From positions 1-64,000 of the forward strand of contig CANXME010000893.1 in assembly GCA_948144175.1 (NCBI GenBank): a DNA stretch of 64,000 bases. Reading direction: 5' to 3'. The position numbers and the translations under genes were made by a program. The stretch comes from Closterium sp. NIES-65 (lineage: Eukaryota > Streptophyta > Zygnematophyceae > Desmidiales > Closteriaceae). Shown piece by piece: positions 1 to 64,000 of the stretch (position 1 is its first letter; each line of letters begins with the position of its first letter). The notes below the pieces were generated by a model. It was given only the letters and a program-made list of their open reading frames with translations. It made no database searches and was not told where the DNA came from.

Positions 1-270
1 AGTAGATGTCACTGCGTTCTGTCAGGTGGCCTGGAGGGAGGAGGGAATAAGGAAAAGGGAAGGGGTGAGGGGTTATCCGCTTAACAGCAGCACCGCTCAC
101 AGCGAGACATGGGTCACTGCAGCCGTGAGGTCTTCGTATGAGGGGGAAAAGGGGGGTATGCAGGATCGGAGGACACTTCAAGTGGAATAACGCGTACTAA
201 TACCTCACTGAACCCATTTTTACCACACTGCACCCACCCATCTCCACCACAATGAACCGCGGTGAACCCC

Positions 271-1018
271 TCCTCACCTGTGTCGATGTACGAAGGGTCC
301 AGGTAATCCAGGGTGCCGACGATGCGAGTCGAAACATGCGACTTGCCCACCCACCCACCATGCCACCAACCAACTCATGTTAATCCCCATTGGGCACCCA
401 TCTCCACCGCACTGAACCGCATTGAACCACTCTGAACCCCTCCGCACCTGTAGCGATGTATGCAGGGTCCAAGTACCCCAAGGTCCCCGTGACACGTGTT
501 GATACGTGCCAATTGCCCAGCCCACCCACAGCCCCACAACACACTCTTGCTGTCCGCATTGGGCACCCATCTCCACCGCACTGAACCCCTCCTCACCTGT
601 GTCGATGTATGAAGAATCCAAGTACCCCAAAGTCCCCGTGATGCATGTTGATACGTGCGACTCGCCCAACCCACCCACAGCCCCACTCATGCTATCCGCA
701 TTGGCCACCCATCTCAACCGCACTAAACCGCACTGCACTGCACCGAACTGCACATAACCGGGCCTCACCTGTGTCAATGTACGAAGGGTCCAAGTACCCC
801 ATTGTCCCCGTGATGCGAGTAGACACATGCGACTTGCCTGCCTTAGGCCCTGCTGTGGCCACTCCCTACCCCACAATCCATGTTCATCCACCTCAATCGC
901 ACTGAACAGCACTAAACCGCACTCAACCAATGTAAACCCCTCTGTACCTGTGTCAATGTACGAAGGGTCCAGGTACCCCATTGTTCCCATGATGCGCGTC
1001 AACACATGCGACTTGCCC
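271..1018 (-). repeat. Tandem partial copies of the kinase activation-segment exon
   Basis: Five copies, at about 279-349, 447-516, 594-668, 766-838 and 946-1018, each encode on the minus strand a variant of [24 protein letters not shown] followed by a GTGAGG-type donor and intron sequence rich in CACTGAACCGCA. The spacing is about 150-180 bp. They lie downstream of the complete DFG/activation exon (1092-1213) in the gene's direction, so they repeat the donor-side end of that exon. The copy at 766 also keeps the end of the DFG half (ATAGPKAGKSH). Confidence -1.
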
Positions 1019-1091
1019 ACCCACTGCCGCACAGCATAACTCGAGTTTGTCCAGTTTGGCACCCATCTCCACCGCACTAAACCGCACCTCA

Positions 1092-2735
1092 CCTGTGTCT
1101 ATATACGCAGGGTCCAAGTACCCCATTGTCCCCATGATGCGCGTAGACACGTGCGACTTTCCCGCCTCGGGCCCTGCAGTTGCCATCCCGAAATCCGTCA
1201 GCTTTGCACGCATGTGCTGCGGAGTGGGGAGAAAGGATGAGAGAAAGGGAAAGATATCAGAATGCGAAGGAGCGTGCGACTTGCCCGCCTCGGGCCGTGC
1301 AGTTGCCATTCCGAAATCCGTCAGCTTCGCATTCATGTGCTGTGGAGGGGTGGGGGGGAGGGGAGGGAAAGGGGAGAGGAAAGGGAGAGGTGTATTCGAC
1401 AACTGATGTCAGGATGAGAGGGCTTTTGAGGCGCCTCAAAAAGGGGGGGAGGGAAAGGGGAGAGGAAAGGGAGAGATGTATGCAACAACTGATGTCAAAA
1501 TCTGTCAGATCTGTCAGATCCGTCAGATCCGTCAGATCCGTCAGATCCGTCAGATCCGTCAGAAAGGAAACGATGGACAACTGAGACGGAAAGATGTCAG
1601 AATGAGAGGGCGGGTGAGAGAGCAGGTTGCGACGGAGGGCAAGAGGGAGGTTGAGGTTGAGCTCATAGCAGGGTGAGCTTACAGCAGGGTGAGCTGAGCT
1701 CCTGCTGTGGCCATTCAAGAAATCATTGGCTGTGTGCCGTTGTTAGTTACCTCATCCTGCTGCCCACAGTACACCAGTGCAGATACACCCTGTACGCGTT
1801 ATTACCACATCCAGCAGAATGTTGCTTGTCTTGAAGTCCCGGCGAATCACGTTCTGCCCGTGCAAATACACCCTATACGCGTTATTACCTCATCCAGTAA
1901 AATGTTGCACGTCTTGAAGTCCCTGTGAATCACGTTCTGCCCGTGCAGGTACTCCAGCCCTCTTGCCACGTCCACAGCTATGCGCACGCGCTGCTGCCAC
2001 GTCAGCACAGGCGTGGCGGGATCAACGGCGCTGGCAGCAGCACCAGACACACCCCTAGCCGCTGCAGCAGCTGTAGCAGCAGCATCCCGTATAGCAGCAT
2101 CATCTATAGCAGCAGCGTTATCTGTAGCAGCCTCACTCATACCCCCCCAACTCCGCTTCCTCTCCTCCTCCTCCCCCTCCTGCTGCTCCTCCTGCTGACG
2201 TGGATACAGCCACGTGTGCAGATTCCCCCTCTCTATAAGCTCATACACCAGCAATGCGGCAGCACCCCCCGGGGCCGATTCAAGTCCACACAGTACCCTA
2301 GCAGCCGCACCAGATTAGGGTGGTGTAAACTCCCAAGCATTATAATCTCTGACATACACTCATCTACGGCCTTGAAACTGCCGCTGTGTAGCACCTTCAC
2401 TGCCACGTCACGCTGACGTGGCATCCCACCTCCACCACCACCACCACCTGAAGCACCACCACCCGCTCTTCCTGCTCTTCCTGCTCTCCCTGCTCTTTCT
2501 TCCTCGTTCCTCTGCGCTTTCCCTCCTCCTCCTCTCTCCTCCCCTGGAACCTTCCTGTCATCTTCCTCGCCGAGCCACTCCTCCACCGAGCCTCGGTACA
2601 CCGTGCCGAAGCTGCCGCGGCCCAGGATCTGGCTCGGGCCGAACCACTGCGTGGCCTGCTGTAGCTCGCGGTAGGTGAACCGGCGGAGTGGTAGCGTGGA
2701 CCAGGTCTCGTCTGTTGTTGTGAATCGGCTGCCTG
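1092..2735 (-). CDS. Receptor-like protein kinase, catalytic domain (3' end off window; one frameshift)
   Basis: Plant RLK/Pelle-type Ser/Thr kinase. Reading leftwards on the minus strand, one large exon (about 2735 down to 1889) carries an [12 protein letters not shown] entry segment, the Gly-rich loop GRGSFGTVY, the VAVK lysine, an Arg/Gly-rich insert, [11 protein letters not shown], and the catalytic loop IHRDFKTCN, ending LLLDE before a GTAATA donor. A second exon (about 1213-1092) has the DFG motif ([10 protein letters not shown]) and activation segment with [19 protein letters not shown]. Later subdomains (APE region onward) lie left of the window. The ectodomain and membrane segment were not found, so it could be a cytoplasmic RLCK. 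The frame breaks at the CCCCCCGGGG run (2263-2272): one more G would join LLGYC to LVYEL. This is either an assembly indel or a real lesion. Both exons are bordered by partial copies of themselves. The family is certain; the subfamily (PERK/RLCK-like) is a guess. Confidence -1.
1272..1720 (-). repeat. Acceptor-side copies of the DFG exon, plus a 9-bp array
   Basis: At 1272-1340 a near-perfect copy of the start of the DFG exon ([18 protein letters not shown]) precedes the complete exon on the minus strand. At about 1685-1720 a more decayed copy is still recognisable from its DNA. Between them, at 1500-1563, a 9-bp unit (ATCCGTCAG) is repeated seven times; it contains the GTCAG seen at the start of the exon copies. 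Confidence -1.
1424..1441. repeat. 18-bp perfect palindrome, GCGC core
   Basis: TTTTGAGGCGCCTCAAAA. It is one member of a dispersed palindrome family (see 3150, 34030, 34871, 34962, 61566) and lies between two kinase exon fragments. Confidence -1.
1800..1863 (-). repeat. Donor-side copy of the kinase catalytic-loop exon end
   Basis: The minus strand reads [18 protein letters not shown] followed by a GTRRTAAC donor-like sequence, a copy of the end of the main kinase exon ([19 protein letters not shown], ending at 1889). The catalytic His is Arg in this copy, so it is unlikely to be the functional version. Confidence -1.
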
Positions 2736-2754
2736 TCACTGGCAGGTGGAAAGG

Positions 2755-3034
2755 AGGGGAAGAGGGGCAGGAGGGGAAGAGGGGCAGGAGGGGAAGAGGG
2801 GCAGGAGGGGAAGAGGGGCAGGAGGGGAAGAGGGGCAGGAGGGGAAGAGGGGCAGGAGGGGAAGAGGGGCAGGAGGGGAAGAGGGGCAGGAGGGGAAGAG
2901 GGGCAGGAGGGGAAGAGGGGCAGGAGGGGAAGAGGGGCAGGAGGGGAAGAGGGGCAGGAGGGGAAGAGGGGCAGGAGGGGAAGAGGGGCAGGAGGGGAAG
3001 AGGGGCAGGAGGGGAAGAGGGGCAGGAGGGGAAG
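2755..3034. repeat. 17-bp minisatellite, about 16 copies
   Basis: The unit is AGGGGAAGAGGGGCAGG, almost invariant. Because 17 is not a multiple of 3 and the unit makes no stop codon on either strand, open frames of up to about 130 codons with a 17-residue period cross it. It sits just upstream of the kinase exon on the minus strand and is not credible coding sequence. Confidence -1.
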
Positions 3035-3039
3035 GACAC

Positions 3040-3900
3040 AGGAAGAGAGGCAGTCTCGTCCTTTTGAGAATCGGCCACTTGCCTTGAACTTTTGAAAATG
3101 CTCAAGAGCCAGATCGGCGGAGTGGTAATGCGGACCCAGGTCTTCGTCCTTTTGAGAATTCTCAAAAAAACATTACTCCCGTTGAGAGGGGCACTGGTAG
3201 TGCCCCTCATCCGTGGTTGTGAATCGGCTAGTGCCGGACACTGGTAGGAGGGGACGACGTGGGGAGAGGAAGGTAGGGAGGCAGGAGGGGAGGCAGGAGG
3301 GGAGGCAGGAGGGGAGGCAGGAGGGTAGGCAGGAGGGAGCAGGAGGGGAGCAGGCGGGGAGGCAGGAGGGAGGCAGGAGGGGAGGCAGGAGCAGTGAGGG
3401 GGGCAGGAGGGGAGGCAGGAGGGGAGCAGGAGGGCAGGAGGCAGGGGGAGGCAGGAGGGGAGGCAGGAGGGAGGCAGGAGGAGGCAGGAGGGGGAAGCGA
3501 AGAGAAGGCAGGAGGAGGAGGGAGGCAGGAGGGGAGGCAGGAGGGGAGGCAGGAGGTGGATGCAGGAGGGGAGGCCGGGAGGGGAGGGCAGGAGGGAGGC
3601 AGGGATGAGGAGGAGGAGGTGGAGCAGGATGGGAGGGCCGGAGAGGAGGTATAGGCAGGATGGGAGGCAGGTAGGGTAGGCAGGAGGGGAGGCAGTGAGG
3701 TTAAGGCAGGAGGGGGAGGCTGGAGGGATTGGTCCTTGAGAGAATCTCAGAAACTACTAGCTTGGTGGAGTGCTGCTGACGCTGGTCCAGGTCTCATCCG
3801 ATGTTGTGAATCGACTAGTGCCTGGACACTGGCAGGGAGGGAAGACATGGGAAGAGAGGCAGAGAGAGAATCGTGCAGGAGATTAAGAGGAGCCACCGCG
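3040..3900 (-). repeat. Upstream echoes of the kinase exon 5' edge, with GGCAGGAGGG arrays
   Basis: Segments at about 3115-3156, 3205-3245 and 3770-3840 repeat the DNA of the 5' edge of the main kinase exon (2680-2748: CGGCGGAGTGGTA, CCAGGTCTCGTC and GTTGTGAATCGGCT, with drift). Between them, 3250-3720 is a degenerate array of GGGAGGCAGGAGG. The whole stretch is explained as tandem duplication of the acceptor side of the kinase exon plus minisatellite expansion. No independent gene is visible. Confidence -1.
3150..3167. repeat. 18-bp perfect palindrome, AATT core
   Basis: TTTTGAGAATTCTCAAAA, the only perfect copy with an AATT core. A half-copy (CTTTTGAGAATCGG) lies at about 3061 and a degenerate one near 3092. 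Confidence -1.
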
Positions 3901-4640
3901 TGGCCTGCTAGGAGGTGGAGGTGAGGTCACTTTGAGGAGCGCGAGGCTGCACGCGATGGAGTGGGAGGCAGCCAAGCCATGTAAGTGGGAACCACGGCCG
4001 TGAGCGGTGCACGTGGCAGCACGCGCCAGCACCCACCTGAGGAGGCGCGGCTGCAGGCGATGGAGTGGACGGCAGCCAAGAAGTACAAGGGGAAGGGGAG
4101 AAGGGGAAGGGGAAGGGGAAGGGGAAGGGGAAGGGGAAGGGGAAGGGGAAGGGGAAGGGGAAGGGGAAGGGGAAGGGGAAGGGGAACCGACCACGACTTT
4201 GGTCGGCGCTGGCGAGGAGATGAAGAAGAAGGTCTATACTGAGAGCAAGAGAAATGAAGAATACTGCGAACAAGAGCAAGAGAAGAAGAAGAAGAAGCGC
4301 AAGTGGCAGCACGGACCTGAGGAGGCGAAGCTGCAGGCGATGGATTGGACGGCTGCGAAAACCGTGCAAGTGGAAGTGGAACCACGATCGTGGTTGGCGG
4401 CGCTGGGGCATCAGCGACATGCTTCGCGGACCGCGGCCTTTATTCAGCCTGCTCTCGCAGCAGCCCATGATGGCTTAGCGGTGGCGGCGGACGAAGCGAA
4501 AACCTTTTTTTTTTTCTAGGGCGCCTAATAAAAACAGCAGCCCATGATGGCTTAGCGGTGGCGGCGGACGAAGCGGAAACCTCCTTTTTTTTTTGTTTTT
4601 TTTTTTTGTTTTTTTTTTTTTTAGGGCGCCTAATAAAAAC
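3900..4640. other. Repeat-derived stretch: duplicated 50-bp blocks, (GGGGAA)n and a T-rich repeat
   Basis: A block reading GAGGCGCGGCTGCAGGCGAT in one copy recurs around 3935, 4040 and 4320. On the plus strand two copies read EEARLQAMEWTAAK and EEAKLQAMDWTAAK in a 170-codon open frame (4007-4519) with no recognised homology. A GGGGAA hexamer runs about 16 times at 4086-4183. From about 4459, a unit starting CAGCAGCCCATGATGGC and ending in a T tract plus AGGGCGCCTAATAAAAA is present two to three times. I do not call a gene here; the open frame is probably a by-product of GA-rich repeats. Confidence -1.
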
Positions 4641-4699
4641 AGCAGCCCATGGTGGCGTCCAACATAATCAACCCATGGCGGTGTTTAAAAAGACTACCG

Positions 4700-6900
4700 G
4701 GGTGGCGGACTGCACCCAGAAGTTGCTTCTGAGTCGACTCAAATGTCGGTGCCACGTCTAACCATGGCGCCCAAGTGCCGTCTCCTCAGCCTATGGCTGG
4801 CTGCCAGCGGCGGGCCTCGAGTTGAGCGGTGCAGAGGGTCACTTTTTGACGCTAACCTACTAGTCGCTAGCACATAGGAGTTGGACAGATACCTCTAATC
4901 GTCGCGCGCCAAATCACTAATTTCCAAGGCGCTGTGAAAATGTCCATTCAAGTGCCTTTGATTAGCGGTTGTTCGAAGTTCTTTTAGAAAGCTGGCGAGA
5001 AACATACCGTGTCCCTTTTTACTAGAACTAGTACGCGACGCCAGTGGACGCGTCCTAAAATGGTGGGACTGATTAAAGTGGTGCAATATGGTGCACGACG
5101 TGCGCGAGAGATAAGCTGAGCAGTTTCAGTAATTAATAGGCTGCAGCAAAAAAATCGAGTGGCTTCACAGCAGTGGGAGATATGAAAGCCGTCCTTCCCA
5201 GGCATCCAAAGCAACCATGAGTGTGTCTAGTAGAATCATTCACATGCAAAGCAGTTTTGTGGGTTGCATTACGGTTCAGAATGGAAAAACGCCGAAAATC
5301 GTTGTTGAATGCTTGGAAAACGCACTGAACCGCACTAGAGATTTGTTTTTGTGGAAAACCATAGGCTACACGGAGGAGCAGCAAACCTTGCTGCAGCGTC
5401 TCGGCAATCAGGACGACGACTTTCCACCGTACGATAAGTGAGTATCTGCCGTTCGATTATCAATGCTGACAAGGCATCGCGCCGCCTGAGGCTGGTTTCG
5501 TCTGCAGTAACGTTACGTTACGTTTGTCGCTGTTGCAGTTTCGCAACAGCCGCGTGCTTTACCTGCTTCAAACGAGACGCTTCCACGTGGCTGCCAAAAG
5601 GGATGTCCTGCTTTAACTCTCGATACGGAGATACTTCGATTCTGTACTTAAAATAGTATGAATTGAGTTATACAATTATCTGGACCGCGAGTGCCGTGTT
5701 TTCCTTGTGTTACCTCAAAATAGCGCTCGGCAGCTGGTCAGCAGCAGGTCTGACACAATTGCAAGTAACCAATGAATCGTCGCATCCTGGTGGACCAGGC
5801 CAGAAACAAACCTGCAACTTCTGAACCAAAGCACACAATTTGGCGGGAAACACCCTCGAACCGAGCTGTATAAAGCCAAGCCTCACTGTTTTCGCTGAAA
5901 GCAAATCACAGAGCGACACATGACTTCCCGCCCCAGCGAAAATTTGGCCTGGCGAATCTGGAAGTCTTGGTGATGATGCTGAACATGGAGCTCCAAAATG
6001 TTTCGGCCAACTTCATACATACTCAGATTAGTCCCGAGCGGGCTCTCAGGTGTAATCAGCCTGGACTTTCTCGACGTTGATTGGTCGTCGCTTTTTAGTC
6101 ATACTGTTTACGCTGGTCGAAATGTTTGGGAGGTGACAAAAAGAGGACTATCTAGTTTACCCTCCCGACTTGGATTTGTTAAACTAAAGTACGTAAATTT
6201 ATGACAGGGCAGAAAAATAAACCCCTATAGAATCTGGAAGCATTTGCGGGAGGGATCAACCCTAAACCACGGTAAAGGGCATTGTTTTTAGGGTCGATGC
6301 CTCCCGAGTCGCATCCCTTCTCGATTGGGTTTTATTTTTTTTGGTCAAGAGGGTGCAATATATTTTTTCCTGAAGTGGGCGGCTTCCCGTAGTTGAGGTT
6401 GATCTGTCTTGAAATTCATCTAGGTTCGCTACAAGTTTTTTTTTCAGGTGTTGCATTTTCTGTCGTGACTGTATCCAGAGAATAACAAGAAAACACTTAC
6501 TACTATATCGCGAAACTGTGTTTCTGTTGGAGATTACACCTGAGAATCCGCTCGGTAATACTTTGAGTATCTATGATATTGGCCGAAAACGTTTTGATGA
6601 TGATTTTCGATGTGCGGGTGGTGTTGCACATTTCGATTTCAAAAACCACGGTTCGGTATGGTTTGTTTTGGTCGTAAGCGTTGAAGTACAGAAATCGCTG
6701 TCTATCGTGTGGTATCATACGGTAACGCGCTTCTCCATCATCAAACAAACCTGCCACCAGGCTTTCCTGACATAGTTTGCTAGTCAAGCGATCTGCTACC
6801 AGCAATGGCTCCAATGTGTGCTTCGGTTGAAGGGATGGAGATTTCGAAGATTGCATAACCACGCCGACCCATCACCAAACCGGAGTTAGCTTCCGTGGTT
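4700..6900. other. Intergenic stretch, no gene recognised
   Basis: Base composition is more even than in the flanking genes and there is no long tandem array. Short open frames (for example 5217-5441 plus, 6503-6862 minus) have no recognisable motifs or splice context. The palindrome variant TTCTGAGTCGACTCAAAT lies at 4727-4744. The stretch probably includes the promoter of the plus-strand gene starting near 7045. Confidence -1.
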
Positions 6901-7044
6901 CTCGATTTTTCAACTCATTCTGCACGTAAGACTTCGAATGCTGGCAGATGTGACTCGCGAGAGAACTATAACAATCATACAGACAGTAGTGGCGACCTCA
7001 GTTATACGCTAGTTTATGTAGATGAGGAACGTTTCAGCAACAGA

Positions 7045-9089
7045 ATGACGAAAGCTGGAGATCCGTCTGCCATGGCGGACCATCGAGCAGAAAGGCATGG
7101 AATTGCCGAACCGTCAGCCACGCCGCGATCGTCATCGATTGGTGGTAGTTTCGGTTCATCAATCCCAAGTCCTGTAGTTAAACAACGGTTACTATTCCAG
7201 TCACCACAAGGAGCATCGGAAGTCCTTATAGCGAAGGAAAAACGGTCCAGGTAAGGAGGGAGGCTCTGGTATTCCAGTGTCACCCAGGCCTGGCCTCAAA
7301 CCTCCAGGAACGGTCACTAGTCTCCGAACCTCGTGGACACCTTCGTCGCGCCTTCCGTCGAACCTGCCGCGTAGGTCAGGCTCGGGTCAAGGCTCGGAGG
7401 ACGCAGGGGAGCTGAGCCGGACCAGCTCAGCAAGCTCGGATGCCGGAAGCAGGTTCGGGACGGAAACTCCGGGCAGGAGTAGCGCGAGTGACGCCGCGAG
7501 TGCTAGTAGAATCCATTACAATGGTGGAGGGAAGGCGACTGGAGTCCTGCGTCCGAGTAATCATGGTACGTTACACCCGTTAAGGTGTAGTTCATTACCT
7601 TGAAGAAAAAATATTATATGTTATGTAACTGCGGCGTCCGCAGTATACCTGTTTCATAACTGTAGATATTACAAGCGGCGCTTTTTTAAGTCTGTCTCCT
7701 CAGTCTGTTTCCCTTTTTAAGATCCCCGTCATCCTTTTTCGTCAACTCTGTAAATTTCGTAACACCCGTTTCGCACGGATGCTTTTCCTCGCTGTCCCCG
7801 GTAACAGCTGGCGAGCAGGCGGCCTCGTTAGCTGCTGACGTCAAGCCGGAAAGGAGATCGCACCCTGGGCAGGAGCAACGGCAGCGTCAGCAGGATTCGA
7901 TGCACCAGCAGCATGAGCAGCAGCATGAGCAGCAGCATCTGCAGCAGGCGCATCAGGCTGGTGGTAGGTTCGGCTTCAAATCCCCCTCATTGCAAAACCA
8001 TCGGCAGCACGAATCGCAGCCAACGTCGCCGCTGCTGGCGGCGCAGCAGCCGCGAGGTCACATTCAGCCGGAAGAACGCGTAACTGGAAGCTTCTCCGCA
8101 GTTCCGGACGGGTCGGACCGGAGGCTCAGCTTCGGAAGGGTGGAGTCGCAGCTTCGGGTGAAAGAGATGAGAGGCTTGGAGAGGAAAGGTTCGGAAAGGA
8201 GAGCCGTTGGGGGAGGTCGGGAGGGGGTTACGCGCGCGGGGGACGGGGAGGAAGCGGCGGAGGAGGAGAGGCGGAGGGAGATTGAGAGGGAGAGAAAGAG
8301 GGAGATAGAGAGGGCGATAGAGAGGGAGATGGAGGTTGCGCGAGAGTGGGAGGAGAAGGAGAGGGCGGAGAGGAAGAGAGGGAGGAGAGGGAGAGGTTGC
8401 TGAAGGAAGAAAGGGAGAAAGAGAGGAAGGAGAAGGAGAGAAGAGTTCAGGAAGAGAAGGCAAGGCGTGAACGAGAAGAGAAAGAGAGGGTTGAGAGGGA
8501 GAGAGCAGAGAGGGAACGGAAGGAGAGGGAGAAGGCTGAACGGGAAAAGATGGAGAAGGAACGGAAGGAGAGGGAGAGGAGGGAAAGGGAGAGGTTTGAG
8601 AGGGAGAGGGTGGAGAGGGAGGAAAGGGAACAGCGGGAGAGAATGGAGCGAGAGTTGGAGGAGCGGAGGGAGAAGGAGAGGCAAGAGGAGCTGGCGAAAG
8701 TGAGACAGAGGGAGCGAGAGCGGTTGAGAGAGATTGAGCTGCAGATGGAGCGACAGAGGCATGTGCGAATCGCAGAAGAACGGCAGAGGGAGAAGGAGAG
8801 GGCTGAGGAGCGAGAGAACGAGCGGCGGAGAATGGAAGAGGGGGAGAAGGAGCGGGAGAGGGAGAGGGAGAAGGAGAGGGAGAGGGTGAGAGTGGAGCAG
8901 AGGCAGAGAGAGGAGGAGCGGCGGGTGAGGCAGCAGAAAGAAGTCCAGAGGCGAAAGGAGAGGCGCGGAGATGAGCTATCAGGGAAGGCCATGGGGGATC
9001 CTCTTCGTGTGATCGCCTGGGTTGCGGGAGCAGGAGTGTCGTCTGCTGCTTTCGGCGAGCCATCCAGCTCGTTTGGAGCACCTTATCAG
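7045..9089 (+). CDS. Unrecognised protein with Glu/Arg-rich helix; possibly the 5' exons of the dynein gene
   Basis: Three exons are read: 7045-7250, 7288-7565 and 7808-9089, with phases 2, 1 and 0. The first ATG in the open frame is at 7045; the ATG at 7072 has the better context (GCCATGGCG). The first intron would be only 37 nt (GTAAGG...CCCAG), which is suspiciously short, but it is the splice that keeps the frame. Exons 1-2 encode a Ser/Pro/Gly-rich disordered segment. Exon 3 has a Gln/His repeat, then from about 8260 some 240 residues of charged EREREK repeats (a single alpha-helix or coiled coil), ending with DPLRVIAWVAGAGVSSAAF. One base is missing near 8372. Exon 3 ends in phase 0, matching the next exon at 9541, so this may be an N-terminal extension of dynein. 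No domain was recognised. Confidence -1.
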
Positions 9090-9540
9090 GTATAAGTTGT
9101 GGAATTTTGTTAAGCGGCCATGGGGGGGGGGGGTATCCTCTTCGTGTGATCGCCTGGGTTGCGGGAGCAGGAGTGTCGTCTGCTGCTTTCAGCGAGCCTT
9201 CTGGCTCGTTTGGTACGCCATATAAGGTAAAACTGAAAGAGGAGCTGAGATTTCCTTAAAATTGCAGCCAAAGGAGACAAGTGCACACATGCCCTTTGCG
9301 TTGCGCTCGTAGGTTGGTTCGGCGTGCCATATTGAGTGTTTTTGTTGCCGTGATTGTTCCTAATGATGCGATTGGAGGTTGATGGTGATTGGTTGATCAT
9401 CGTATTGTGCATGTATTAGGTGTGTCTATGTATGTCCAACTCGTGTTTGTTCTTTCCCTGGGCTTCGGATCATTCTCAGATTGTACGTGATTTAATCACG
9501 TGTTCGTATGTGTGTCCACTTCGTGTTTTCTCTTTTCCAG
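9090..9540 (+). repeat. Intron holding a donor-side and an acceptor-side exon copy
   Basis: At 9131-9229 the end of the preceding exon (DPLRVIAWVAGAGVSSAAF...) recurs with 'ATATAAG' before a GTAAAA donor. At about 9431-9480 the acceptor side of the next exon (TCCACTTCGTGTT ... CGGATCATTCTCAG at 9515-9560) is pre-echoed as TCCAACTCGTGTT ... CGGATCATTCTCAG. Both intron ends therefore carry copies of the exon edges they border. Confidence -1.
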
Positions 9541-12500
9541 GCGTCTCCGGATCATTCTCAGGTGCTGCAGCAGTGGGTGCAGAGAGCAACCCACTTCCAC
9601 AGCAGGCTGGGATCTGACGTGGCTCCAGCTGACGTGGCACCAGCGTCAGCTGTAGCGGACTTTTTGGCAGGGTGTTAGGGCAGCAGTGGAGGCGGCAGAG
9701 GATGTGGCTATAGCGGGGGATGAGGAGCAGCAGGAGGGCGTGGCTGTGACTGTAGGCGCGTGTGACTTAGCTGCAGTGCGACAGCTGCAGGGGAATGCGA
9801 GGAAGCGAGGTAAGATGCCACTAGCAAACCATCCACCCCACCTACCAACCACCCTTCCCTTAGCCTTTTCTCCTCAACCCCACCTGGGTGCTATTTTGTC
9901 CTTTATGTTCACATTCCCCCAATCTCTCATTCCCCCAATCTCTCATTCCCCCAATCTCTCATTCCCCCAATCTCTCATTCCCCCAATCTCACATTCCCCC
10001 AATCTCTCATTCCCCCAATCTCTCATTCCCCCAATCTCTCATTCCCCCAATCTCTCATTCCCCCAATCTCTCATTCCCCCAATCTCTCATTCCCCAATCT
10101 CTCATTCTCCCAATCTCTCATTCCCCCAATCTCTCATTCCCCCAATCTCTCATTCCCCCAATCTCTCATTCCCCCAATCTCTCATTCCCCCAATCTCTCA
10201 TTCCCCCAATCTCTCATTCCCCCAATTTCCTATTCCCCCAATCTCTCATTCCCCCAATATCTCATTCCCCCAATCTCTCATTCCCCCAATCTCTCATTCC
10301 CCCAATCTCTCATTCCCCCAATCTCTCATTCCCCCAATCTCTCATTCCCCCAATTTCTCATTCCCCCAATCTCTCATTCCCCCAATCTCTCATTCCCCCA
10401 ATCTCTCATTCCCCCAATCTCTCAGTCTCCCAATTTCTCCTTCACCCCCCTCTCCATCCCCCAGTGGCAGCAGCAGAGGCGATGGCGCAGCAGGTGGGGG
10501 CATTCGAGTCCACGTGTGGGGCAGCTGGACGGGGAAGCGAGGAGGCACTTGTGATTCCCAGAACCTCATTCTCTCCTCTCTTATCCACAACCCCCCCCCC
10601 CTCATCCTGCAGTGGCAGCAGCAGAGGCGATGGCGCAGCAGGTGGGGGCGTTTGAATCCACGTGTGGGGCAGCAGGGCGGGGAAGCGAGGAGGTGGTTAG
10701 GGTGGCCATTCAACAGCTGATGGAGTGAGTATGAGTGCTGCTGCTGCTGCTGCTTCTGCTGCTGCACTGCTGCTGCTTTCCCCCTCCCACTCCTTTCCCC
10801 CCTCCCATTCCATTGCCCCCTCCCATTCCCTTTCCCCCTCCCACTCCCTTCCTCCTCTCACTCCCTTTCCCCCCTCCCATTCCCTTGCCCCCTCCCATTC
10901 CCTTTCCCCCTCCCACTCCCTTTCCTCCTCTCACTCCCTTTCCCCCTCCCATTCCCTTTCCCCTTCCCACTCCCTTTCGGCCTCTCACTCCCTTTCCCCC
11001 TCCCACTTCCTTTCCCCTCTCTCACTCCCTTTCCCCTTCCCATTCCCTTTCCCCCTCCCACTCCCTTTCCGCCTCTCACTCCCTTTCCCCCTCCCACTTC
11101 CTTTCCCCCCTCTCACTCCCATTCCCCCTCCCACTTCCTTTCCCCCCTCTCACTCCCATTCCCCCTCCCATTCCCTTTCCCCCTCCTAATTCCTTTCCGC
11201 CTCCCACACCCTTTCCCCCTCCCACTCCCTTTCCCCCCTCCCACTTCCTTTCCGCCCCCCACTCCCTTTTCCCCTCAAACTCCCTTTCCCCCTCCCACTC
11301 CCTTTCCCCCCTCTCACTCCCTTTTCCCCTCCCACTCCCTTTCCCCCTCTCACTCACTTGCCCCCTCCCTCCTGCAGGGTCGTCGCCAATCAAGGCCTCA
11401 CACTCCATAGGCTTTCCGCTACAGCTGCTACAGCTGCTCCCGCTGCTACAGCCCCTACAGCCGCTACAGCCACTACAGCCGCTACAGGCGGGGAGGAGGA
11501 GCAATGGGAAGATCCCTTGGTGTTGGCCGTGGGAGGGGTGGTGGGAGCAGCGGCTGCGGCACTTAAGAGCTGGCTAAGTGTCGTTGTGGAGGGGAGGAAG
11601 GGGAGGAAGGGAGGAGTGGGAGGAGGTGGAGGTGCGGGGAAGGTGGCAACTGGTGCAGGTGCATCTGGTGGGCATGTACTGTTGCAGCCGCCCAAGGCTG
11701 CTCTAGCTGTAAGTATTTGGTTTTGTGAGATTTTGCCTTTTTTCTCTCTTTGTGTGAGTCCTGGCCTCTCTGTCTGCTTGAGACGGTGTCTGTGTGAGAC
11801 GGTGTCTGTGTGAGACGGTGTCTGTGTGAGACGGTGTCTGTGTGAGACGGTGTCTGTGTGAGTACCTGCATTTGAGGTGCCTCATAAGCTTGTTACCATG
11901 CCAAGCCATCTCACTTTCACATCACACCCATTTCTCTGTACCCCTTATAAACACATGTCGAGTCGACCTCTTCCATTCCCTCTCTTCCGATCCCACTGCT
12001 TCTCTGCAACTCCCCCTTGATGATTTCCCAGGATTTAAGGGAGGCTCGTGATGTGCTGGACGTTGTGGCGGCATGAGCTGGCACGGCTGCACTCGCGCCT
12101 AGTCAGCGTCGTCTGCCGCTCCCAGCTGATGTCAGCATGCGGCCGCATGACCTGGCAGCCAGCATCGCCAGCTCAGCTCCCGGGCCAGGACCACACGATG
12201 GCCCCTGCTGACGTGGCAATGGCGTCTGCTTGCGCTTTCCTGGACCAAGCGATAGACATTCGGCAGCAGGTGAGATTTTTCAGGCGGCAGGTTAGATTCT
12301 CTGGCCGGCAGGGTAGATTCTCCAAGTGTCTGGGAGGTGATACTGAAAGAGTTGGCTTGTGCCTATCGCCATTATCAGTTTCTTTTTGTCCTCTTTTCCA
12401 TCCCTGCAGCATGAGGGGTGGGAGGAGGCGATGACAGCAGCTGCTCTGGTGTGCGACCTGGAAGCTTCCTCAGGCATCAGCAACACCGGTGGTGCTGACG

Positions 12501-15500
12501 TGGACAGGTGGAGGCGCTTCCTGGAGCCACTCACAGACAGCCACGTGGCAGACATTCTCGAAGGTGCGGAACATACGCAGGGGTTTACTGCTGATAGCCT
12601 GTGGAAACCTCTTCTGGTGTGGCTCCCTCCTCCCTCCCTCGTCCGATCCCTCTCAACACCTTCCAACCGCTTCCCCCACCCTCCCCTCCCCCTCTCTCCC
12701 CGCTCACACACAGGCGACCTTGCCAGCTGGCGGGCGGTGCAGGGCATCTACTGGGCGGCAGTGGCCCGGGAGGAGGAGGCACTGGCGGGGCTGCTGCAGG
12801 CGCGACTGGGGGAGGTGCCATCCGCCATGGGGCGGCTGCAGCTGCTGGCGCAGTGCTCGTCCTTTACTGCGCTGCCGCGGGTATGATTTCAGTAGGCTTG
12901 TGTTGTGTGTGGGTCTTGAGCCGACTCAATTGACTGTTCACTCCACTAGGAACGCTCTTACTTGTCCAAAGAGGGTTGTTTTGTTCACTTCAACCTTCAA
13001 GGATGGTTGCTCTCAGTTGTTCATACAGTCGTCCCACTTTTTCCCTTGCTGCTCCTCTGCCTTCCCTCCCTCTCCGTCCTCCACCCTCCTCCCCACCACC
13101 ACGGCAGGTGTCAGCACGCCTGCAGCACGACTTGCAGCAAATGCTGCACGAGGTGGCAGCAGGTGAGAGGGGCGTATGACGCTTTTGAATGCCACCAGTC
13201 GAGGTGTATGGTAGTTGCAAGGCAGATGTTGCACGATAGCTGCTGCTTTCTGAAAGAATGGTGGGAGAGGTGTCTGCAACCCTTATGAGGTGTGTGCAAC
13301 CCTTATGAGGTGTGTGCAACCCTTATGAGGTGTGTGCAACCCTTATGAGGTGTGTGCAACCCTTATGAGGTGTGTGCAACCCTTATGAGGTGTGTGCAAC
13401 CCTTATGAGGTGTGTGCAACCCTTATGAGGTGTGTGCAACCCTTATGAGGTGTGTGCAACCCTTATGAGTGTGTGCAACCCTTATGAGGTGTGTGCAACC
13501 CTTATGAGGTGTGTGCAACCCTTATGAGGTGTGTGCAACCCTTATGAGGTGTGTGCAACCCTTTTGAGAGTTCCCAAAAAGCACATTGTGTCTGCAACCT
13601 TTTGAATGTGCTGCTTCCCTGTGCCCTTACCACCCTTCCACCGCCCCCCTTCCGTTTCTTCCTTCCTCCCCCATTTATTTCCCATCCCCTTTCCCCCTCT
13701 GCTCTCCCGTCTCCATTCCCCAACTCCTTCACCTTTCCTTCCCATTCCCCAACTCCTTCACCTTACCTTCCCATTCCCCATCTTCCGTTTCCTCTCCGCC
13801 TCCCCATTCCCCCTCCCCCACTCTCCTTCCCATCCGCCCTCCCCATTCCCCTTCCCCATCCCCTTTCCCATCTCCCCTCCCCCTCCCCATCCCCCACCCC
13901 CCTCCCCACTCCCCGTCTCCCCTTCGCCAGACGTGCGAGCACTGGAGGAGCAGCTATGGCACCCAACCGCAGCCTGCCACGTGTCCTCTCTTGCCCAGCT
14001 CAGGGGCGTGCCACGTGTTGCCGCCTCAGTGGCCCGCGCCAAAGCCATTCACGGGAAGCTGAGGGCGCTAGACGCGGCCCTGCACGCTCTGCTGGGTGAC
14101 AGCTGGCGCAGCGGGATTGGTCGGGCGGGGAGGGGAGGGAGCAGGAGGGGAAGAGGCGCGGGGGGAGCGGTGGGGATGGGTGGAGATGGGGAGGGAGGGG
14201 TTGAGTGTGGTGGGGCGGGGTGGGGAGCGGTGACGGACGGTGGGCTGCGGAGGTCGATTGCTCGGCTGCTGGAGGAGGCGTTGCAGCAAACGGACCCTCA
14301 GAAAGTGCGTGTTTGTGTGTGAAGAGATAACTCCCGCTACTGGCAACACCAACCATGTGCAGAAGCATGAGTGCGGAGGAGGCAGAGGAGGCCCTCAGAG
14401 GCCCTGTGCTTGCCCCCTGCTCGTCCCGCCCGCTACTAACGAGTGTCTCCCTCTCTTTTCTCCCATCCACCCATCCACTCTCCCTTCCAGACTGTCAACC
14501 CGTGGCTGCAAGAAAAGCTCGCTCCCACCACCACCACCAGCAACAACAGCAGCATGAGTGCGGAGGAGGTAGAGGAGGCCCTACGAGGCCCTGTGCTCGC
14601 CCCCTGCTCGTCCCGCCCTAACAAATCTTTCCCTCTCTCCCCTGAATCCATCCACTCTCCCTTCCAGACCGTCAATCAGTCGCTTCAAGAAAAGCTCGCT
14701 CCCCACACTGGCAGCACCAACAGCAGCAGTAGCATGAGCGCGGAGGAAGCAGAGGAGGCTGTGAGAGGCCCTGTGCTCGCCCCCTGCTCGTCCCTCCCGC
14801 CCCTAACAACTGTCTCCCTCTCCTCCCCATCTACCCATTCATCTTCATCCACTCTCCCTTCCAGACCGTCAATCAGTGGCTGCAAGAAAAGCTCGCTCCC
14901 TGCTCGTCCCCCTGCTCGTCTCCCTGCTCGTCCCCCTTACAAGTGACTCTCTCTCTCCCCCTTCGTCCATCCCTCCACTCTCCCTTCAGACCGTCAACCA
15001 GTGGCTGCAAGAAAAGCTCGCTCCCCACACTGGCAGCACCAGCAGCAGCAGCATGAGCGCGGAGGAAGCAGAGGAGGCTCTCAGAGGCCCTGTGCTCACC
15101 TCCTGCTCGTCCCGCCCGCCCCTGGCTGACGTCAGCAACAGCAGCGCGGCTACAGCCGGGGAGGAGGAGCAGGCGGAGCCGCTGCTACAGCTGCAGGTGA
15201 GGGGGAGAGACAATGAGGGGTGGAAGGTTAGGGGAGGAAGGTTAGGGGTGGGACACTGGCAGGTGAGGGGTGGAAGGTTAGGGGTGGGACACTGGCAGGT
15301 GAGGGATGGAAGGTTAGGGGTGGGACACTGGCAGGACGGGGAGATGAGGCACAGACGACTTGTGTATGGGGAGGAGGAGCAGGCGGAGCCGCTGCTACAG
15401 CTGCAGGTGAGGGGTGGAAGGTTAGGGGTGGGACACTGGCAGGTGAGGGGTGGAAGATTAGGGGTGGGACACTGGCAGGACGGGGAGATGAGGCACACGC

Positions 15501-18500
15501 CCTCCTGCCCCTCTGCCCCTTACTGACCCCCTGCCCTCTGCCCCTTGCCCCTCTGCCCTGCCTGTGTGCTCCCTATGAAACCATAATCCATGCCCCATCT
15601 CCCCCCTCCAGGTGCAGTACAAGGCGAGGCTTCTCCATCTGAGTGACGAAGTTCGCTCTCTAAGAGCATCAGGCTTCCACACCCCGCACCACCTGCTCGC
15701 CTGCGCCTTCTCCGCCTCTGCTGCCGCCTCCTCCGCATCCACCATCTCCCCTCCTGCCCCTCTGCCCCTCCCTGAACCCCTGCCCTCTGCACCTTGCCCC
15801 TCTGCCCTGCCTGTCTGCTCCCTATGCCACATCTCCCCCCACCAGGTGCAGTACAAGACAAGCCTGCTGCATCTGAGCGAGGAGGTCCGCACCCTTCGGG
15901 CATTAGGCTTCCACATCCCGCACCACCTGCTCGCCTGCGCCCTCTCCGCCTCTGCTGCCGCCTCCTCCGCATCCACCATCTCACGAGCGCTCGAGAGCTT
16001 TGCTGATGTCAGCGCTGGCGTCAGCAAGGGCGTGCTGCCGCTGGTGGTGGCTTCGCGAGAAGCGGTGCTGGGGTTAATGCAGAGCGGTGAGTCGGCACGC
16101 GGGTAAGGAAGCAATGGTGGGGGTACTGCACTCTAGTGAGTGGGTGATGCAGTCCGGAAGCAAAAGCGTGCTGCCGCTGGTGGCGACGACAAGGAAAGCG
16201 ATGCTGGGGATAATGCAGAGCGGTGAGACTTGATTGTACAGCAGTAAGGGGGGGTTGGGGATAATGCAGAGCGGTGAGTCATTGCTGCGGAGTGGTAAGG
16301 GTGGATTGGGGATCATGCAGCAAGGGGTGGCTGGGGATAATGCAGAGTGGTAAGTGGTGGTTGGGGATAGTACAAAGCGGCGAGTCATAATTTAAAGGTG
16401 TGGGTAGGGAAGAGGGACGGTGGAAGATATATTTAGTCCCTCTGGTGAGGAAGAAAGAAGAATAGAGAATGGGTTGAGGAGGAAGAGGAGGACGAGCTTG
16501 CAGTGTGCCTGTGGGGTGCTGTCGTGCCGAGGAGGGAACTGGGTGTGTGTTTGAGTCAGCCACCCATCTCAACCACTCCGTTGTCCCCTGACTTCCCCTC
16601 ATGTTCCCCCTTGCTTTCCCCGATTTCACCTCACCATTGGCCACCGTTGCAGGTCAGGGAGTGGTGTGGGAGGAGGAGGGAGCAGGACGAGTTGGCGGTG
16701 TGCCTGTGGGTTGCCGTGGGGTGGGGGGAAGCTTGGCGTATGAGTCTCCCCTTCCACTCCAATGTCTATTGCGGGATAAGAGACGACTTTTGACGTGCCT
16801 CAAATGCCGTGGGGGGAACTTGGCGCATGAGTCTCCCCTTCCACTCCATCGTCTCCTGACTTCCCCTCATGTTACCCTTGGTTCCCCTACTGCCCGCACT
16901 GCAGGCCAGGGCGTTGTGTGGGAGGAGGAGGACGAGTTGCAGTGTGCCTGTGGGATGCAGAGGAGGGAACTTGGTGTTTGAGCCTGTTACCCATCTCAAC
17001 CACTCCTTTGTCCTCTGGCTTCCCTTCATGGTCCCCCTTGCTTCTCCCAATTTCCCCCCCCCTGCAGGTGGAAGTGTGGTGTGGGAGGAGGAGGACGAGG
17101 TGGATGAGTTCGCCGTGTGCCTGTGGGATGCAGTGGAGGCGTTTTCATCTGCAGCTGCTGCGGCCAAGGAGAGGCATGAGGCGGCATGGCAGTGCCTTGA
17201 GCAGATTCGTTCGTGTGCCTATAAGGTGAGTGTGTGTGCCGGTGGTTGGATTGGAGGGTGTTTGCTTGTAAGGCGTGTGCCTGTGGGATGCTGTGGAGGC
17301 GTTTTCAGCCGCTGCTGCTGCCGGCAAGGACAGGCACGAGGCGGCATAGCAGTGCCTTAAGCGTGTCCGATCGTGTGCTGGTGGGAGCTTACAGCAGCTA
17401 AGTCTATAAGGTGAGAGCCTCTAAGCCCGCTCTGCCACTGCTGCTGCTAAGGTCAAGGAGAGGCATGACGCTGCATGGCATTGCCGAAACCATGAGCTTG
17501 CTCTAAAGAGTTTTGTCTAATAGCACAAAGCGTCTAACCTTAATGTTTTCTCCGTCCTCTTTTTTTTCCTCCATCCCCTCTCACCGAATCAGGACCTGCC
17601 AACTCATCTCCGCCAGCTGGCGCACGCGGTAATTGCAGCGATCTCCCGGCCGCCTTACCCGGCTGCCATGTCAGCTGCCACGTCAGCAGTGTGGCAGCAT
17701 GAGGTGGCTGCCACGTGGGCCGCCCCGCTGCTGATGCAAGCACAGGCGGCTCTGCAGCAGAAGCTGACGTCAGCGCTCTGCTGCTGGCTGAAGAAATGGA
17801 AGGACCTGATTGGAGGAGACTCTCCTGCTGCTACAGCTGCTGCTACAGCCGCCACGGGTGCCAAATCTGCTACAGCTTCTGCTGCTGCTGCTGCGGCGGC
17901 AGCGGCTGCTAGGGTTAATGAGGTCTCTAAGGGATCCCCTGAGCGTGTAGGGGGTCTGCAGGTGGTGGTGAGAGAGATTGAGGCTGTGCTTTCACTGCAC
18001 GGGCCCTCTGGTGTAGTGAAGGAACGAGCTGGTGGAGGAGCCGACGCAGCAGGGGCGGCAGGAGCGGCAGGGGCGGCAGGAGTAGTGGGAGGAGATTTGA
18101 ATGGCGGGGATGGGAGCGAGACTGAGTCGTTTGTGCTGCAGCTTCTGCAGGAGCAGATGGGGATGCTGACGCACCGAGTGGCTGTGAGGGGGTCAAACGC
18201 AGGGGCGGTTAGAGTGGAAGGAGGAGGAGCGAGTGGCAGGATGGAGGTGGAGGTACAGCCTCCTCTCTGCGAGTCTCAGCAGCGGCTCCAGGACTGTGTT
18301 CAGCTGTTGCTCGCTCCCGCTCTCTCTGCTGCTGCAGAGGCCAATAGCGTCCTCTCCTCCGCCTCTGCGGCTTTCTTGCTCCCTCCCACTCCCTCGAATG
18401 GTCCCTCTGCTGCTGCTGAAGCCAGCAGCATGCACTCATCCGCCTCTGCTGCCCTGCATCCCATGGCTGCTGGTAACTTCAGTGACGTCAGCAGCAGCGA

Positions 18501-21500
18501 CAGCATGGGTAGCTATCACAGCACTGCAAGGGGCGGGGCTAGTGTGGGCAGTCTGTTAGTAGTGAGCTGTGTGGTTCCGGCTCGGCTGGAGGCGTGTGCG
18601 TATGGGGTGGTGGATGCAGTGGTTGGGGCGGCTGAGGGGTGGGTGGGCGAGTGGAGGGTGAGAGTGGCACAGGCGGAAGGGAAGATGGAGAGATGCGCCC
18701 GTGCTGCTGCTGCTGCTGCTGTAGCTGCTGCTGCTGCTGCTGCTGCCCCAGCTGCTGTTAGCGAAAGTTCCAACACCTCCCTTCCCCCGCCTTCGACTGA
18801 ACTCTGGCGTTCCCTTATGAACGAAATTCAGCAGGTTCGTAACCAGCTGGCTGCCAAACCTGCAGTGGTTAGGTTCGGCACAGCTGACCGAACCTCGCTC
18901 TTAGCCTTGGACGCAGGCTCGGTGAGGGAGGCACTGGTGGGTCGGTGTGAGGCTTGGATTCGGGCGGCTGAGGAGGATATAGAAGGCAGGGCGGTTCGGG
19001 GTTGTAGAGAGGCGATTAAAGAGGTATCTGAGCTGAAGAAACTACTGGAGTTGATTAAGAGGGAGGCAGAGGGGGAACTTATGAGTAGAGATAGGGAACA
19101 GAGGCTCGGGCGAGTGAGAGAGGGAGAGGAGGGTGAGGAGGGGGAGCAGGGAGAGGAGGAACAGGAGGGAGAGAAGGGAGCGGAGAACAAGGCAGCTATG
19201 GGTAATGGTGGTGCGGATAAGGGTGAAGGATTGAGTGGGGATGTGCGGAGGCTGGTAGAGCATCTAGAGAGAGTGAGGGAGGCGGAGAGGAGGGTAGGAG
19301 AGGTGAGTGATGGAGTGGAGAAACTCAGGCCGTTAGTAGAGGCGGCTGTTTCTAAGGGAGGGGGAAGTGGCAAGGGGAAAAGGAGCACTAGCAGCAGCAG
19401 CAGCGGTGGTAGGAGCAGTAGTGCCGGGGTTGGGATGGCGCTGGTACAGGCAAGCTGGAAAGAGCTGGAGAAGGAGTGGGGAGAATTGGAATGGGCAAGA
19501 AAGGCTGTATTGGGAGGGAGAAAGGCAGGAGCAGAAGCAGCACGAAAGGGAGTAGAAGCTGCAGCAGGAGAATCCCCCAGCGGGATAGTTTTCCTCCAGG
19601 GGCTTGTGAGCATGCAGGTGTTGAGTGCGGTGCAGGTGCATGTGGGGGAGGTGGGGAGGCGTATGGAGGAGCTTGAGACGTGGTGGGACGCTGCTGCTCC
19701 TACCAGTGCGGATTGCTCTCGAGGCAGGGCTGCTGGGGCGCTGGTGCAGTGCGCACGCTTAGTGGGGCAGCTTAAAACGAGGATAGAGCTCATGAGGAGG
19801 GCGATTGGGCTGGTGGGAGGGGCGGGCGGGGAGGAGGAGGAGGAGGAGGAGGAGGTGGGGAGAGTGGAGGGGAGGTTAGAGAGGGTGGTTGCAGAGGGGG
19901 AGGAGATGCAGCGTATGTGGCTGTTGATTAATCATCTTTTGGATGTTATTGCCTCTGTGGAGGGGATTAGGGTTGCGGATTTCAACCCTGAATCGGACTT
20001 AACCCCTCTGCACTCCGCCTTGAGCGACGTGAACCAGGAGGAAGAGGTATTCGGGCAGCACGGTGCGTTCCGGGCAGTTCAATCGGCTGCCCGGAAACTA
20101 ATTGCGAGCCTAGGTCTGGTGTCGAAGCTAGTTAAAGCCTCGCTGCAAGAGGCCCATTGGAGAGCCCTCGCCCGAGCATTGGGGTTCCAAGCCAAGGGCG
20201 GGCTCGGCGCCGGAGGTACCCTGCAGGTTCGGGATCTGGTTCGGGCGCTGGGAGGCTTGGAGGGTCGGGCGGCAGCGGAGCAGGTTTTATCTGCCGTCCA
20301 GGGGGAGGTGGCATTGAGACAGTTTATGGATAAGGTTGAAAAGGAGTGGGGCGAGCAGGAGTGGGCTTTTAAGGGGTTTAGAGACAAGTGGAAAATCGTG
20401 GGGAATTTGGGGGTGGTTGGGGAAATGGTGCTAGAGCATTTGAGTATGCTTGGAGCGATGAAGCAGTCTCCCTTCTTCCCTCCGTTTAGAGAGGCTGTGA
20501 GGGAGTGGGAGGGGCGACTGGGGCAGCTGAGTGAGCTGGTGGATGCGCTAGCAGACGCGCAGTCCAAGTGGGTCCGTTTGGAAGCACTCATGACGTCACC
20601 TGCCGTCCGGTCGATGCTACCCGACACGCACCGCGCCTTCCACGAAGCTTCCCTCCCGTTCACGGAGTTCCTGGGATCGCTCGCCGCCCGCCCTCTCGCG
20701 ATCGACCTGGAGGGACTTGCGGACGAGGACGACGGAGCCGGGCGGCAGGTTTTGGCGGTTTGTGCGGAGGTGTTTGGGCGGGTGCTTTTGGAGGTTCAGG
20801 CACATCTGGACAAGCAGAGGCGGATGCTGCCAAGGCTGTACTTCCTGGGGGATGACGATCTGTTACAGCTCATCTCTGCTTCGCCCTCTGATTTATCTGC
20901 GGTATGTTTCTGTGTGGGCACGAAAATATGTGTACGTGTATGTCAAGTGAGTGTGCGAGTTGCCGCATCTGGACAAGCAGAGGCGGATGCTGCCAAGGCT
21001 CTACTTTCTCAGGGATGACGATCTGCTGCAGCTCATTTCTGCGTCCCCCACAGACCTCTCTGCTGTGAGTTGAATATTGGGTTTCATGTGTATGACGAGG
21101 GCTACCAAAGCTGTACTTCCTGGGGGATGACGATCTGCTGCAGCTCATCTCCGCCTCGCCCTCAGACCTGTCTGCGGTACGCATTGGTTCACTTGCATGC
21201 ATGTCTCTCTGGGTCAGTTATGTGCATGTCTAGGCGGATGCTGCCAAGGCTCTACTTTCTCAGGGATGACGATCTGCTGCAGCTCATCTCTGCATCGCCT
21301 TTGGACCTCTCTGTGGTAAGTATATGTGTCTGTGTATGTGTGCACGGATGCTGCCGAGGCTGTACTTCCTGGGAGACGATGATCTGCTGCAGCTCATCTC
21401 CGCCTCGCCTTCGGATCTATCTGCTGTAAGTCTGAGTATGAATGAAGTGTCACTTCTGAGTCGACTCAAAAGACAAGCAGAGGCGGATGCTGCCGAGGCT

Positions 21501-21738
21501 GTACTTCCTGGGCGATGACGACCTGCTGCAGCTCATATCCGCATCACCATCAGACCTCTCTGCTGTACGTTTATGTGCATGTGTCTGTGTATGTGTATGT
21601 GTATGTGCGTATGATATGGTTTATGAGTGTGCGGATGCTGCCAAGGCTGTACTTCCTTGGAGACAACCATCTGCTGCAGCTCATGTCTGCCGACCTCTCT
21701 GCGGTAAGTAGATGTGTCTTTGTCTGTGTCTGTGCATA

Positions 21739-21811
<73 letters not shown>

Positions 21812-21941
21812 GTGTGATATGGTTTATGTGTGTGCGGATGCTGCCAAGGCTGTACTTCCTTGGAGACAACCATCTGCTGCAGCTCATGTCTGCCAACCTC
21901 TCTGCGGTAAGTAGATGTGTCTGTGTCTGTGTCTGTGCATA

Positions 21942-22005
<64 letters not shown>

Positions 22006-25000
22006 TGTGTATGTGTATGTGTGTGTGATATGGTTTATGTGTGTGCGGATGCTGCCAAGGATGTACTTTCTCAGGAACGACCATCTGCTGCAGGCAGCTC
22101 ATCTCTGCATTGCCCTCAGACCTCTCTGCTGTAAGTTTGAGTTTGGGGTTTCACTTTTGAGTCAGCTTAAAAGACAAGCAGAGGAGGATGCTGCCGAGGC
22201 TGTACTTTCTGCGGGATGATGACCTGCTCCAGCTCATATCCGCATCATTTTTGGGGCGCCTCAAAAGTCTGGGGGATGATGTGATGACCTGCTCCAGCTC
22301 ATATCCGCATCACCTTCGGATCTCTCTGCTGTACGTATATGTGTCTCTGTATGTGTATGTGTGTGTGATATGGTTTATGTATGTGCGTATGCTGCCGAGG
22401 CTGCACTTTTGGGGGGATGACGATCTGCTGCTGCAGCTCATGTCTGCATTGTCGTCAGGCCTCGCTGCTGTATGTTTCTGCGTGCCGGTTCGTTCATGTG
22501 TATGTGTGTGTGTGTGATTTGGTGTACGTGTAAGTGTATGCCCGAATGGATGTCGTTTCTGGGAATGACAATCCACTCCCTTTTTCCCCGCTCTCTCTCC
22601 CTGTCCCCTGTTCTCCTGCTTCAGGTGCACGTGCACATTCGCAAGCTCTCCACTGCAGTCTCATGGTCCCCTCCCATCCTCCCTCCATTCCCCTTTTCCC
22701 CCTCTCTCCCCCTCTCCCCTCTCCCCCTTTCTCCCCTCTTCACTCTTTTCCCATGTCAGGTACACGTGCACATTCGCAAGCTCTTCACAGCAGTCTCAGG
22801 CATTGAAGTATCGGCAGTCTCTGATACCATTTTGCCAGAAAAGAGTACAGCAGAGGATGTAGTGAAGTTTGCACCTTCAGGGGACGCAGGGAAGAGAGTA
22901 TTTATCACCGCAGCTCTTTCCGACGGGGAGCGGCTCGTGCTGCACCAACCAGTGGAGCTTGCGGAAGGTGCTGCCACGTCAGCGAGTGCCACGTCAGCGG
23001 ATGCCACGTCAGCGGGTGCCACGTCAGCGGAAGGACAGAAGCCAGCAGGAGCCACCAAGTGGCTGCTGGATCTCGACATGGCGCTGCGGACGACTCTGAG
23101 CGACCTGGTTGTGTCAGCGGTCGCTGAGCTGGCGGCGTGTGATTGGCTGTCGACTGCTGCGGCTGGGAAGAGGGAGAAGAGCAAATGCAGCGGGAAGGAG
23201 GGAAGTGGCGGCGGAGTGAGGAGGAGTGGAGTGAGGATGGGCGGTAGCAGCAGGAGGAATGGAGGAAGGTTCCTCGAGTGGCTGGGGAAGCTGCCTTTGC
23301 AGCCGGCGCTGCTAGCTCTTCAAGTGAGCTGGACTGCTCTGGTTGAAGGGATTTTGGCAGGCGAGGAACGGGAGGTAGATGAGCAAGGGGTGCAAGTGAG
23401 GGGTGGAAAGGAAGCAGGGCTGGAGGCTCTGGTGGTGGGGCTGGAGGGGCTTCTGCAGTGGCTGGCACGTGCCGTGAGGGAGCGGAGAGAGCTGGCTAGG
23501 AAAGCAGCGGGGGCAGGAGGAGGAGGAGCAGGCAGAGCAGCAGGGGGAGCAGGGGGAGTAGGAGAGGGGGCAGGTGGCGAGGAGGGGAGGTTGATGGAGG
23601 CCAAGTGTGAGGCGGTGATTACTGTGTTGGTTCACCTGCTGGAGAGCAGTAAGGCGCTGCTGCTGGAGCAGCAGGAGGAGCAGGCACGGGCAGAGAAGGA
23701 GGAGGAGGAGGATAAGGAGAATATGGAGTGTGCAGGGCTTCAGCAGAAGCAGAAGCAGAAGCGGAAGGAGAGGAAGCAACACGGGCTCTCCCTCTCCTCC
23801 TTTGCCTGGCGAAAATGCCTCCGATACTACCTCGACCCTTCCCTCCCTCCCCTCCACCGCCTCTCTGTTCAAATCGCAGACGCCTCTTTCACCTACGGGT
23901 TTGAATACTCTGGCTGTACTCCCTCCCTCGTCCGCACCTCCCTCACTGACCGCTGCTTCCTCGCACTTTCCCAGGCGCTCTGGCACGGCCAGGGCAGCGC
24001 TCTGATTGGTCCAGCTGGCACGGGGAAGACGGAGACGGTCAAGGCGCTCGGGCGGCAGCTCGGGCGGCCGGTTTTGGCGTTATCTTGCGATAGGAGCTTT
24101 GACAGTGCGGCGGTGGGGCGGGTTTTGGAGGGAGTGGCGAGGCTGGGCGCGTGGGGGTGCATGGACGAGTTCAACCGGTTGGACGAGAGTACAATGTCTG
24201 CGATCTCGCAGCACCTGGTGGCGATTCAGGGCGCGCTGAGGGAGGGACGGAGAGAGGCCGTGCTGGCTGGGACTGCCGTGCCCGTGCACCCTGCCACTGG
24301 TGAGTGGGCGTGGGTGGGTGTGTGTGTGTGCACCCTACTACTGGTGAGTGGGCGTCGGGGGATGGGGGAAACAGGGTGGGGGTGCATGGACGAGTTCAAC
24401 AGGTTGGACGAGAGTACAATGTCTGCGATTTCGCAACATTTGGTGGCGATTCAGGGCGCGCTGAGGGAAGGAAGGAGGGAAGCCGTGCTGGCTGGGACTA
24501 CTGTGCCCGTGCACCCTGCCACTGGTGAGTGGGCGTGGGTGGGTATGTGTGTGTGCACCCTGCCACTGGTGAGTGGGTGTGGGTGGGTGTGTGTGTGTGC
24601 ACCCTGCCACTGGTGAGTGGGTGTGGGGGGATGGGGGGAACAGGGTCGGGGTGCATGGATGAGTGGAACAGGTTGGACGAGTGTACAATGTCGGCTATCT
24701 CACAACATCTGGTGGCGATTCAGTGCGCGCTGAGGGAGGGACTGCCGTGCCCGTGCACCGTGCTACTGGTGGGTGGGCGTGGGTGGGTGGGTGTATGTGT
24801 GTGTGTGTGCACCCTGCTACTGGTGAGTGGGTGTGGGGTGTTGTTCCTTGGTTGTTGTTGCTCTATGATGCCATGTGTGTGCTGTGATGTGTGCTGTGAT
24901 GTGTGCTGTGATGTGTGCTGTGATGTGTGCTGTGATGTGTGCTGTGATGTGTGCTGTGATGTGTGCTGTGATGTGTGCTGTGATGTGTGCTGTGATGTGT

Positions 25001-26356
25001 GCTGTGATGTGTGCTTGGATGAGGGAAGGCAGGAGGGAGGCGGTGCTGGCTGGGACTGCTGTGCTCGTGCACCCTGCCACTGGTGAGTGCGCGGATATTC
25101 TTCTGCTGTTGTGTGTGGACTGCTGTGTGTGCTCTGTGAGACTGTGGCGATTTGCACTCATCCTTCCACTTTACCCCATTCCCTTACTCGCTCGCGCCTT
25201 TTCGACTCCCTCCCAGGCATATTCGTGACGCTCAACCCGCGCTATGCAGGCAGGGACCATGCCCTTTCCGTCACTAACCCATACGCACCATTCTCCACCC
25301 CCTCCCTTCATCTCCCTCCCAGGCATATTCGTGACGCTCAACCCGCGCTATGCAGGCAGGGACCACCTGCCTGAGAGCCTGTCTGCTCTGCTGCGACTTG
25401 TCACCATCAGCACCCCTGACCCCTTTCCCTTGCCTCCCCACCCACCCACTATCCCTCCCCCACCTGTCACTGCCTCCCCCTCTCCCAGGCAGGCATATTC
25501 GTGACGCTCAACCCGCGCTATGCAGGCAGGGACCATCTGTCTGCTGCGCCCTCTCACAGTCGCCACCCCTCATGCACCTTCTTCCCTCCTAACCCACCCC
25601 CTTTCCCTCCCCCTCCTGCATCTGTCTCCCCGTTCCCAGGCATATTCGTGACGCTCAACCCGCGCTATGCAGGCAGGGACCACCTGCCCGAGAGACTGAC
25701 AGCTGACCTTCGAGTCACCCCACAACTGCCTCTCACCCTACTGTCCCTTTCCCTTCCTCATCTCTTACTCCCTCCCAGGTATATTCGTGACGCTCAACCC
25801 GCGCTATGCAGGCAGGGACCATCTGCCTGAGAGCCTGTCCGCCCTCCTGCGTCCTCTGACAGTCGCCGTCCCTGATGCATGCGCCATCGCCCATGTGACT
25901 CTGCTGTCGTGTGGGTTCTCGCATGCGGAGAGGCTGGCTGACGCTGCCACCCGCATATTCCAGGTATGGCTCGTGTGGGTGTGTGCATACACATGTACAA
26001 ACACAGGAATGCACAGAAAGTGAACATCCCTGGTGCATGCGCCATCACCCGTGTGACTCTGATGTCGTGTGGATTCTCGCATGCTGAAAGGCTGGCTGAT
26101 TCTGCCACTCGAATCTTCCAGGAGTGTGTGAATGCACAAGTACACGCACTCTGACAAGCACATGAACGCACTCATACATTCAGAGTCTCCCTCTTGTGAT
26201 GCATGCGCCATCGCCCATGTGACTCCGCTGTCGTGCGGGTATTCGCATGCGGAGAGGCTGGCTGATGCTGCAACTCGCATCCTCCAGGTATGGCTGGTGC
26301 TGGTGCTCGTGCTCGTGCTCGTGCTCATGCTGGTGCTGGTGCTGGTGCTCGTGCTG

Positions 26357-26397
<41 letters not shown>

Positions 26398-29300
26398 GGT
26401 GCTGGTGCTGGTGCTGGTGGTTGTGTGTCCATGCTTCGCCCCCATTTCCTTCCTCCTGGTCCTCTGTGGTTGCCAGTTCCTTTTCCAGCAGTCAGAGCAG
26501 TGCTTGGCCCCCCAACCCCAGTACGACTTCAGCCTCAGAGCGCTCAAAGCCACTCTTGAATCTGCTAGGCCACACTCATTCCCTTCCTCCCTACTCGTCC
26601 CCTTGGCCTGCCCTTTCTGTCTCCAGCGGTCAGAGCAGTGCTTGGACCCCCCACCCCAGTACGACTTCAGCCTCAGAGCGCTTAAAGACACTCTTGACTC
26701 CCCCATACTTGTTTCCCCTTGAAACTCTTCTTCATCCCGCCCACACCTTTTTTTTCTTCCTCCAGGAGTCCGAGCAGTGCTTGGCCCCCCAGCCTCAGTA
26801 CGACTTCAGTCAGAGAGCGCTCAAAGCAGCTCTGAGATCTTCTCTCACTCTCTCATTTCGCTCCTTCCTCGTCATCCCTCTTGTCTACCTTGCCCCGCAG
26901 GAGTCTGAGGAATGCTTGGACCCCCAGCCTCAGTACGATTTCAGTCTGAGAGCGCTCAAAGCAGCTCTGAAATCTGCTAGGTCTGTTATGCTGGCGCAGA
27001 CAGAATTGGAGGGGGGTGCGAGTGAGAATGAGGGTAAGGAGAGGAAAGAGGAAGTGGAAGAAGGTGCGAGTGAGAATGAGAGCAAGGGGATGAGCGAGGT
27101 GGTGGAAGGGGGTGCGATTGAGGGGGAAAAGGAAAGGAGGGAAAGTGGTATGGAGGAGGTGTGTGAGAGAGAGATGGAGGTGAAGGGTGAGGAGGGTAGG
27201 GAGGAGGGATGTGTGGAAGAGGAGGAGGGGGGGAGTGTGAGATCAGAGGAGAAAGAGGAGTTTTACGAGGCAGAGGATGGGGAGCAAGGGGGGGATGAAG
27301 AGGGGAAGGAGGAGGGGAGGCAGGAAGAGGGGGAGGAGGAGGAGGAGGAGGAGGAGGAGGAGAAGGAGGAGGAGGAGGAGGAAGGGGAGGAGCCGGAGGT
27401 GAGAGAGGAGGTGTTGCAGGTGGAAGAAACAGAGGAGGGAGAAGGGGACGGAGAGGAGGACATAGTAGAGGAGGTAAAGGAGGAGGTAGGGGCGGAAGAG
27501 GAGGAAGAGGAGGAGGAGGAAGAGGACGAAGAGGCCCACCGTGTGTCGAGATGGCCGTTGGAGTCCCGATCCCTAGTCCAGGGCATTTTCGGCCAGCTGG
27601 CAGCCAAGCTGGCACCTGCTGACGTGGCAACCTTCCGGGAGGTGGTTTCCCGGAACCTTCCGGACGTGGCTGTGGAGGAGATGGGCGACGCTGAGCTGAC
27701 AGCGGCGGTGGAGGTGGTGTGTGAGAGGGAGGGGTACGTGGCGAGCTGTGATTGGACGAGGAAGGTGCTGCAGATGGCGAGGTTGATGGGGCTGCATCAG
27801 GGGATCATGCTGGTGGGGCCGCCTGCTGGGAAGACCACGGCCTGGAGAGGTGAGAAGGGGTGAAGATGGGTGGAGATGGGTTGGGAGGGGTGATGATGGG
27901 ACGGCGATGGGTGGTAAGGGGTGAGGAGGGATGATGAGACGTGAGGACGAGAGGGATGGGTCTGCATTAGGGGATCATGCTGGTGGGGCCGCCTGCTGGG
28001 AAGACCACTGCTTGGAGAGGTGAGGATGGGTGAAGAGCGGTGATGCGGGATGAAGGTGGGTTAGGTAGGGGAATAATAGGTTGAGGATGGGTAGAAAGGG
28101 ATGAGGAGGGATGGTGATGGCGAGGCTGGTGGTGAGGCTGATGGGGCTGCATCAGGGGATCATGCTGGTGGGGCCGCCTTCTGGGAAGACCACTGCTTGG
28201 AGAGGTGAGGAGCGGTGAAGAAGCATGGAGATGGGTGATGATGTTGCGGGGATGAGCGGAAAGGGGTGTCTGTGACAGTGGTGGATCCCAGAGAGTCTGT
28301 CCAAGGCACCACCCTCTCCCAAGCAGGCGCTCTTTGGGGGCGTTGAGGCAACCACCCTCTCCTTCTTCTCCCCCATTCTCTCCTCCCCGCCTCCAGTGCT
28401 GCACAAGGCCCTGGAGGCAACGAAAGGGTCGCAGGTGTCGGTGACAGTGGTGGATCCTAAGAGTCTGTCGCTCCCATTCCCGCCTCCCCTTCTTGCAGTG
28501 CTGCGCAAGGCCTTGGAGGCATCGCAAGGCGTGCAAGTATCCGTGACAGTGGTGGATCCCAAGAGTCTGTCCAAGGAGGCGCTGTTTGGGAGCGTGGAAG
28601 CCACCACGCGGGAGTGGAGTGGCAGGACGGCGTGTTCACCCAAGCCTCTACTCTCTACCCCCTCCCTACCCTCTTCTCTTCCTCCCCTTCCTACCCTTTC
28701 ACCCCTGTCTGCAGTGCTGCGTGAGGCCTTACAGACATCGCAAGGCGTGCAGGTGTCCGTGACAGTGGTGGATCCCAAGAGTCTGTCCAAGGAGGCGCTG
28801 TTTGGGAGCGTGGAAGCCACCACGCGGGAGTGGCAGGACGGCGTGTTCACCCGGGCTTTAAGGGCCGTCGTGCGAGAGTATGAGGAGGAGAGGGAGCGGG
28901 AGACAGGGAGAGATGGGGTGGCGGAGGGGGTGGAAGAAGAGGAAACGGAGGGCGATAGGGAGAGGAGGGAAGGGATGGAAGGGGAAGGGGATGAGGGCGA
29001 TGGAGGAGGGGAGATGCGGCAAAGAACAGGAGGGAATGCGGGGAGGGGCGTGGAGTGGCGGCGGCGGCACTGGTTTGTGTTTGATGGGGAGGTGGACCCC
29101 ATTTGGATAGAGACTCTCAACTCACTGCTGGATGATAACAAGGTGAGAGGGCGTACCCATTGCCTTGGGCTGCATGAAAGGGCAATGCAGGGAGGGGCGA
29201 CACAAGGAGGGAAGATAAGGGGAGGCGGCGGCACTGGTTTGTGTTTGATGGGGAGGTGGACCCCATTTGGATTGAGACACTCAACTCGCTGCTGGATGAC

Positions 29301-31846
29301 AATAAGGTGGGCAATGTGGGAATGATGCACAGAGCGGGTAGGCGTGAAGGGATAACAGGGGGAGGGGTGACACAAGGATTGGTTAGGAGGCAGTAATGGT
29401 ACTGGTTTGTGTTTGATGGCGAGGTGGACCTTATTTGGATTGAGACGCTCAACTCGCTGCTGGATGACAATAAGGTGAGACAGCATATGCGAACTTGGCA
29501 AGGGTGGGGTAGGGTGAGGCAAGGGTGGGGTAGGGTGAGGCAAGGGTGGGGTAGGGTGAGGCAAGGGTGGGGTAGGGTGAGGCAAGGGTGGGGTACGGTG
29601 AGGCAAGGGTGGAGTAGGGCGAGGCTGAACTGTCATGACTCTGCCTGCCTACAGGCGAACGCCTCTCGCTCCTCCCCCACATGGACTGCATATGCGAATG
29701 CCCCTCTTTTGGCCACGCCACTATACCCCTCTGCGCCCCTCCCCTCCCCTTTACATTCAGGTTATGACTCTACCCACAGGAGAGCCCTCACATGCACTGC
29801 ATATTCGAGTGCCCCTCCATCTCACCCACAACACTCTGCATTCTGCCCCCCTCTCCCACGCTCCCCACCCCGTCTGCCCTCCCCTGCCACCCATCAGGTC
29901 ATGACTCTACCCACAGGAGAACGCCTGCCCCTCCTCCCCCACATGCACTGCATCTTCGAATGCCCCTCTCTCGCTCACGCCACTCCCGCCACCATCTCTC
30001 GTCTCGGAGTGGTCTGCTTCCCCCACTCCCTCCTCTCCCTCCCCATGCTCCTCCACCGCTTCCGCTTCCTCCTCCCCCCCATGCCCTTCCCCCCACCCTC
30101 CTCCTCCCCGTCCTCTTCATCTCTTTCCCCTCTCCCTCCCTCTCTCTCCACCACAACAACACCTGCACCAGCTACCCCCGCTACCACCACCACCACTACT
30201 CTCTCTTCGTCCCACTCCTCCCACTCCTCCCACTCCTACCTCTCCTCCCACTCCTCCCACTCCTCCCTCACCTCCTCACTCTTCTCCGCGCCTCTCTTCC
30301 TCCCCTCGCGCCTCTCCCTCGGGATTGACGCGCCAGACGAGCATCTGGAGCTGCTGCCGCCTGGCCTGCCACAGCCGCTGCTACAGCCGGTGCTGGCTGT
30401 GGCGCTGGCGGCGCTACAGCCGGGCGGGCTGCTGCAGCAGGCTCTAGAGGCTGCTGCTGGTGTCAGTGGCGCTGGTACTGGTGCTACTGGTGCCAATGCT
30501 GCCAGCGCTGCCTGTGCTACAGCCGTTACAGCTGCAGGTTCGGCCGAGGCAGATTCCATTCCCTTTGATTCCATGCGTGCCCTTCGCTCGGTGTTCTTGT
30601 ACTATTGCTACCGAACCTCGGACCTCTGCCGAACCTCCGCTTCCCAAGCCACTCCGAAGAATGATGCGCTTGAAACGGCTGGTGTGCGGAGCGGTGGGGG
30701 AGGGGTGAAGGGAGGTGCGAATCGGTCTATTGCGGTGGTGGGGAGATTTACCAGGAAAGCAATGGTAGAGGCAATCATGGCAGGGGTTGCAGGGGGAATG
30801 GATGCTACCTCTCGCTCTGCCTTTGCAGACCGATTAGCTTGTGTTTTGGCGTCTGAAGGTGGGGGAAAAGATGAGGTGGCATGCCGTGCCACGTCAGAGC
30901 AGCTGCTGAGCTGTTTCGCTGACGTGGCGAGCGGCCATTGGAAGCCGTGGGAGGCGGCTCTGCCTGGATTGGCTGATGCTGATGCTGCTGTTGGGGGGTG
31001 CTTCGGGGATGAGGAGGAGGTGGAAGAGGGAGAGGAGGGAAGTGAGGAGGAAGAGGAGAGGAGTATGAGCTACAGAAGGAGTAATTCTGTGTCTGGTCGG
31101 AGCAATGGCAGTATGGGTGTTACAAAGCAGGTTGGTAGACAGGCGAAGGGTGCAGCTGGAAAGGCAGGAAGAGAAGGAAGGGGAGGATCAGGAGGGGTAA
31201 GAGGAGCAGGAGGAGCAGGAGCAGCAACAGGAGCAGCAGGTGCAGGAGTAGTGGCAGGAGCAGGAGGGGGAGGAGTAGACTCAACCACGGTTATCCCCAC
31301 AGCAGAGACAGAGCGGTTGGGTGCGGTGATCAGGGCCAGTCTCGCCCAATCACAGCCCATCCTGCTCTGTGGCCCACCTGGGAGTGGGAAGACTCTCGCG
31401 CTGACAGCTGTCGCGCAGGCATTGGCTACTGCTGGCGCTGACGAGGCACAGGCTGCTGCTGCCGCCGCTGCTGCTGCAGCTGGCGCTGCTGGTGGTGCTG
31501 GTGCTGGCAGTGCTGGTAGTGCTGGTGTTGGTGGTGCTGGTGGTGGGGTTGGAATGGGGACGCAGCAGCGAAAGGAGAAGCTTTCGCAGAAGCAGCAAGA
31601 AGGGAGCAAGCAATCGGCAGAGGCCGAGGTGGCGGCAGTGGCAGGGCCAAAGCTCCACGTGGCAGCTTTCAATTTGTCACTGTCGACGTCTCCCGAGTCG
31701 TTTATCGCTGAGCTGGAGCAGCACTGCCGCTACGTCAAGCTCCCTGCTGGTGGTGCTCGTGGTGCTGGTGTTGGTGTTGGTGGTGCTTCTGGTGCTGCTG
31801 CTGCTGCTGCCGGTGTTGGTGTTGGTGCTGCTGGTGGGTCACACGA

Positions 31847-31887
<41 letters not shown>

Positions 31888-34800
31888 TGGTTTCGACATC
31901 AGCATCAGCAGTGGCAGCAGCAGCCGCCACTTCCAGTGTTAACTGGGCGCTGGAGCCTAAGGACCCAGTACCAGCGGACGGCCGTCTGCTGCTATTGTTA
32001 GATGAGGTGAATCTCCCCGCCCCTGACGCTTTTGGCACCATCCGCATGGCCGGCCTGCTTCGGCAGCTAGCGGAGCCGCAGCTGATTCCGCAGGCGGCGG
32101 GCGGGGTGGGCGGCGGTAGTGGGGAAAGCAGCAGGAATGGCGATACGCACGGCAGAAGCAGCAATAACGTTGGCAGTGGTGGTGGTGGTGGTGGTGCTGG
32201 CAGTGGTAGTAGCAGCAGCAGTGGAGGGAGCGGTGGGTATGCGTATGGGTTCTGGCACCCCAAGAGGCGCGTTTGGGTGCAACTGAGGCGGGTGTCATTT
32301 GCAGCCACTTGCAATCCGGCTTCAGACGTGGGCAGGCATGAACTGCCTGTACGCCTGACCAGGCATCTCACTGTTGCTCATGTTCCGTTTCCGTCCGGCG
32401 CGGCTCTTACGAGAATATACAGCACGTTTATAAGGGGGATATTGGCCCGGAACTGGCCTGGGGTGGCAGTGGAGGCGCGGGGGAATCCTCAGGTGGTTTC
32501 TCAGGTGGATTCTCAGGTGGTTTCTCAGGTGGGCGCGTGCCTGGCAGCGGCGATGGTGGAGGTGTATGAGGAGTGTGGGGTGAGGTTCACTCGGGCAGTG
32601 CAGCAGCACTACGTGTGCAGTCCTAGGGAGCTTACCAGATGGACTAGAGGCATCCGATTCGCCCTGGTGCATGGGCAGAAAGGGGTTCAGAGGGGTGGAA
32701 AGGGAGACGGGGACGAGAGGGGGGAGAAGGGGGCGGTTGAGAGGGGTGAAAAGGGTGGAGTGAGTGGGAAGAGTGGTAAGGGGCGTATGGGTGCTGGTGG
32801 TGCGAGATTGGGTGGTGGTGTGGGGCTGGTTGGAGCAACAAGTGCACATACAGGCGTTGGCGGTGCGGCTATCATCGGTGGTGATGGGGAGGGCAACTGG
32901 GCGGCAAGGCTTGTCCTGTCATGGCTGCATGAGGGAATGCGCATCTGGTATGATAGGCTGGTGAGGGAGGAGGAGAGGCAGTGGACGGCGAAGCTGCTGC
33001 TGCGGGTGGCAACAGAAAAGATACTCCCGATGCTCGTGCCTCTTGTAGGGAACACTCTTGTAACGAGTACAGGGAATCCTGTAGCTGTTGCTGATGGAGT
33101 TTCTGATGGTGCTCCTGCTGTGCCTTTCTCGCTACCTGCCGACCCGAGCCGGTTGGTGTTTTCGTCGCTTCTGACGGGGCGGTACAAGCCGTGCGCGGTG
33201 AACCACCTGAAAAAGCACCTGAAGTGGGTCCTGACAGGGGAGGCCCCGGATGCCGCAGGAGGGGCAGGTGCCGGCCAGGTGAAACCAGGTGTTTCTTCAG
33301 GTGCTGGGGCAGCAGAAAAGGCCGGGGACAGGAGAGGAGGAGCAGGAAAGCGGGCGTCAAGCAGCAGGGCAGGAGAGATGGAGGAGGAAACTGGGAGGAG
33401 AGTATTGGAAGAATCGGAAGAACTGGGAGTGGAGAAGGGGGAGGAGGATGCAGTGGAGGTGCAAGCAGGGGAGGTGGTATTGACTGATGAGTTTGTGTGT
33501 GCGGTGGTGAGGGCAGCATCGGTGCTGCAGCAGCCCATGGGGCATTTGCTGCTGCTGGGTCCTCCTGCAACTGGGAAATCGACCGTTGCCAGGTGGGTGT
33601 GAAGCATCTGTTTGAGAGAGGGTGTGTGTGTGAGAGTTAGGGTCTGTGTGTGCGGTGGTGAGGGCGGCATCGGTGCTGCAGCAGCCCATGGGGCATCTGC
33701 TGCTGCTTGGTCCTCCTGCGACCGGGAAATCAACCATTGCCAGGTGGGTTTGGGGTTTGGGTTTAAGGATGGTTTGGGTCTAGTGTTCATTTTAGAAGTT
33801 AGAGCTTACTGATTGAGTGTATGTGCATGAGTTTGTGTGTGCGATGGTGAGGGCGGCATCGTTGCTGCAGCAGCCCATGGGGCAACTGCTGCTGCTTGGC
33901 CCTCCTGCCACTGGAAAGTCTACTGTTGCCAGGTGGGTGTGAAGTATTTCTGTTTGCTTGTGTGTGTGTAATCGCTGTGATGGGATTGGAGGAGGGGCAG
34001 GTGGCACGGCACTCCCTCCATGTGCTTCCTTTTGAGGCGCCTCAAAAGTCATTCCTGTTTGCTTGTGTGTGTGTGATCGCTGTGATGGGATTGGAGGAGG
34101 GGCGGGTGGCGTTCCCTCCATGTGCTTCCTTGGTTGCCCTCTCCACTTACCCACGGTGCCTTCCCAATTCTGCATGCAGATGTGCGATTGCTGCGACGGG
34201 ATTGGTAGAGCTGCGGGTGGCGCTGCACGCAGGATCCGAGGTGCTTCTGTGGCTCCAACATTGAACCCTAAATGCATCCCTCTCCTCTCCTCCTCATAAC
34301 CCTTGCTGGCCAATCACATGCTCGCAGATCCGCAATCGCTGCGACGGGATTGGTGGAGGTGCGGGTGGCGCTGCACGCGGGATTCGAGGAGCGCGAGCTG
34401 GACGGCCCGCTGGAGGAGGCGCTGCGGGCGGCGGGGTGCGACGGGCGGCGCGTTTGTCTTGTTCTGGAGGAGGCGCATCTGGTGGAGAGCGCTGTCTTGG
34501 AAAGGCTCAACTCGCTTCTCACGGGGGGGGACGTTCTTGGGCTGTTTGGAGCGGAAAAGCAGCAGGTGAGAGGGGGGGGGTCGGGTGATGGTGGTACCAT
34601 ACAGCCAACAGACTTGAGTTCATTCAGAAGATGCCAAGCAGCGCATCTGGATGAGCAGTGCTTCTGGTGAAGAGCTCTGTTCTGGAGAGGTTCAACTCGC
34701 TTCTCATGGGGAGGGGAGGGGGGGGGGGGGGGGGGAGGAAAGAGGTGGGGGTGTGTCGTTCTCGGGCTGTTTGGAGCGGAAAAGCAGCAGGTGAGAGGGG

Positions 34801-37800
34801 GGGGTCGGATGTCTGTACAGTAGAAGCATAGTAAGGCCAGCCGGACCCCAAACCTGAGAGGTGAGAGTGTTTTTGAGTCGACTCAAAAACGCTTTTGAGT
34901 CGACTCAAAAGGGTGTCTGTACAGTAGAAGCATAGTAAGGCCAGCCGGACCCCCAACCCGAGAGGTGAGGGTGTTTTTGAGACGTCTCAAAAACACCCTC
35001 ACCTCACGCAGCAGGTGGAATCGGGTGTCTGTACAGTAGAAGCATAATAAGGCCAGCCGGACCCCAAACCCGAAACCCTAAATCCTGAACCTGGACTCTG
35101 AACCCTCTGCTGAATCCCTCTCTGAACCCCTCTTTCCCTGCAGGAGCTGCTTGAATCCCTCCGGCAGCGAGGGGAGGGAGAGGGAAGCGAGGAGGCAGCA
35201 TGGGCAGGGTTCAGGAGGAGGATCCAAGGGGACCTGCACGTGGTGCTGACGATGACCAGCCAGGGCAGCGCGCACATGCGCCAGAGCATGCTGGCGTCCC
35301 CGGCTCTCTTCAACCGCTGCACTGTGCTCTGGCTGCCGCCCTGGGGGGACACGGGGCTTGCTCCGCTTGCTCAGAGTCGCCTCGCCGGTGTTTCGCTGGT
35401 TCACCCTGTCTCGGCCGCAGCTGCTGCAGCAGCAGGAGGAGCAGGAGGAGGAGTAGGAGGAGGAGCAGGAGGGGCAGGAGGAAGAGGAGACTCCAAGCAG
35501 ATTGATATGCCGGCTGATTCTGCGGGTGGTGCTGCTGGTGGGGCTGGGGAAGCGAAGGAGAGGCAGCTGCTGGCGGAGGTTCTGGTGGCAATTCATGGCT
35601 GCGCTGTTAGTGCTGTTAGCGAGTCGCTCAATAACAGAGCTTTTGGGAAGGCTGGGCTGGGAGGGGAGCAGCAGCAGGAGGGGAGCTTGCAGCATTCCTT
35701 CTCCCCAGACTCTCTCATCTCCCTCCGCTCCTTCTCAGACCTCCTCACCCACTTCCACTCCTCCGTCTCCCACTCGCACCGCCGCGCACACCGCACCTTC
35801 CAGCACCTCTCCCTGGGCCTCACAAAAGTCACAGCCGCAGAGCACCGCGTAGTACTCCTCCGAAAACACTTAGAACTCAAATCGAAGGAGCTCCAAGTGA
35901 AAGAGTCTGCTGCGAACGGGAAGTTACAGCAGATTGCGGCTGAGCAAGCGCTAGGGGAGAGGCAGAGGAAGGAAGCCCAGGGGCTGATTGCGAGGTTGGA
36001 CGAGCAGGCAAGGAGTGTGGAGAGGCATAGGAGGGAGGCGCAGGAGAATCTGGAAAGGGTAGAGCCGGCGGTTGATGCGGCGAAAACTGCAGTGAAGTCG
36101 ATTAGAAAGTCGCAGCTGGACGATTTGAAGGCCATGCCGAATCCACCGAGCGCAATTAAACTGGTGAGTGGTTCTGTCTATGTGTGTGTAAGGCCCGTGT
36201 CTGCCCGTGTAAGGTAAGGCCCCGGAGAGGCAGAGGAAGGAAGCTCAGGGGCTGATTGCGAGGTTGGACGAGCAGGCAAAGAGTGTGGAGAGGCACCGGA
36301 GGGAGGCGCAGGAGAATCTGGAGCGGGTCGAGCCGGCAGTTGATGCGGCGAAAACGGCGGTGAAGTCGATCAGGAAATCCCAGCTGGACGATTTGAAGGC
36401 CATGCCGAATCCACCGAGCGCCATTAAGCTGGTGAGTGGTGTGCACTGAACCAGACTAAGCCTGGGGGTAAAGGCGGGGAAAAAGGCGGTGCAGTCGATT
36501 AGGAAATCGCAGGTGGATGATCTCAAGGCCATGCCCAATCCACCGAGCGCGATCAAGCTGGTGAGTTCCAGTATATGTGTGTGCCTGGGGATAGTGGCAG
36601 TTGAAACGGCGGTGAAGTGGATACGGAAGTCGCAGCTGGATGATCTCAAGGCCATGCCGAATCCACCGAACGCGATCAAACTGGTGAGTGCCTGTGTGTG
36701 TGTGTAAGCATGTGTCTGCTTGTGTCTCCTCCACTACACGGAAATTACAGCTGGATGATCTCAAGGCCATGCCGAATCCACCGAGCGCGATCAAACTGGT
36801 GAGTGCCTGTGTGTGTGTGTAAGCATGTGTCTGCTTGTGTCTCCTCCACTACACGGAAATCACAGCTAGATGATCTCAAGGCCATGCCGAATCCACCGAG
36901 CGCGATTAAACTGGTGAGTGCGTGCAGGTGTGCTTGCTATGCCATAGGGTGGCAGGGTGTTCTCTCCGTGGTGCGCCAAAATAGCTTCATCTGCTCCACT
37001 CCCTTTCCCTTCTTCCCCACCCCACCCTGCCCTCTTCAACCAGACGCTGGAAGGAGTGTGTCTGCTCCTGACCGGCTTAAAGCCCTCCACGTGGCAGGGC
37101 ATTCTCTCTTGCTGGTATGCCGAAATGACTTCTCTCTTCCACTCACAACCCGTCCTCCTCTCCCCTCTCCCCTCTCCCATCTTCCCTTAAACACCAGACG
37201 CTGGGAGGAGTGTGTCTGCTCCTGACCGGCTTAAAGCCCTCCACGTGGCAGGGCATTCTCTCTGTGTTGGCTGCCAAAGCAACTTCTCTCCCCCAACCCC
37301 CACTCCTCGCCTCCCCCCTTTACCCCACCAGACGCTAGAAGGAGTGTGTCTGCTGCTGACGGGTTTAAAGCCCACCACGTGGCATTCTCTCTGTCGTGCG
37401 GCGAAACGACTTCATCCCCCTCACTCACCCTCCCTTTCCCCCCCTCGTCCCCAACCACACTTCCCTTGAACCCCAGACGCTCGAGGGCGTGTGTCTCCTC
37501 CTGACGGGTTTAAAGCCCACCACGTGGCAGGGCATTCTCTCTGTCGTGCGGCGAAACGACTTCATCCCCAATATACTGGGATGCGATATGGAGGCCATAG
37601 ACCCCGTGCTGGTGCTGCGCGTGAAGCGAGAGTACCTGGATGCGCGAGTGATCTCATTTGATGCCGTCAACAGGTAAGCAATTGAATGTGTGGTAAACTG
37701 GTAGTAATGCGATATGGAGGCTATAGATCCGGTGCTGGTGCTGCGTGTGAAGAGAGAGAGTACCTGGACGCGCGGGTGATCTCCTTTGACGCCGTCAACA

Positions 37801-40800
37801 GGTGAGAGAGAGAGAGAGAGAGAGTCAATGTGTGGTAAGGTGTGGAGCATAGACCCCCGCCATAGGCAGAGATAGACCCCCCCATTCAGTGCTGCGGGTG
37901 AAGAGGGAGCACCTGGACGCACGGGTGATCTCATTTGGTGCTGTCAACAGGTGAGCATGCAAGCACACAATATGGTGGTGAGGGTGTGCGGTGAACCGTA
38001 GAGAGTCAGTGAGCAGGTGAACCGTAGAGAGTCAGTGTGCAGGTGAACCGTAGAGAGTCAGTGAGCAGGTGAACCGTAGAGAGTCAGTGGGCAGGTGAAC
38101 CGTAGAGAGTCAGTGTGCAGGTGAACCGTAGAGAGTCAGTGGGCAGGTGAACCGTAGAGAGTCAGTGGGCATGTGAACTGTAGAGAGTCAGTGGGCATGT
38201 GAACCGTAGAGAGTCAGTGGGCATGTGAACCGTAGAGAGTCAGTGGGCATGTGAACCGTAGAGAGTCAGTGGGCATGTGAACCGTAGAGAGTCAGTGGGC
38301 ATGTGAACCGTAGAGAGTCAGTGTGCAGGTGAACCGTAGAGAGTCAGTGGGCAGGTGAACCGTAGAGAGTCAGTGGGCATGTGAACCGTAGAGAGTCAGT
38401 GGGCATGTGAACCGTAGAGAGTCAGTGGGCATGTGAACCGTAGAGAGTCAGTGGGCATGTGAACCGTAGAGAGTCAGTGGGCATGTGAACCGTAGAGAGT
38501 CAGTGGGCATGTGAACCGTAGAGAGTCAGTGGGCTTGTGAACCGTAGAGAGTCAGTGGGCATGTGAACCGTAGAGAGTCAGTGGGCATGTGGGCCTCTGT
38601 TCTCGTGGTTAGAGGTAGCGGTGCAGTATGGGGAGATCATCCGGGCTGTGCAGCCCATGAGGGGCGAGAGTGCTGACTCTTTCACTTCCATCTCCTGCTT
38701 TATCCACTGTGTGTTATCATCACAAGGGCGAGCAAGGCGTGCGGGCCGCTGTTCTCGTGGCTGGAAGCAGCGGTGCAGTATGGGGAGATCATCCGGGCCG
38801 TGCAGCCCATGAGGGCCGAGATGGAGCAGCTGGAGGGGGTGAGGCGGGGAGCATGGCGGAAGAATTGCAACACGTGCAGGTGAGGTTACGCTTTCTGGTT
38901 ACCACAATCAGGTTACCACTGAGTGCTGAGTGCTGCATGAAAGGACGAGATGGAGCAGGTGGAGGGGGAGGCAGGCAGCATGGCGGAGGAGCTGCAGCAC
39001 GTGCAGGTGAGCTAACAGTCTCTGGTTACCACAATCAGGTCTGGTTACCACAATCAGGTCTGGTTACCACTGAGCGCTCCATGAGAGGGCCGTGCAGCCC
39101 GTGAGGGACGAGATGGAGCAGCTGGAGGGGGAGGCGGGGAGCATGGCGGAGGAGCTGCAACACGTGCAGGTGAGGTTACGCTTTCTGGTTACCACTCTGG
39201 TTACCGCAATCAGGTTACCACTGAGTGCTGAGTGCTGCATGAAAGGACGAGATGGAGCAGGTGGAGGGGGAGGCGGGCAGCATGGCGGAGGAGATTCAGC
39301 ACGTGCAGGTGGGTGTGTGTGTGGGTGTGTGTGTGGGTGTGTGTGGGTGTGTGTGGGTGTGTGTGTGGGTGTGTGTGGGTGTGTGTGGGTGTGTGTGGGT
39401 GTGTGTGGGTGTGTGTGGGTGTGTGTGGGTGTGTGTGGGTGTGTGTGGGTGTGTGTGGGTGTGTGTGGGTGTGTGTGGGTGTGTGTGGGTGTGTGTGGGT
39501 GTGTGTGGGTGTGTGTGGGTATGTGTGGGTATGGTGGGTGGGTGTGGTGGGTGTGGTGGGTGTGGTGGGTGTGGTGGGTGTGGTGGGTGGGTGTGGTGGG
39601 TGGGTGTGGTGGGTGTGTGTGGGTGTGGTGGGTGTGGTGGGTGTGTGTGGGTGTGGTGGGTGTGGTGGGTGTGGTGGGTGTGTGTGGGTGTGGTGGGTGT
39701 GGTGGGTGTCTGTGGGTGTGGTGGGTGTGGTGGGTGTGTGTGGGTGTGGTGGGTGTGGTGTCACGAGTCTGCTTTCTGAGTGGCAAGCGTACACCACTCT
39801 GCACCGCTCATTCACTGCTCTTCACCTTCCACACCACCCCTCACCGGACTGCACCACCCTTCATTTCTTTCATGAGTCCATTGGCAATCTGGAGGAGCTC
39901 ATGGAAGCATGCCGGGACGAACACTCCCTCCTCCTCTCCGCCTGCGAAGCCATGCGCGCCGACATCCCTAAGCCTCCTGTCTTCCCGTTCCCTTGCTCCT
40001 CTCGGCACCACTCTTCACCGCTCTGCACCATCTTCATTGCGTTCAGGAATCCATTGGTAATCTGGAGGAGCACATGGAAGCATGCCGGGACGAACACTCC
40101 CTCCTCCTCTCCGCCTGCGAGGCCATGCGAGCCGACATCCCCCCCTAACCCTCCTGTCTTCCTCCCTGTCTCCCTTCCCCCCTACCACCTTGCATCGCCC
40201 TTCACCGCACTGCACCACTCTTTATCGCTCTGCACCCATCAGGAGTCCATTGGCAATCTGGAGGAGCGCATGGAAGCGTGCCGCGACGAGCACTCCCTCC
40301 TGCTCTCCGCCTGTGGAGCCATGCAAGCCGACATCCCTCTAAATCTTCCTTTCTTACTCCCTGTTGTCCTTCCCCCACACCACCCTGCATCACCCTTCAC
40401 CGCTCTCCACCCATCAGGAGTCCATTGGCAATCTGGAGGAGCGCATGGAAGCATGCCGCGACGAGCACTCCCTCCTCCTCTCCGCCTGTGAAGCCATGCG
40501 AGCCGACATCCACCAATCAAAGCTCGCCATGCAGCGAGCCGCCAGCTTAGTCAAAGACCTGACGTACGAGCGTGACCGTTGGATGAAGCAGCGCGAGATG
40601 CTCAAGAGTCGGGCGGCGGCGTGCTTAGGCGACGCTTTGCTAAGAGCCGCGAGTCTGGCGTATCTGGGCCCGCTGGAGTTGGCTGAAAGGCAGCGGCTTT
40701 TAGCTAAGTGGCAGGAGGTGGTGGGTTCCCGCGGGTTGAAGTTCTCGCAAGGGGGTGTGCTGAGGGGTGAGGTGGGGTTGGATGGGGTTCAAGAGAGGGG

Positions 40801-41860
40801 AGCGGAGGGGGGTGAGGAGGGGTGGGGAGGGGTGGAGGAGGATGAGGAGGTGGAGGAGCGGGCGAAATGGGAGGCGGTGGGGTTACCACAGGACGAGTAT
40901 GCGTTACAGAACGCAGAATCGGTGCTTAAGTGCCGGAGGGTGCCTCTCCTTGTGGACCCTTCTGGAAGAATGGTTGAGTTCCTTCGGAAGGTTCTCTCCT
41001 GCTCCGCCCCTGCTGCTACAGCTGAGACTGCTACAGACGGAAGCACCGAATCCGCTACAGCCGAGTCTGTTATATCTGATTCTGGTGCTACAGCCAAAAA
41101 TGTTCCTGGTTTGAGTGACAGCAAGGGTTCATGGGAAGGGAAGCAGGAAGGGGGGGTGGTGTGTGTGAGTGCACAGGAGGAAGAGAGTGTGTTGGCACGA
41201 GCAGCGGAAAAGGCAGTCAGATTCGGCCTCCCGTTGATCATCAGAGACGTTTCACAAATGAGCTCTATTCTCTCCTCCCTCCTCCTCTCCTCCCCCTCCT
41301 CCTCCTCATCCTCCTCTCACTCCCTCCTCTCCTCTCCGTCCTCCTCCCTCTCCTCCCCAGCTCTCTCCCTCACTCCCTCCCTATTTAAAATCCGCCTGTT
41401 GAACCGAGAAATCGACGTTTCCCCCTCCTTCCGCCTCTTCCTTACGACCGAGTCCCTCCTCCCTCCTCTCTCCCCCTCTCTCTTATCCAAAACCGCGGTC
41501 GTAACCACCGGAATCTCGCCCTCCTGGCTGCGTCAGCACCTGCTGAGCCGCGTGATTGGCCGAGAGCGCGCTGACGTGGCGCAGCAGCGGGACCGGGCGG
41601 CGGCTCTGCAGGAGCGTTGCCGACTGAGATTGCGACAGCTGGAGGGGAGATTGCTTGAGGTGCTGACGTCACCAGAAGAGGACGGGACGGAAGCGGGAGG
41701 TGTGGTAACCGGGAGCGTGGCTGTGACTCCTGCTCGTGCGGCTGGAAGTGGTGGTGGTAGTGTCAGTAGCACCCCTCCTCCTACTTTCAGCATGTTTAGC
41801 GGATTAAAACGACCGGCAGGCATGGCAGCAACACCAACACCAACAGCAGCACACACACAC

Positions 41861-41895
<35 letters not shown>

Positions 41896-44800
41896 GGCAG
41901 CACAAACGCCAGTGGGAGTCTCTCTGTCTTCCCGGGCACTTGAATCCCCGATCCCCACGCCAGCCCCTCTCCCTCCTGTAATGGACGACTCTACAGTCTC
42001 AAAAACTCTCGCTCAGATTAAAAAGACGCAGCAGCAGTCAAGGCGAAGGCCAGAGAGGTGCGGCTGGTAATGAGACAAGTTGACGCCGTCCGGACGCTGT
42101 ACGCCCCGCTGGCGGACGTCGGCGCGGCGGCGTTTTTCGTCCTTTCTGGGGCGGCTGCCGCCCTGCAGCAGCCGCTGTACAGATTCTCGCTGGATTTCTT
42201 TCTGCGGGCGTTTGACGACGCGATTTTGGCTGCTAGTGGTGAATCAGGTGGGAAATCAGCAGCAGAAGTAACAGTAACAGCAACAGTAGCAGCAACAGCA
42301 GAAGCACAGTCAGAAGGTGCTGTAGCTGTGAAGCCGAGAGTGAGGCAGCTGGTGGCAGCAGTATTGAGTGAGCTTATAACGAGGACAGCAGAGGCAACAG
42401 AGTACCGGCACCACCTGCCTGTGGCCCTTGCCCTATCCCGCTGCGCCAGGCTGGCAGATGACGTGGACTGGGTTGGCTTGGCTACAACTGTCGCTGCAAA
42501 GTTTGCTACAGGGTCTGCTTGTGCGATAGGCACTGCTACAGCCCCTGCTACAGCTGAGAGTACAGGCAGAGCAGCAGGTGATATTTCAGCCGCAGTGAAA
42601 GAGGAGCTGCAGCGTACGACTGCTGGGGCAGCTTATAGCGAGTATGAGGTCAGGGGGTGTGCTGCAGTGGAGGCAGTGGTGGGGTTCGTGGAGTCAATGG
42701 CAGTCAACGCTGGTCAAACGGACATTGCTGGGCGGAGACTGGTGGAGGCTGTGATCAGTCATGGGGGTAGCTGTGCTGCTGGCACTGCTGCTGCCACTGC
42801 TGCTGCCAGGGCTGCTGGCGGTGCTGCTGGTGGTGCTGCTGGCGGCGCTGCTGGCGGTGGTTCTGATGCTGTTAGCAGACCAAGAGCAGCAGGGGGGAGG
42901 GTCGGAATGGCACTAGAGCATCCCATGGAGCATCCTGCTGCTGCGGCTCGGTTCATGCAGGCTCGGGCCGAGCCTGCCCGCCCGACCCTGGTGGCCTGCG
43001 TCGGCAGCTGCGACCCAACCGCCATGCTCACCGCTGCTGCTGCTACAGCTGCTACAGCCACTGCTGCCACTGCTACAGCCGCAGGTGCTGACAAAATTGC
43101 TGTTGCTGCCTCTGCTGCTACAGCCGCTGCAGGTCCTAGGGTTGTAGCGGTGGCAATGGGTTCAGACGATGCAGTGGCAGAAGCACAGAGGGCAGTGGAA
43201 GGAGGGGTGAGAGCTGTAGCAGCAGGCCCTAGGGTTGTAGCAGTGGCAATGGGTTCAGACGATGCAGTGGCAGAAGCACAGAGGGCAGTGGAAGGAGGGG
43301 TGAGAGCTGTAGCAGCAGGCCCTAGGGTTGTAGCAGCAGGCCCTAGGGTTGTAGCGGTGGCAATGGGTTCAGACGATGCAGTGGCAGAAGCACAGAGGGC
43401 GGTGGAGACAGGGGCGAGGGAGGGGCGGTGGGTGGTGCTGTGCAATGCCCACCTGGCCCTATCGGTGCCCAGGCACGCTGCGTGGCTTCAGCTGCTGCTC
43501 AACTCGTTACAGTCACGTGCAAGATCGACGGTGGACGGAGGCCGATCGACGGTGGACGGAGGCCGATCAACGGTGGACGGAGGCCGATCGACGGTGGAGG
43601 CGGCTCGATCCGTGCCAGTGCATCAGGACCAGCAGCAGCAGAAGCAAGTGCCAGTGCATCGGGATTTCCGGCTGGTGCTGACAGTGGAAGCGGCGGGGGC
43701 GGCTGTGCGGCTGATGCCTCCCAAGCTGGTGGAGGCGTGTGACGTGCTGGTGATGGAGGCACCGGCAGGGGTGAAGGGCAGCATGCAGGTGAGATATGCC
43801 CTCTTCGTCCCTTACTCCCTTCCTCACTTTCTGCTCTCCTCTTGCGGCTGATGCCCCCTAAGCTGGTGGAGGCGTGTGACGTGCTGGTGATGGAAGCACC
43901 TGCAGGGGTCAAGGGCAGCATGCAGGTGAGCCGCTTCTCCTGCTCCTTCTCCTTCCTCCCTTACTTCTCTCCTCTCCCTTTGAATGCCTCACACCACCCC
44001 CAAGCTGGTGGAGGCGTGCGACGTGCTGGTGATGGAGGCACCGGCTGGAGTGAAGGGCAGCATGCAGGTGAGCCTCTCTCGTGTTGCTGTCCCCTTTCTC
44101 CTTCCACTGGTTTGAGTTGCCTCACATCGCTCCCAAGCTGGTGGAGGCGTGCGACGTGCTGGTGATGGAGGCACCGGCTGGAGTGAAGGGCAGCATGCAG
44201 GTGAGCCTCTCTCGTGTTGCTGTCCCCTTTCTCCTTCCACTGGTTTGAGTTGCCTCACATCGCTCCCAAGCTGGTGGAGGCGTGCGACGTGCTGGTGATG
44301 GAGGCACCGGCTGGAGTGAAGGGCAGCATGCAGGTGAGCCTCTCTCGTGTTGCTGTCCCCTTTCTCCTTCCACTGGTTTGAGTTGCCTCACATCGCTCCC
44401 AAGCTGGTGGAGGCGTGCGACGTGCTGGTGATGGAGGCACCGGCTGGAGTGAAGGGCAGCATGCAGGTGAGCCTCTCTCGTGTTGCTGTCCCCTTTCTCC
44501 TCCCACTGGTTTGAGTTGCCTCACATCGCTCCCAAGCTGGTGGAGGCGTGTGACGTGCTGGTCATGGAAGCACCGGCAGGGGTGAAAGACAGCATGCAGG
44601 TGAGATAAGCTTCCTCTTCCTCCTCCTTGTTGTCGCTGAGCTGTGAGTCGACTCTCATGCCCACTCCTCTTCCTCCTCCTTGTTGTCGCTGAGCTGTGAG
44701 TCGACTCTCATGCCCACTCCTCTTCCTCCTCCTTGTTGTCGCTGAGCTGTGAGTCGACTCTCATGCCCACTCCTCTTCCTCCTCCTTGTTGTCGCTGAGC

Positions 44801-46842
44801 TGTGAGTCGACTCTCATGCCCACTCCTTACACCCTTCTCACGCCCTCTCCCCCCCACAGAGATCTCTGGATTCCATTCTCTCGCTCTCGGCCAGAGGCAG
44901 CAGCCAGTGGAGCCAGCAGCAGAGAAAGAGAAACGCAGCTGAAGAAGCAGAGAGGGGCAGCGAGCGGAGTGGGGTTGCTGTGGAGAAGAGGCGACAGGGG
45001 AAGCAGCAGCAGCCGGTGCTGCAAGTGCGAGGTGGTGACGAGGAGGAGGAGGAGGAGGAGGAGGAGGAGGAGGAGGAGGAGGAGGAGGAGGAGGAGGAGG
45101 AGGAGGAGGAGGAGGAGGAGGAGGAGGAGGAGGAGGAGGAGGAACAGAGGAGGAGGAGGCGGCAGATGCTACGGGTGCGGGTGGGCATGGCATGGGTGCA
45201 TGCGGTGCTGCAGGAGCGAGTGCACTACGTGCCCAGGGGGTGGCTGTGCCCTTATACCTTCATGGACCATGTGAGTGTGCCTCTGTATGTGAGCGAGAAT
45301 GGGTGTGCGTGTGCATGGCGTGGGTGTGGGTGGGCCAGAGCGGGTGCGGGTGGGCCAGAGCGGGTGCGGGTGGGCCAGAGCGGGTGTGGGTGGGCATGGC
45401 ATGGGTGCATGCGGTGCTGCAGGAGCGAGTGCACTACGTGTCCCGGGGGTGGCTGTGCCCCTACACGTTCATGGACCATGTGAGTTGGGGCAGGCAGTGT
45501 GGCTTAGAGCGTGTCTTGGAGTGCGGGTAGGCATGGCGTGGGTGCATGCGGTGCTGCAGGAGCGAGTTCACTACGTCCCCTGGGGGTGGCTGTGCCCTTA
45601 TACCTTCATGGACCATGTGAGTGCGACTGTAAGGCAATGGCATGGGTGCATGCGGTGCTGCTTAGGGGGAAATGCTGTGAGCGCATGCAGTGCTGCTTAG
45701 GGGGAAATGGCGTGGGTGCATGCGGTGCTGCTTAGGGGGAAATGTCGTGAGTGCATGCAGCGCTGCTTAGGGGGAAATGTCGTGAGCGCATGCAGTGCTG
45801 CTTAGGGGGAAATGCCGTGAGCGCATGCAGTGCTGCTTAGGGGGAAATGTCGTGAGTGCATGCAGCGCTGCTTAGGGGGAAATGTCGTGAGCGCATGCAG
45901 TGCTGCTTAGGGGGAAATGGCGTGGGTGCATGCGGTGCTACAGGAGCGAGTGCACTACGTGCCTGGGGGGTGGCTCTACCCCTACACCTTCATGGACCAT
46001 GTGAGTGGATATGAGTGTAACTGCAAGGGCTGTTGGAGGGTGATGGGTGCATGCAGTGTTGCAGGAGCGAGTGCTCTGCTCTGGGGGTGGCTGTGCCCTT
46101 ACACGTTCTTGGGCCATGTGCCCTTCTTCTCACCCCGTCTCACTCTGTCACTCCTTGTAACCCTTTCCCATCCCTAACAGGATCTCACCTGGGCGCTCTC
46201 TCTCCTCCAAGCCTGGCAAACAGACAGCCTCACCAGCCTAACGCCCCCCAACTGCCTGCCAGCAGTGCGCACCCTCCTCCTTATCACACCTTCCCACACC
46301 CTGTCGCCCTTCTCACCGTTTCCCACCTCTTCCCACCCATTTTTCCCCCTTTACAGGACCTCACCTGGGCTCTATCCCTGCTACAAGCCTGGCAAGCAGA
46401 CAGCCCTGTTCATCTGACACCTATAAACTGCCTGCCAGCAGTGAGAACACTCCTCCTCGACATCGCTTACGGGCTCAAGATGGAGACCCCTGCAGACCAT
46501 GCCACTCTCTCCCGCATCGTCTCGCACGTGTTTGGAGATCCCAAGGCGTTTTTCGCTCCACGATTCGCCCTCTCGCTCGCTCCAGCCACTCCTGCTGCTA
46601 CTGGTGCTACTGGTGTTGCTGCTGGTGCTGGTGATGCGGTTACCAGCGTGTCGGCGTTACTGAATTTACCAGATGAGGACAGTGAGGAGGCGTATACCAG
46701 CTGGGTCCAATCATTGCCTGCCACGTGTCCACCTGAGTGGCTGGGGCTGAAGGCTGGGGAGGATAGTGTAAGGTATGCCAAGGAGAGTGCGCAGGTGCTC
46801 AAAGCCACACTTGGATTAATGGGAGAAAGCTCAGCTCAATAA
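9541..46842 (+). CDS. Dynein heavy chain, cytoplasmic dynein 1-like
   Basis: Microtubule minus-end motor heavy chain. Exons read: 9541-9809, 10613-10724, 11378-11708, 12032-12269, 12410-12563, 12714-12880, 13108-13162, 13931-14304, 14990-15196, 15846-16086, 17068-17225, 17593-20901, 22760-24299, 25779-25963, 26901-27849, 28715-29142, 29898-33592, 34328-34565, 35144-36163, 37477-37673, 38727-38879, 40418-43788, 44860-45270, 46357-46842. Phases agree at most junctions. The order tail, linker, AAA1-4, stalk, AAA5-6 is complete. Matches remembered from the dynein-1 class include [10 protein letters not shown] and GAWGC.DEFNRL in AAA1, YDFSLRALK, the [15 protein letters not shown] pair and [15 protein letters not shown] in the stalk. 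The product, about 6,080 residues, exceeds the usual 4,600 because of low-complexity inserts, yet it stops right after AAA6. Frame breaks lie near 9671, 12070, 38838 and 42030. The first tail residues may lie in 7045-9089. Family certain; class likely. Confidence -1.
9907..10432. repeat. 16-bp minisatellite, about 32 copies
   Basis: TCTCATTCCCCCAATC repeats with few changes inside a dynein tail intron. It is open in two plus frames with a 16-residue period ([16 protein letters not shown]) but is intronic. A decayed acceptor-side exon copy (10463-10548, [16 protein letters not shown]) follows before the complete exon at 10613. Confidence -1.
10780..11370. repeat. Pyrimidine-rich CCCTCCCATTCCCTTTCC array
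   Basis: About 590 bp of degenerate CT-rich units of about 19-20 bp fill the intron before the 11378 exon. On the transcribed strand it is a very long polypyrimidine tract ahead of the CAG acceptor. Confidence -1.
11775..11862. repeat. 16-bp repeat, about five copies
   Basis: Unit TGTGTGAGACGGTGTC in a dynein tail intron. The palindrome-like ATTTGAGGTGCCTCATAA lies just downstream. Confidence -1.
13268..13560. repeat. 20-bp minisatellite, about 14 copies
   Basis: Unit GAGGTGTGTGCAACCCTTAT, nearly uniform, in the intron between the 13108 and 13931 exons. One copy has lost a base (near 13470). Confidence -1.
14341..14985 (+). repeat. Acceptor-side copies of the [11 protein letters not shown] exon
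   Basis: Copies of CCAG + TVN(P/Q)(W/S)LQEKLAP and/or [20 protein letters not shown] start at about 14365 (partial), 14491, 14668 and 14865, each preceded by CTCTCCCTTCCAG. The complete exon is the last (14990-15196). Confidence -1.
15197..15500 (+). repeat. Donor-side copy and 36-bp repeat after the 14990 exon
   Basis: GGTGGAAGGTTAGGGGTGGG...CACTGGCAGGTGAG repeats about five times. The exon end [12 protein letters not shown] + GTGAGG recurs at 15368-15405. A start copy of the next exon ([22 protein letters not shown]) lies at 15612, before the complete exon at 15846. Confidence -1.
16126..17060 (+). repeat. Echo copies between the 15846 and 17068 exons
   Basis: Donor-side copies of VLPLV...VLGLMQSG (ATAATGCAGAGCGGTGAG) recur at about 16160, 16258, 16300 and 16330, becoming shorter. 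Acceptor-side copies of VVWEEE(D)E...VCLW lie at about 16650 and 16910 before the complete exon. Further donor-side copies of that exon (17280-17350) follow it. Confidence -1.
17593..20901 (+). other. Dynein tail end and linker N-terminal half, one 3,309-nt exon
   Basis: This 1,103-codon exon is fully open. It begins [17 protein letters not shown] and has Ala- and Glu-rich inserts absent from animal dyneins (around 18690-18760 and 19110-19180). It then follows the linker (DHC_N2) with [39 protein letters not shown] and [21 protein letters not shown], and ends [25 protein letters not shown] before GTATG. FPRFYFVGDEDLL is the corresponding dynein-1 signature. No stop or frame break over 3.3 kb argues that the gene is under selection. 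Confidence -1.
20978..22472 (+). repeat. About ten donor-side copies of the linker exon end
   Basis: The last 80 or so bases of the preceding exon ([26 protein letters not shown] + GT) recur at about 20978, 21103, 21233, 21348, 21480, 21635, 21833, 22044, 22187 and 22386, each followed by a GTAAGT/GTACGT donor-like site and GTGTGTATG-rich intron. (GT)n tracts occupy about 21735-21825 and 21945-22030. Changes between copies are mostly synonymous (for example CTG/CTC, TTC/TTT, GAT/GAC). Palindrome variants occur at 21454-21471, 22155-22172 and 22249-22266. Confidence -1.
24360..25085 (+). repeat. Donor-side copies of the AAA1 Walker B exon end, with a 12-bp array
   Basis: Copies of [28 protein letters not shown]...HPATG + GTGAGT begin at about 24383 and 24650, and a shorter end-only copy lies at about 25020-25085. 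The copy at 24650 has changed EFNRLDES to EWNRLDEC and lost several codons. A 12-bp unit (GATGTGTGCTGT) repeats about 12 times at 24873-25012. The complete exon lies upstream (to 24299). Confidence -1.
25217..25720 (+). repeat. Four acceptor-side copies of the AAA1 sensor I exon start
   Basis: Each copy reads CCCAG followed by GCATATTCGTGACGCTCAAC ([14 protein letters not shown]) at about 25217, 25322, 25496 and 25640. The complete exon is the fifth and last copy (25779-25963). The copies keep the AG acceptor and a pyrimidine tract. Confidence -1.
26032..26890 (+). repeat. Copies of the sensor I exon end and of the next exon start
   Basis: Donor-side copies of [20 protein letters not shown]...IFQ lie at 26032-26122 and 26201-26287, after the complete exon. 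Acceptor-side copies of [19 protein letters not shown] lie at about 26490, 26629 and 26766, before the complete exon at 26901. Between the two sets a GGTGCTCGTGCT array fills 26290-26420. This intron shows both echo types in the expected order. Confidence -1.
27963..29474 (+). repeat. Echo copies around the AAA2 exons
   Basis: Donor-side copies of GIMLVGPP(A/S)GKTTAWR + GTGAG lie at 27963-28021 and 28146-28205. Acceptor-side copies of [11 protein letters not shown] lie at about 28264, 28396 and 28499 before the complete exon at 28715. Donor-side copies of [10 protein letters not shown](P/L)[14 protein letters not shown] + GTGAG/GTGGG lie at 29224-29306 and 29397-29474 after the complete exon end (29142). 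The order matches the general echo rule. Confidence -1.
29480..29880 (+). repeat. 20-bp array and acceptor-side copies of the TLPTGERL exon
   Basis: GGGTAGGGTGAGGCAAGGGT repeats about six times at 29500-29615. Copies of the next exon's start (CTACAGGCGAACGCCTCTCG, and ATGACTCTACCCACAGGAGA) follow at about 29636 and 29763, before the complete exon at 29898. Confidence -1.
29898..33592 (+). other. Dynein AAA2 end, AAA3 and AAA4 P-loop, one 3,695-nt exon
   Basis: This exon is open throughout. After the AAA2 sensor region comes a Ser/Pro-rich insert, then AAA3: Walker [16 protein letters not shown], Walker [18 protein letters not shown] and sensor [12 protein letters not shown], with [15 protein letters not shown] downstream. 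AAA3 is interrupted by Ala/Gly-rich inserts near 31430-31560, 31740-31930 and 32095-32235. The exon ends with the AAA4 Walker [17 protein letters not shown], splitting an Arg codon in phase 2. AAA3 keeps all ATPase motifs. Confidence -1.
33640..34260 (+). repeat. Echo copies between the two AAA4 exons
   Basis: Donor-side copies of [24 protein letters not shown] + GTGGG lie at about 33655-33745 and 33835-33933. Acceptor-side copies of the next exon start (CAATCGCTGCGACGGGATTG and variants) lie at about 33968, 34071 and 34184, before the complete exon at 34328. The palindrome TTTTGAGGCGCCTCAAAA lies at 34030-34047, between two of the copies. Confidence -1.
34030..34047. repeat. 18-bp perfect palindrome, GCGC core
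   Basis: TTTTGAGGCGCCTCAAAA, identical to the one at 1424-1441 in the kinase gene but in an unrelated intron of the dynein gene. Confidence -1.
34640..35070 (+). repeat. AAA4 exon-end copy, G-run and a thrice-repeated 45-bp block with palindromes
   Basis: A broken copy of [15 protein letters not shown]...GAEKQQ + GTGAG lies at 34640-34795 with a long G run inside. A block reading GTCTGTACAGTAGAAGCATA...CCGGACC occurs at about 34811, 34914 and 35026. Palindromes TTTTGAGTCGACTCAAAA (34871-34888 and 34893-34910) and one with an ACGT core (inside 34962-35005) sit between the blocks. Confidence -1.
34962..35005. repeat. 44-bp perfect palindrome containing TTTTGAGACGTCTCAAAA
   Basis: Reading outward from the AC|GT centre (34983/34984), 22 base pairs are perfectly complementary. 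The inner 18 bp belong to the dispersed palindrome family; the outer arms (GAGGTGAGGGTG / CACCCTCACCTC) copy the local intron sequence in inverted orientation. It could extrude as a cruciform or DNA hairpin. Confidence -1.
36225..36913 (+). repeat. Five donor-side copies of the stalk CC1 exon end
   Basis: Copies of [25 protein letters not shown] + GTGAGT end at about 36431, 36559, 36683, 36798 and 36913. The complete exon ends at 36163. The first copy differs from the exon over its last 71 bases at six sites, all third codon positions. Later copies are shorter and carry GTGTGTGTGTAAGCATG intron starts. Confidence -1.
37044..37470 (+). repeat. Acceptor-side copies of the microtubule-binding exon start
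   Basis: Copies of CAG + ACGCTGGAAGGAGTGTGTCT ([14 protein letters not shown]) start at about 37044, 37198 and 37332; the fourth (37477) is complete. Donor-side copies of the same exon's end ([11 protein letters not shown]...VISFDAVNR + GTGAG) follow at about 37711-37801 and 37886-37950. Confidence -1.
37979..38590. repeat. 26-bp minisatellite, about 23 copies
   Basis: The unit is GTGAACCGTAGAGAGTCAGTGGGCAT with a GGGCAG/GTGCAG variant in the first copies. It lies in the intron after the microtubule-binding exon. Direct head-to-tail copies without spacers exclude a CRISPR array. Confidence -1.
38591..40416 (+). repeat. Echo copies around the two CC2 exons, with GTGTGGGT arrays
   Basis: A copy of the CC2 start ([19 protein letters not shown]) at 38600-38665 precedes the full exon (38727). 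End copies (DEMEQ(L/V)[15 protein letters not shown] + GTGAG) follow at about 38943-39006, 39108-39170 and 39246-39308. (GTGTGTGGGT)n and (GGTGGGTGT)n fill 39308-39760. Start copies of the next exon (ESIGNLEE...[10 protein letters not shown]) lie at about 39872, 40047 and 40243, before the complete exon at 40418. Confidence -1.
43847..44600 (+). repeat. Six donor-side copies of the AAA6 exon end, 133-bp period
   Basis: Copies of [22 protein letters not shown] + GTGAG start at about 43847, 44001, 44134, 44267, 44400 and 44533; the last five are spaced exactly 133 bp. The exon end (43709-43788) and its first copy differ at five third-codon positions and nowhere else over the shared part. Confidence -1.
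44640..44826. repeat. 53-bp tandem repeat with an embedded GAGTCGACTC palindrome
   Basis: Four copies of a 53-bp unit (CCCACTCCTCTTCCTCCTCC ... GTGAGTCGACTCTCATG). The palindromic decamer lies at 44645, 44698, 44751 and 44804. It shares the TCGA-core inner arms of the dispersed palindrome but not the TTTT/AAAA outer arms. Confidence -1.
45041..45145 (+). repeat. (GAG)n run coding about 34 Glu residues inside AAA6
   Basis: An in-frame pure GAG tract interrupts the exon between [13 protein letters not shown] and [17 protein letters not shown]. In known dyneins these two segments are only about 20 residues apart, so the run is part of a roughly 85-residue insertion. Confidence -1.
45394..46300 (+). 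repeat. Echo copies before the last dynein exon, and a 35-bp array
   Basis: Donor-side copies of [16 protein letters not shown]...YTFMDH + GTGAG lie at 45394-45480, 45533-45617, 45917-46002 and, decayed, 46045-46118. A unit near TGCTTAGGGGGAAATGTCGT repeats about nine times at 45650-45930. An acceptor-side copy of the last exon ([16 protein letters not shown]) lies at 46182-46280, before the complete exon at 46357. Confidence -1.
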
Positions 46843-47227
46843 GGAGGATGGGGTGTTAAGGTTACGCATGCAAAATGGGACTTTCTGATTTGATGGGGTG
46901 CAACATCCAACTACATTGTTGTCCCTAGTATAAGTATGTGCAGTGTAGAAGCCATTTGCCAGCTTTGGTGCTGAATTTGTTAGTGACTTTCCATGCTAAG
47001 CAATGCCATTCCTGTTAGGAACCTTAAGAGTAATTGCTTTCACCTGATGCACAGTTCTCCCACCACAGCCATATAGCCTTTGATATTTGCAAAAGGGAGA
47101 GGCGTGGGATGGGTATGCCCACAGGTTTCTCCATCAATGCCCCACAAGTTATGCTGCAAGTCATGGTATCTAATTTAGACTGGTTGTTGCTTTTGCTAAG
47201 CAGATTCTGAAGGTTATAGGAACCAAC

Positions 47228-47231
47228 AAAA
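47228..47231 (-). terminator. Pol III terminator (TTTT) of tRNA-Ala
   Basis: The first run of four T on the minus strand lies 13 nt after the discriminator base, the normal distance for a Pol III stop. Confidence -1.
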
Positions 47232-47243
47232 TCCAGAGCTTCT

Positions 47244-47316
47244 TGGAGAAGTGGGGTATCGATCCCCATACCTCTCGCATGCTAAGCGAGCGCTCTACCA
47301 TCTGAGCTACATCCCC
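47244..47316 (-). tRNA. tRNA-Ala (AGC)
   Basis: The minus strand folds as a 73-nt cloverleaf starting GGGGATGTAGCTCAGATGG. The D stem is GCTC/GAGC, the anticodon stem CTCGC/GCGAG with loop TTAGCAT (anticodon AGC), and the T stem TGGGG/CCCCA with loop ATCGATA. The G3:U70 wobble that identifies tRNA-Ala is present (G3 with T70). One acceptor pair, position 6 with 67, is T:T; plant copies usually have T:A. There is no intron. CCA is not encoded, as expected for a nuclear gene. Confidence -1.
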
Positions 47317-47918
47317 ATGAGGTGCGGGCACATTAAATTAGTTTGACATTAAAACATTTATGTGGCTGGCTCACCTACCAATTTATTGGTCCCACCAACA
47401 TGCCGTTGCTCTCATCATGCGGTATTTCCAAGGGAAACATCGATCTTAGGGAGTTCTGTGATTTCAGCAGCATGTGTTCCTTGAATTCAACATATGCTGC
47501 GTACAGATAGGAGTTCCGTGGTTAGCGAGAAACGGCTGAGATCAATTTCAGGTCCGATTGCTGCTCCTCCCAAGGTTGTTCCGACCAGGTTTTCGTGAGC
47601 TTTAGTTTATCCTCGCCTCCGCATTCGCGAACGAGAATCGCAAACGAGACGGCGATTCGCTGAGGAGTAGGATATATTTACCTCTGGCGTGAGAGAATGC
47701 GGAGAATACGGAGATCCTAGCGAATGCCGTGAATGCTCTGTCCCCGAAACTCGCTTTTCCCGTCGTTTTTGCTAACCTCACCTTCTAACAGATAAACGTG
47801 AAGCCTTTTAGCGGCTCACCGACATGCGACTCGTGACGGTCCTATAGTCGGAGCGCAAGGGTTCGTAATTCCTGTCATCCATTCTGTTACTCCATTCGTC
47901 GTCGTCGCGAAAGGTCGG

Positions 47919-50900
47919 ATGACGTCGCCGCAGCGTATAATGACGTCATCGTCCATGACCAGCGTTCTCCTAATCGTTCTTCACTTGTCCTCCGTCGCTC
48001 CTATTTGGGTAAGCCCTGTCTCCCTGTTTCGTTTCCCTGTCTCTCTCACCTCTTTCTCTTTTTCCTCTCCTCTCTCGCCTTGTGTCGCCTCCCAACTTAA
48101 AACGTCAAGGATCCGACTGTTTTACTGCTCCAACAAGCTAGTTAACTTCTATCTATGTTCAAACTCCGTCGTCTCTCTCCTTCCCTCTCAAACTCGAGTC
48201 CTTTCCTTCTTCATCGTTCGTATGGTGTGTATTTTTGTATCAGGCGCTGAGTCCCTCACCGGATGGCCTTCAATCGGGGACAACCGTCCCTTCGCATGTT
48301 CCTGAAAGTCTCACTCCATCAACTGATGGTGCTGATCCATTCGTTCTCATACCCAGGCCAGAAACCACTCTTTCCGCAACATCTGAGTATGCTTCAAGAC
48401 GTCTCGCAACTCTTCCCACGGAGACCGAATCTGCAGCAGCTAATTCTGCTGAATTTCCTCCCTCCCTCGTGGCTGGACTTTCCGAACCTAGAGGTTCGGA
48501 TGCTACAACCGGAAGTACAGCCTCCGGACCTAACGGTTTGGAAGGTACGGCAGCATCTGTACCAGTGGGGCCGAACCGTCGCCTTCTTGCGGGCTTACAT
48601 GGTCCCAGAGCCGTTGTCCGAGGCAAAAAGCCAGGCTCGGCCAGGCCTGCCGAACCTACAGATCCGGCAGGCTCTGCTACAGCTCGTACAGCCTCTGCCG
48701 AGCATGCATCGGAGCAAGGAGAGAAAGGGGAAGAAGACAAGAAGAATATAGATGCAACAGCTGCTTCTGGTGTGAGTGCAGCAGAGGGAAGCGAGAAAGG
48801 GGAGGAAGAGGACAAGGGATTAGATGCAGCAGCTGCTTCGGGAGGTGTGACAGGAACAGAGGGAGGAAAGGAGGTGCAGGAGGAAGGGGATGAGAAGCAG
48901 GAGGAGGAAGGCGAGGAGGAGAAGGGGGGGAGTGTAGCTACTGCTGCTTCTGCTGCTGCTGCCACTGCCGGTGGTTCTGCTTCTACTGCTTCTGCTGTTG
49001 CTGGGTTGCAAGGTGCCAAGTCTGCTGCGGTGAATACTGCTGATAGGGAAGCTGCCACTGCCACTTCGGAAGGTACTGGTGCTGTTGATGCTGCTAGTGC
49101 TGCTGATGCTACCACTGCTTCTGGAAGGCCGGAAGGTGCCAAGGCTACTGCTGTGGGTGCTGCTGATAGGGAAGCTGACACTGCCACTTCGGAAAGTGTT
49201 GATGCTGCTAATGCTACTGCTGCTGCTACTGCCGCGGTTGCTGGGGTGGATGCTTCGGTTGCTCGTGGTGGTGCTGGTAGGGTGCGTCCACCTGCTACCA
49301 CTGACGGTGCTGCTGCTGCTACCTCTGACGGTGCTGCTGCTGCTACTACTGGAGGTGCCGCTGCTGCTACTACTGGAGGTGCCACTGCTGCCACCACCAG
49401 GGATCCTGCTGCTGGTAGTACCACTGCACCTGCTACCACTAACGATACCACTGCTGCCACTGCACCTGCTGCTACCATTGATGGCACTGCTCCCAGCACT
49501 AGGGGTGCCGCTTCTGCCAAAGCAGCCACTGTTGCCACTGCTGCTGGTACCACTGACGATGCTGCAGCAGCAGCAGCTGGTGCTACTTCCGCTGTTGCTG
49601 AAGCCAATCGCAGCGAAGTTACTGGGGCGGGCAAGGAGGAGGAAAAGGGAGAGAATGATGCAGGGAGCGCAGAGGAGGAGGGTGCAAGGTCGGTCGGTGG
49701 GGCTGCAGAGAATGAGAAGGTGACTGGTGGGGAAGCAAAGAATGTGAAGACGGCTGGTGGGGAGGCAGAGAACGAAGAGGAAGAGGAGGCAGAGGAGGAG
49801 AAGGAGATGGAGAAGGAAGGGACGAGAGGGGTGGAGATGGATGGGGGAAAACAGACTGCGAAGGGAGGAAAGGACGGGACAAGAGCGGAGGGCGTGAGTG
49901 GTGAGGAGCTGAAGGGGGAGGGCGTGAGTGGGCAGCAGCAGAGGGGTGAGCGCGTGAGTGGGCAGCAGCAGAGGGGTGAGGGCGTGGAGCAGAAGGAAAG
50001 GGAGGAGGAGGGTGAGTTGAAGGGAGGGGAAATGAAGGGAGAAGAGGTGAAGGGAGAAGAAGCGGAGGAGGATGAGGAAGTGAAGGTTGGGCCAGCGGAT
50101 TTGGGGATGGAAAAGGTGGATGAGGCACTTGCAGCAGCAGAAGAGGCAATCATGCCGAAAGCTAAAAGCACTGATGCTGCTGGTAGTGCTGCTGCTGGCG
50201 GTGCTGGTGCTGGTGCTGGTGCTGGTGCTGGTGCTGGTGCTGGTGGTGGGAATGTTACTAGTAGTGTGGCGAATGTTACAAGTAGGGTGGGAGAGAAGAG
50301 AGGAGGAGAGGAGGAATTGGTGGATGCAACTGTTACAACCAAGGTGGGAGGTGATAAGGGAGGTGAGAAGGAAGCGGGAGTGGTGGGGAAGAGAGGGGGT
50401 GAGGGGGGGACTAAAGAGGAGGCAGGATTGGCTGGGGAAGAGGAGGAGGTGGAGGAGGAGGAGAAGAAGGAGGAGGAGGAGGAAGCGGCAGAGGAAACGG
50501 AAGAGGGCAAAGCAGAGGACGCAGCTGCAGCACAGGAGGTTGAAGAGCTAGCGACAGAGACGAAGGAGGGTGCAACTAAAGACAGCTGGAGGGTTAGCAA
50601 AGCAGGTCGTGAGGCAGGTGGAAAGGCAGGCGGCGAAGGCTCCACAGCAGCAGAGGAGGTTGATGAGTTAGCGGCAGAGACAAAGGAAGGTGAAGAATTG
50701 GATGCATCTTTGGTAGGTGGTCCTGCTGCAAAAGCCACTGGGGGAAAGGGTACAGCGACGAGTAGCTGGAGGGTCAGCAAAGCAGGTAGCAAGGCAGGTG
50801 GCGAAGGCTCAACAGCAGAAGCTGCCACAGCAGCAGGGGAAACGGATGTTGCCGTGGTTGATTTAGCTGCTGCAAACGCCACTGATGGAGAGGGGTTGTC

Positions 50901-53463
50901 CGAAAAAGAAACGCTTACAGGAGCAGAGATTACAGGGACTAGTGTGATGAGAGGAGAAGAGGAGACGCGTGGGTCTACTCAAAGGTCGAAAGACCCGGCC
51001 GGAAAGGGCACGTTCGGGAAGGGTACTCTTACCGGAGCAGATCTTACAGGGGATAGTGTGATGAGAGAGGGAGAAAGGGGAGAGGACGAAGAGGAGAGGG
51101 AGGGTGAAGGGGAGGAGCAGGCGGAGGAGGTTTTGGGTGAACGGCAGGGGAAGAAGGGAGGTGGCACAGAGGGGGTGAGAGTGGGAGAGGGAGAAAAGGG
51201 AGAGGAAGAGGAGCGGGAGGAGGAGAGGGAGGAGCAGGGGGAGGGGGGTTTGGGCGACAATATTTCTGTTACTGAGCGGCCGGGGAAGAAGGGAGGTGGC
51301 TCAAAAGGGGTGCGAGTGGGAGAGGGAGGGGAAGGAGGAGGAAGGGATGAGGTAAGGAGAGAGGAGGATGCAGAAAGGGAAGAAGAGGAGGGAGAGGAGG
51401 AGGCGGAGATGAGAGCAGAGGAGGGAGGAGAGGAAGCGCTTTTGCACAGCAGGTCTCCGGGTAAAAATGGGAAGGGTGGTGCAGCTGAGGGTGGGGTTGA
51501 TGGCGGGGTTGAGGGTGGTGCTGAGAAGGGGGCACTGGATGCAGAAGCAGCAGCAGAGGAAGGAGACTCGGTGGCAGATGGACGAGTACATGGAAATCCA
51601 ACACCAGCAGCAGAAGCAGCTCCTGCTTCCAAGAAGGATGCTGAGGGAAAGAGAGGAAAAGGAGGTGGTGCTGGTGATTTTAGGAAGAGAACAGATGGAG
51701 AGGAGGATTTACCTGCTGCACAAGAAGAGGGGGAGAGTGAGGATCGGGGTGAGGAGGCTGGGGAGAAAAGGGGAAAAGGATTCGTTGGTAGTGATGCGAG
51801 GAAAGGAACAGATGGAGAGGAGGAGAGGGGACAAGGTTTAGTTGGTAGTGATACCAGGAAAGGAACAGATGGAGAGGAAGAGTATGGTGCAGAAGAAGGG
51901 GCGAGAGAGGGGGAGAGAGAGGATGGGAGTGTGGGGGGAAGGGAGGAGGAGGGTGAGTGGGCAATGCCTGGAGACGACTTCGCTGCTGAAGAAGCACCTG
52001 AAGATTCACCTGAAAATTCACCTGAAGATGCACTTGAGGGTTCGGCTGAGGAAGACGAGTATCCTGCAGAAGGGGCGAACAGGGGGCGGGTTTCAGGTGG
52101 TAAGAATGCAGGTGCAGTGACAGGTGAAAGAGGAGCAGGAGGGTTTCAGGCGTCTGAGAGTGAAGGAAAAGACAGTCTGCTGAATGGAAAAGGAGCAGGG
52201 GCAGGGAGGCTTGGTGGGGGCGGTGGTGCTGGTGGTGGTGGTGATGGTAGGGGGGGGTCACCTTATGGGGGAGAGGAGGATGAGTATGGAACGCTTCAGG
52301 ATTTTGGTCCTTCCAATCCAAAAGCAGCAGCAGGAGCAGGGGCAGGAAAGCTTGGTGGTGGTGGTGGTGGTGGTGGTGGTAGGGGTGGTGGGGGTGGTGG
52401 TGCGGGTAGTGGCAGGGAGTCTCCGTATGGGGGAGAGGAGGATGAGTATGGAACACTTCAGGATTTCGGTCCTTCCAACCCAAAAGCATCAGCAGCAGAA
52501 GCAGCAGCAGGAGAAGCAGAGGAAAGAGGCACAGCAGCAAAAGCGGAGGCTGCAGCAGCAGGAGAAGAAGGAGATGAAATGTCCCAATCAGGAAGCTCCA
52601 AGGCAACTCTGCCCTCAGAGCAAGATCTCACCCCACCCTCCTTGCCTCCCTCCTTCAATCCCCCCGTCTCTTCGTCGTCCTCCTTGGAACCCTCTTCTGC
52701 TTCTTCTCCCTCCCTCTCCTCTCCCTCCTCCCAGCCCTCCCTCTCTTCTCTTCTTGCCTCAACCTTAGAGCCTGTTCTGGCTCCCTTTGCATCACTTCTC
52801 AGCACCTTCCTCCCTTATGCCGAGGCCCAAACAGCAGCCTTCTGTCTCCTGCTAGGCCTTCTCGCCGCTCTCGCACTCTCCCTCTGCGTCTGCTGCCTCT
52901 GCTGCTGCCGAACCGGCGAGGCCGGGGGCAGGTTCGGCGGGCTGGGAGGTCCGGCGTACGCGAAGGTTCCAGGAAAGGAGGTGGATTTGTCGTTGGCATT
53001 AGGGCAGGGGCCGAGTGGGCGGGGGAGGGGGAGTGGGAGTGGGGGAGGAGAAGGGTGGGAGAATTGGGATGATGAGGAGGGATGGGATGAGGAGAAGGGT
53101 AGTGGAGGGGGAGGAGGTGGGGGAGGAGGAGACAAGTTAGCACAAGTACTGGGCAAGGCTTTAGATACAGCTGCTGGTGGTGCTGCTACTGCTGGTGCTG
53201 GTGCTGGTGTTGTTGGTGCTAGTGCTGCTGGTGCCACTGGTGCAGGTCCTACTGGTGCTGGTGCTACTGCAGTGAAAAAGAACATTCTTGGGTCGATTGG
53301 CCGAACCAACGGAACAGGCTCGGGGAGAAACGGGAGTGGCAGCAACGGTGCCGATGCAGGTGGTTCGGGTGCTGCTGGTGCTGCTGCTGGGGGAGGAGGG
53401 GCAAGGAAGAAAGCAGGAGGGAAGCTGGTTGTGAGCAAAGGGAAGGGGCTTGTGAAGCAGTAG
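47919..53463 (+). CDS. Large low-complexity single-pass membrane protein
   Basis: Two exons, 47919-48008 and 48244-53463, joined in phase 0 (GG|GTAAGC ... TATCAG|GCGCTG), give 1,769 residues. Exon 1 encodes a hydrophobic leader (MTSVLLIVLHLSSVAPIW after two upstream Met), a likely signal peptide. Then follow Thr/Ala-rich, Lys/Glu-rich and Gly-rich disordered regions with repeats such as the two SPYGGEEDEYGTLQDFGPSN blocks (52257 and 52420). A membrane segment near 52830-52910 (FCLLLGLLAALALSLCVCC followed by Cys) leaves a cytosolic tail with ENWDDEEGWDEEK and a basic end, GKGLVKQ. I recognise no family; a cell-surface anchor or scaffold is only inferred from topology. The 5.2-kb open frame is intact. 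The 235-nt intron has no exon-edge copies. Confidence -1.
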
Positions 53464-53990
53464 CATCAGTGCTATTGGCGATGCTGGTGCTTCTGCTGGC
53501 GCTGGTGGTGCTGCTGCTGGTGTTGGTGGTGGTGCTGCTGCTGCTGATGGGGGAGGAGGGGCAAGGAAGAAACCAGGAGGAAAGCCGGGTGTGAGCAAAG
53601 GGAAGGGGCTTGTGAAACAATAGCCTCTGGCTTGAAATTGGGAGAAGAGGAGGAAAACAGCTGGTGAAACAGCAGTTTTTCACTTGTGGAGTTGTAAGAA
53701 AGTGGAGTGCAAGTACGGTAGTAGGACAGCAATTGGAGTGATGCTGATGGCTCAGGGTGGTGATGCTTCTGCTGGTGGTGCTGCTGGTAGTTTTGGTGCT
53801 TCTGCTGCTGCTGTTTGCATCGCTGCTAGTGCTGCGTGTGCTGCTGCTGCTGCTGCTGCTGCTTTCAGTGCTACGGTGATGCTGCTGCTGCTGGTTCTGG
53901 CAGTGCTGTTAAGGCAGAGGGCCAAGAAAGAGAACAGGAGGAAAGCTGGTTGTGGCGCGAACAGTTGCTCCAATCCTAGCCGTGGGACTC
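53464..53990 (+). repeat. Two decaying copies of the coding 3' end beyond the stop codon
   Basis: Right after the TAG, a second copy of the last part of the reading frame appears (GGGGARKKPGGKPGVSKGKGLVKQ and its own TAG, ending at 53622). A third, more decayed copy follows (GCCAAGAAAGAGAACAGGAG, about 53921-53960). This is the same donor-side rule seen at exon ends, here at the end of the last exon. Confidence -1.
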
Positions 53991-54100
53991 TCATCCAATA
54001 AGCATTGGGATCTCATGTGTCAAATTCGTCTTGACCTTGCGCGTAGGGAAATTCAAATCTAGACAGAGTCTGTGAATTTGGATCTGATATGTAGCTGGTA

Positions 54101-54120
54101 CCGTATTCTCCCGGACATAA
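54101..54120 (+). repeat. Transposon left terminal inverted repeat
   Basis: Perfect 20-bp match to the complement of 57002-57021; TA target duplication immediately outside at 54099-54100. Confidence -1.
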
Positions 54121-54665
54121 CACCCGGGGGTATTATGATAACTACAGGGAAAAAAGGGGGGGGGTCCTCTCAACAGAAATTCCTATATAATACCCGGGTC
54201 TTATTATATGGTACATTTTTTTTAAGCAGAAAACAATGTGAAACAAAATCAGCTTCAATGGTTCACTGTTAGATTGTTGGTCAGGGCCGCAAAACCGAGT
54301 ATTCGAGGATAACGTGACCTTTCACTGGAATCTGCCACATGGCAAATTCCAGTGGGCCACTCTGGCACCTGATTCGGTATAAACAGAGCCAGCCTTGCGC
54401 TGCGAGGGTTCATGCAAACACTGGGGCCGGAATCGCGCACGGTGCTGTGTTATCCCTGTACCAGTCACGTCTTGACTGGTTTGGTCACGTCCCTGTGCCT
54501 CAAAAGGGTCTCTCCTCCTCCTTGTACAACGGTTCTAGTGCACGATACTACCGTAAACAGTGCTCGGCAGGCTGTGAGAGCGCCTCCGTCCTACACTAGC
54601 GAGGGTTCTTTGTTTATACGGTATGCCTTCCTTCCATGGCGGGTGACACCAATCTGTAGTAGAGT

Positions 54666-56719
54666 ATGGCTTCCTCTCCTGATTCAAGCAGTACAATAGT
54701 TAGGCGCCAGCGGCCATGTAACACTCCGTCTGCCGCTGCTGCACGCGCACGGACGTCGCCTCGCCCCTTCTTGCCCCAGCCGTCTCCTCCCGCTAGTAGT
54801 AGCTCCGATGCTTCTCGCCCTCCCCTTCCTCGGGTGTCTGTCCCCGCTTTCCCGGAGCGTAAGCGCCCGCAGGGTCAGCTGAAGCGCAACGCGGATTCTG
54901 AGCCACCATCCCCTCGCCATCGCATGACGAAGAAAGTACGTAAGGCGATCACCGTGAAGGAGAAGCTGCACTGGTTGAAGCTGCAAGACTCTCAGCCCGA
55001 CCTGGGGAATCGCGCCTTGGCGAAGCTCGCGAAGGTGCAGCCCTGCCAGATCCGCGAATGGAGGAAGATGAAGGAGCGGCTGGACGTCGCATCTGGCTGC
55101 CGCCGTCACCTCATGGGATTTGGCCGCAAGGCGAAGTACCCGTTCATGGAACGGGCGGTCTACCGCCACTTCCTCAACCACCGTGCGAAGGGCCTCGCCG
55201 TTTCGGTCCGCATGCTCCAGCAGTGGAGCTCCAAGTACATGACGCACCGCATGCCCTCGGTGAACTGGCGCGCGTCGTTCCGCTGGGCGACGCGTTTCCG
55301 CTCGCGCTGGCACTTGGCGAGGCGGGTGAAGATGAAGATGGGGCAGAAGTTGGCTGCCGGTAAGTAAAGCAACAGTGCGATTGTGATTGCGGGTTCGCCG
55401 TTTAACTTACACGTGCCGTGGCTCTGTTTGCAGATTGCAAGGCCAAGGTGGAGGCATTTTGGGAGTTTGTGCGCCAGATGCGCACTCTGCACGACTACCC
55501 GCTCGACCTCATCATGAACGCGGACCAGACTCCGCTCTTCTTGGAGATACCGGCAGAGCGCACGATTGAAATGAAGGGTGCACGTACGGTTCACGTACGC
55601 AGTGCAGGCTATGAGAAGGAGCGTGTTACTGTCATGCTGGCAAGTAACGGCGGGTGGGCTCAAACTTCCTCCGTACGTCGTGTTCAAGCGCAAGACCATC
55701 CCGAAAGTGCCCATCCCTGCCGGTGAGTGTAACACATCAACGTTCTTTTACTGTGCTCCTGCCTGTCATGCGTCGCAACTTACCACAACTCTCACGTTGT
55801 GCCGATGGCAGGTGTGGTGGTCCGTGCACAAGAGAAGGGGTGGATGGACGAATCTCTGGTGCAAGACTGGATCACCCAGGTGCTAGTGCCGTTTCTGAAG
55901 CCCCTGCGGGAAACCACCGGCCGCCGCAGGGAGGCGATGGTGGTGCTCGACTCCTACCGTGGCCACTTGACAGAGGCCGTCGGTCAAACGATGCGGATGT
56001 TTTGGTTGTCAAGGGCGGTCATCCCAGGAGGTTGCACACCGCTTGTGCAGCCGCTGGATGTGTCGGTTAACCGCGCGTTCAAGTGCGGGGGTGCGTTCCC
56101 GCTACAGCACATGGTTCGAAGATGTCGGCATCAACCAAACCACTCGCGCAGGGTGAGTTGCAGTCTTGAGTTCCGTTTGAGCAACATCGTTCTAGCATCA
56201 GCGCACACACTGCAAGTACACATTCTTGACTTTTCAACTCCTTCCCTTCCCACAGGCAACCTGAAGAAGCCGCCTGCGGACTTGGTTCTCCGCTGGATCG
56301 ACGAGTCCTGGAAGCTGTCGCAGAGGATCTCGTGAAGAAAGCGTTTATCACCTGCGGGATCTCCACCGCCATCAATGGCAGCGAGGAACACCTCATCCTT
56401 GCCCATATGAGGGACAAGGGTGAGGTGGAGGTGCTTGACGACGTAAACGAGCTGGTTGACGACGAGCTCGTCGTCAACCCCTTCTACGCCGAGGCCCCCG
56501 TTCCGGCCGAGGAGCTGCAGCCGGCAGAGGAGGATGTAGCCGCAGAGGAGGAGGAGGCGGCGGAGGCGGCGGCGGCGGCGGAAGAGGAGGAGTGGAACAC
56601 GCCCGAAGAAGGCGAGGGAGGCGGGAGTGTTCAACGACGAGGATGATGAGTGGTGGCGCGCCGACCGCTATGACGGAGAGGAGTGTGAGGAATGGGTCGC
56701 AGGGGACGATGAGGACTAG
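54666..56719 (+). pseudogene. DDE_1 transposase, frame-broken
   Basis: Four coding blocks separated by short introns (about 55362-55433, 55721-55811 and 56154-56255). Block 1 has a Ser/Pro-rich start from ATG 54666 and a helix-turn-helix/CENP-B-like region (KEKLHWLKLQ ... NRALAKLAKVQPCQIREW). The catalytic domain shows NADQTPLFLEIP (first Asp), MVVLDSYRGHL (second) and VQPLDVSVNRAF (third), in pogo/Tigger/jerky-like order. An acidic tail follows. Single-base frame changes near 55643 (extra A), 56085 (G run), 56320 and 56620 interrupt the frame, so this copy is unlikely to make active transposase. The introns have no exon-edge copies. Confidence -1.
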
Positions 56720-57001
56720 ATAGCACCAGAAGAAGCATTGTAGTGCAAAGCCATAACTACCGTAGTTGTGATGTTTCTGTTGTTTATGAGATGCTAGGTG
56801 CTGGTGCTATGTTTCAATACTAGATTGCACCCCTAACAGTGTGAAATATAAGACAAATATGCAATTGTGCCACCCATAACACCCCCCCCCCCCCCGGGTC
56901 TTATAGAGAATCACCCCAAAAGGGGGGTATAGTACAAACGAGGTCGGTTATAGCACCCACCCCGCACAAGCTACCCGGGGGTGTACTATTAGGGGTGGGT
57001 A

Positions 57002-57021
57002 TTATGTCCGGGAGAATACGG
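57002..57021 (-). repeat. Transposon right terminal inverted repeat
   Basis: Complement of the left repeat; TA target duplication at 57022-57023. Confidence -1.
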
Positions 57022-57039
57022 TAATGCTAAAAACTGGTT

Positions 57040-57850
57040 CAGATAAAAACAGGTGCAAAAACCTGGTACAAAAAAATAAATGCAACGAGAACAACTCCGC
57101 AATCACCAGCCCTCTCAAACCAAACTCACTGTACTTCATCCCCTTCTCCCTTGGTGATTCATTATGTGATCTTGGCAGCACAGCACCAGCATGAACATCT
57201 AAAAGACTGCATATTCCTCTACATCTCATGCAGAACATAAAAATAATCAGAAACCTAGGCATGCTAACAGAAACATGTGCTGCTAATAAATACGTGAAAC
57301 AACCTTCTCATTCAGTTCTAACGGCATCACCAGAACCAACCGCTTTCCTGAACACATACGATTGCTCAAAGTACCCATGCCTGCAACATCACAATAAACG
57401 AGCAGGAAAGAAAAGGAAGGAAAAATAAGTGTATAAAACATCGTGCATCCCCTTAGTTTCGAAGTCGTTTTGCCTGAGATAGTGAATCGTGCATCCCCTC
57501 AGCTCACCGGTAACAGTCTGTCACTCACCCATTTGTGCCGGCGAGTAGGCAACTCACCCGCTCTTCTCTGCAAACGCGATATTCCATCCACGAATCACCC
57601 ACTCTTGCCAGCAAACACGGGAGCGTAGCTGTACCGAAGCATGTCGTTCATCCCCTCTCTCTCAACTCGCGGGTGATAGCATGCCACTTAACCCTTCGCG
57701 CTGGCAAGACAAGTCCGTGATTCTCACCGCAGACAGCTCACCCATTCTTGCTGGCAAATACGGGAGCCTGGTTGTAGAGAACCATGTCGTTCATGCCCTC
57801 CCTCATTTCACAGGTAACAGCACGCAACCCACCAACTCTTGCCAACAAAG
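57040..57850 (-). repeat. Downstream copies of the gamma-glutamyl hydrolase last exon end
   Basis: On the minus strand, GMNDMVLYNQAPVFASKNG-stop (about 57750-57810) and GMNDMLRYSYAPVFAGKSG-stop (about 57600-57655) repeat the 3' end of the last coding exon, each with its own stop codon. A shorter fragment lies near 57540. From 57040 to 57500 nothing else was recognised. Confidence -1.
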
Positions 57851-57858
57851 TAAGCAGC

Positions 57859-60800
57859 TCACCCATTCTTGCCGGCAAACACGGGAGAGTGGTTGTACAG
57901 AAGCATGTCGTTCATGCTCTCATCCGAGGCTGGAGAGTGGGTGTTGCGCCGAGCCTCACTGCCATGGGGAGGAATGGGGAAGAGTGGGGAGGTGTGGGGA
58001 GGAGTGGGGAGGAGGGAGTAACAGGAGATCCGTTGTACAGAAGCAAGTCGTTCATGCTCTCGTCCGAGGCTGGATGGTGGGAGTTGCGACGCGCCTCACT
58101 GCCATAGGGAGGTACGTGGAGGAATGGGGAGGAATGGGGAGGAGTGGGTGAGGAGTGGGGAGGAGTGGGTGAGGAATGGGGAGGAGTGGGTGAGGAGTGG
58201 GGAGGAGTGGGTGAGGAGTGGGGAGGGTGAGGAGTGGGGAGGAGTGGGTGAGGAGTGGGTGAGGAGTGGGGAGGGAGTGGGTGAGGAGTGGGGAGGAGTG
58301 GGGAGGAGTGGGGGGAACAGGAGATTTGTTGTAGAGAATGTCGTTCATTGCTCTCATTCGAGGCAGGATGGTGGGTGTTGCGACGCGCCTCACTGCCATG
58401 GGGAGGATTGGGGAGGAGTGGGGAGAAATGGGAGGAACAGGAGAGCATTTTCAGAGAAGCAAGTCGTTCATGCTCTCGTCCGAGGCTGGATGGTGGGAGT
58501 TGCGACGCGCCTCACTGCCATAGGGAGGTACGTGGAGGAATGGGGAGGAATGGGGAGGAGTGGGTGAGGAGTGGGGAGGAGTGGGTGAGGAATGGGGAGG
58601 AGTGGGTGAGGAGTGGGGAGGAGTGGGTGAGGAGTGGGGAGGAGTGGGTGAGGAGTGGGGAGGGTGAGGAGTGGGGAGGAGTGGGTGAGGAGTGGGTGAG
58701 GAGTGGGAGGAGTGGGTGAGGAGTGGGGAGGAGTGGGGGAGGAGTGGGGGGGAACAGGAGATTTGTTGTAGAGAATGTCGTTCATGCTCTCATTCGAGGC
58801 AGGATGGTGGGTGTTGCGACGCGCCTCACTGCCATGGGGAGGATTGGGGAGGGAGTGGGGGAGAAATGGGAGGAACAGGAGAGCATTTTCAGAGAAGCAA
58901 GTCGTTCATGCTCTCGTCCGAGGCTGGAGAGTGGGTGTTGCGCCGAGCCTCACTGCATAGGGAGGTACTTGGAGGAATGGGGAGGAATGGGAGGAGTGGG
59001 GAGTGGGGAGGAGTGGGTGAGGAATGGGGAGGAGTGGGTGAGGAGTGGGGAGGAAGTGGGTGCGAGTGGGAGGAGTGGGTGAGGAGTGGGGAGGGGTAGA
59101 GGAGTGGGGAGGAGTGGGTGAGGAGTGGGTGAGGAGTGGGGAGGAGTGGTGAGGAGATGGGGAGGAGTGGGGAGGAGTGGGGGGGAACAGGAGATTTGTT
59201 GTAGAGAATGTCGTTCATGCTCTCATTCGAGGCAGGATGGTGGGTGTTGCGACGCGCCTCACTGCCATGGGGAGGATTGGGGAGGAGTGGGGAGAAATGG
59301 GAGGAACAGGAGAGCATTTTCAGAGAAGCAAGTCGTTCATGCTCTCGTCCGAGGCTGGATGGTGGGAGTTGCGACGCGCCTCACTGCCATAGGGAGGTAC
59401 GTGGAGGAATGGGGAGGAATGGGGAGGAGTGGGTGAGGAGTGGGGAGGAGTGGGTGAGGAATGGGGAGGAGTGGGTGAGGAGTGGGGAGGAGTGGGTGAG
59501 GAGTGGGGAGGAGTGGGTGAGGAGTGGGGAGGGTGAGGAGTGGGGAGGAGTGGGTGAGGAGTGGGTGAGGAGTGGGGAGGAGTGGGTGAGGAGTGGGGAG
59601 GAGTGGGGAGGAGTGGGGGGGAACAGGAGATTTGTTGTAGAGAATGTCGTTCATGCTCTCATTCGAGGCAGGATGGTGGGTGTTGCGACGCGCCTCACTG
59701 CCATGGGGAGGATTGGGGAGGAGTGGGGAGAAATGGGAGGAACAGGAGAGCATTTTCAGAGAAGCAAGTCGTTCATGCTCTCGTCCGAGGCTGGAGAGTG
59801 GGTGTTGCGCCGAGCCTCACTGCCATAGGGAGGTACGTGGAGGAATGGGGAGGAATGGGGAGGAGTGGGTGAGGAGTGGGGAGGAGTGGGTGAGGAATGG
59901 GGAGGAGTGGGTGAGGAGTGGGGAGGAGTGGGTGAGGAGTGGGGAGGAGTGGGTGAGGAGTGGGGAGGGTGAGGAGTGGGGAGGAGTGGGTGAGGAGTGG
60001 GTGAGGAGTGGGGAGGAGTGGGTGAGGAGTGGGGAGGAGTGGGGAGGAGTGGGGGGGAACAGGAGATTTGTTGTAGAGAATGTCGTTCATGCTCTCATTC
60101 GAGGCAGGATGGTGGGTGTTGCGACGCGCCTCACTGCCATGGGGAGGATTGGGGAGGAGTGGGGAGAAATGGGAGGAACAGGAGAGCATTTTCAGAGAAG
60201 CAAGTCGTTCATGCTCTCGTCCGAGGCTGGAGAGTGGGTGTTGCGCCGAGCCTCACTGCCATGAGGGGAAAGGGGAGGGAAAATAAGGAGGAAGGGGCGG
60301 GGATGTGAGAGGGTGGAGATGTGAGAGGGCGGAGATGTGAGGCAGAGTGGACGGGGAATGGAAGCAAGTTGAACGTGAGTGTGACTGTAGCGCGTGTGAC
60401 TGTAGCACGTGTGACTGTAGCGCATGAGTCCGTAGCTTGTGTGACTGTACCACGTGTGACTGTAGTGCGTGCAACTGTAGTGCGTGTGACTGTAGTGCGT
60501 GAGTGCAGTGCGTGTGACTGTAGTGCGTGAGTGCAGTGCGTGTGACTGTAGCGCTATTGAGACCACTTTCAACATACTTGACAAAGAAGTTGGCTACTGC
60601 CTGTCCCACGGCTATGGCGTGTGGTGTGTGGCAGAGTGATTAGTGCTAGTGACTGTAGCACTTGTGACTGTAGCACTTGTGACTGTAGTGCATCTGACTG
60701 TACAGCTAAAGAGACCAACTCACTTGACAAAGAAGTTGGCTGCTGCCTGACCCACAGCTATGGCATGTGCTCCGTGGGGTATGTGGTCCAACCCCCACTC

Positions 60801-63210
60801 GTATGCATTCTTCTGTTGTGTGTGAAGGAATGAGAGGGGAGGGGAGGGGAGGGAAGGAGGAATGAGAATAGAAAAAAGGGTTTAGGGTTAGCACCGCCAT
60901 GGTGTGTCAGTCCTGACAAGCACACCCACTGCCACGGTGTGAGTCCCGACAAGCACACCCACCGCCATGGTGTGTGAGTCCTGACAAGCACACCCACCGC
61001 CATGGTGTGTGAGTCCTGACAAGCACACCCACTGCCACGGTGTGTGAGTCCCGACATGCACACCCACCGCCATGGTGTGTGAGTCCTGACAAGCACACCC
61101 ACTGCCACGGTGTGTGCTGCATGGGGCATGTGGTCCAACCAACCCCCTCTCGTACGTGTTCTTCTGTTGTGTGAAGAGGGTTGGGTGAAGAGGTGAGAGG
61201 GGAACAGAGGATAGGGGAGGGAGGAATGAGAAGCACAGCAATGGCGTCTGCTGCATGGGGTATGTGGTCCAACCCAACCCCCACTCATATGCATTTTTCT
61301 GTTGATTTGTGCGTCGTGTGAAGCAATGAGAGGGGAAAAGGCACAAGAGAAAGAGGAGTTTGAGAAATACTGCAGGGGTATGTGATCCAGCCCCCACTCA
61401 TAGGCGTTCTTCTGTTGAATGAGAGGGAGCAGAGGGGAGAGCGGAATGAGACCAGCATGAGGGACCTGACCCACAGCATTGGCGCCTGCTGCAGGGGGTA
61501 TGTGATCCAGCCCCCACTCGTGCGCGTTTTTTCTGTTGAAAAGAAAGATACCATGCAAGAGAGTGTTTTGAGACGTCTCAAGATACCATTCGAGCGAGTG
61601 TTTTGAGACGTCTCAAGATACCATTCGAGCGAGGGAGGAATGAGCGAGAGGAGAGAGTTTTGAGATCTTGACGTATGGTATGCTGCGTAGGGTATGTGGT
61701 CCAAACCTGACTTGACGTTCTTTCTGCTGCTACCAGCCACGTCAGCATGTCACAAACCACGTCAGCGTGACAGAACCCACGTCAGCATGCGACAACCCAC
61801 CTCTGGATGCCACTGCGTGCCATAAAAGGGATACCGCTTTCCCTGCACTGTTGTCACATACTCCTACAGTCACAGATGGGCACACGGAGAGAACAGGAAC
61901 ATAAGTACAGAAATTAATTTCCCTGCACTGTACCGATTTGAACTGCTGTAAAGACATGATACATACACTTCTCAACAGTGAGACGCAGATGGAATCATTC
62001 GAACCACATTGTGTTCAAAATCATCGCAATCATAAGTTCTCTGATACAGTAATTTAAAATATAGCATTTCAGTAATGAACGAGAGACAAAAACAACATTC
62101 CATGCTGTACCAGTCCATTCTTATCGAACGAGGTGGTGAGAACAAAGAAGAAATCCCTCAGCTTGCTGTTGGAGAGAAAGCGATGCACCGTGGTGCCGTC
62201 CTGAGAGGGGGGAGGGGGGTGCATTGGAGGATGAGGTGAAATGGGGAGGGGAGGAGGGAGAAAGGGTGCAAAGATCGAGGTGGTGAACAGAGCACGGAGA
62301 ATATATCTCTGAGCCTGGCGTTGGAGAGGAAGCGATGCACCGTGGGGCCGTCCTGAGAGGGGGGAGGAGGAGGGAGGGAAAAGAGCAGGTTGAGGGGTCA
62401 TGGGAAGGGGAGAGGCGTGTTGTGCACAAAGTAGAAATCCCTGAGCTGGCTGTTGGAGAGGAAGCAATGCACCGAGGGGCCGTCCTGAGAGGGGAGGAGG
62501 ATGGAGGTGCGGAGAAGGGGGGGGGGGGAGGAGAAGGAGGTGGTGAGGACACAGGTACACATCGCGAGCATTGGCAAAGGAGAAGAAATTCTGGAGCTTA
62601 CCTGAACAATGGAATGCTTCTCCACAGAGAAGGGTAGCTTCTGCACCTTTCATGACATAGAGCGAGAGGTGCGAAGAGAGGGGGGGAGGAAAGTCGGAAA
62701 ACCGGAAGTTACCTGATGGTTCTCCATGGTGAGAGGGAGCTCTTGCACCTTTGCAGCCAAATCCGGAGACATCCTGAGAGCGAGAAGGGGGAAAGGGCGC
62801 GGATGGAGGGGGGCGCGGCGGGAGGGGGGAAGGGTGGAGGCACAGTGAAACGAGAGGGAACGAGGGGGGACGAGAGGAGAGGGAGCTCTTGCACCTTCCC
62901 AGCCAAATCAGGAGACAGAGTGAGGGGCGCAAGAGAGAGGGGGGAAGAGAGGGGGGAAGAGAGAGAGAGAGAGAGGGAAGAGAGGGGGCATGGTGAGACG
63001 AAGGGGGGAAATTCCATCTTACTAGTTATAAGCAGACTCAACGGGAGAAGCAGCTCCTGCAGCGCACTTAGTAACGAGTTCAGACCGTACTCGCTATAAG
63101 CGGCCTCACCAGGAGAAGTAGCTTCTGCGGTGCACCCAGTTGCCCACGAATTTGAGCGGAGAGGCCAAATCCAACGCACTGAAGCGCCTCAGTTCCAGCA
63201 GGTTCGGGTC
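57859..63210 (-). CDS. GGH: Gamma-glutamyl hydrolase (folylpolyglutamate hydrolase), C-terminal half; 5' end off window
   Basis: Peptidase C26 enzyme, normally vacuolar or secreted, that trims poly-gamma-glutamate tails from folates. Six exons, 63210-63110, 62773-62713, 62200-62111, 61863-61801, 60812-60724 and 57958-57859, join with consistent phases (2, 0, 0, 0, 2). They read DPNLLELRRFSALDLASPLKF, MSPDLAAKVQELPLTMENHQ, FLSNSKLRDFFFVLTTSFDK, EYVTTVQGKRYPFYGTQWHPE (with the catalytic His of QWHPE), KNAYEWGLDHIPHGAHA...ANFFV, then NEARRN...LLYNHSPVFAGKNG-stop. This is the order and spacing of the family's C-terminal half. The nucleophile Cys and signal peptide must lie right of the window. 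The protein ends somewhat short of animal relatives. Most of its exon edges are echoed in the adjoining introns. Confidence -1.
58000..60270 (-). repeat. 436-bp higher-order array built from copies of the last GGH exon start
   Basis: About five units of about 436 bp (period exact between 59186, 59622 and 60058). Each unit holds two acceptor-side fragments of the last GGH exon on the minus strand: one reads EARRN(T/S)H(S/H)PASDESMND then breaks, the other NESMNDILYNKSPVP. They are joined by GTGAGGAGTGGGGAGGAGTG sub-repeats. All units precede the complete exon (57859-57958) in the direction of transcription. Confidence -1.
60360..60700 (-). repeat. GTGACTGTAGCGC repeats and a donor-side copy of the fifth GGH exon
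   Basis: A 10-13-bp GTGTGACTGTAG unit recurs about 15 times. At about 60550-60605 the minus strand reads GQAVANFFVKYVES, a copy of the end of the 60812-60724 exon (GQAAANFFV) with the CAA|GTATG donor-like site. Confidence -1.
60890..61740 (-). repeat. Acceptor-side copies of the GGH KNAYEWGLDHIP exon, with a 36-bp array
   Basis: Minus-strand copies start at about 61735 (KNVKSGLDHIPYAA), 61538 (KNAHEWGLDHIPPAAGANAVGQ), 61412 (KNAYEWGLDHIP), 61300 (KNAYEWGLG) and 61170 (KNTYERGL); all precede the complete exon at 60812. A 36-bp unit (CACACCCACCGCCATGGTGT...) repeats six times at 60900-61115. Confidence -1.
61566..61618. repeat. Two ACGT-core palindromes in tandem
   Basis: TTTTGAGACGTCTCAAGA at 61566-61583 and 61601-61618, inside a duplicated 35-bp block in a GGH intron. 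A third, decayed version (TTTTGAGATCTTGACG) is near 61659. Same family as 34975-34992 in the dynein gene. Confidence -1.
62205..62700 (-). repeat. Echo copies around the VHRFLSNSKL exon of GGH
   Basis: Acceptor-side copies of DG(P/T)(T/S)VH(R/C)FLSN(S/A)(K/R/Q)LRD lie at about 62355-62280 and 62487-62425, before the complete exon (62200-62111). A donor-side copy of the preceding exon end (KVQKLPFSVEKHSIVQ + GTAAG) lies at about 62650-62601. Confidence -1.
62870..63100 (-). repeat. Echo copies around the first two GGH exons of the window
   Basis: An acceptor-side copy LSPDLAGKVQELPL (about 62920-62876) precedes the MSPDLAAKVQELPL exon. A donor-side copy of the preceding exon's end (TGCAGGAGCTGCTTCTCC against CGCAGAAGCTACTTCTCC) lies near 63060-63040. 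Confidence -1.
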
Positions 63211-63219
63211 CTGAAAGTC

Positions 63220-63640
63220 AACGGGAGTTAACAAGTCAAAGAGAGTCAACAAGAGTCAACGAGTCAAAAAGAGTTAACAAGAGTCAACTAGAAAATGTGG
63301 AGGTGAATCAAAGCCGCTGAAGCGCCTCAGTTCGAGCAGGTCCGGTTCCTGAGAATCAACGGGGGTCAACGGGAGTCAACTAGAGAAGGTGGAGGCATAT
63401 TGGGATATGAATTTCAATGCAAGGCACTTAACCGCCTCAGCTCCAGCAGGTCCAGGTCCTGAGAGTCGACGAGAGTCATCGAGAGTCAACAAGAGTCAAC
63501 AAGAGTCAACAAGAGAAGCAACAAATAGAAGATGCACAGGCTTGGGATCTCAATTTACATCCAAGGCGCTGAACCGCCTCAGCTCCAGCAGGTCCGGGTC
63601 CTGAGAGTCAATGTGGGTCAGCAAGGGTGCGTGAGGGTCA
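63220..63640 (-). repeat. Acceptor-side copies of the LLELRRFSALD exon and GAGTCAAC repeats
   Basis: Copies of (D/E)P(D/N)LLELRRFS(A/G) lie at about 63602-63550, 63460-63418 and 63352-63305, all preceding the complete exon (63210-63110) on the minus strand. GAGTCAACAA repeats separate them. Confidence -1.
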
Positions 63641-63654
63641 AATGTGCGAGTCAA

Positions 63655-63870
63655 TGAGGGTCAATGCTGCTCAATGCGGATGAACGCGGGCTAATGCCGG
63701 TGATGCGGGACAACGCTGGTCAATGCGGGTCGATGCGGGTCGATGCGGGTCAATGCGAGTCAATGCGGGTCAATGCGGGTCAATGCGGGTCAATGCGGGT
63801 CAATGCGGGTCAATGCGGATCATGCTCAATCCCGGTCAATCGCGGTCAATGCCGGTCAATGCGGGTCAAT
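63655..63870. repeat. 10-bp GTCAATGCGG array, about 17 copies
   Basis: Short tandem array in what is probably an upstream GGH intron. From 63870 to the window end only a purine-rich GGGGAAGGAGAACTG repeat is seen. Confidence -1.
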
Positions 63871-64000
63871 GTCACGATGGAAGGGAGGGGGAATGTGGGC
63901 GGACAAAACGTTTGAGAGGAACCGGGGGAGGAGGTAAGAATGCGGAAGGCGGGAAGGAGAACTGGGGAAGGGGAAGGAGAACTGGGGAAGGGGAAGGAGA

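Follow-up and report, generated by a model that had tools for sequence, protein, structure and literature searches.

The window, a stretch of 64,000 nucleotides from Closterium sp. NIES-65, contains a kinase gene and a gene labeled GGH on the minus strand, together with a cytoplasmic dynein heavy chain gene on the plus strand (Table 1). One protein search with the GGH-labeled gene returned two proteins, neither of which is named GGH. We re-derived the exon ends in the window by spliced alignment of Closterium proteins, which reproduced the dynein exon ends at 20901, 24299, 25779, 36163, 40418 and 43788 placed by a first-pass annotation. Introns of these genes, including most of the longer ones in dynein, hold 'echoes', by which we mean partial copies of an exon end, with or without its splice site, in the adjoining intron. 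A search for the dynein family in the NIES-65 genome gave four loci, which are 0.04 to 0.32% apart over the aligned bases. Four near-identical contigs were compared, namely the window, C811, C2061 and C1632.

Table 1. Exons and echo arrays in the window.
Feature	Position	Strand	Remarks
Kinase activation-segment exon, complete	1093..1216	-	gene truncated by contig start; 5 donor copies after, 1 acceptor copy before
Five copies, kinase activation-segment exon 3' end and donor	265..987	-
Acceptor-side copy before kinase activation-segment exon	1300..1350	-
Copy of kinase catalytic-loop exon end, donor at 1889	1786..1840	-
39-bp unit of fresh tandem duplication across donor-like site	16060..16098	+	older echo at 16159-16227
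Cytoplasmic dynein heavy chain exon, tail to linker	17593..20901	+	spliced protein alignment
Linker exon-end copies with donors, array	20966..22472	+
Dynein exon, ends in AAA1 Walker B	22760..24299	+	spliced protein alignment
Walker B exon-end copies	24377..25093	+
Four acceptor-side copies before exon 25779-25963	25205..25679	+
Dynein exon, sensor I of the first-pass annotation	25779..25963	+	spliced protein alignment
Two donor-side copies after exon 25779-25963	26016..26305	+
Three acceptor-side copies before exon 26901-27849	26490..26843	+
Two donor-side copies, exon 26901-27849	27980..28221	+
Three acceptor-side copies before exon 28715-29142	28265..28641	+
Two donor-side copies, exon 29898-33592	33642..33954	+
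Dynein exon, ends in stalk CC1	35144..36163	+	spliced protein alignment
Five donor-side CC1 copies	36234..36920	+	C2061 and C1632 each lack one 115-bp unit
Acceptor-side copies before exon 37477-37673	36949..37420	+
Dynein exon between both stalk halves	38727..38886	+	2 extra bases in window contig vs C2061
Three acceptor-side copies before CC2 exon at 40418	39874..40336	+
Six donor-side AAA6 exon-end copies, period ~133 bp	43843..44619	+	array 1153 bp longer in C1632
GGH-labeled gene, next exon after 60723..60812	57863..57958	-	donor copy after exon at 57734-57781
Eleven acceptor-side copies before exon 57863-57958, period ~436 bp	58059..60274	-	870 bp shorter in C1632
Small exon of GGH-labeled gene	60723..60812	-	GT follows 60723 (end taken as 60725 in the copy counts); acceptor copies 61122-61538 before, donor copy 60570-60618 after

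Order, orientation and extent of the echoes

The first-pass annotation had claimed that copies containing a donor always follow the complete exon and that copies containing an acceptor always precede it. To examine this, we compared 60-mers across 22 dynein junctions with the surrounding 3 kb on either side. Donor-containing copies were found 0 times upstream and 21 times downstream, and acceptor-containing copies 8 times upstream and 0 times downstream; 14 of the 22 junctions had a spanning copy and none was inverted. When these 60-mers were set against distant 6-kb segments of the window, none of the 81 comparisons reached the threshold. At the seven minus-strand junctions of the kinase and GGH-labeled genes, all of which had a copy, donor copies lay 0 before and 8 after the exon and acceptor copies 16 before and 0 after. 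The claimed order thus holds for all 53 junction-spanning copies at the 29 junctions of the three genes, with none inverted and at least one spanning copy at 21 junctions. A looser 150-nt query, in which the splice site was optional, placed 60 of 68 dynein rows on the expected side; the remaining eight come from two small exons, 25779-25963 and 37477-37673, in which such a query reaches the opposite exon end.

The copy numbers given by the first-pass annotation were also recounted, including listed copies whether or not they span the junction. They agreed for the kinase activation segment (5), CC1 (5), CC2 (3 before 40418, 1 spanning), AAA6 (6 after 43788, 1 spanning) and the exon 25779-25963 (4 before; 2 after 25963, 1 spanning). 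The 'about 10' at the linker exon became 8 to 11 depending on the threshold (1 spanning), and the 'several' before 57958 became 11. At Walker B the three main copies were recovered and three further, shorter matches are listed, and before 60812 we counted four copies where five had been given. The microtubule-binding exon of that annotation was not paired one to one with a re-derived exon.

Local duplication is extensive. In 11 dynein introns, local duplications account for 83% of the bases, and 59% can be aligned with exon bases, directly or via other copies. When low-complexity 60-mers were skipped, a local direct copy was present for 278/412 of those in dynein intron interiors and for 30/512 of those in the interiors of exons. 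The stretch at 9300-16900 gave 84/267, the long frame at 48.3-53.4 kb gave 37/186, and three stretches that lie outside the curated gene gave 0/143, 2/176 and 0/68. Just inside the exon ends the figure was 19/22 by a looser criterion, similar to that within introns, and targeting of splice sites is not supported. Of 29 donor copies, 28 had intact splice dinucleotides (the exception reflects a junction placed two bases off), as did 24 of 24 acceptor copies, but these counts are biased because the search itself aligned copies across the junction, and we do not take them as proof of use. A junction-independent search found eight donor copies, all intact, and no acceptor copies.

A recent duplication and changes in unit number

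The 39-bp unit at 16060-16098 is single in the window and C811 and double in C2061 and C1632. The duplication is exact in C2061, where it was aligned, and C1632 has the same length difference at the same place; no homology was seen by eye at its ends. The site is a putative exon end, as judged from the reading frame, the donor sequence and the older echo, and a structure search there gave no dynein match. The number of units also varies between contigs in the CC1, AAA6 and 57958 arrays, and no indels of at least 10 bp occur inside the 12 curated dynein exons where the contigs were comparable. The echoes examined sit inside pre-existing introns. One possible case of a new intron lies at 38839-38964; its acceptor is poor, and the exon is intact in C2061.

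Tandem duplication with selection as the probable source of the order

The first-pass annotation had proposed an unnamed class of elements with its own positional rule. Such a class is unneeded, as geometry and selection suffice. A duplication in place across a donor leaves a spare donor downstream and one across an acceptor leaves a spare acceptor upstream, while other outcomes alter the protein; this gives the order of the copies. The positional 'rule' is therefore no new law, as a head-to-tail duplicate is harmless only when the extra copy is intronic. The earlier reading had set aside both introners and duplication. Its exclusion of introners stands, within the window, on the lack of distant matches, whereas tandem duplication fits: the copies are direct, local (within 3 kb) and carry exon and intron sequence across the junction, as internal tandem duplication does. 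No shared element sequence is apparent in the copy listings. The listed copies have a single exon edge, and inspection by eye showed no convincing splice site to pair with it. Mutually exclusive or alternative exon arrays would have both an acceptor and a donor on every copy. We also considered retro-copies of spliced mRNA and rejected them: among 11 60-mers built from joined exons, 8 lacked any match that crosses the join, and the other three aligned next to a genomic exon end or a known echo and extended a short way past it.

Differences between echoes and exons are mostly silent

Next, we compared the echoes with the live exons. In 24 chosen ungapped donor-type pairs, there were 183 synonymous differences at 454 sites and 45 nonsynonymous differences at 1349 sites (pN/pS 0.08); the differences fell 48/14/166 on the three codon positions, and the shifted frames gave ratios of 1.41 and 3.51. 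Eighteen acceptor-type pairs gave 0.17, the 68 unselected dynein rows a dN/dS of 0.20 (with a few copies counted twice), and all 128 rows, including low-complexity GGH rows, 0.28. A frameshifting gap was present in 21 of the 68 dynein rows and absent from 47. Echo–echo pairs, after those with pN of at least 0.25 were dropped, showed 306 synonymous to 132 nonsynonymous differences, and many dynein echoes are about equidistant from one another. Parsimony on seven chosen arrays assigned synonymous to nonsynonymous changes of 20:1 to exon branches, 29:5 to internal branches and 54:26 to echo branches (exon versus echo, p 0.011; the pairs have exons in common, so that this and the following p-values overstate independence). 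In the Walker B repeat, the intron part differs at 5/77 positions and the synonymous sites at 10/36 (p 0.005). These mostly synonymous differences suggest recombination between different versions of the gene.

Between contigs, hand-picked echo pieces showed 1 synonymous and 3 nonsynonymous substitutions (2,481 bases) and real exons 8 and 9 (13,007 bases). Because the real exons also lack a silent bias here, the 1:3 in echoes does not prove a present-day lack of constraint on them, although it differs from the 183:45 between exons and echoes (p 0.029).

In a codon-phase scan made without annotation, the curated dynein part reached a z of 16.3, the two dynein parts without prior curation 2.4 and 2.9, and the 3' part of the kinase gene 4.8; two regions had nothing to score. 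The signal was absent from the GGH region (z -1.6), from three regions with 1, 1 and 6 blocks (-0.3, 0.7 and 1.0) and from three further 10-kb loci (L022-L024). Of the 10 frames scanned in the latter, four (in L022 and L024) are from retrotransposons or transposases and six had no match; thus these loci do not test generality. One further contrast was dropped as evidence. In three pairs of recent repeat units picked from 13, exon parts had 12 differences in 189 bases and intron parts 0 in 180, but over all 13 pairs the relation was reversed and the other part differs more (48/774 versus 26/842), partly through misplaced unit borders.

Mosaic paralogs of PRP8

PRP8, an independently chosen fourth gene, also shows echoes. 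In the one pair of paralogs compared, C718 and C2110, near-identical stretches alternate with silently diverged ones (the codon walk overran the end of exon 2 by about two codons and ran past a stop in exon 3, so that the counts for these two exons are approximate). In the analyzed part of exon 1, the first 951 bases are identical, and 886 codons hold 20 silent and 0 nonsilent differences; six of the silent ones occupy a run of adjacent codons in the final 33 bases. Exon 2 differs silently at 26 of 135 codons, with no nonsynonymous change, and no copies of its ends were found. The echo in the C718 intron, which carries nonsilent changes, scores 81 against the exon end of C2110 and 54 against its own, and one mosaic boundary falls within the echoed exon end. 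Silent change specific to exon edges is strong at the end of exon 1 and unclear at exons 2 and 3.

Origin of the echoes

Plain tandem duplication followed by neutral decay, in which each echo derives from its own exon end, was dead from birth and underwent nothing further, accounts for the order, the orientation, the changes in unit number and the fresh 39-bp case. However, if exon and echo split simultaneously, about half of their divergence is unconstrained and the ratio should be about 0.5 or more (argued, not simulated), against the observed 0.20 in the 68 dynein rows and 0.08 in the chosen pairs. Gene conversion between exon and echo alone was rejected, as by a similar argument, again not simulated, it is unable to bring the ratio below about 0.5. 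Echo–echo pairs are silent-biased as well. The bias refutes plain duplication for the older copies unless silent sites at live ends change far faster, and we consider it unlikely. The silent bias would also be seen if the echoes were used, with translated mRNAs including them as spare exon ends and selection on the encoded peptide preserving them. The intact splice dinucleotides, including donors in the junction-independent search, the 47 dynein rows free of frameshifting gaps, and the predicted Closterium proteins P0001 and P0003, which include some copies, are consistent with such use. However, these proteins are models and not RNA, each listed copy has one exon edge without a convincing partner, and successive donors are often spaced by no multiple of 3. 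The frameshifting gaps in the other 21 rows, the nonsilent changes in the C718 echo and the contig substitutions, albeit with the reservation given above, also argue against use, which seems to us slightly more doubtful still. Lower again we place a wider version, in which each intron would have several interchangeable exon ends that encode the same peptide in different codons, each partly used, with the redundancy selected genome-wide.

It could also be speculated that live exon ends beside introns change unusually fast at silent sites, through mutagenic repair at introns or because selection favors divergence from the echoes, so that the echoes would be frozen snapshots. In PRP8 exon 1, the last 11 codons hold 6 silent differences and the other 875 hold 14; over three exons, the 14 codons adjacent to a junction differ at 15/56 and the rest at 75/1651 (p 6e-8), and raised exon-border diversity is described for mobile mitochondrial introns (PMC5378118). 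However, the pooled excess derives largely from exon 1, where six adjacent silent changes resemble a single imported block. The interior of exon 2 (19/107) is nearly as diverged as its ends (7/28) and the start of exon 3 is unremarkable (2/14 versus 42/672), which indicates mosaic patches. Fast-changing ends therefore appear improbable. An assembly or read artifact, a worry raised by the first-pass annotation, is least credible and very improbable. Although repeats assemble poorly and the window contig is just 66 kb and ends within a gene, the same arrays are present in other contigs of this long-read assembly over the range that those contigs cover, PRP8 shows the pattern elsewhere, the assembly reads are reported with an N50 of 30 kb (PMC10407611), and sequencing error does not produce silent codon changes; the worry is thus largely answered.

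We somewhat favor local duplication combined with recombination with diverged functional gene copies, in which case the echoes would be what remains of earlier exon ends. At splice junctions we observe direct duplications of nearby sequence, tens to hundreds of bases long, one of them new between near-identical contigs, in arrays that change copy number; the survivors would be those in which a single exon stays intact and retains its donor and acceptor. The gene copies may also recombine with diverged functional versions, derived from hybridization or older duplicate genes, so that the live exon end and the echo would often stem from different versions. Their differences would have built up mainly while both versions were functional, and would hence be silent, with decay of the echo coming later. 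The entry point may be break repair in or near unstable introns, where homology would exist only in the conserved exon ends. Recombination borders have been described in a hybrid strain of the same species complex, which is NIES-4550 and not NIES-65 (PMC10407611). Several points weigh on recombination with diverged copies: the dynein family search of the NIES-65 genome gave only the four near-identical loci and no diverged gene, the near-equidistance of the echoes would call for several source lineages, and the lower divergence of the intron parts of some units than of nearby silent sites means that imported tracts would need to stop near the splice site. The lack of a codon-phase signal in the GGH region, the absence of copies at the ends of PRP8 exon 2 and the substitutions between contigs also count against it.

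Relation to known systems

Internal gene duplication was reportedly treated by Gao and Lynch (2009). Such duplication across exon–intron boundaries is reviewed in PMC3443670, and in the potato RdRp gene a single tandem genomic duplication across such a boundary is described as having made a new intron (PMC4974935). The Closterium copies are similarly direct, local and boundary-crossing, and give spare splice sites while leaving the protein intact. Unlike in potato, most introns of the gene are affected, with up to about ten copies each, the echoes sit in existing introns, and copies and exons diverge with a silent bias. Introner elements are dispersed copies of one sequence that create introns; they too are intron-linked repeats, whereas each Closterium array resembles its own neighboring exon end. 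Break repair is described as yielding small tandem duplications that are short, exact and head-to-tail (PMC8355091), like the 39-bp case but unlike the many Closterium units of more than 100 bp in old arrays. At mobile mitochondrial introns, exon-border diversity is attributed to mutagenic repair or co-conversion (PMC5378118), and the excess of silent change beside an intron with a conserved protein is shared by the end of PRP8 exon 1. However, those introns self-splice and have endonucleases, whereas the Closterium introns are nuclear GT-AG introns and the diverged patch spans a whole exon.

That a live exon and its intron copies diverge mainly at silent sites would surprise specialists. If dynein and PRP8 are typical, introns grow largely from their own exon ends and record older versions of the gene; the echoes would be snapshots of past alleles, allowing a gene-by-gene test of recombination between diverged versions, and the arrays a natural test of how the spliceosome chooses among many near-identical donors. 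Gene prediction is also affected, as the Closterium models P0001 and P0003 treat copies as exons.

Order of the exon-end copies

We reconstructed the exons through spliced alignment and examined the partial copies of exon ends that lie, together with a splice site, inside the adjoining introns (hereafter, echoes). The first-pass annotation had claimed that donor-side copies always follow the complete exon and that acceptor-side copies always precede it. This order was confirmed for 53 of the 53 copies that span a junction, none of which was inverted, and at least one spanning copy was found at 21 of 29 junctions. In 11 dynein introns, 83% of the bases fell within local direct copies, and 59% could be aligned with exon bases, either directly or via other copies. 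Exon interiors were nearly devoid of local copies (30/512), as were three stretches beyond the curated gene (0/143, 2/176 and 0/68), whereas the 5' portion of the dynein region that carries no annotation (84/267) and the long frame at 48.3-53.4 kb (37/186) were not.

A head-to-tail duplication over a donor would leave the first donor with the exon and place the second downstream in the intron, while in a duplication over an acceptor the last copy would remain attached to the exon. Splicing to the other copy, or doubling of the whole exon, would alter the protein. Because splicing geometry and selection would suffice to produce the order of the copies, a new element is unnecessary.

Copy-number change among the dynein loci

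The contig of the window is 66,335 bp long, in an assembly of 874 Mb and 2,400 contigs, and its main gene encodes a cytoplasmic dynein heavy chain. Three further copies of this locus occur close to contig ends, on C811, C2061 and C1632, with substitutions at 0.04 to 0.32% of aligned bases. Compared with the other contigs, substitution positions made up 0.7-0.8% of aligned bases in window positions 1-17000, as opposed to 0.13% in the curated dynein exons (re-derived from protein spliced alignment) and 0.25% in the dynein introns beyond 17 kb; this uneven density hints at a mosaic.

A 39-bp unit at 16060-16098 (forward strand), lying over a donor-like GCG/GTGAGT, is single in the window and in C811. 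It is doubled exactly in the alignment of C2061, and C1632 shows the same length difference. This duplication is an event caught young. An older echo lies downstream of the unit; together with the frame and the donor sequence, it suggests that the donor-like site is an exon end. A structure search with the frame at this site gave no dynein match. Unit counts also vary between contigs in the echo arrays at the CC1 and AAA6 exon ends and in that beside the minus-strand exon 57863-57958, and no indels of at least 10 bp were found inside 12 curated exons where the contigs were comparable.

Silent-site bias of the copies

Differences between echo and exon fall chiefly on third codon positions. In 24 chosen ungapped donor-type pairs, there were 183 synonymous differences in 454 sites and 45 nonsynonymous differences in 1349 (48/14/166 by codon position), giving a ratio of 0.08 in frame versus 1.41 and 3.51 in shifted frames. 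The ratio was 0.17 in 18 acceptor-type pairs, and dN/dS was 0.20 when all 68 dynein rows were taken without selection. For a copy dead since birth, a ratio of about 0.5 or more is expected, because its own half of the path must gain nonsynonymous changes. Echo-to-echo pairs, from which the most diverged had been removed beforehand, were silent-biased too. Parsimony trees built on seven arrays gave silent/nonsilent changes of 20/1 on exon branches, 29/5 on internal branches and 54/26 on echo branches (exon versus echo, p 0.011). When these counts are divided manually, under simple assumptions, into a functional and a neutral component, about 85% of the echo-branch change would fall in a functional phase. 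Substitutions between contigs (silent/nonsilent, 1/3 in the exon parts of echoes versus 8/9 in real exons) fail to separate the two.

Within the window's Walker B repeat, silent sites differ more often (10/36) than the intron part does (5/77), as would be seen after an exchange of exon sequence that followed the duplication. The sole residue of the Walker B echo at 24377-24524 that differs from the NIES-65 exon is identical to that of NIES-54 (P0002). In P0003, a predicted Yama58-4 protein, the CC1 exon end is present twice (residues 641-706 and 707-772), each time with that strain's own residues; therefore, this echo matches the exon of its own strain.

PRP8 as an independent gene

PRP8, which was picked by family search with echoes disregarded, has paralogs on C718 and C2110. 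Above threshold, one donor-side echo follows exon 1 in C718 and two in C2110, where an acceptor-side echo also precedes exon 3; all lie on the predicted sides, and no copies of the exon 2 ends were found. In the available part of exon 1, the first 951 bases are identical between the paralogs, and 886 codons contain 20 silent and 0 nonsilent differences. Six silent differences occupy consecutive codons within the final 33 bases, a run that occurred 0 times in 200,000 random placements, and the C718 echo scores 81 to the C2110 exon end versus 54 to its own. In exon 2, 26 of 135 codons differ, every one silently and spread over the exon; divergence in exon 3 is patchy. Pooled, 15/56 junction-adjacent codons differ versus 75/1651 elsewhere, an excess mostly due to exon 1. 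The paralogs thus look like mosaics of near-identical and silently diverged stretches, with one boundary within an echoed exon end.

Possible origin of the copies

We observed local duplication, copy-number change, a constant order, silent bias and, in one gene pair, mosaic paralogs. We consider it somewhat more probable than the opposite that the echoes are relics of local duplication together with recombination with diverged, functional gene versions. Local duplications would supply spare exon ends within introns, and such recombination would account for the silent differences between the live end and the relic. What we infer are the source lineages, a repair event and the non-use of the echoes. 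However, the NIES-65 genome contains no diverged dynein copy, and the number of source lineages required also weighs against recombined relics. That the echoes are instead in use as interchangeable exon ends seems improbable, and the frameshifting gaps in 21 of the 68 dynein rows speak against such present-day use.

The accessible part of the genome paper (PMC10407611) describes long-read assemblies, pervasive copy-number variation and, in this species complex, recombination borders in the hybrid strain NIES-4550; NIES-65 is not called a hybrid there, and exon copies go unmentioned. In the portions available, duplication over an exon-intron boundary is reported as a single case (PMC4974935) and covered in a review (PMC3443670), and duplications arising from break repair (PMC8355091) and diversity at the borders of mobile introns (PMC5378118) are described. 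No description of pervasive exon-end copies with silent-biased divergence appeared in the accessible literature that the searches covered, which included few subscription papers.

Other features of the window

Predicted features and their positions in the window
Feature	Position	Strand	Basis
Transposase pieces (Tc5-type DNA-binding domain, DDE_1 endonuclease)	54663-56332	+	Domain matches
Open frame, 1773 codons, Ala/Glu/Gly-rich	48142-53460	+	No Pfam match
tRNA gene	47244-47316	-	Rfam RF00005

At 33426, in a curated dynein exon, one substitution between contigs would change GGA to TGA, a stop codon, in another contig. In this contig, the dynein exon at 38727-38886, which separates the two halves of the stalk, contains two extra bases that break the frame, are absent from C2061 and create, by chance, a GTGAGG donor; they are either a read error or the mark of a broken gene copy. 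In-frame tandem repeats with units of 93 bp (43129-43336) and 21 bp (43523-43610) lie within dynein coding exon, and the protein tolerated these duplications. The open frame had no match in Pfam. P0003 fuses a sequence resembling this frame to dynein, which is probably a prediction error. Local duplications are nearly absent from the transposase stretch.
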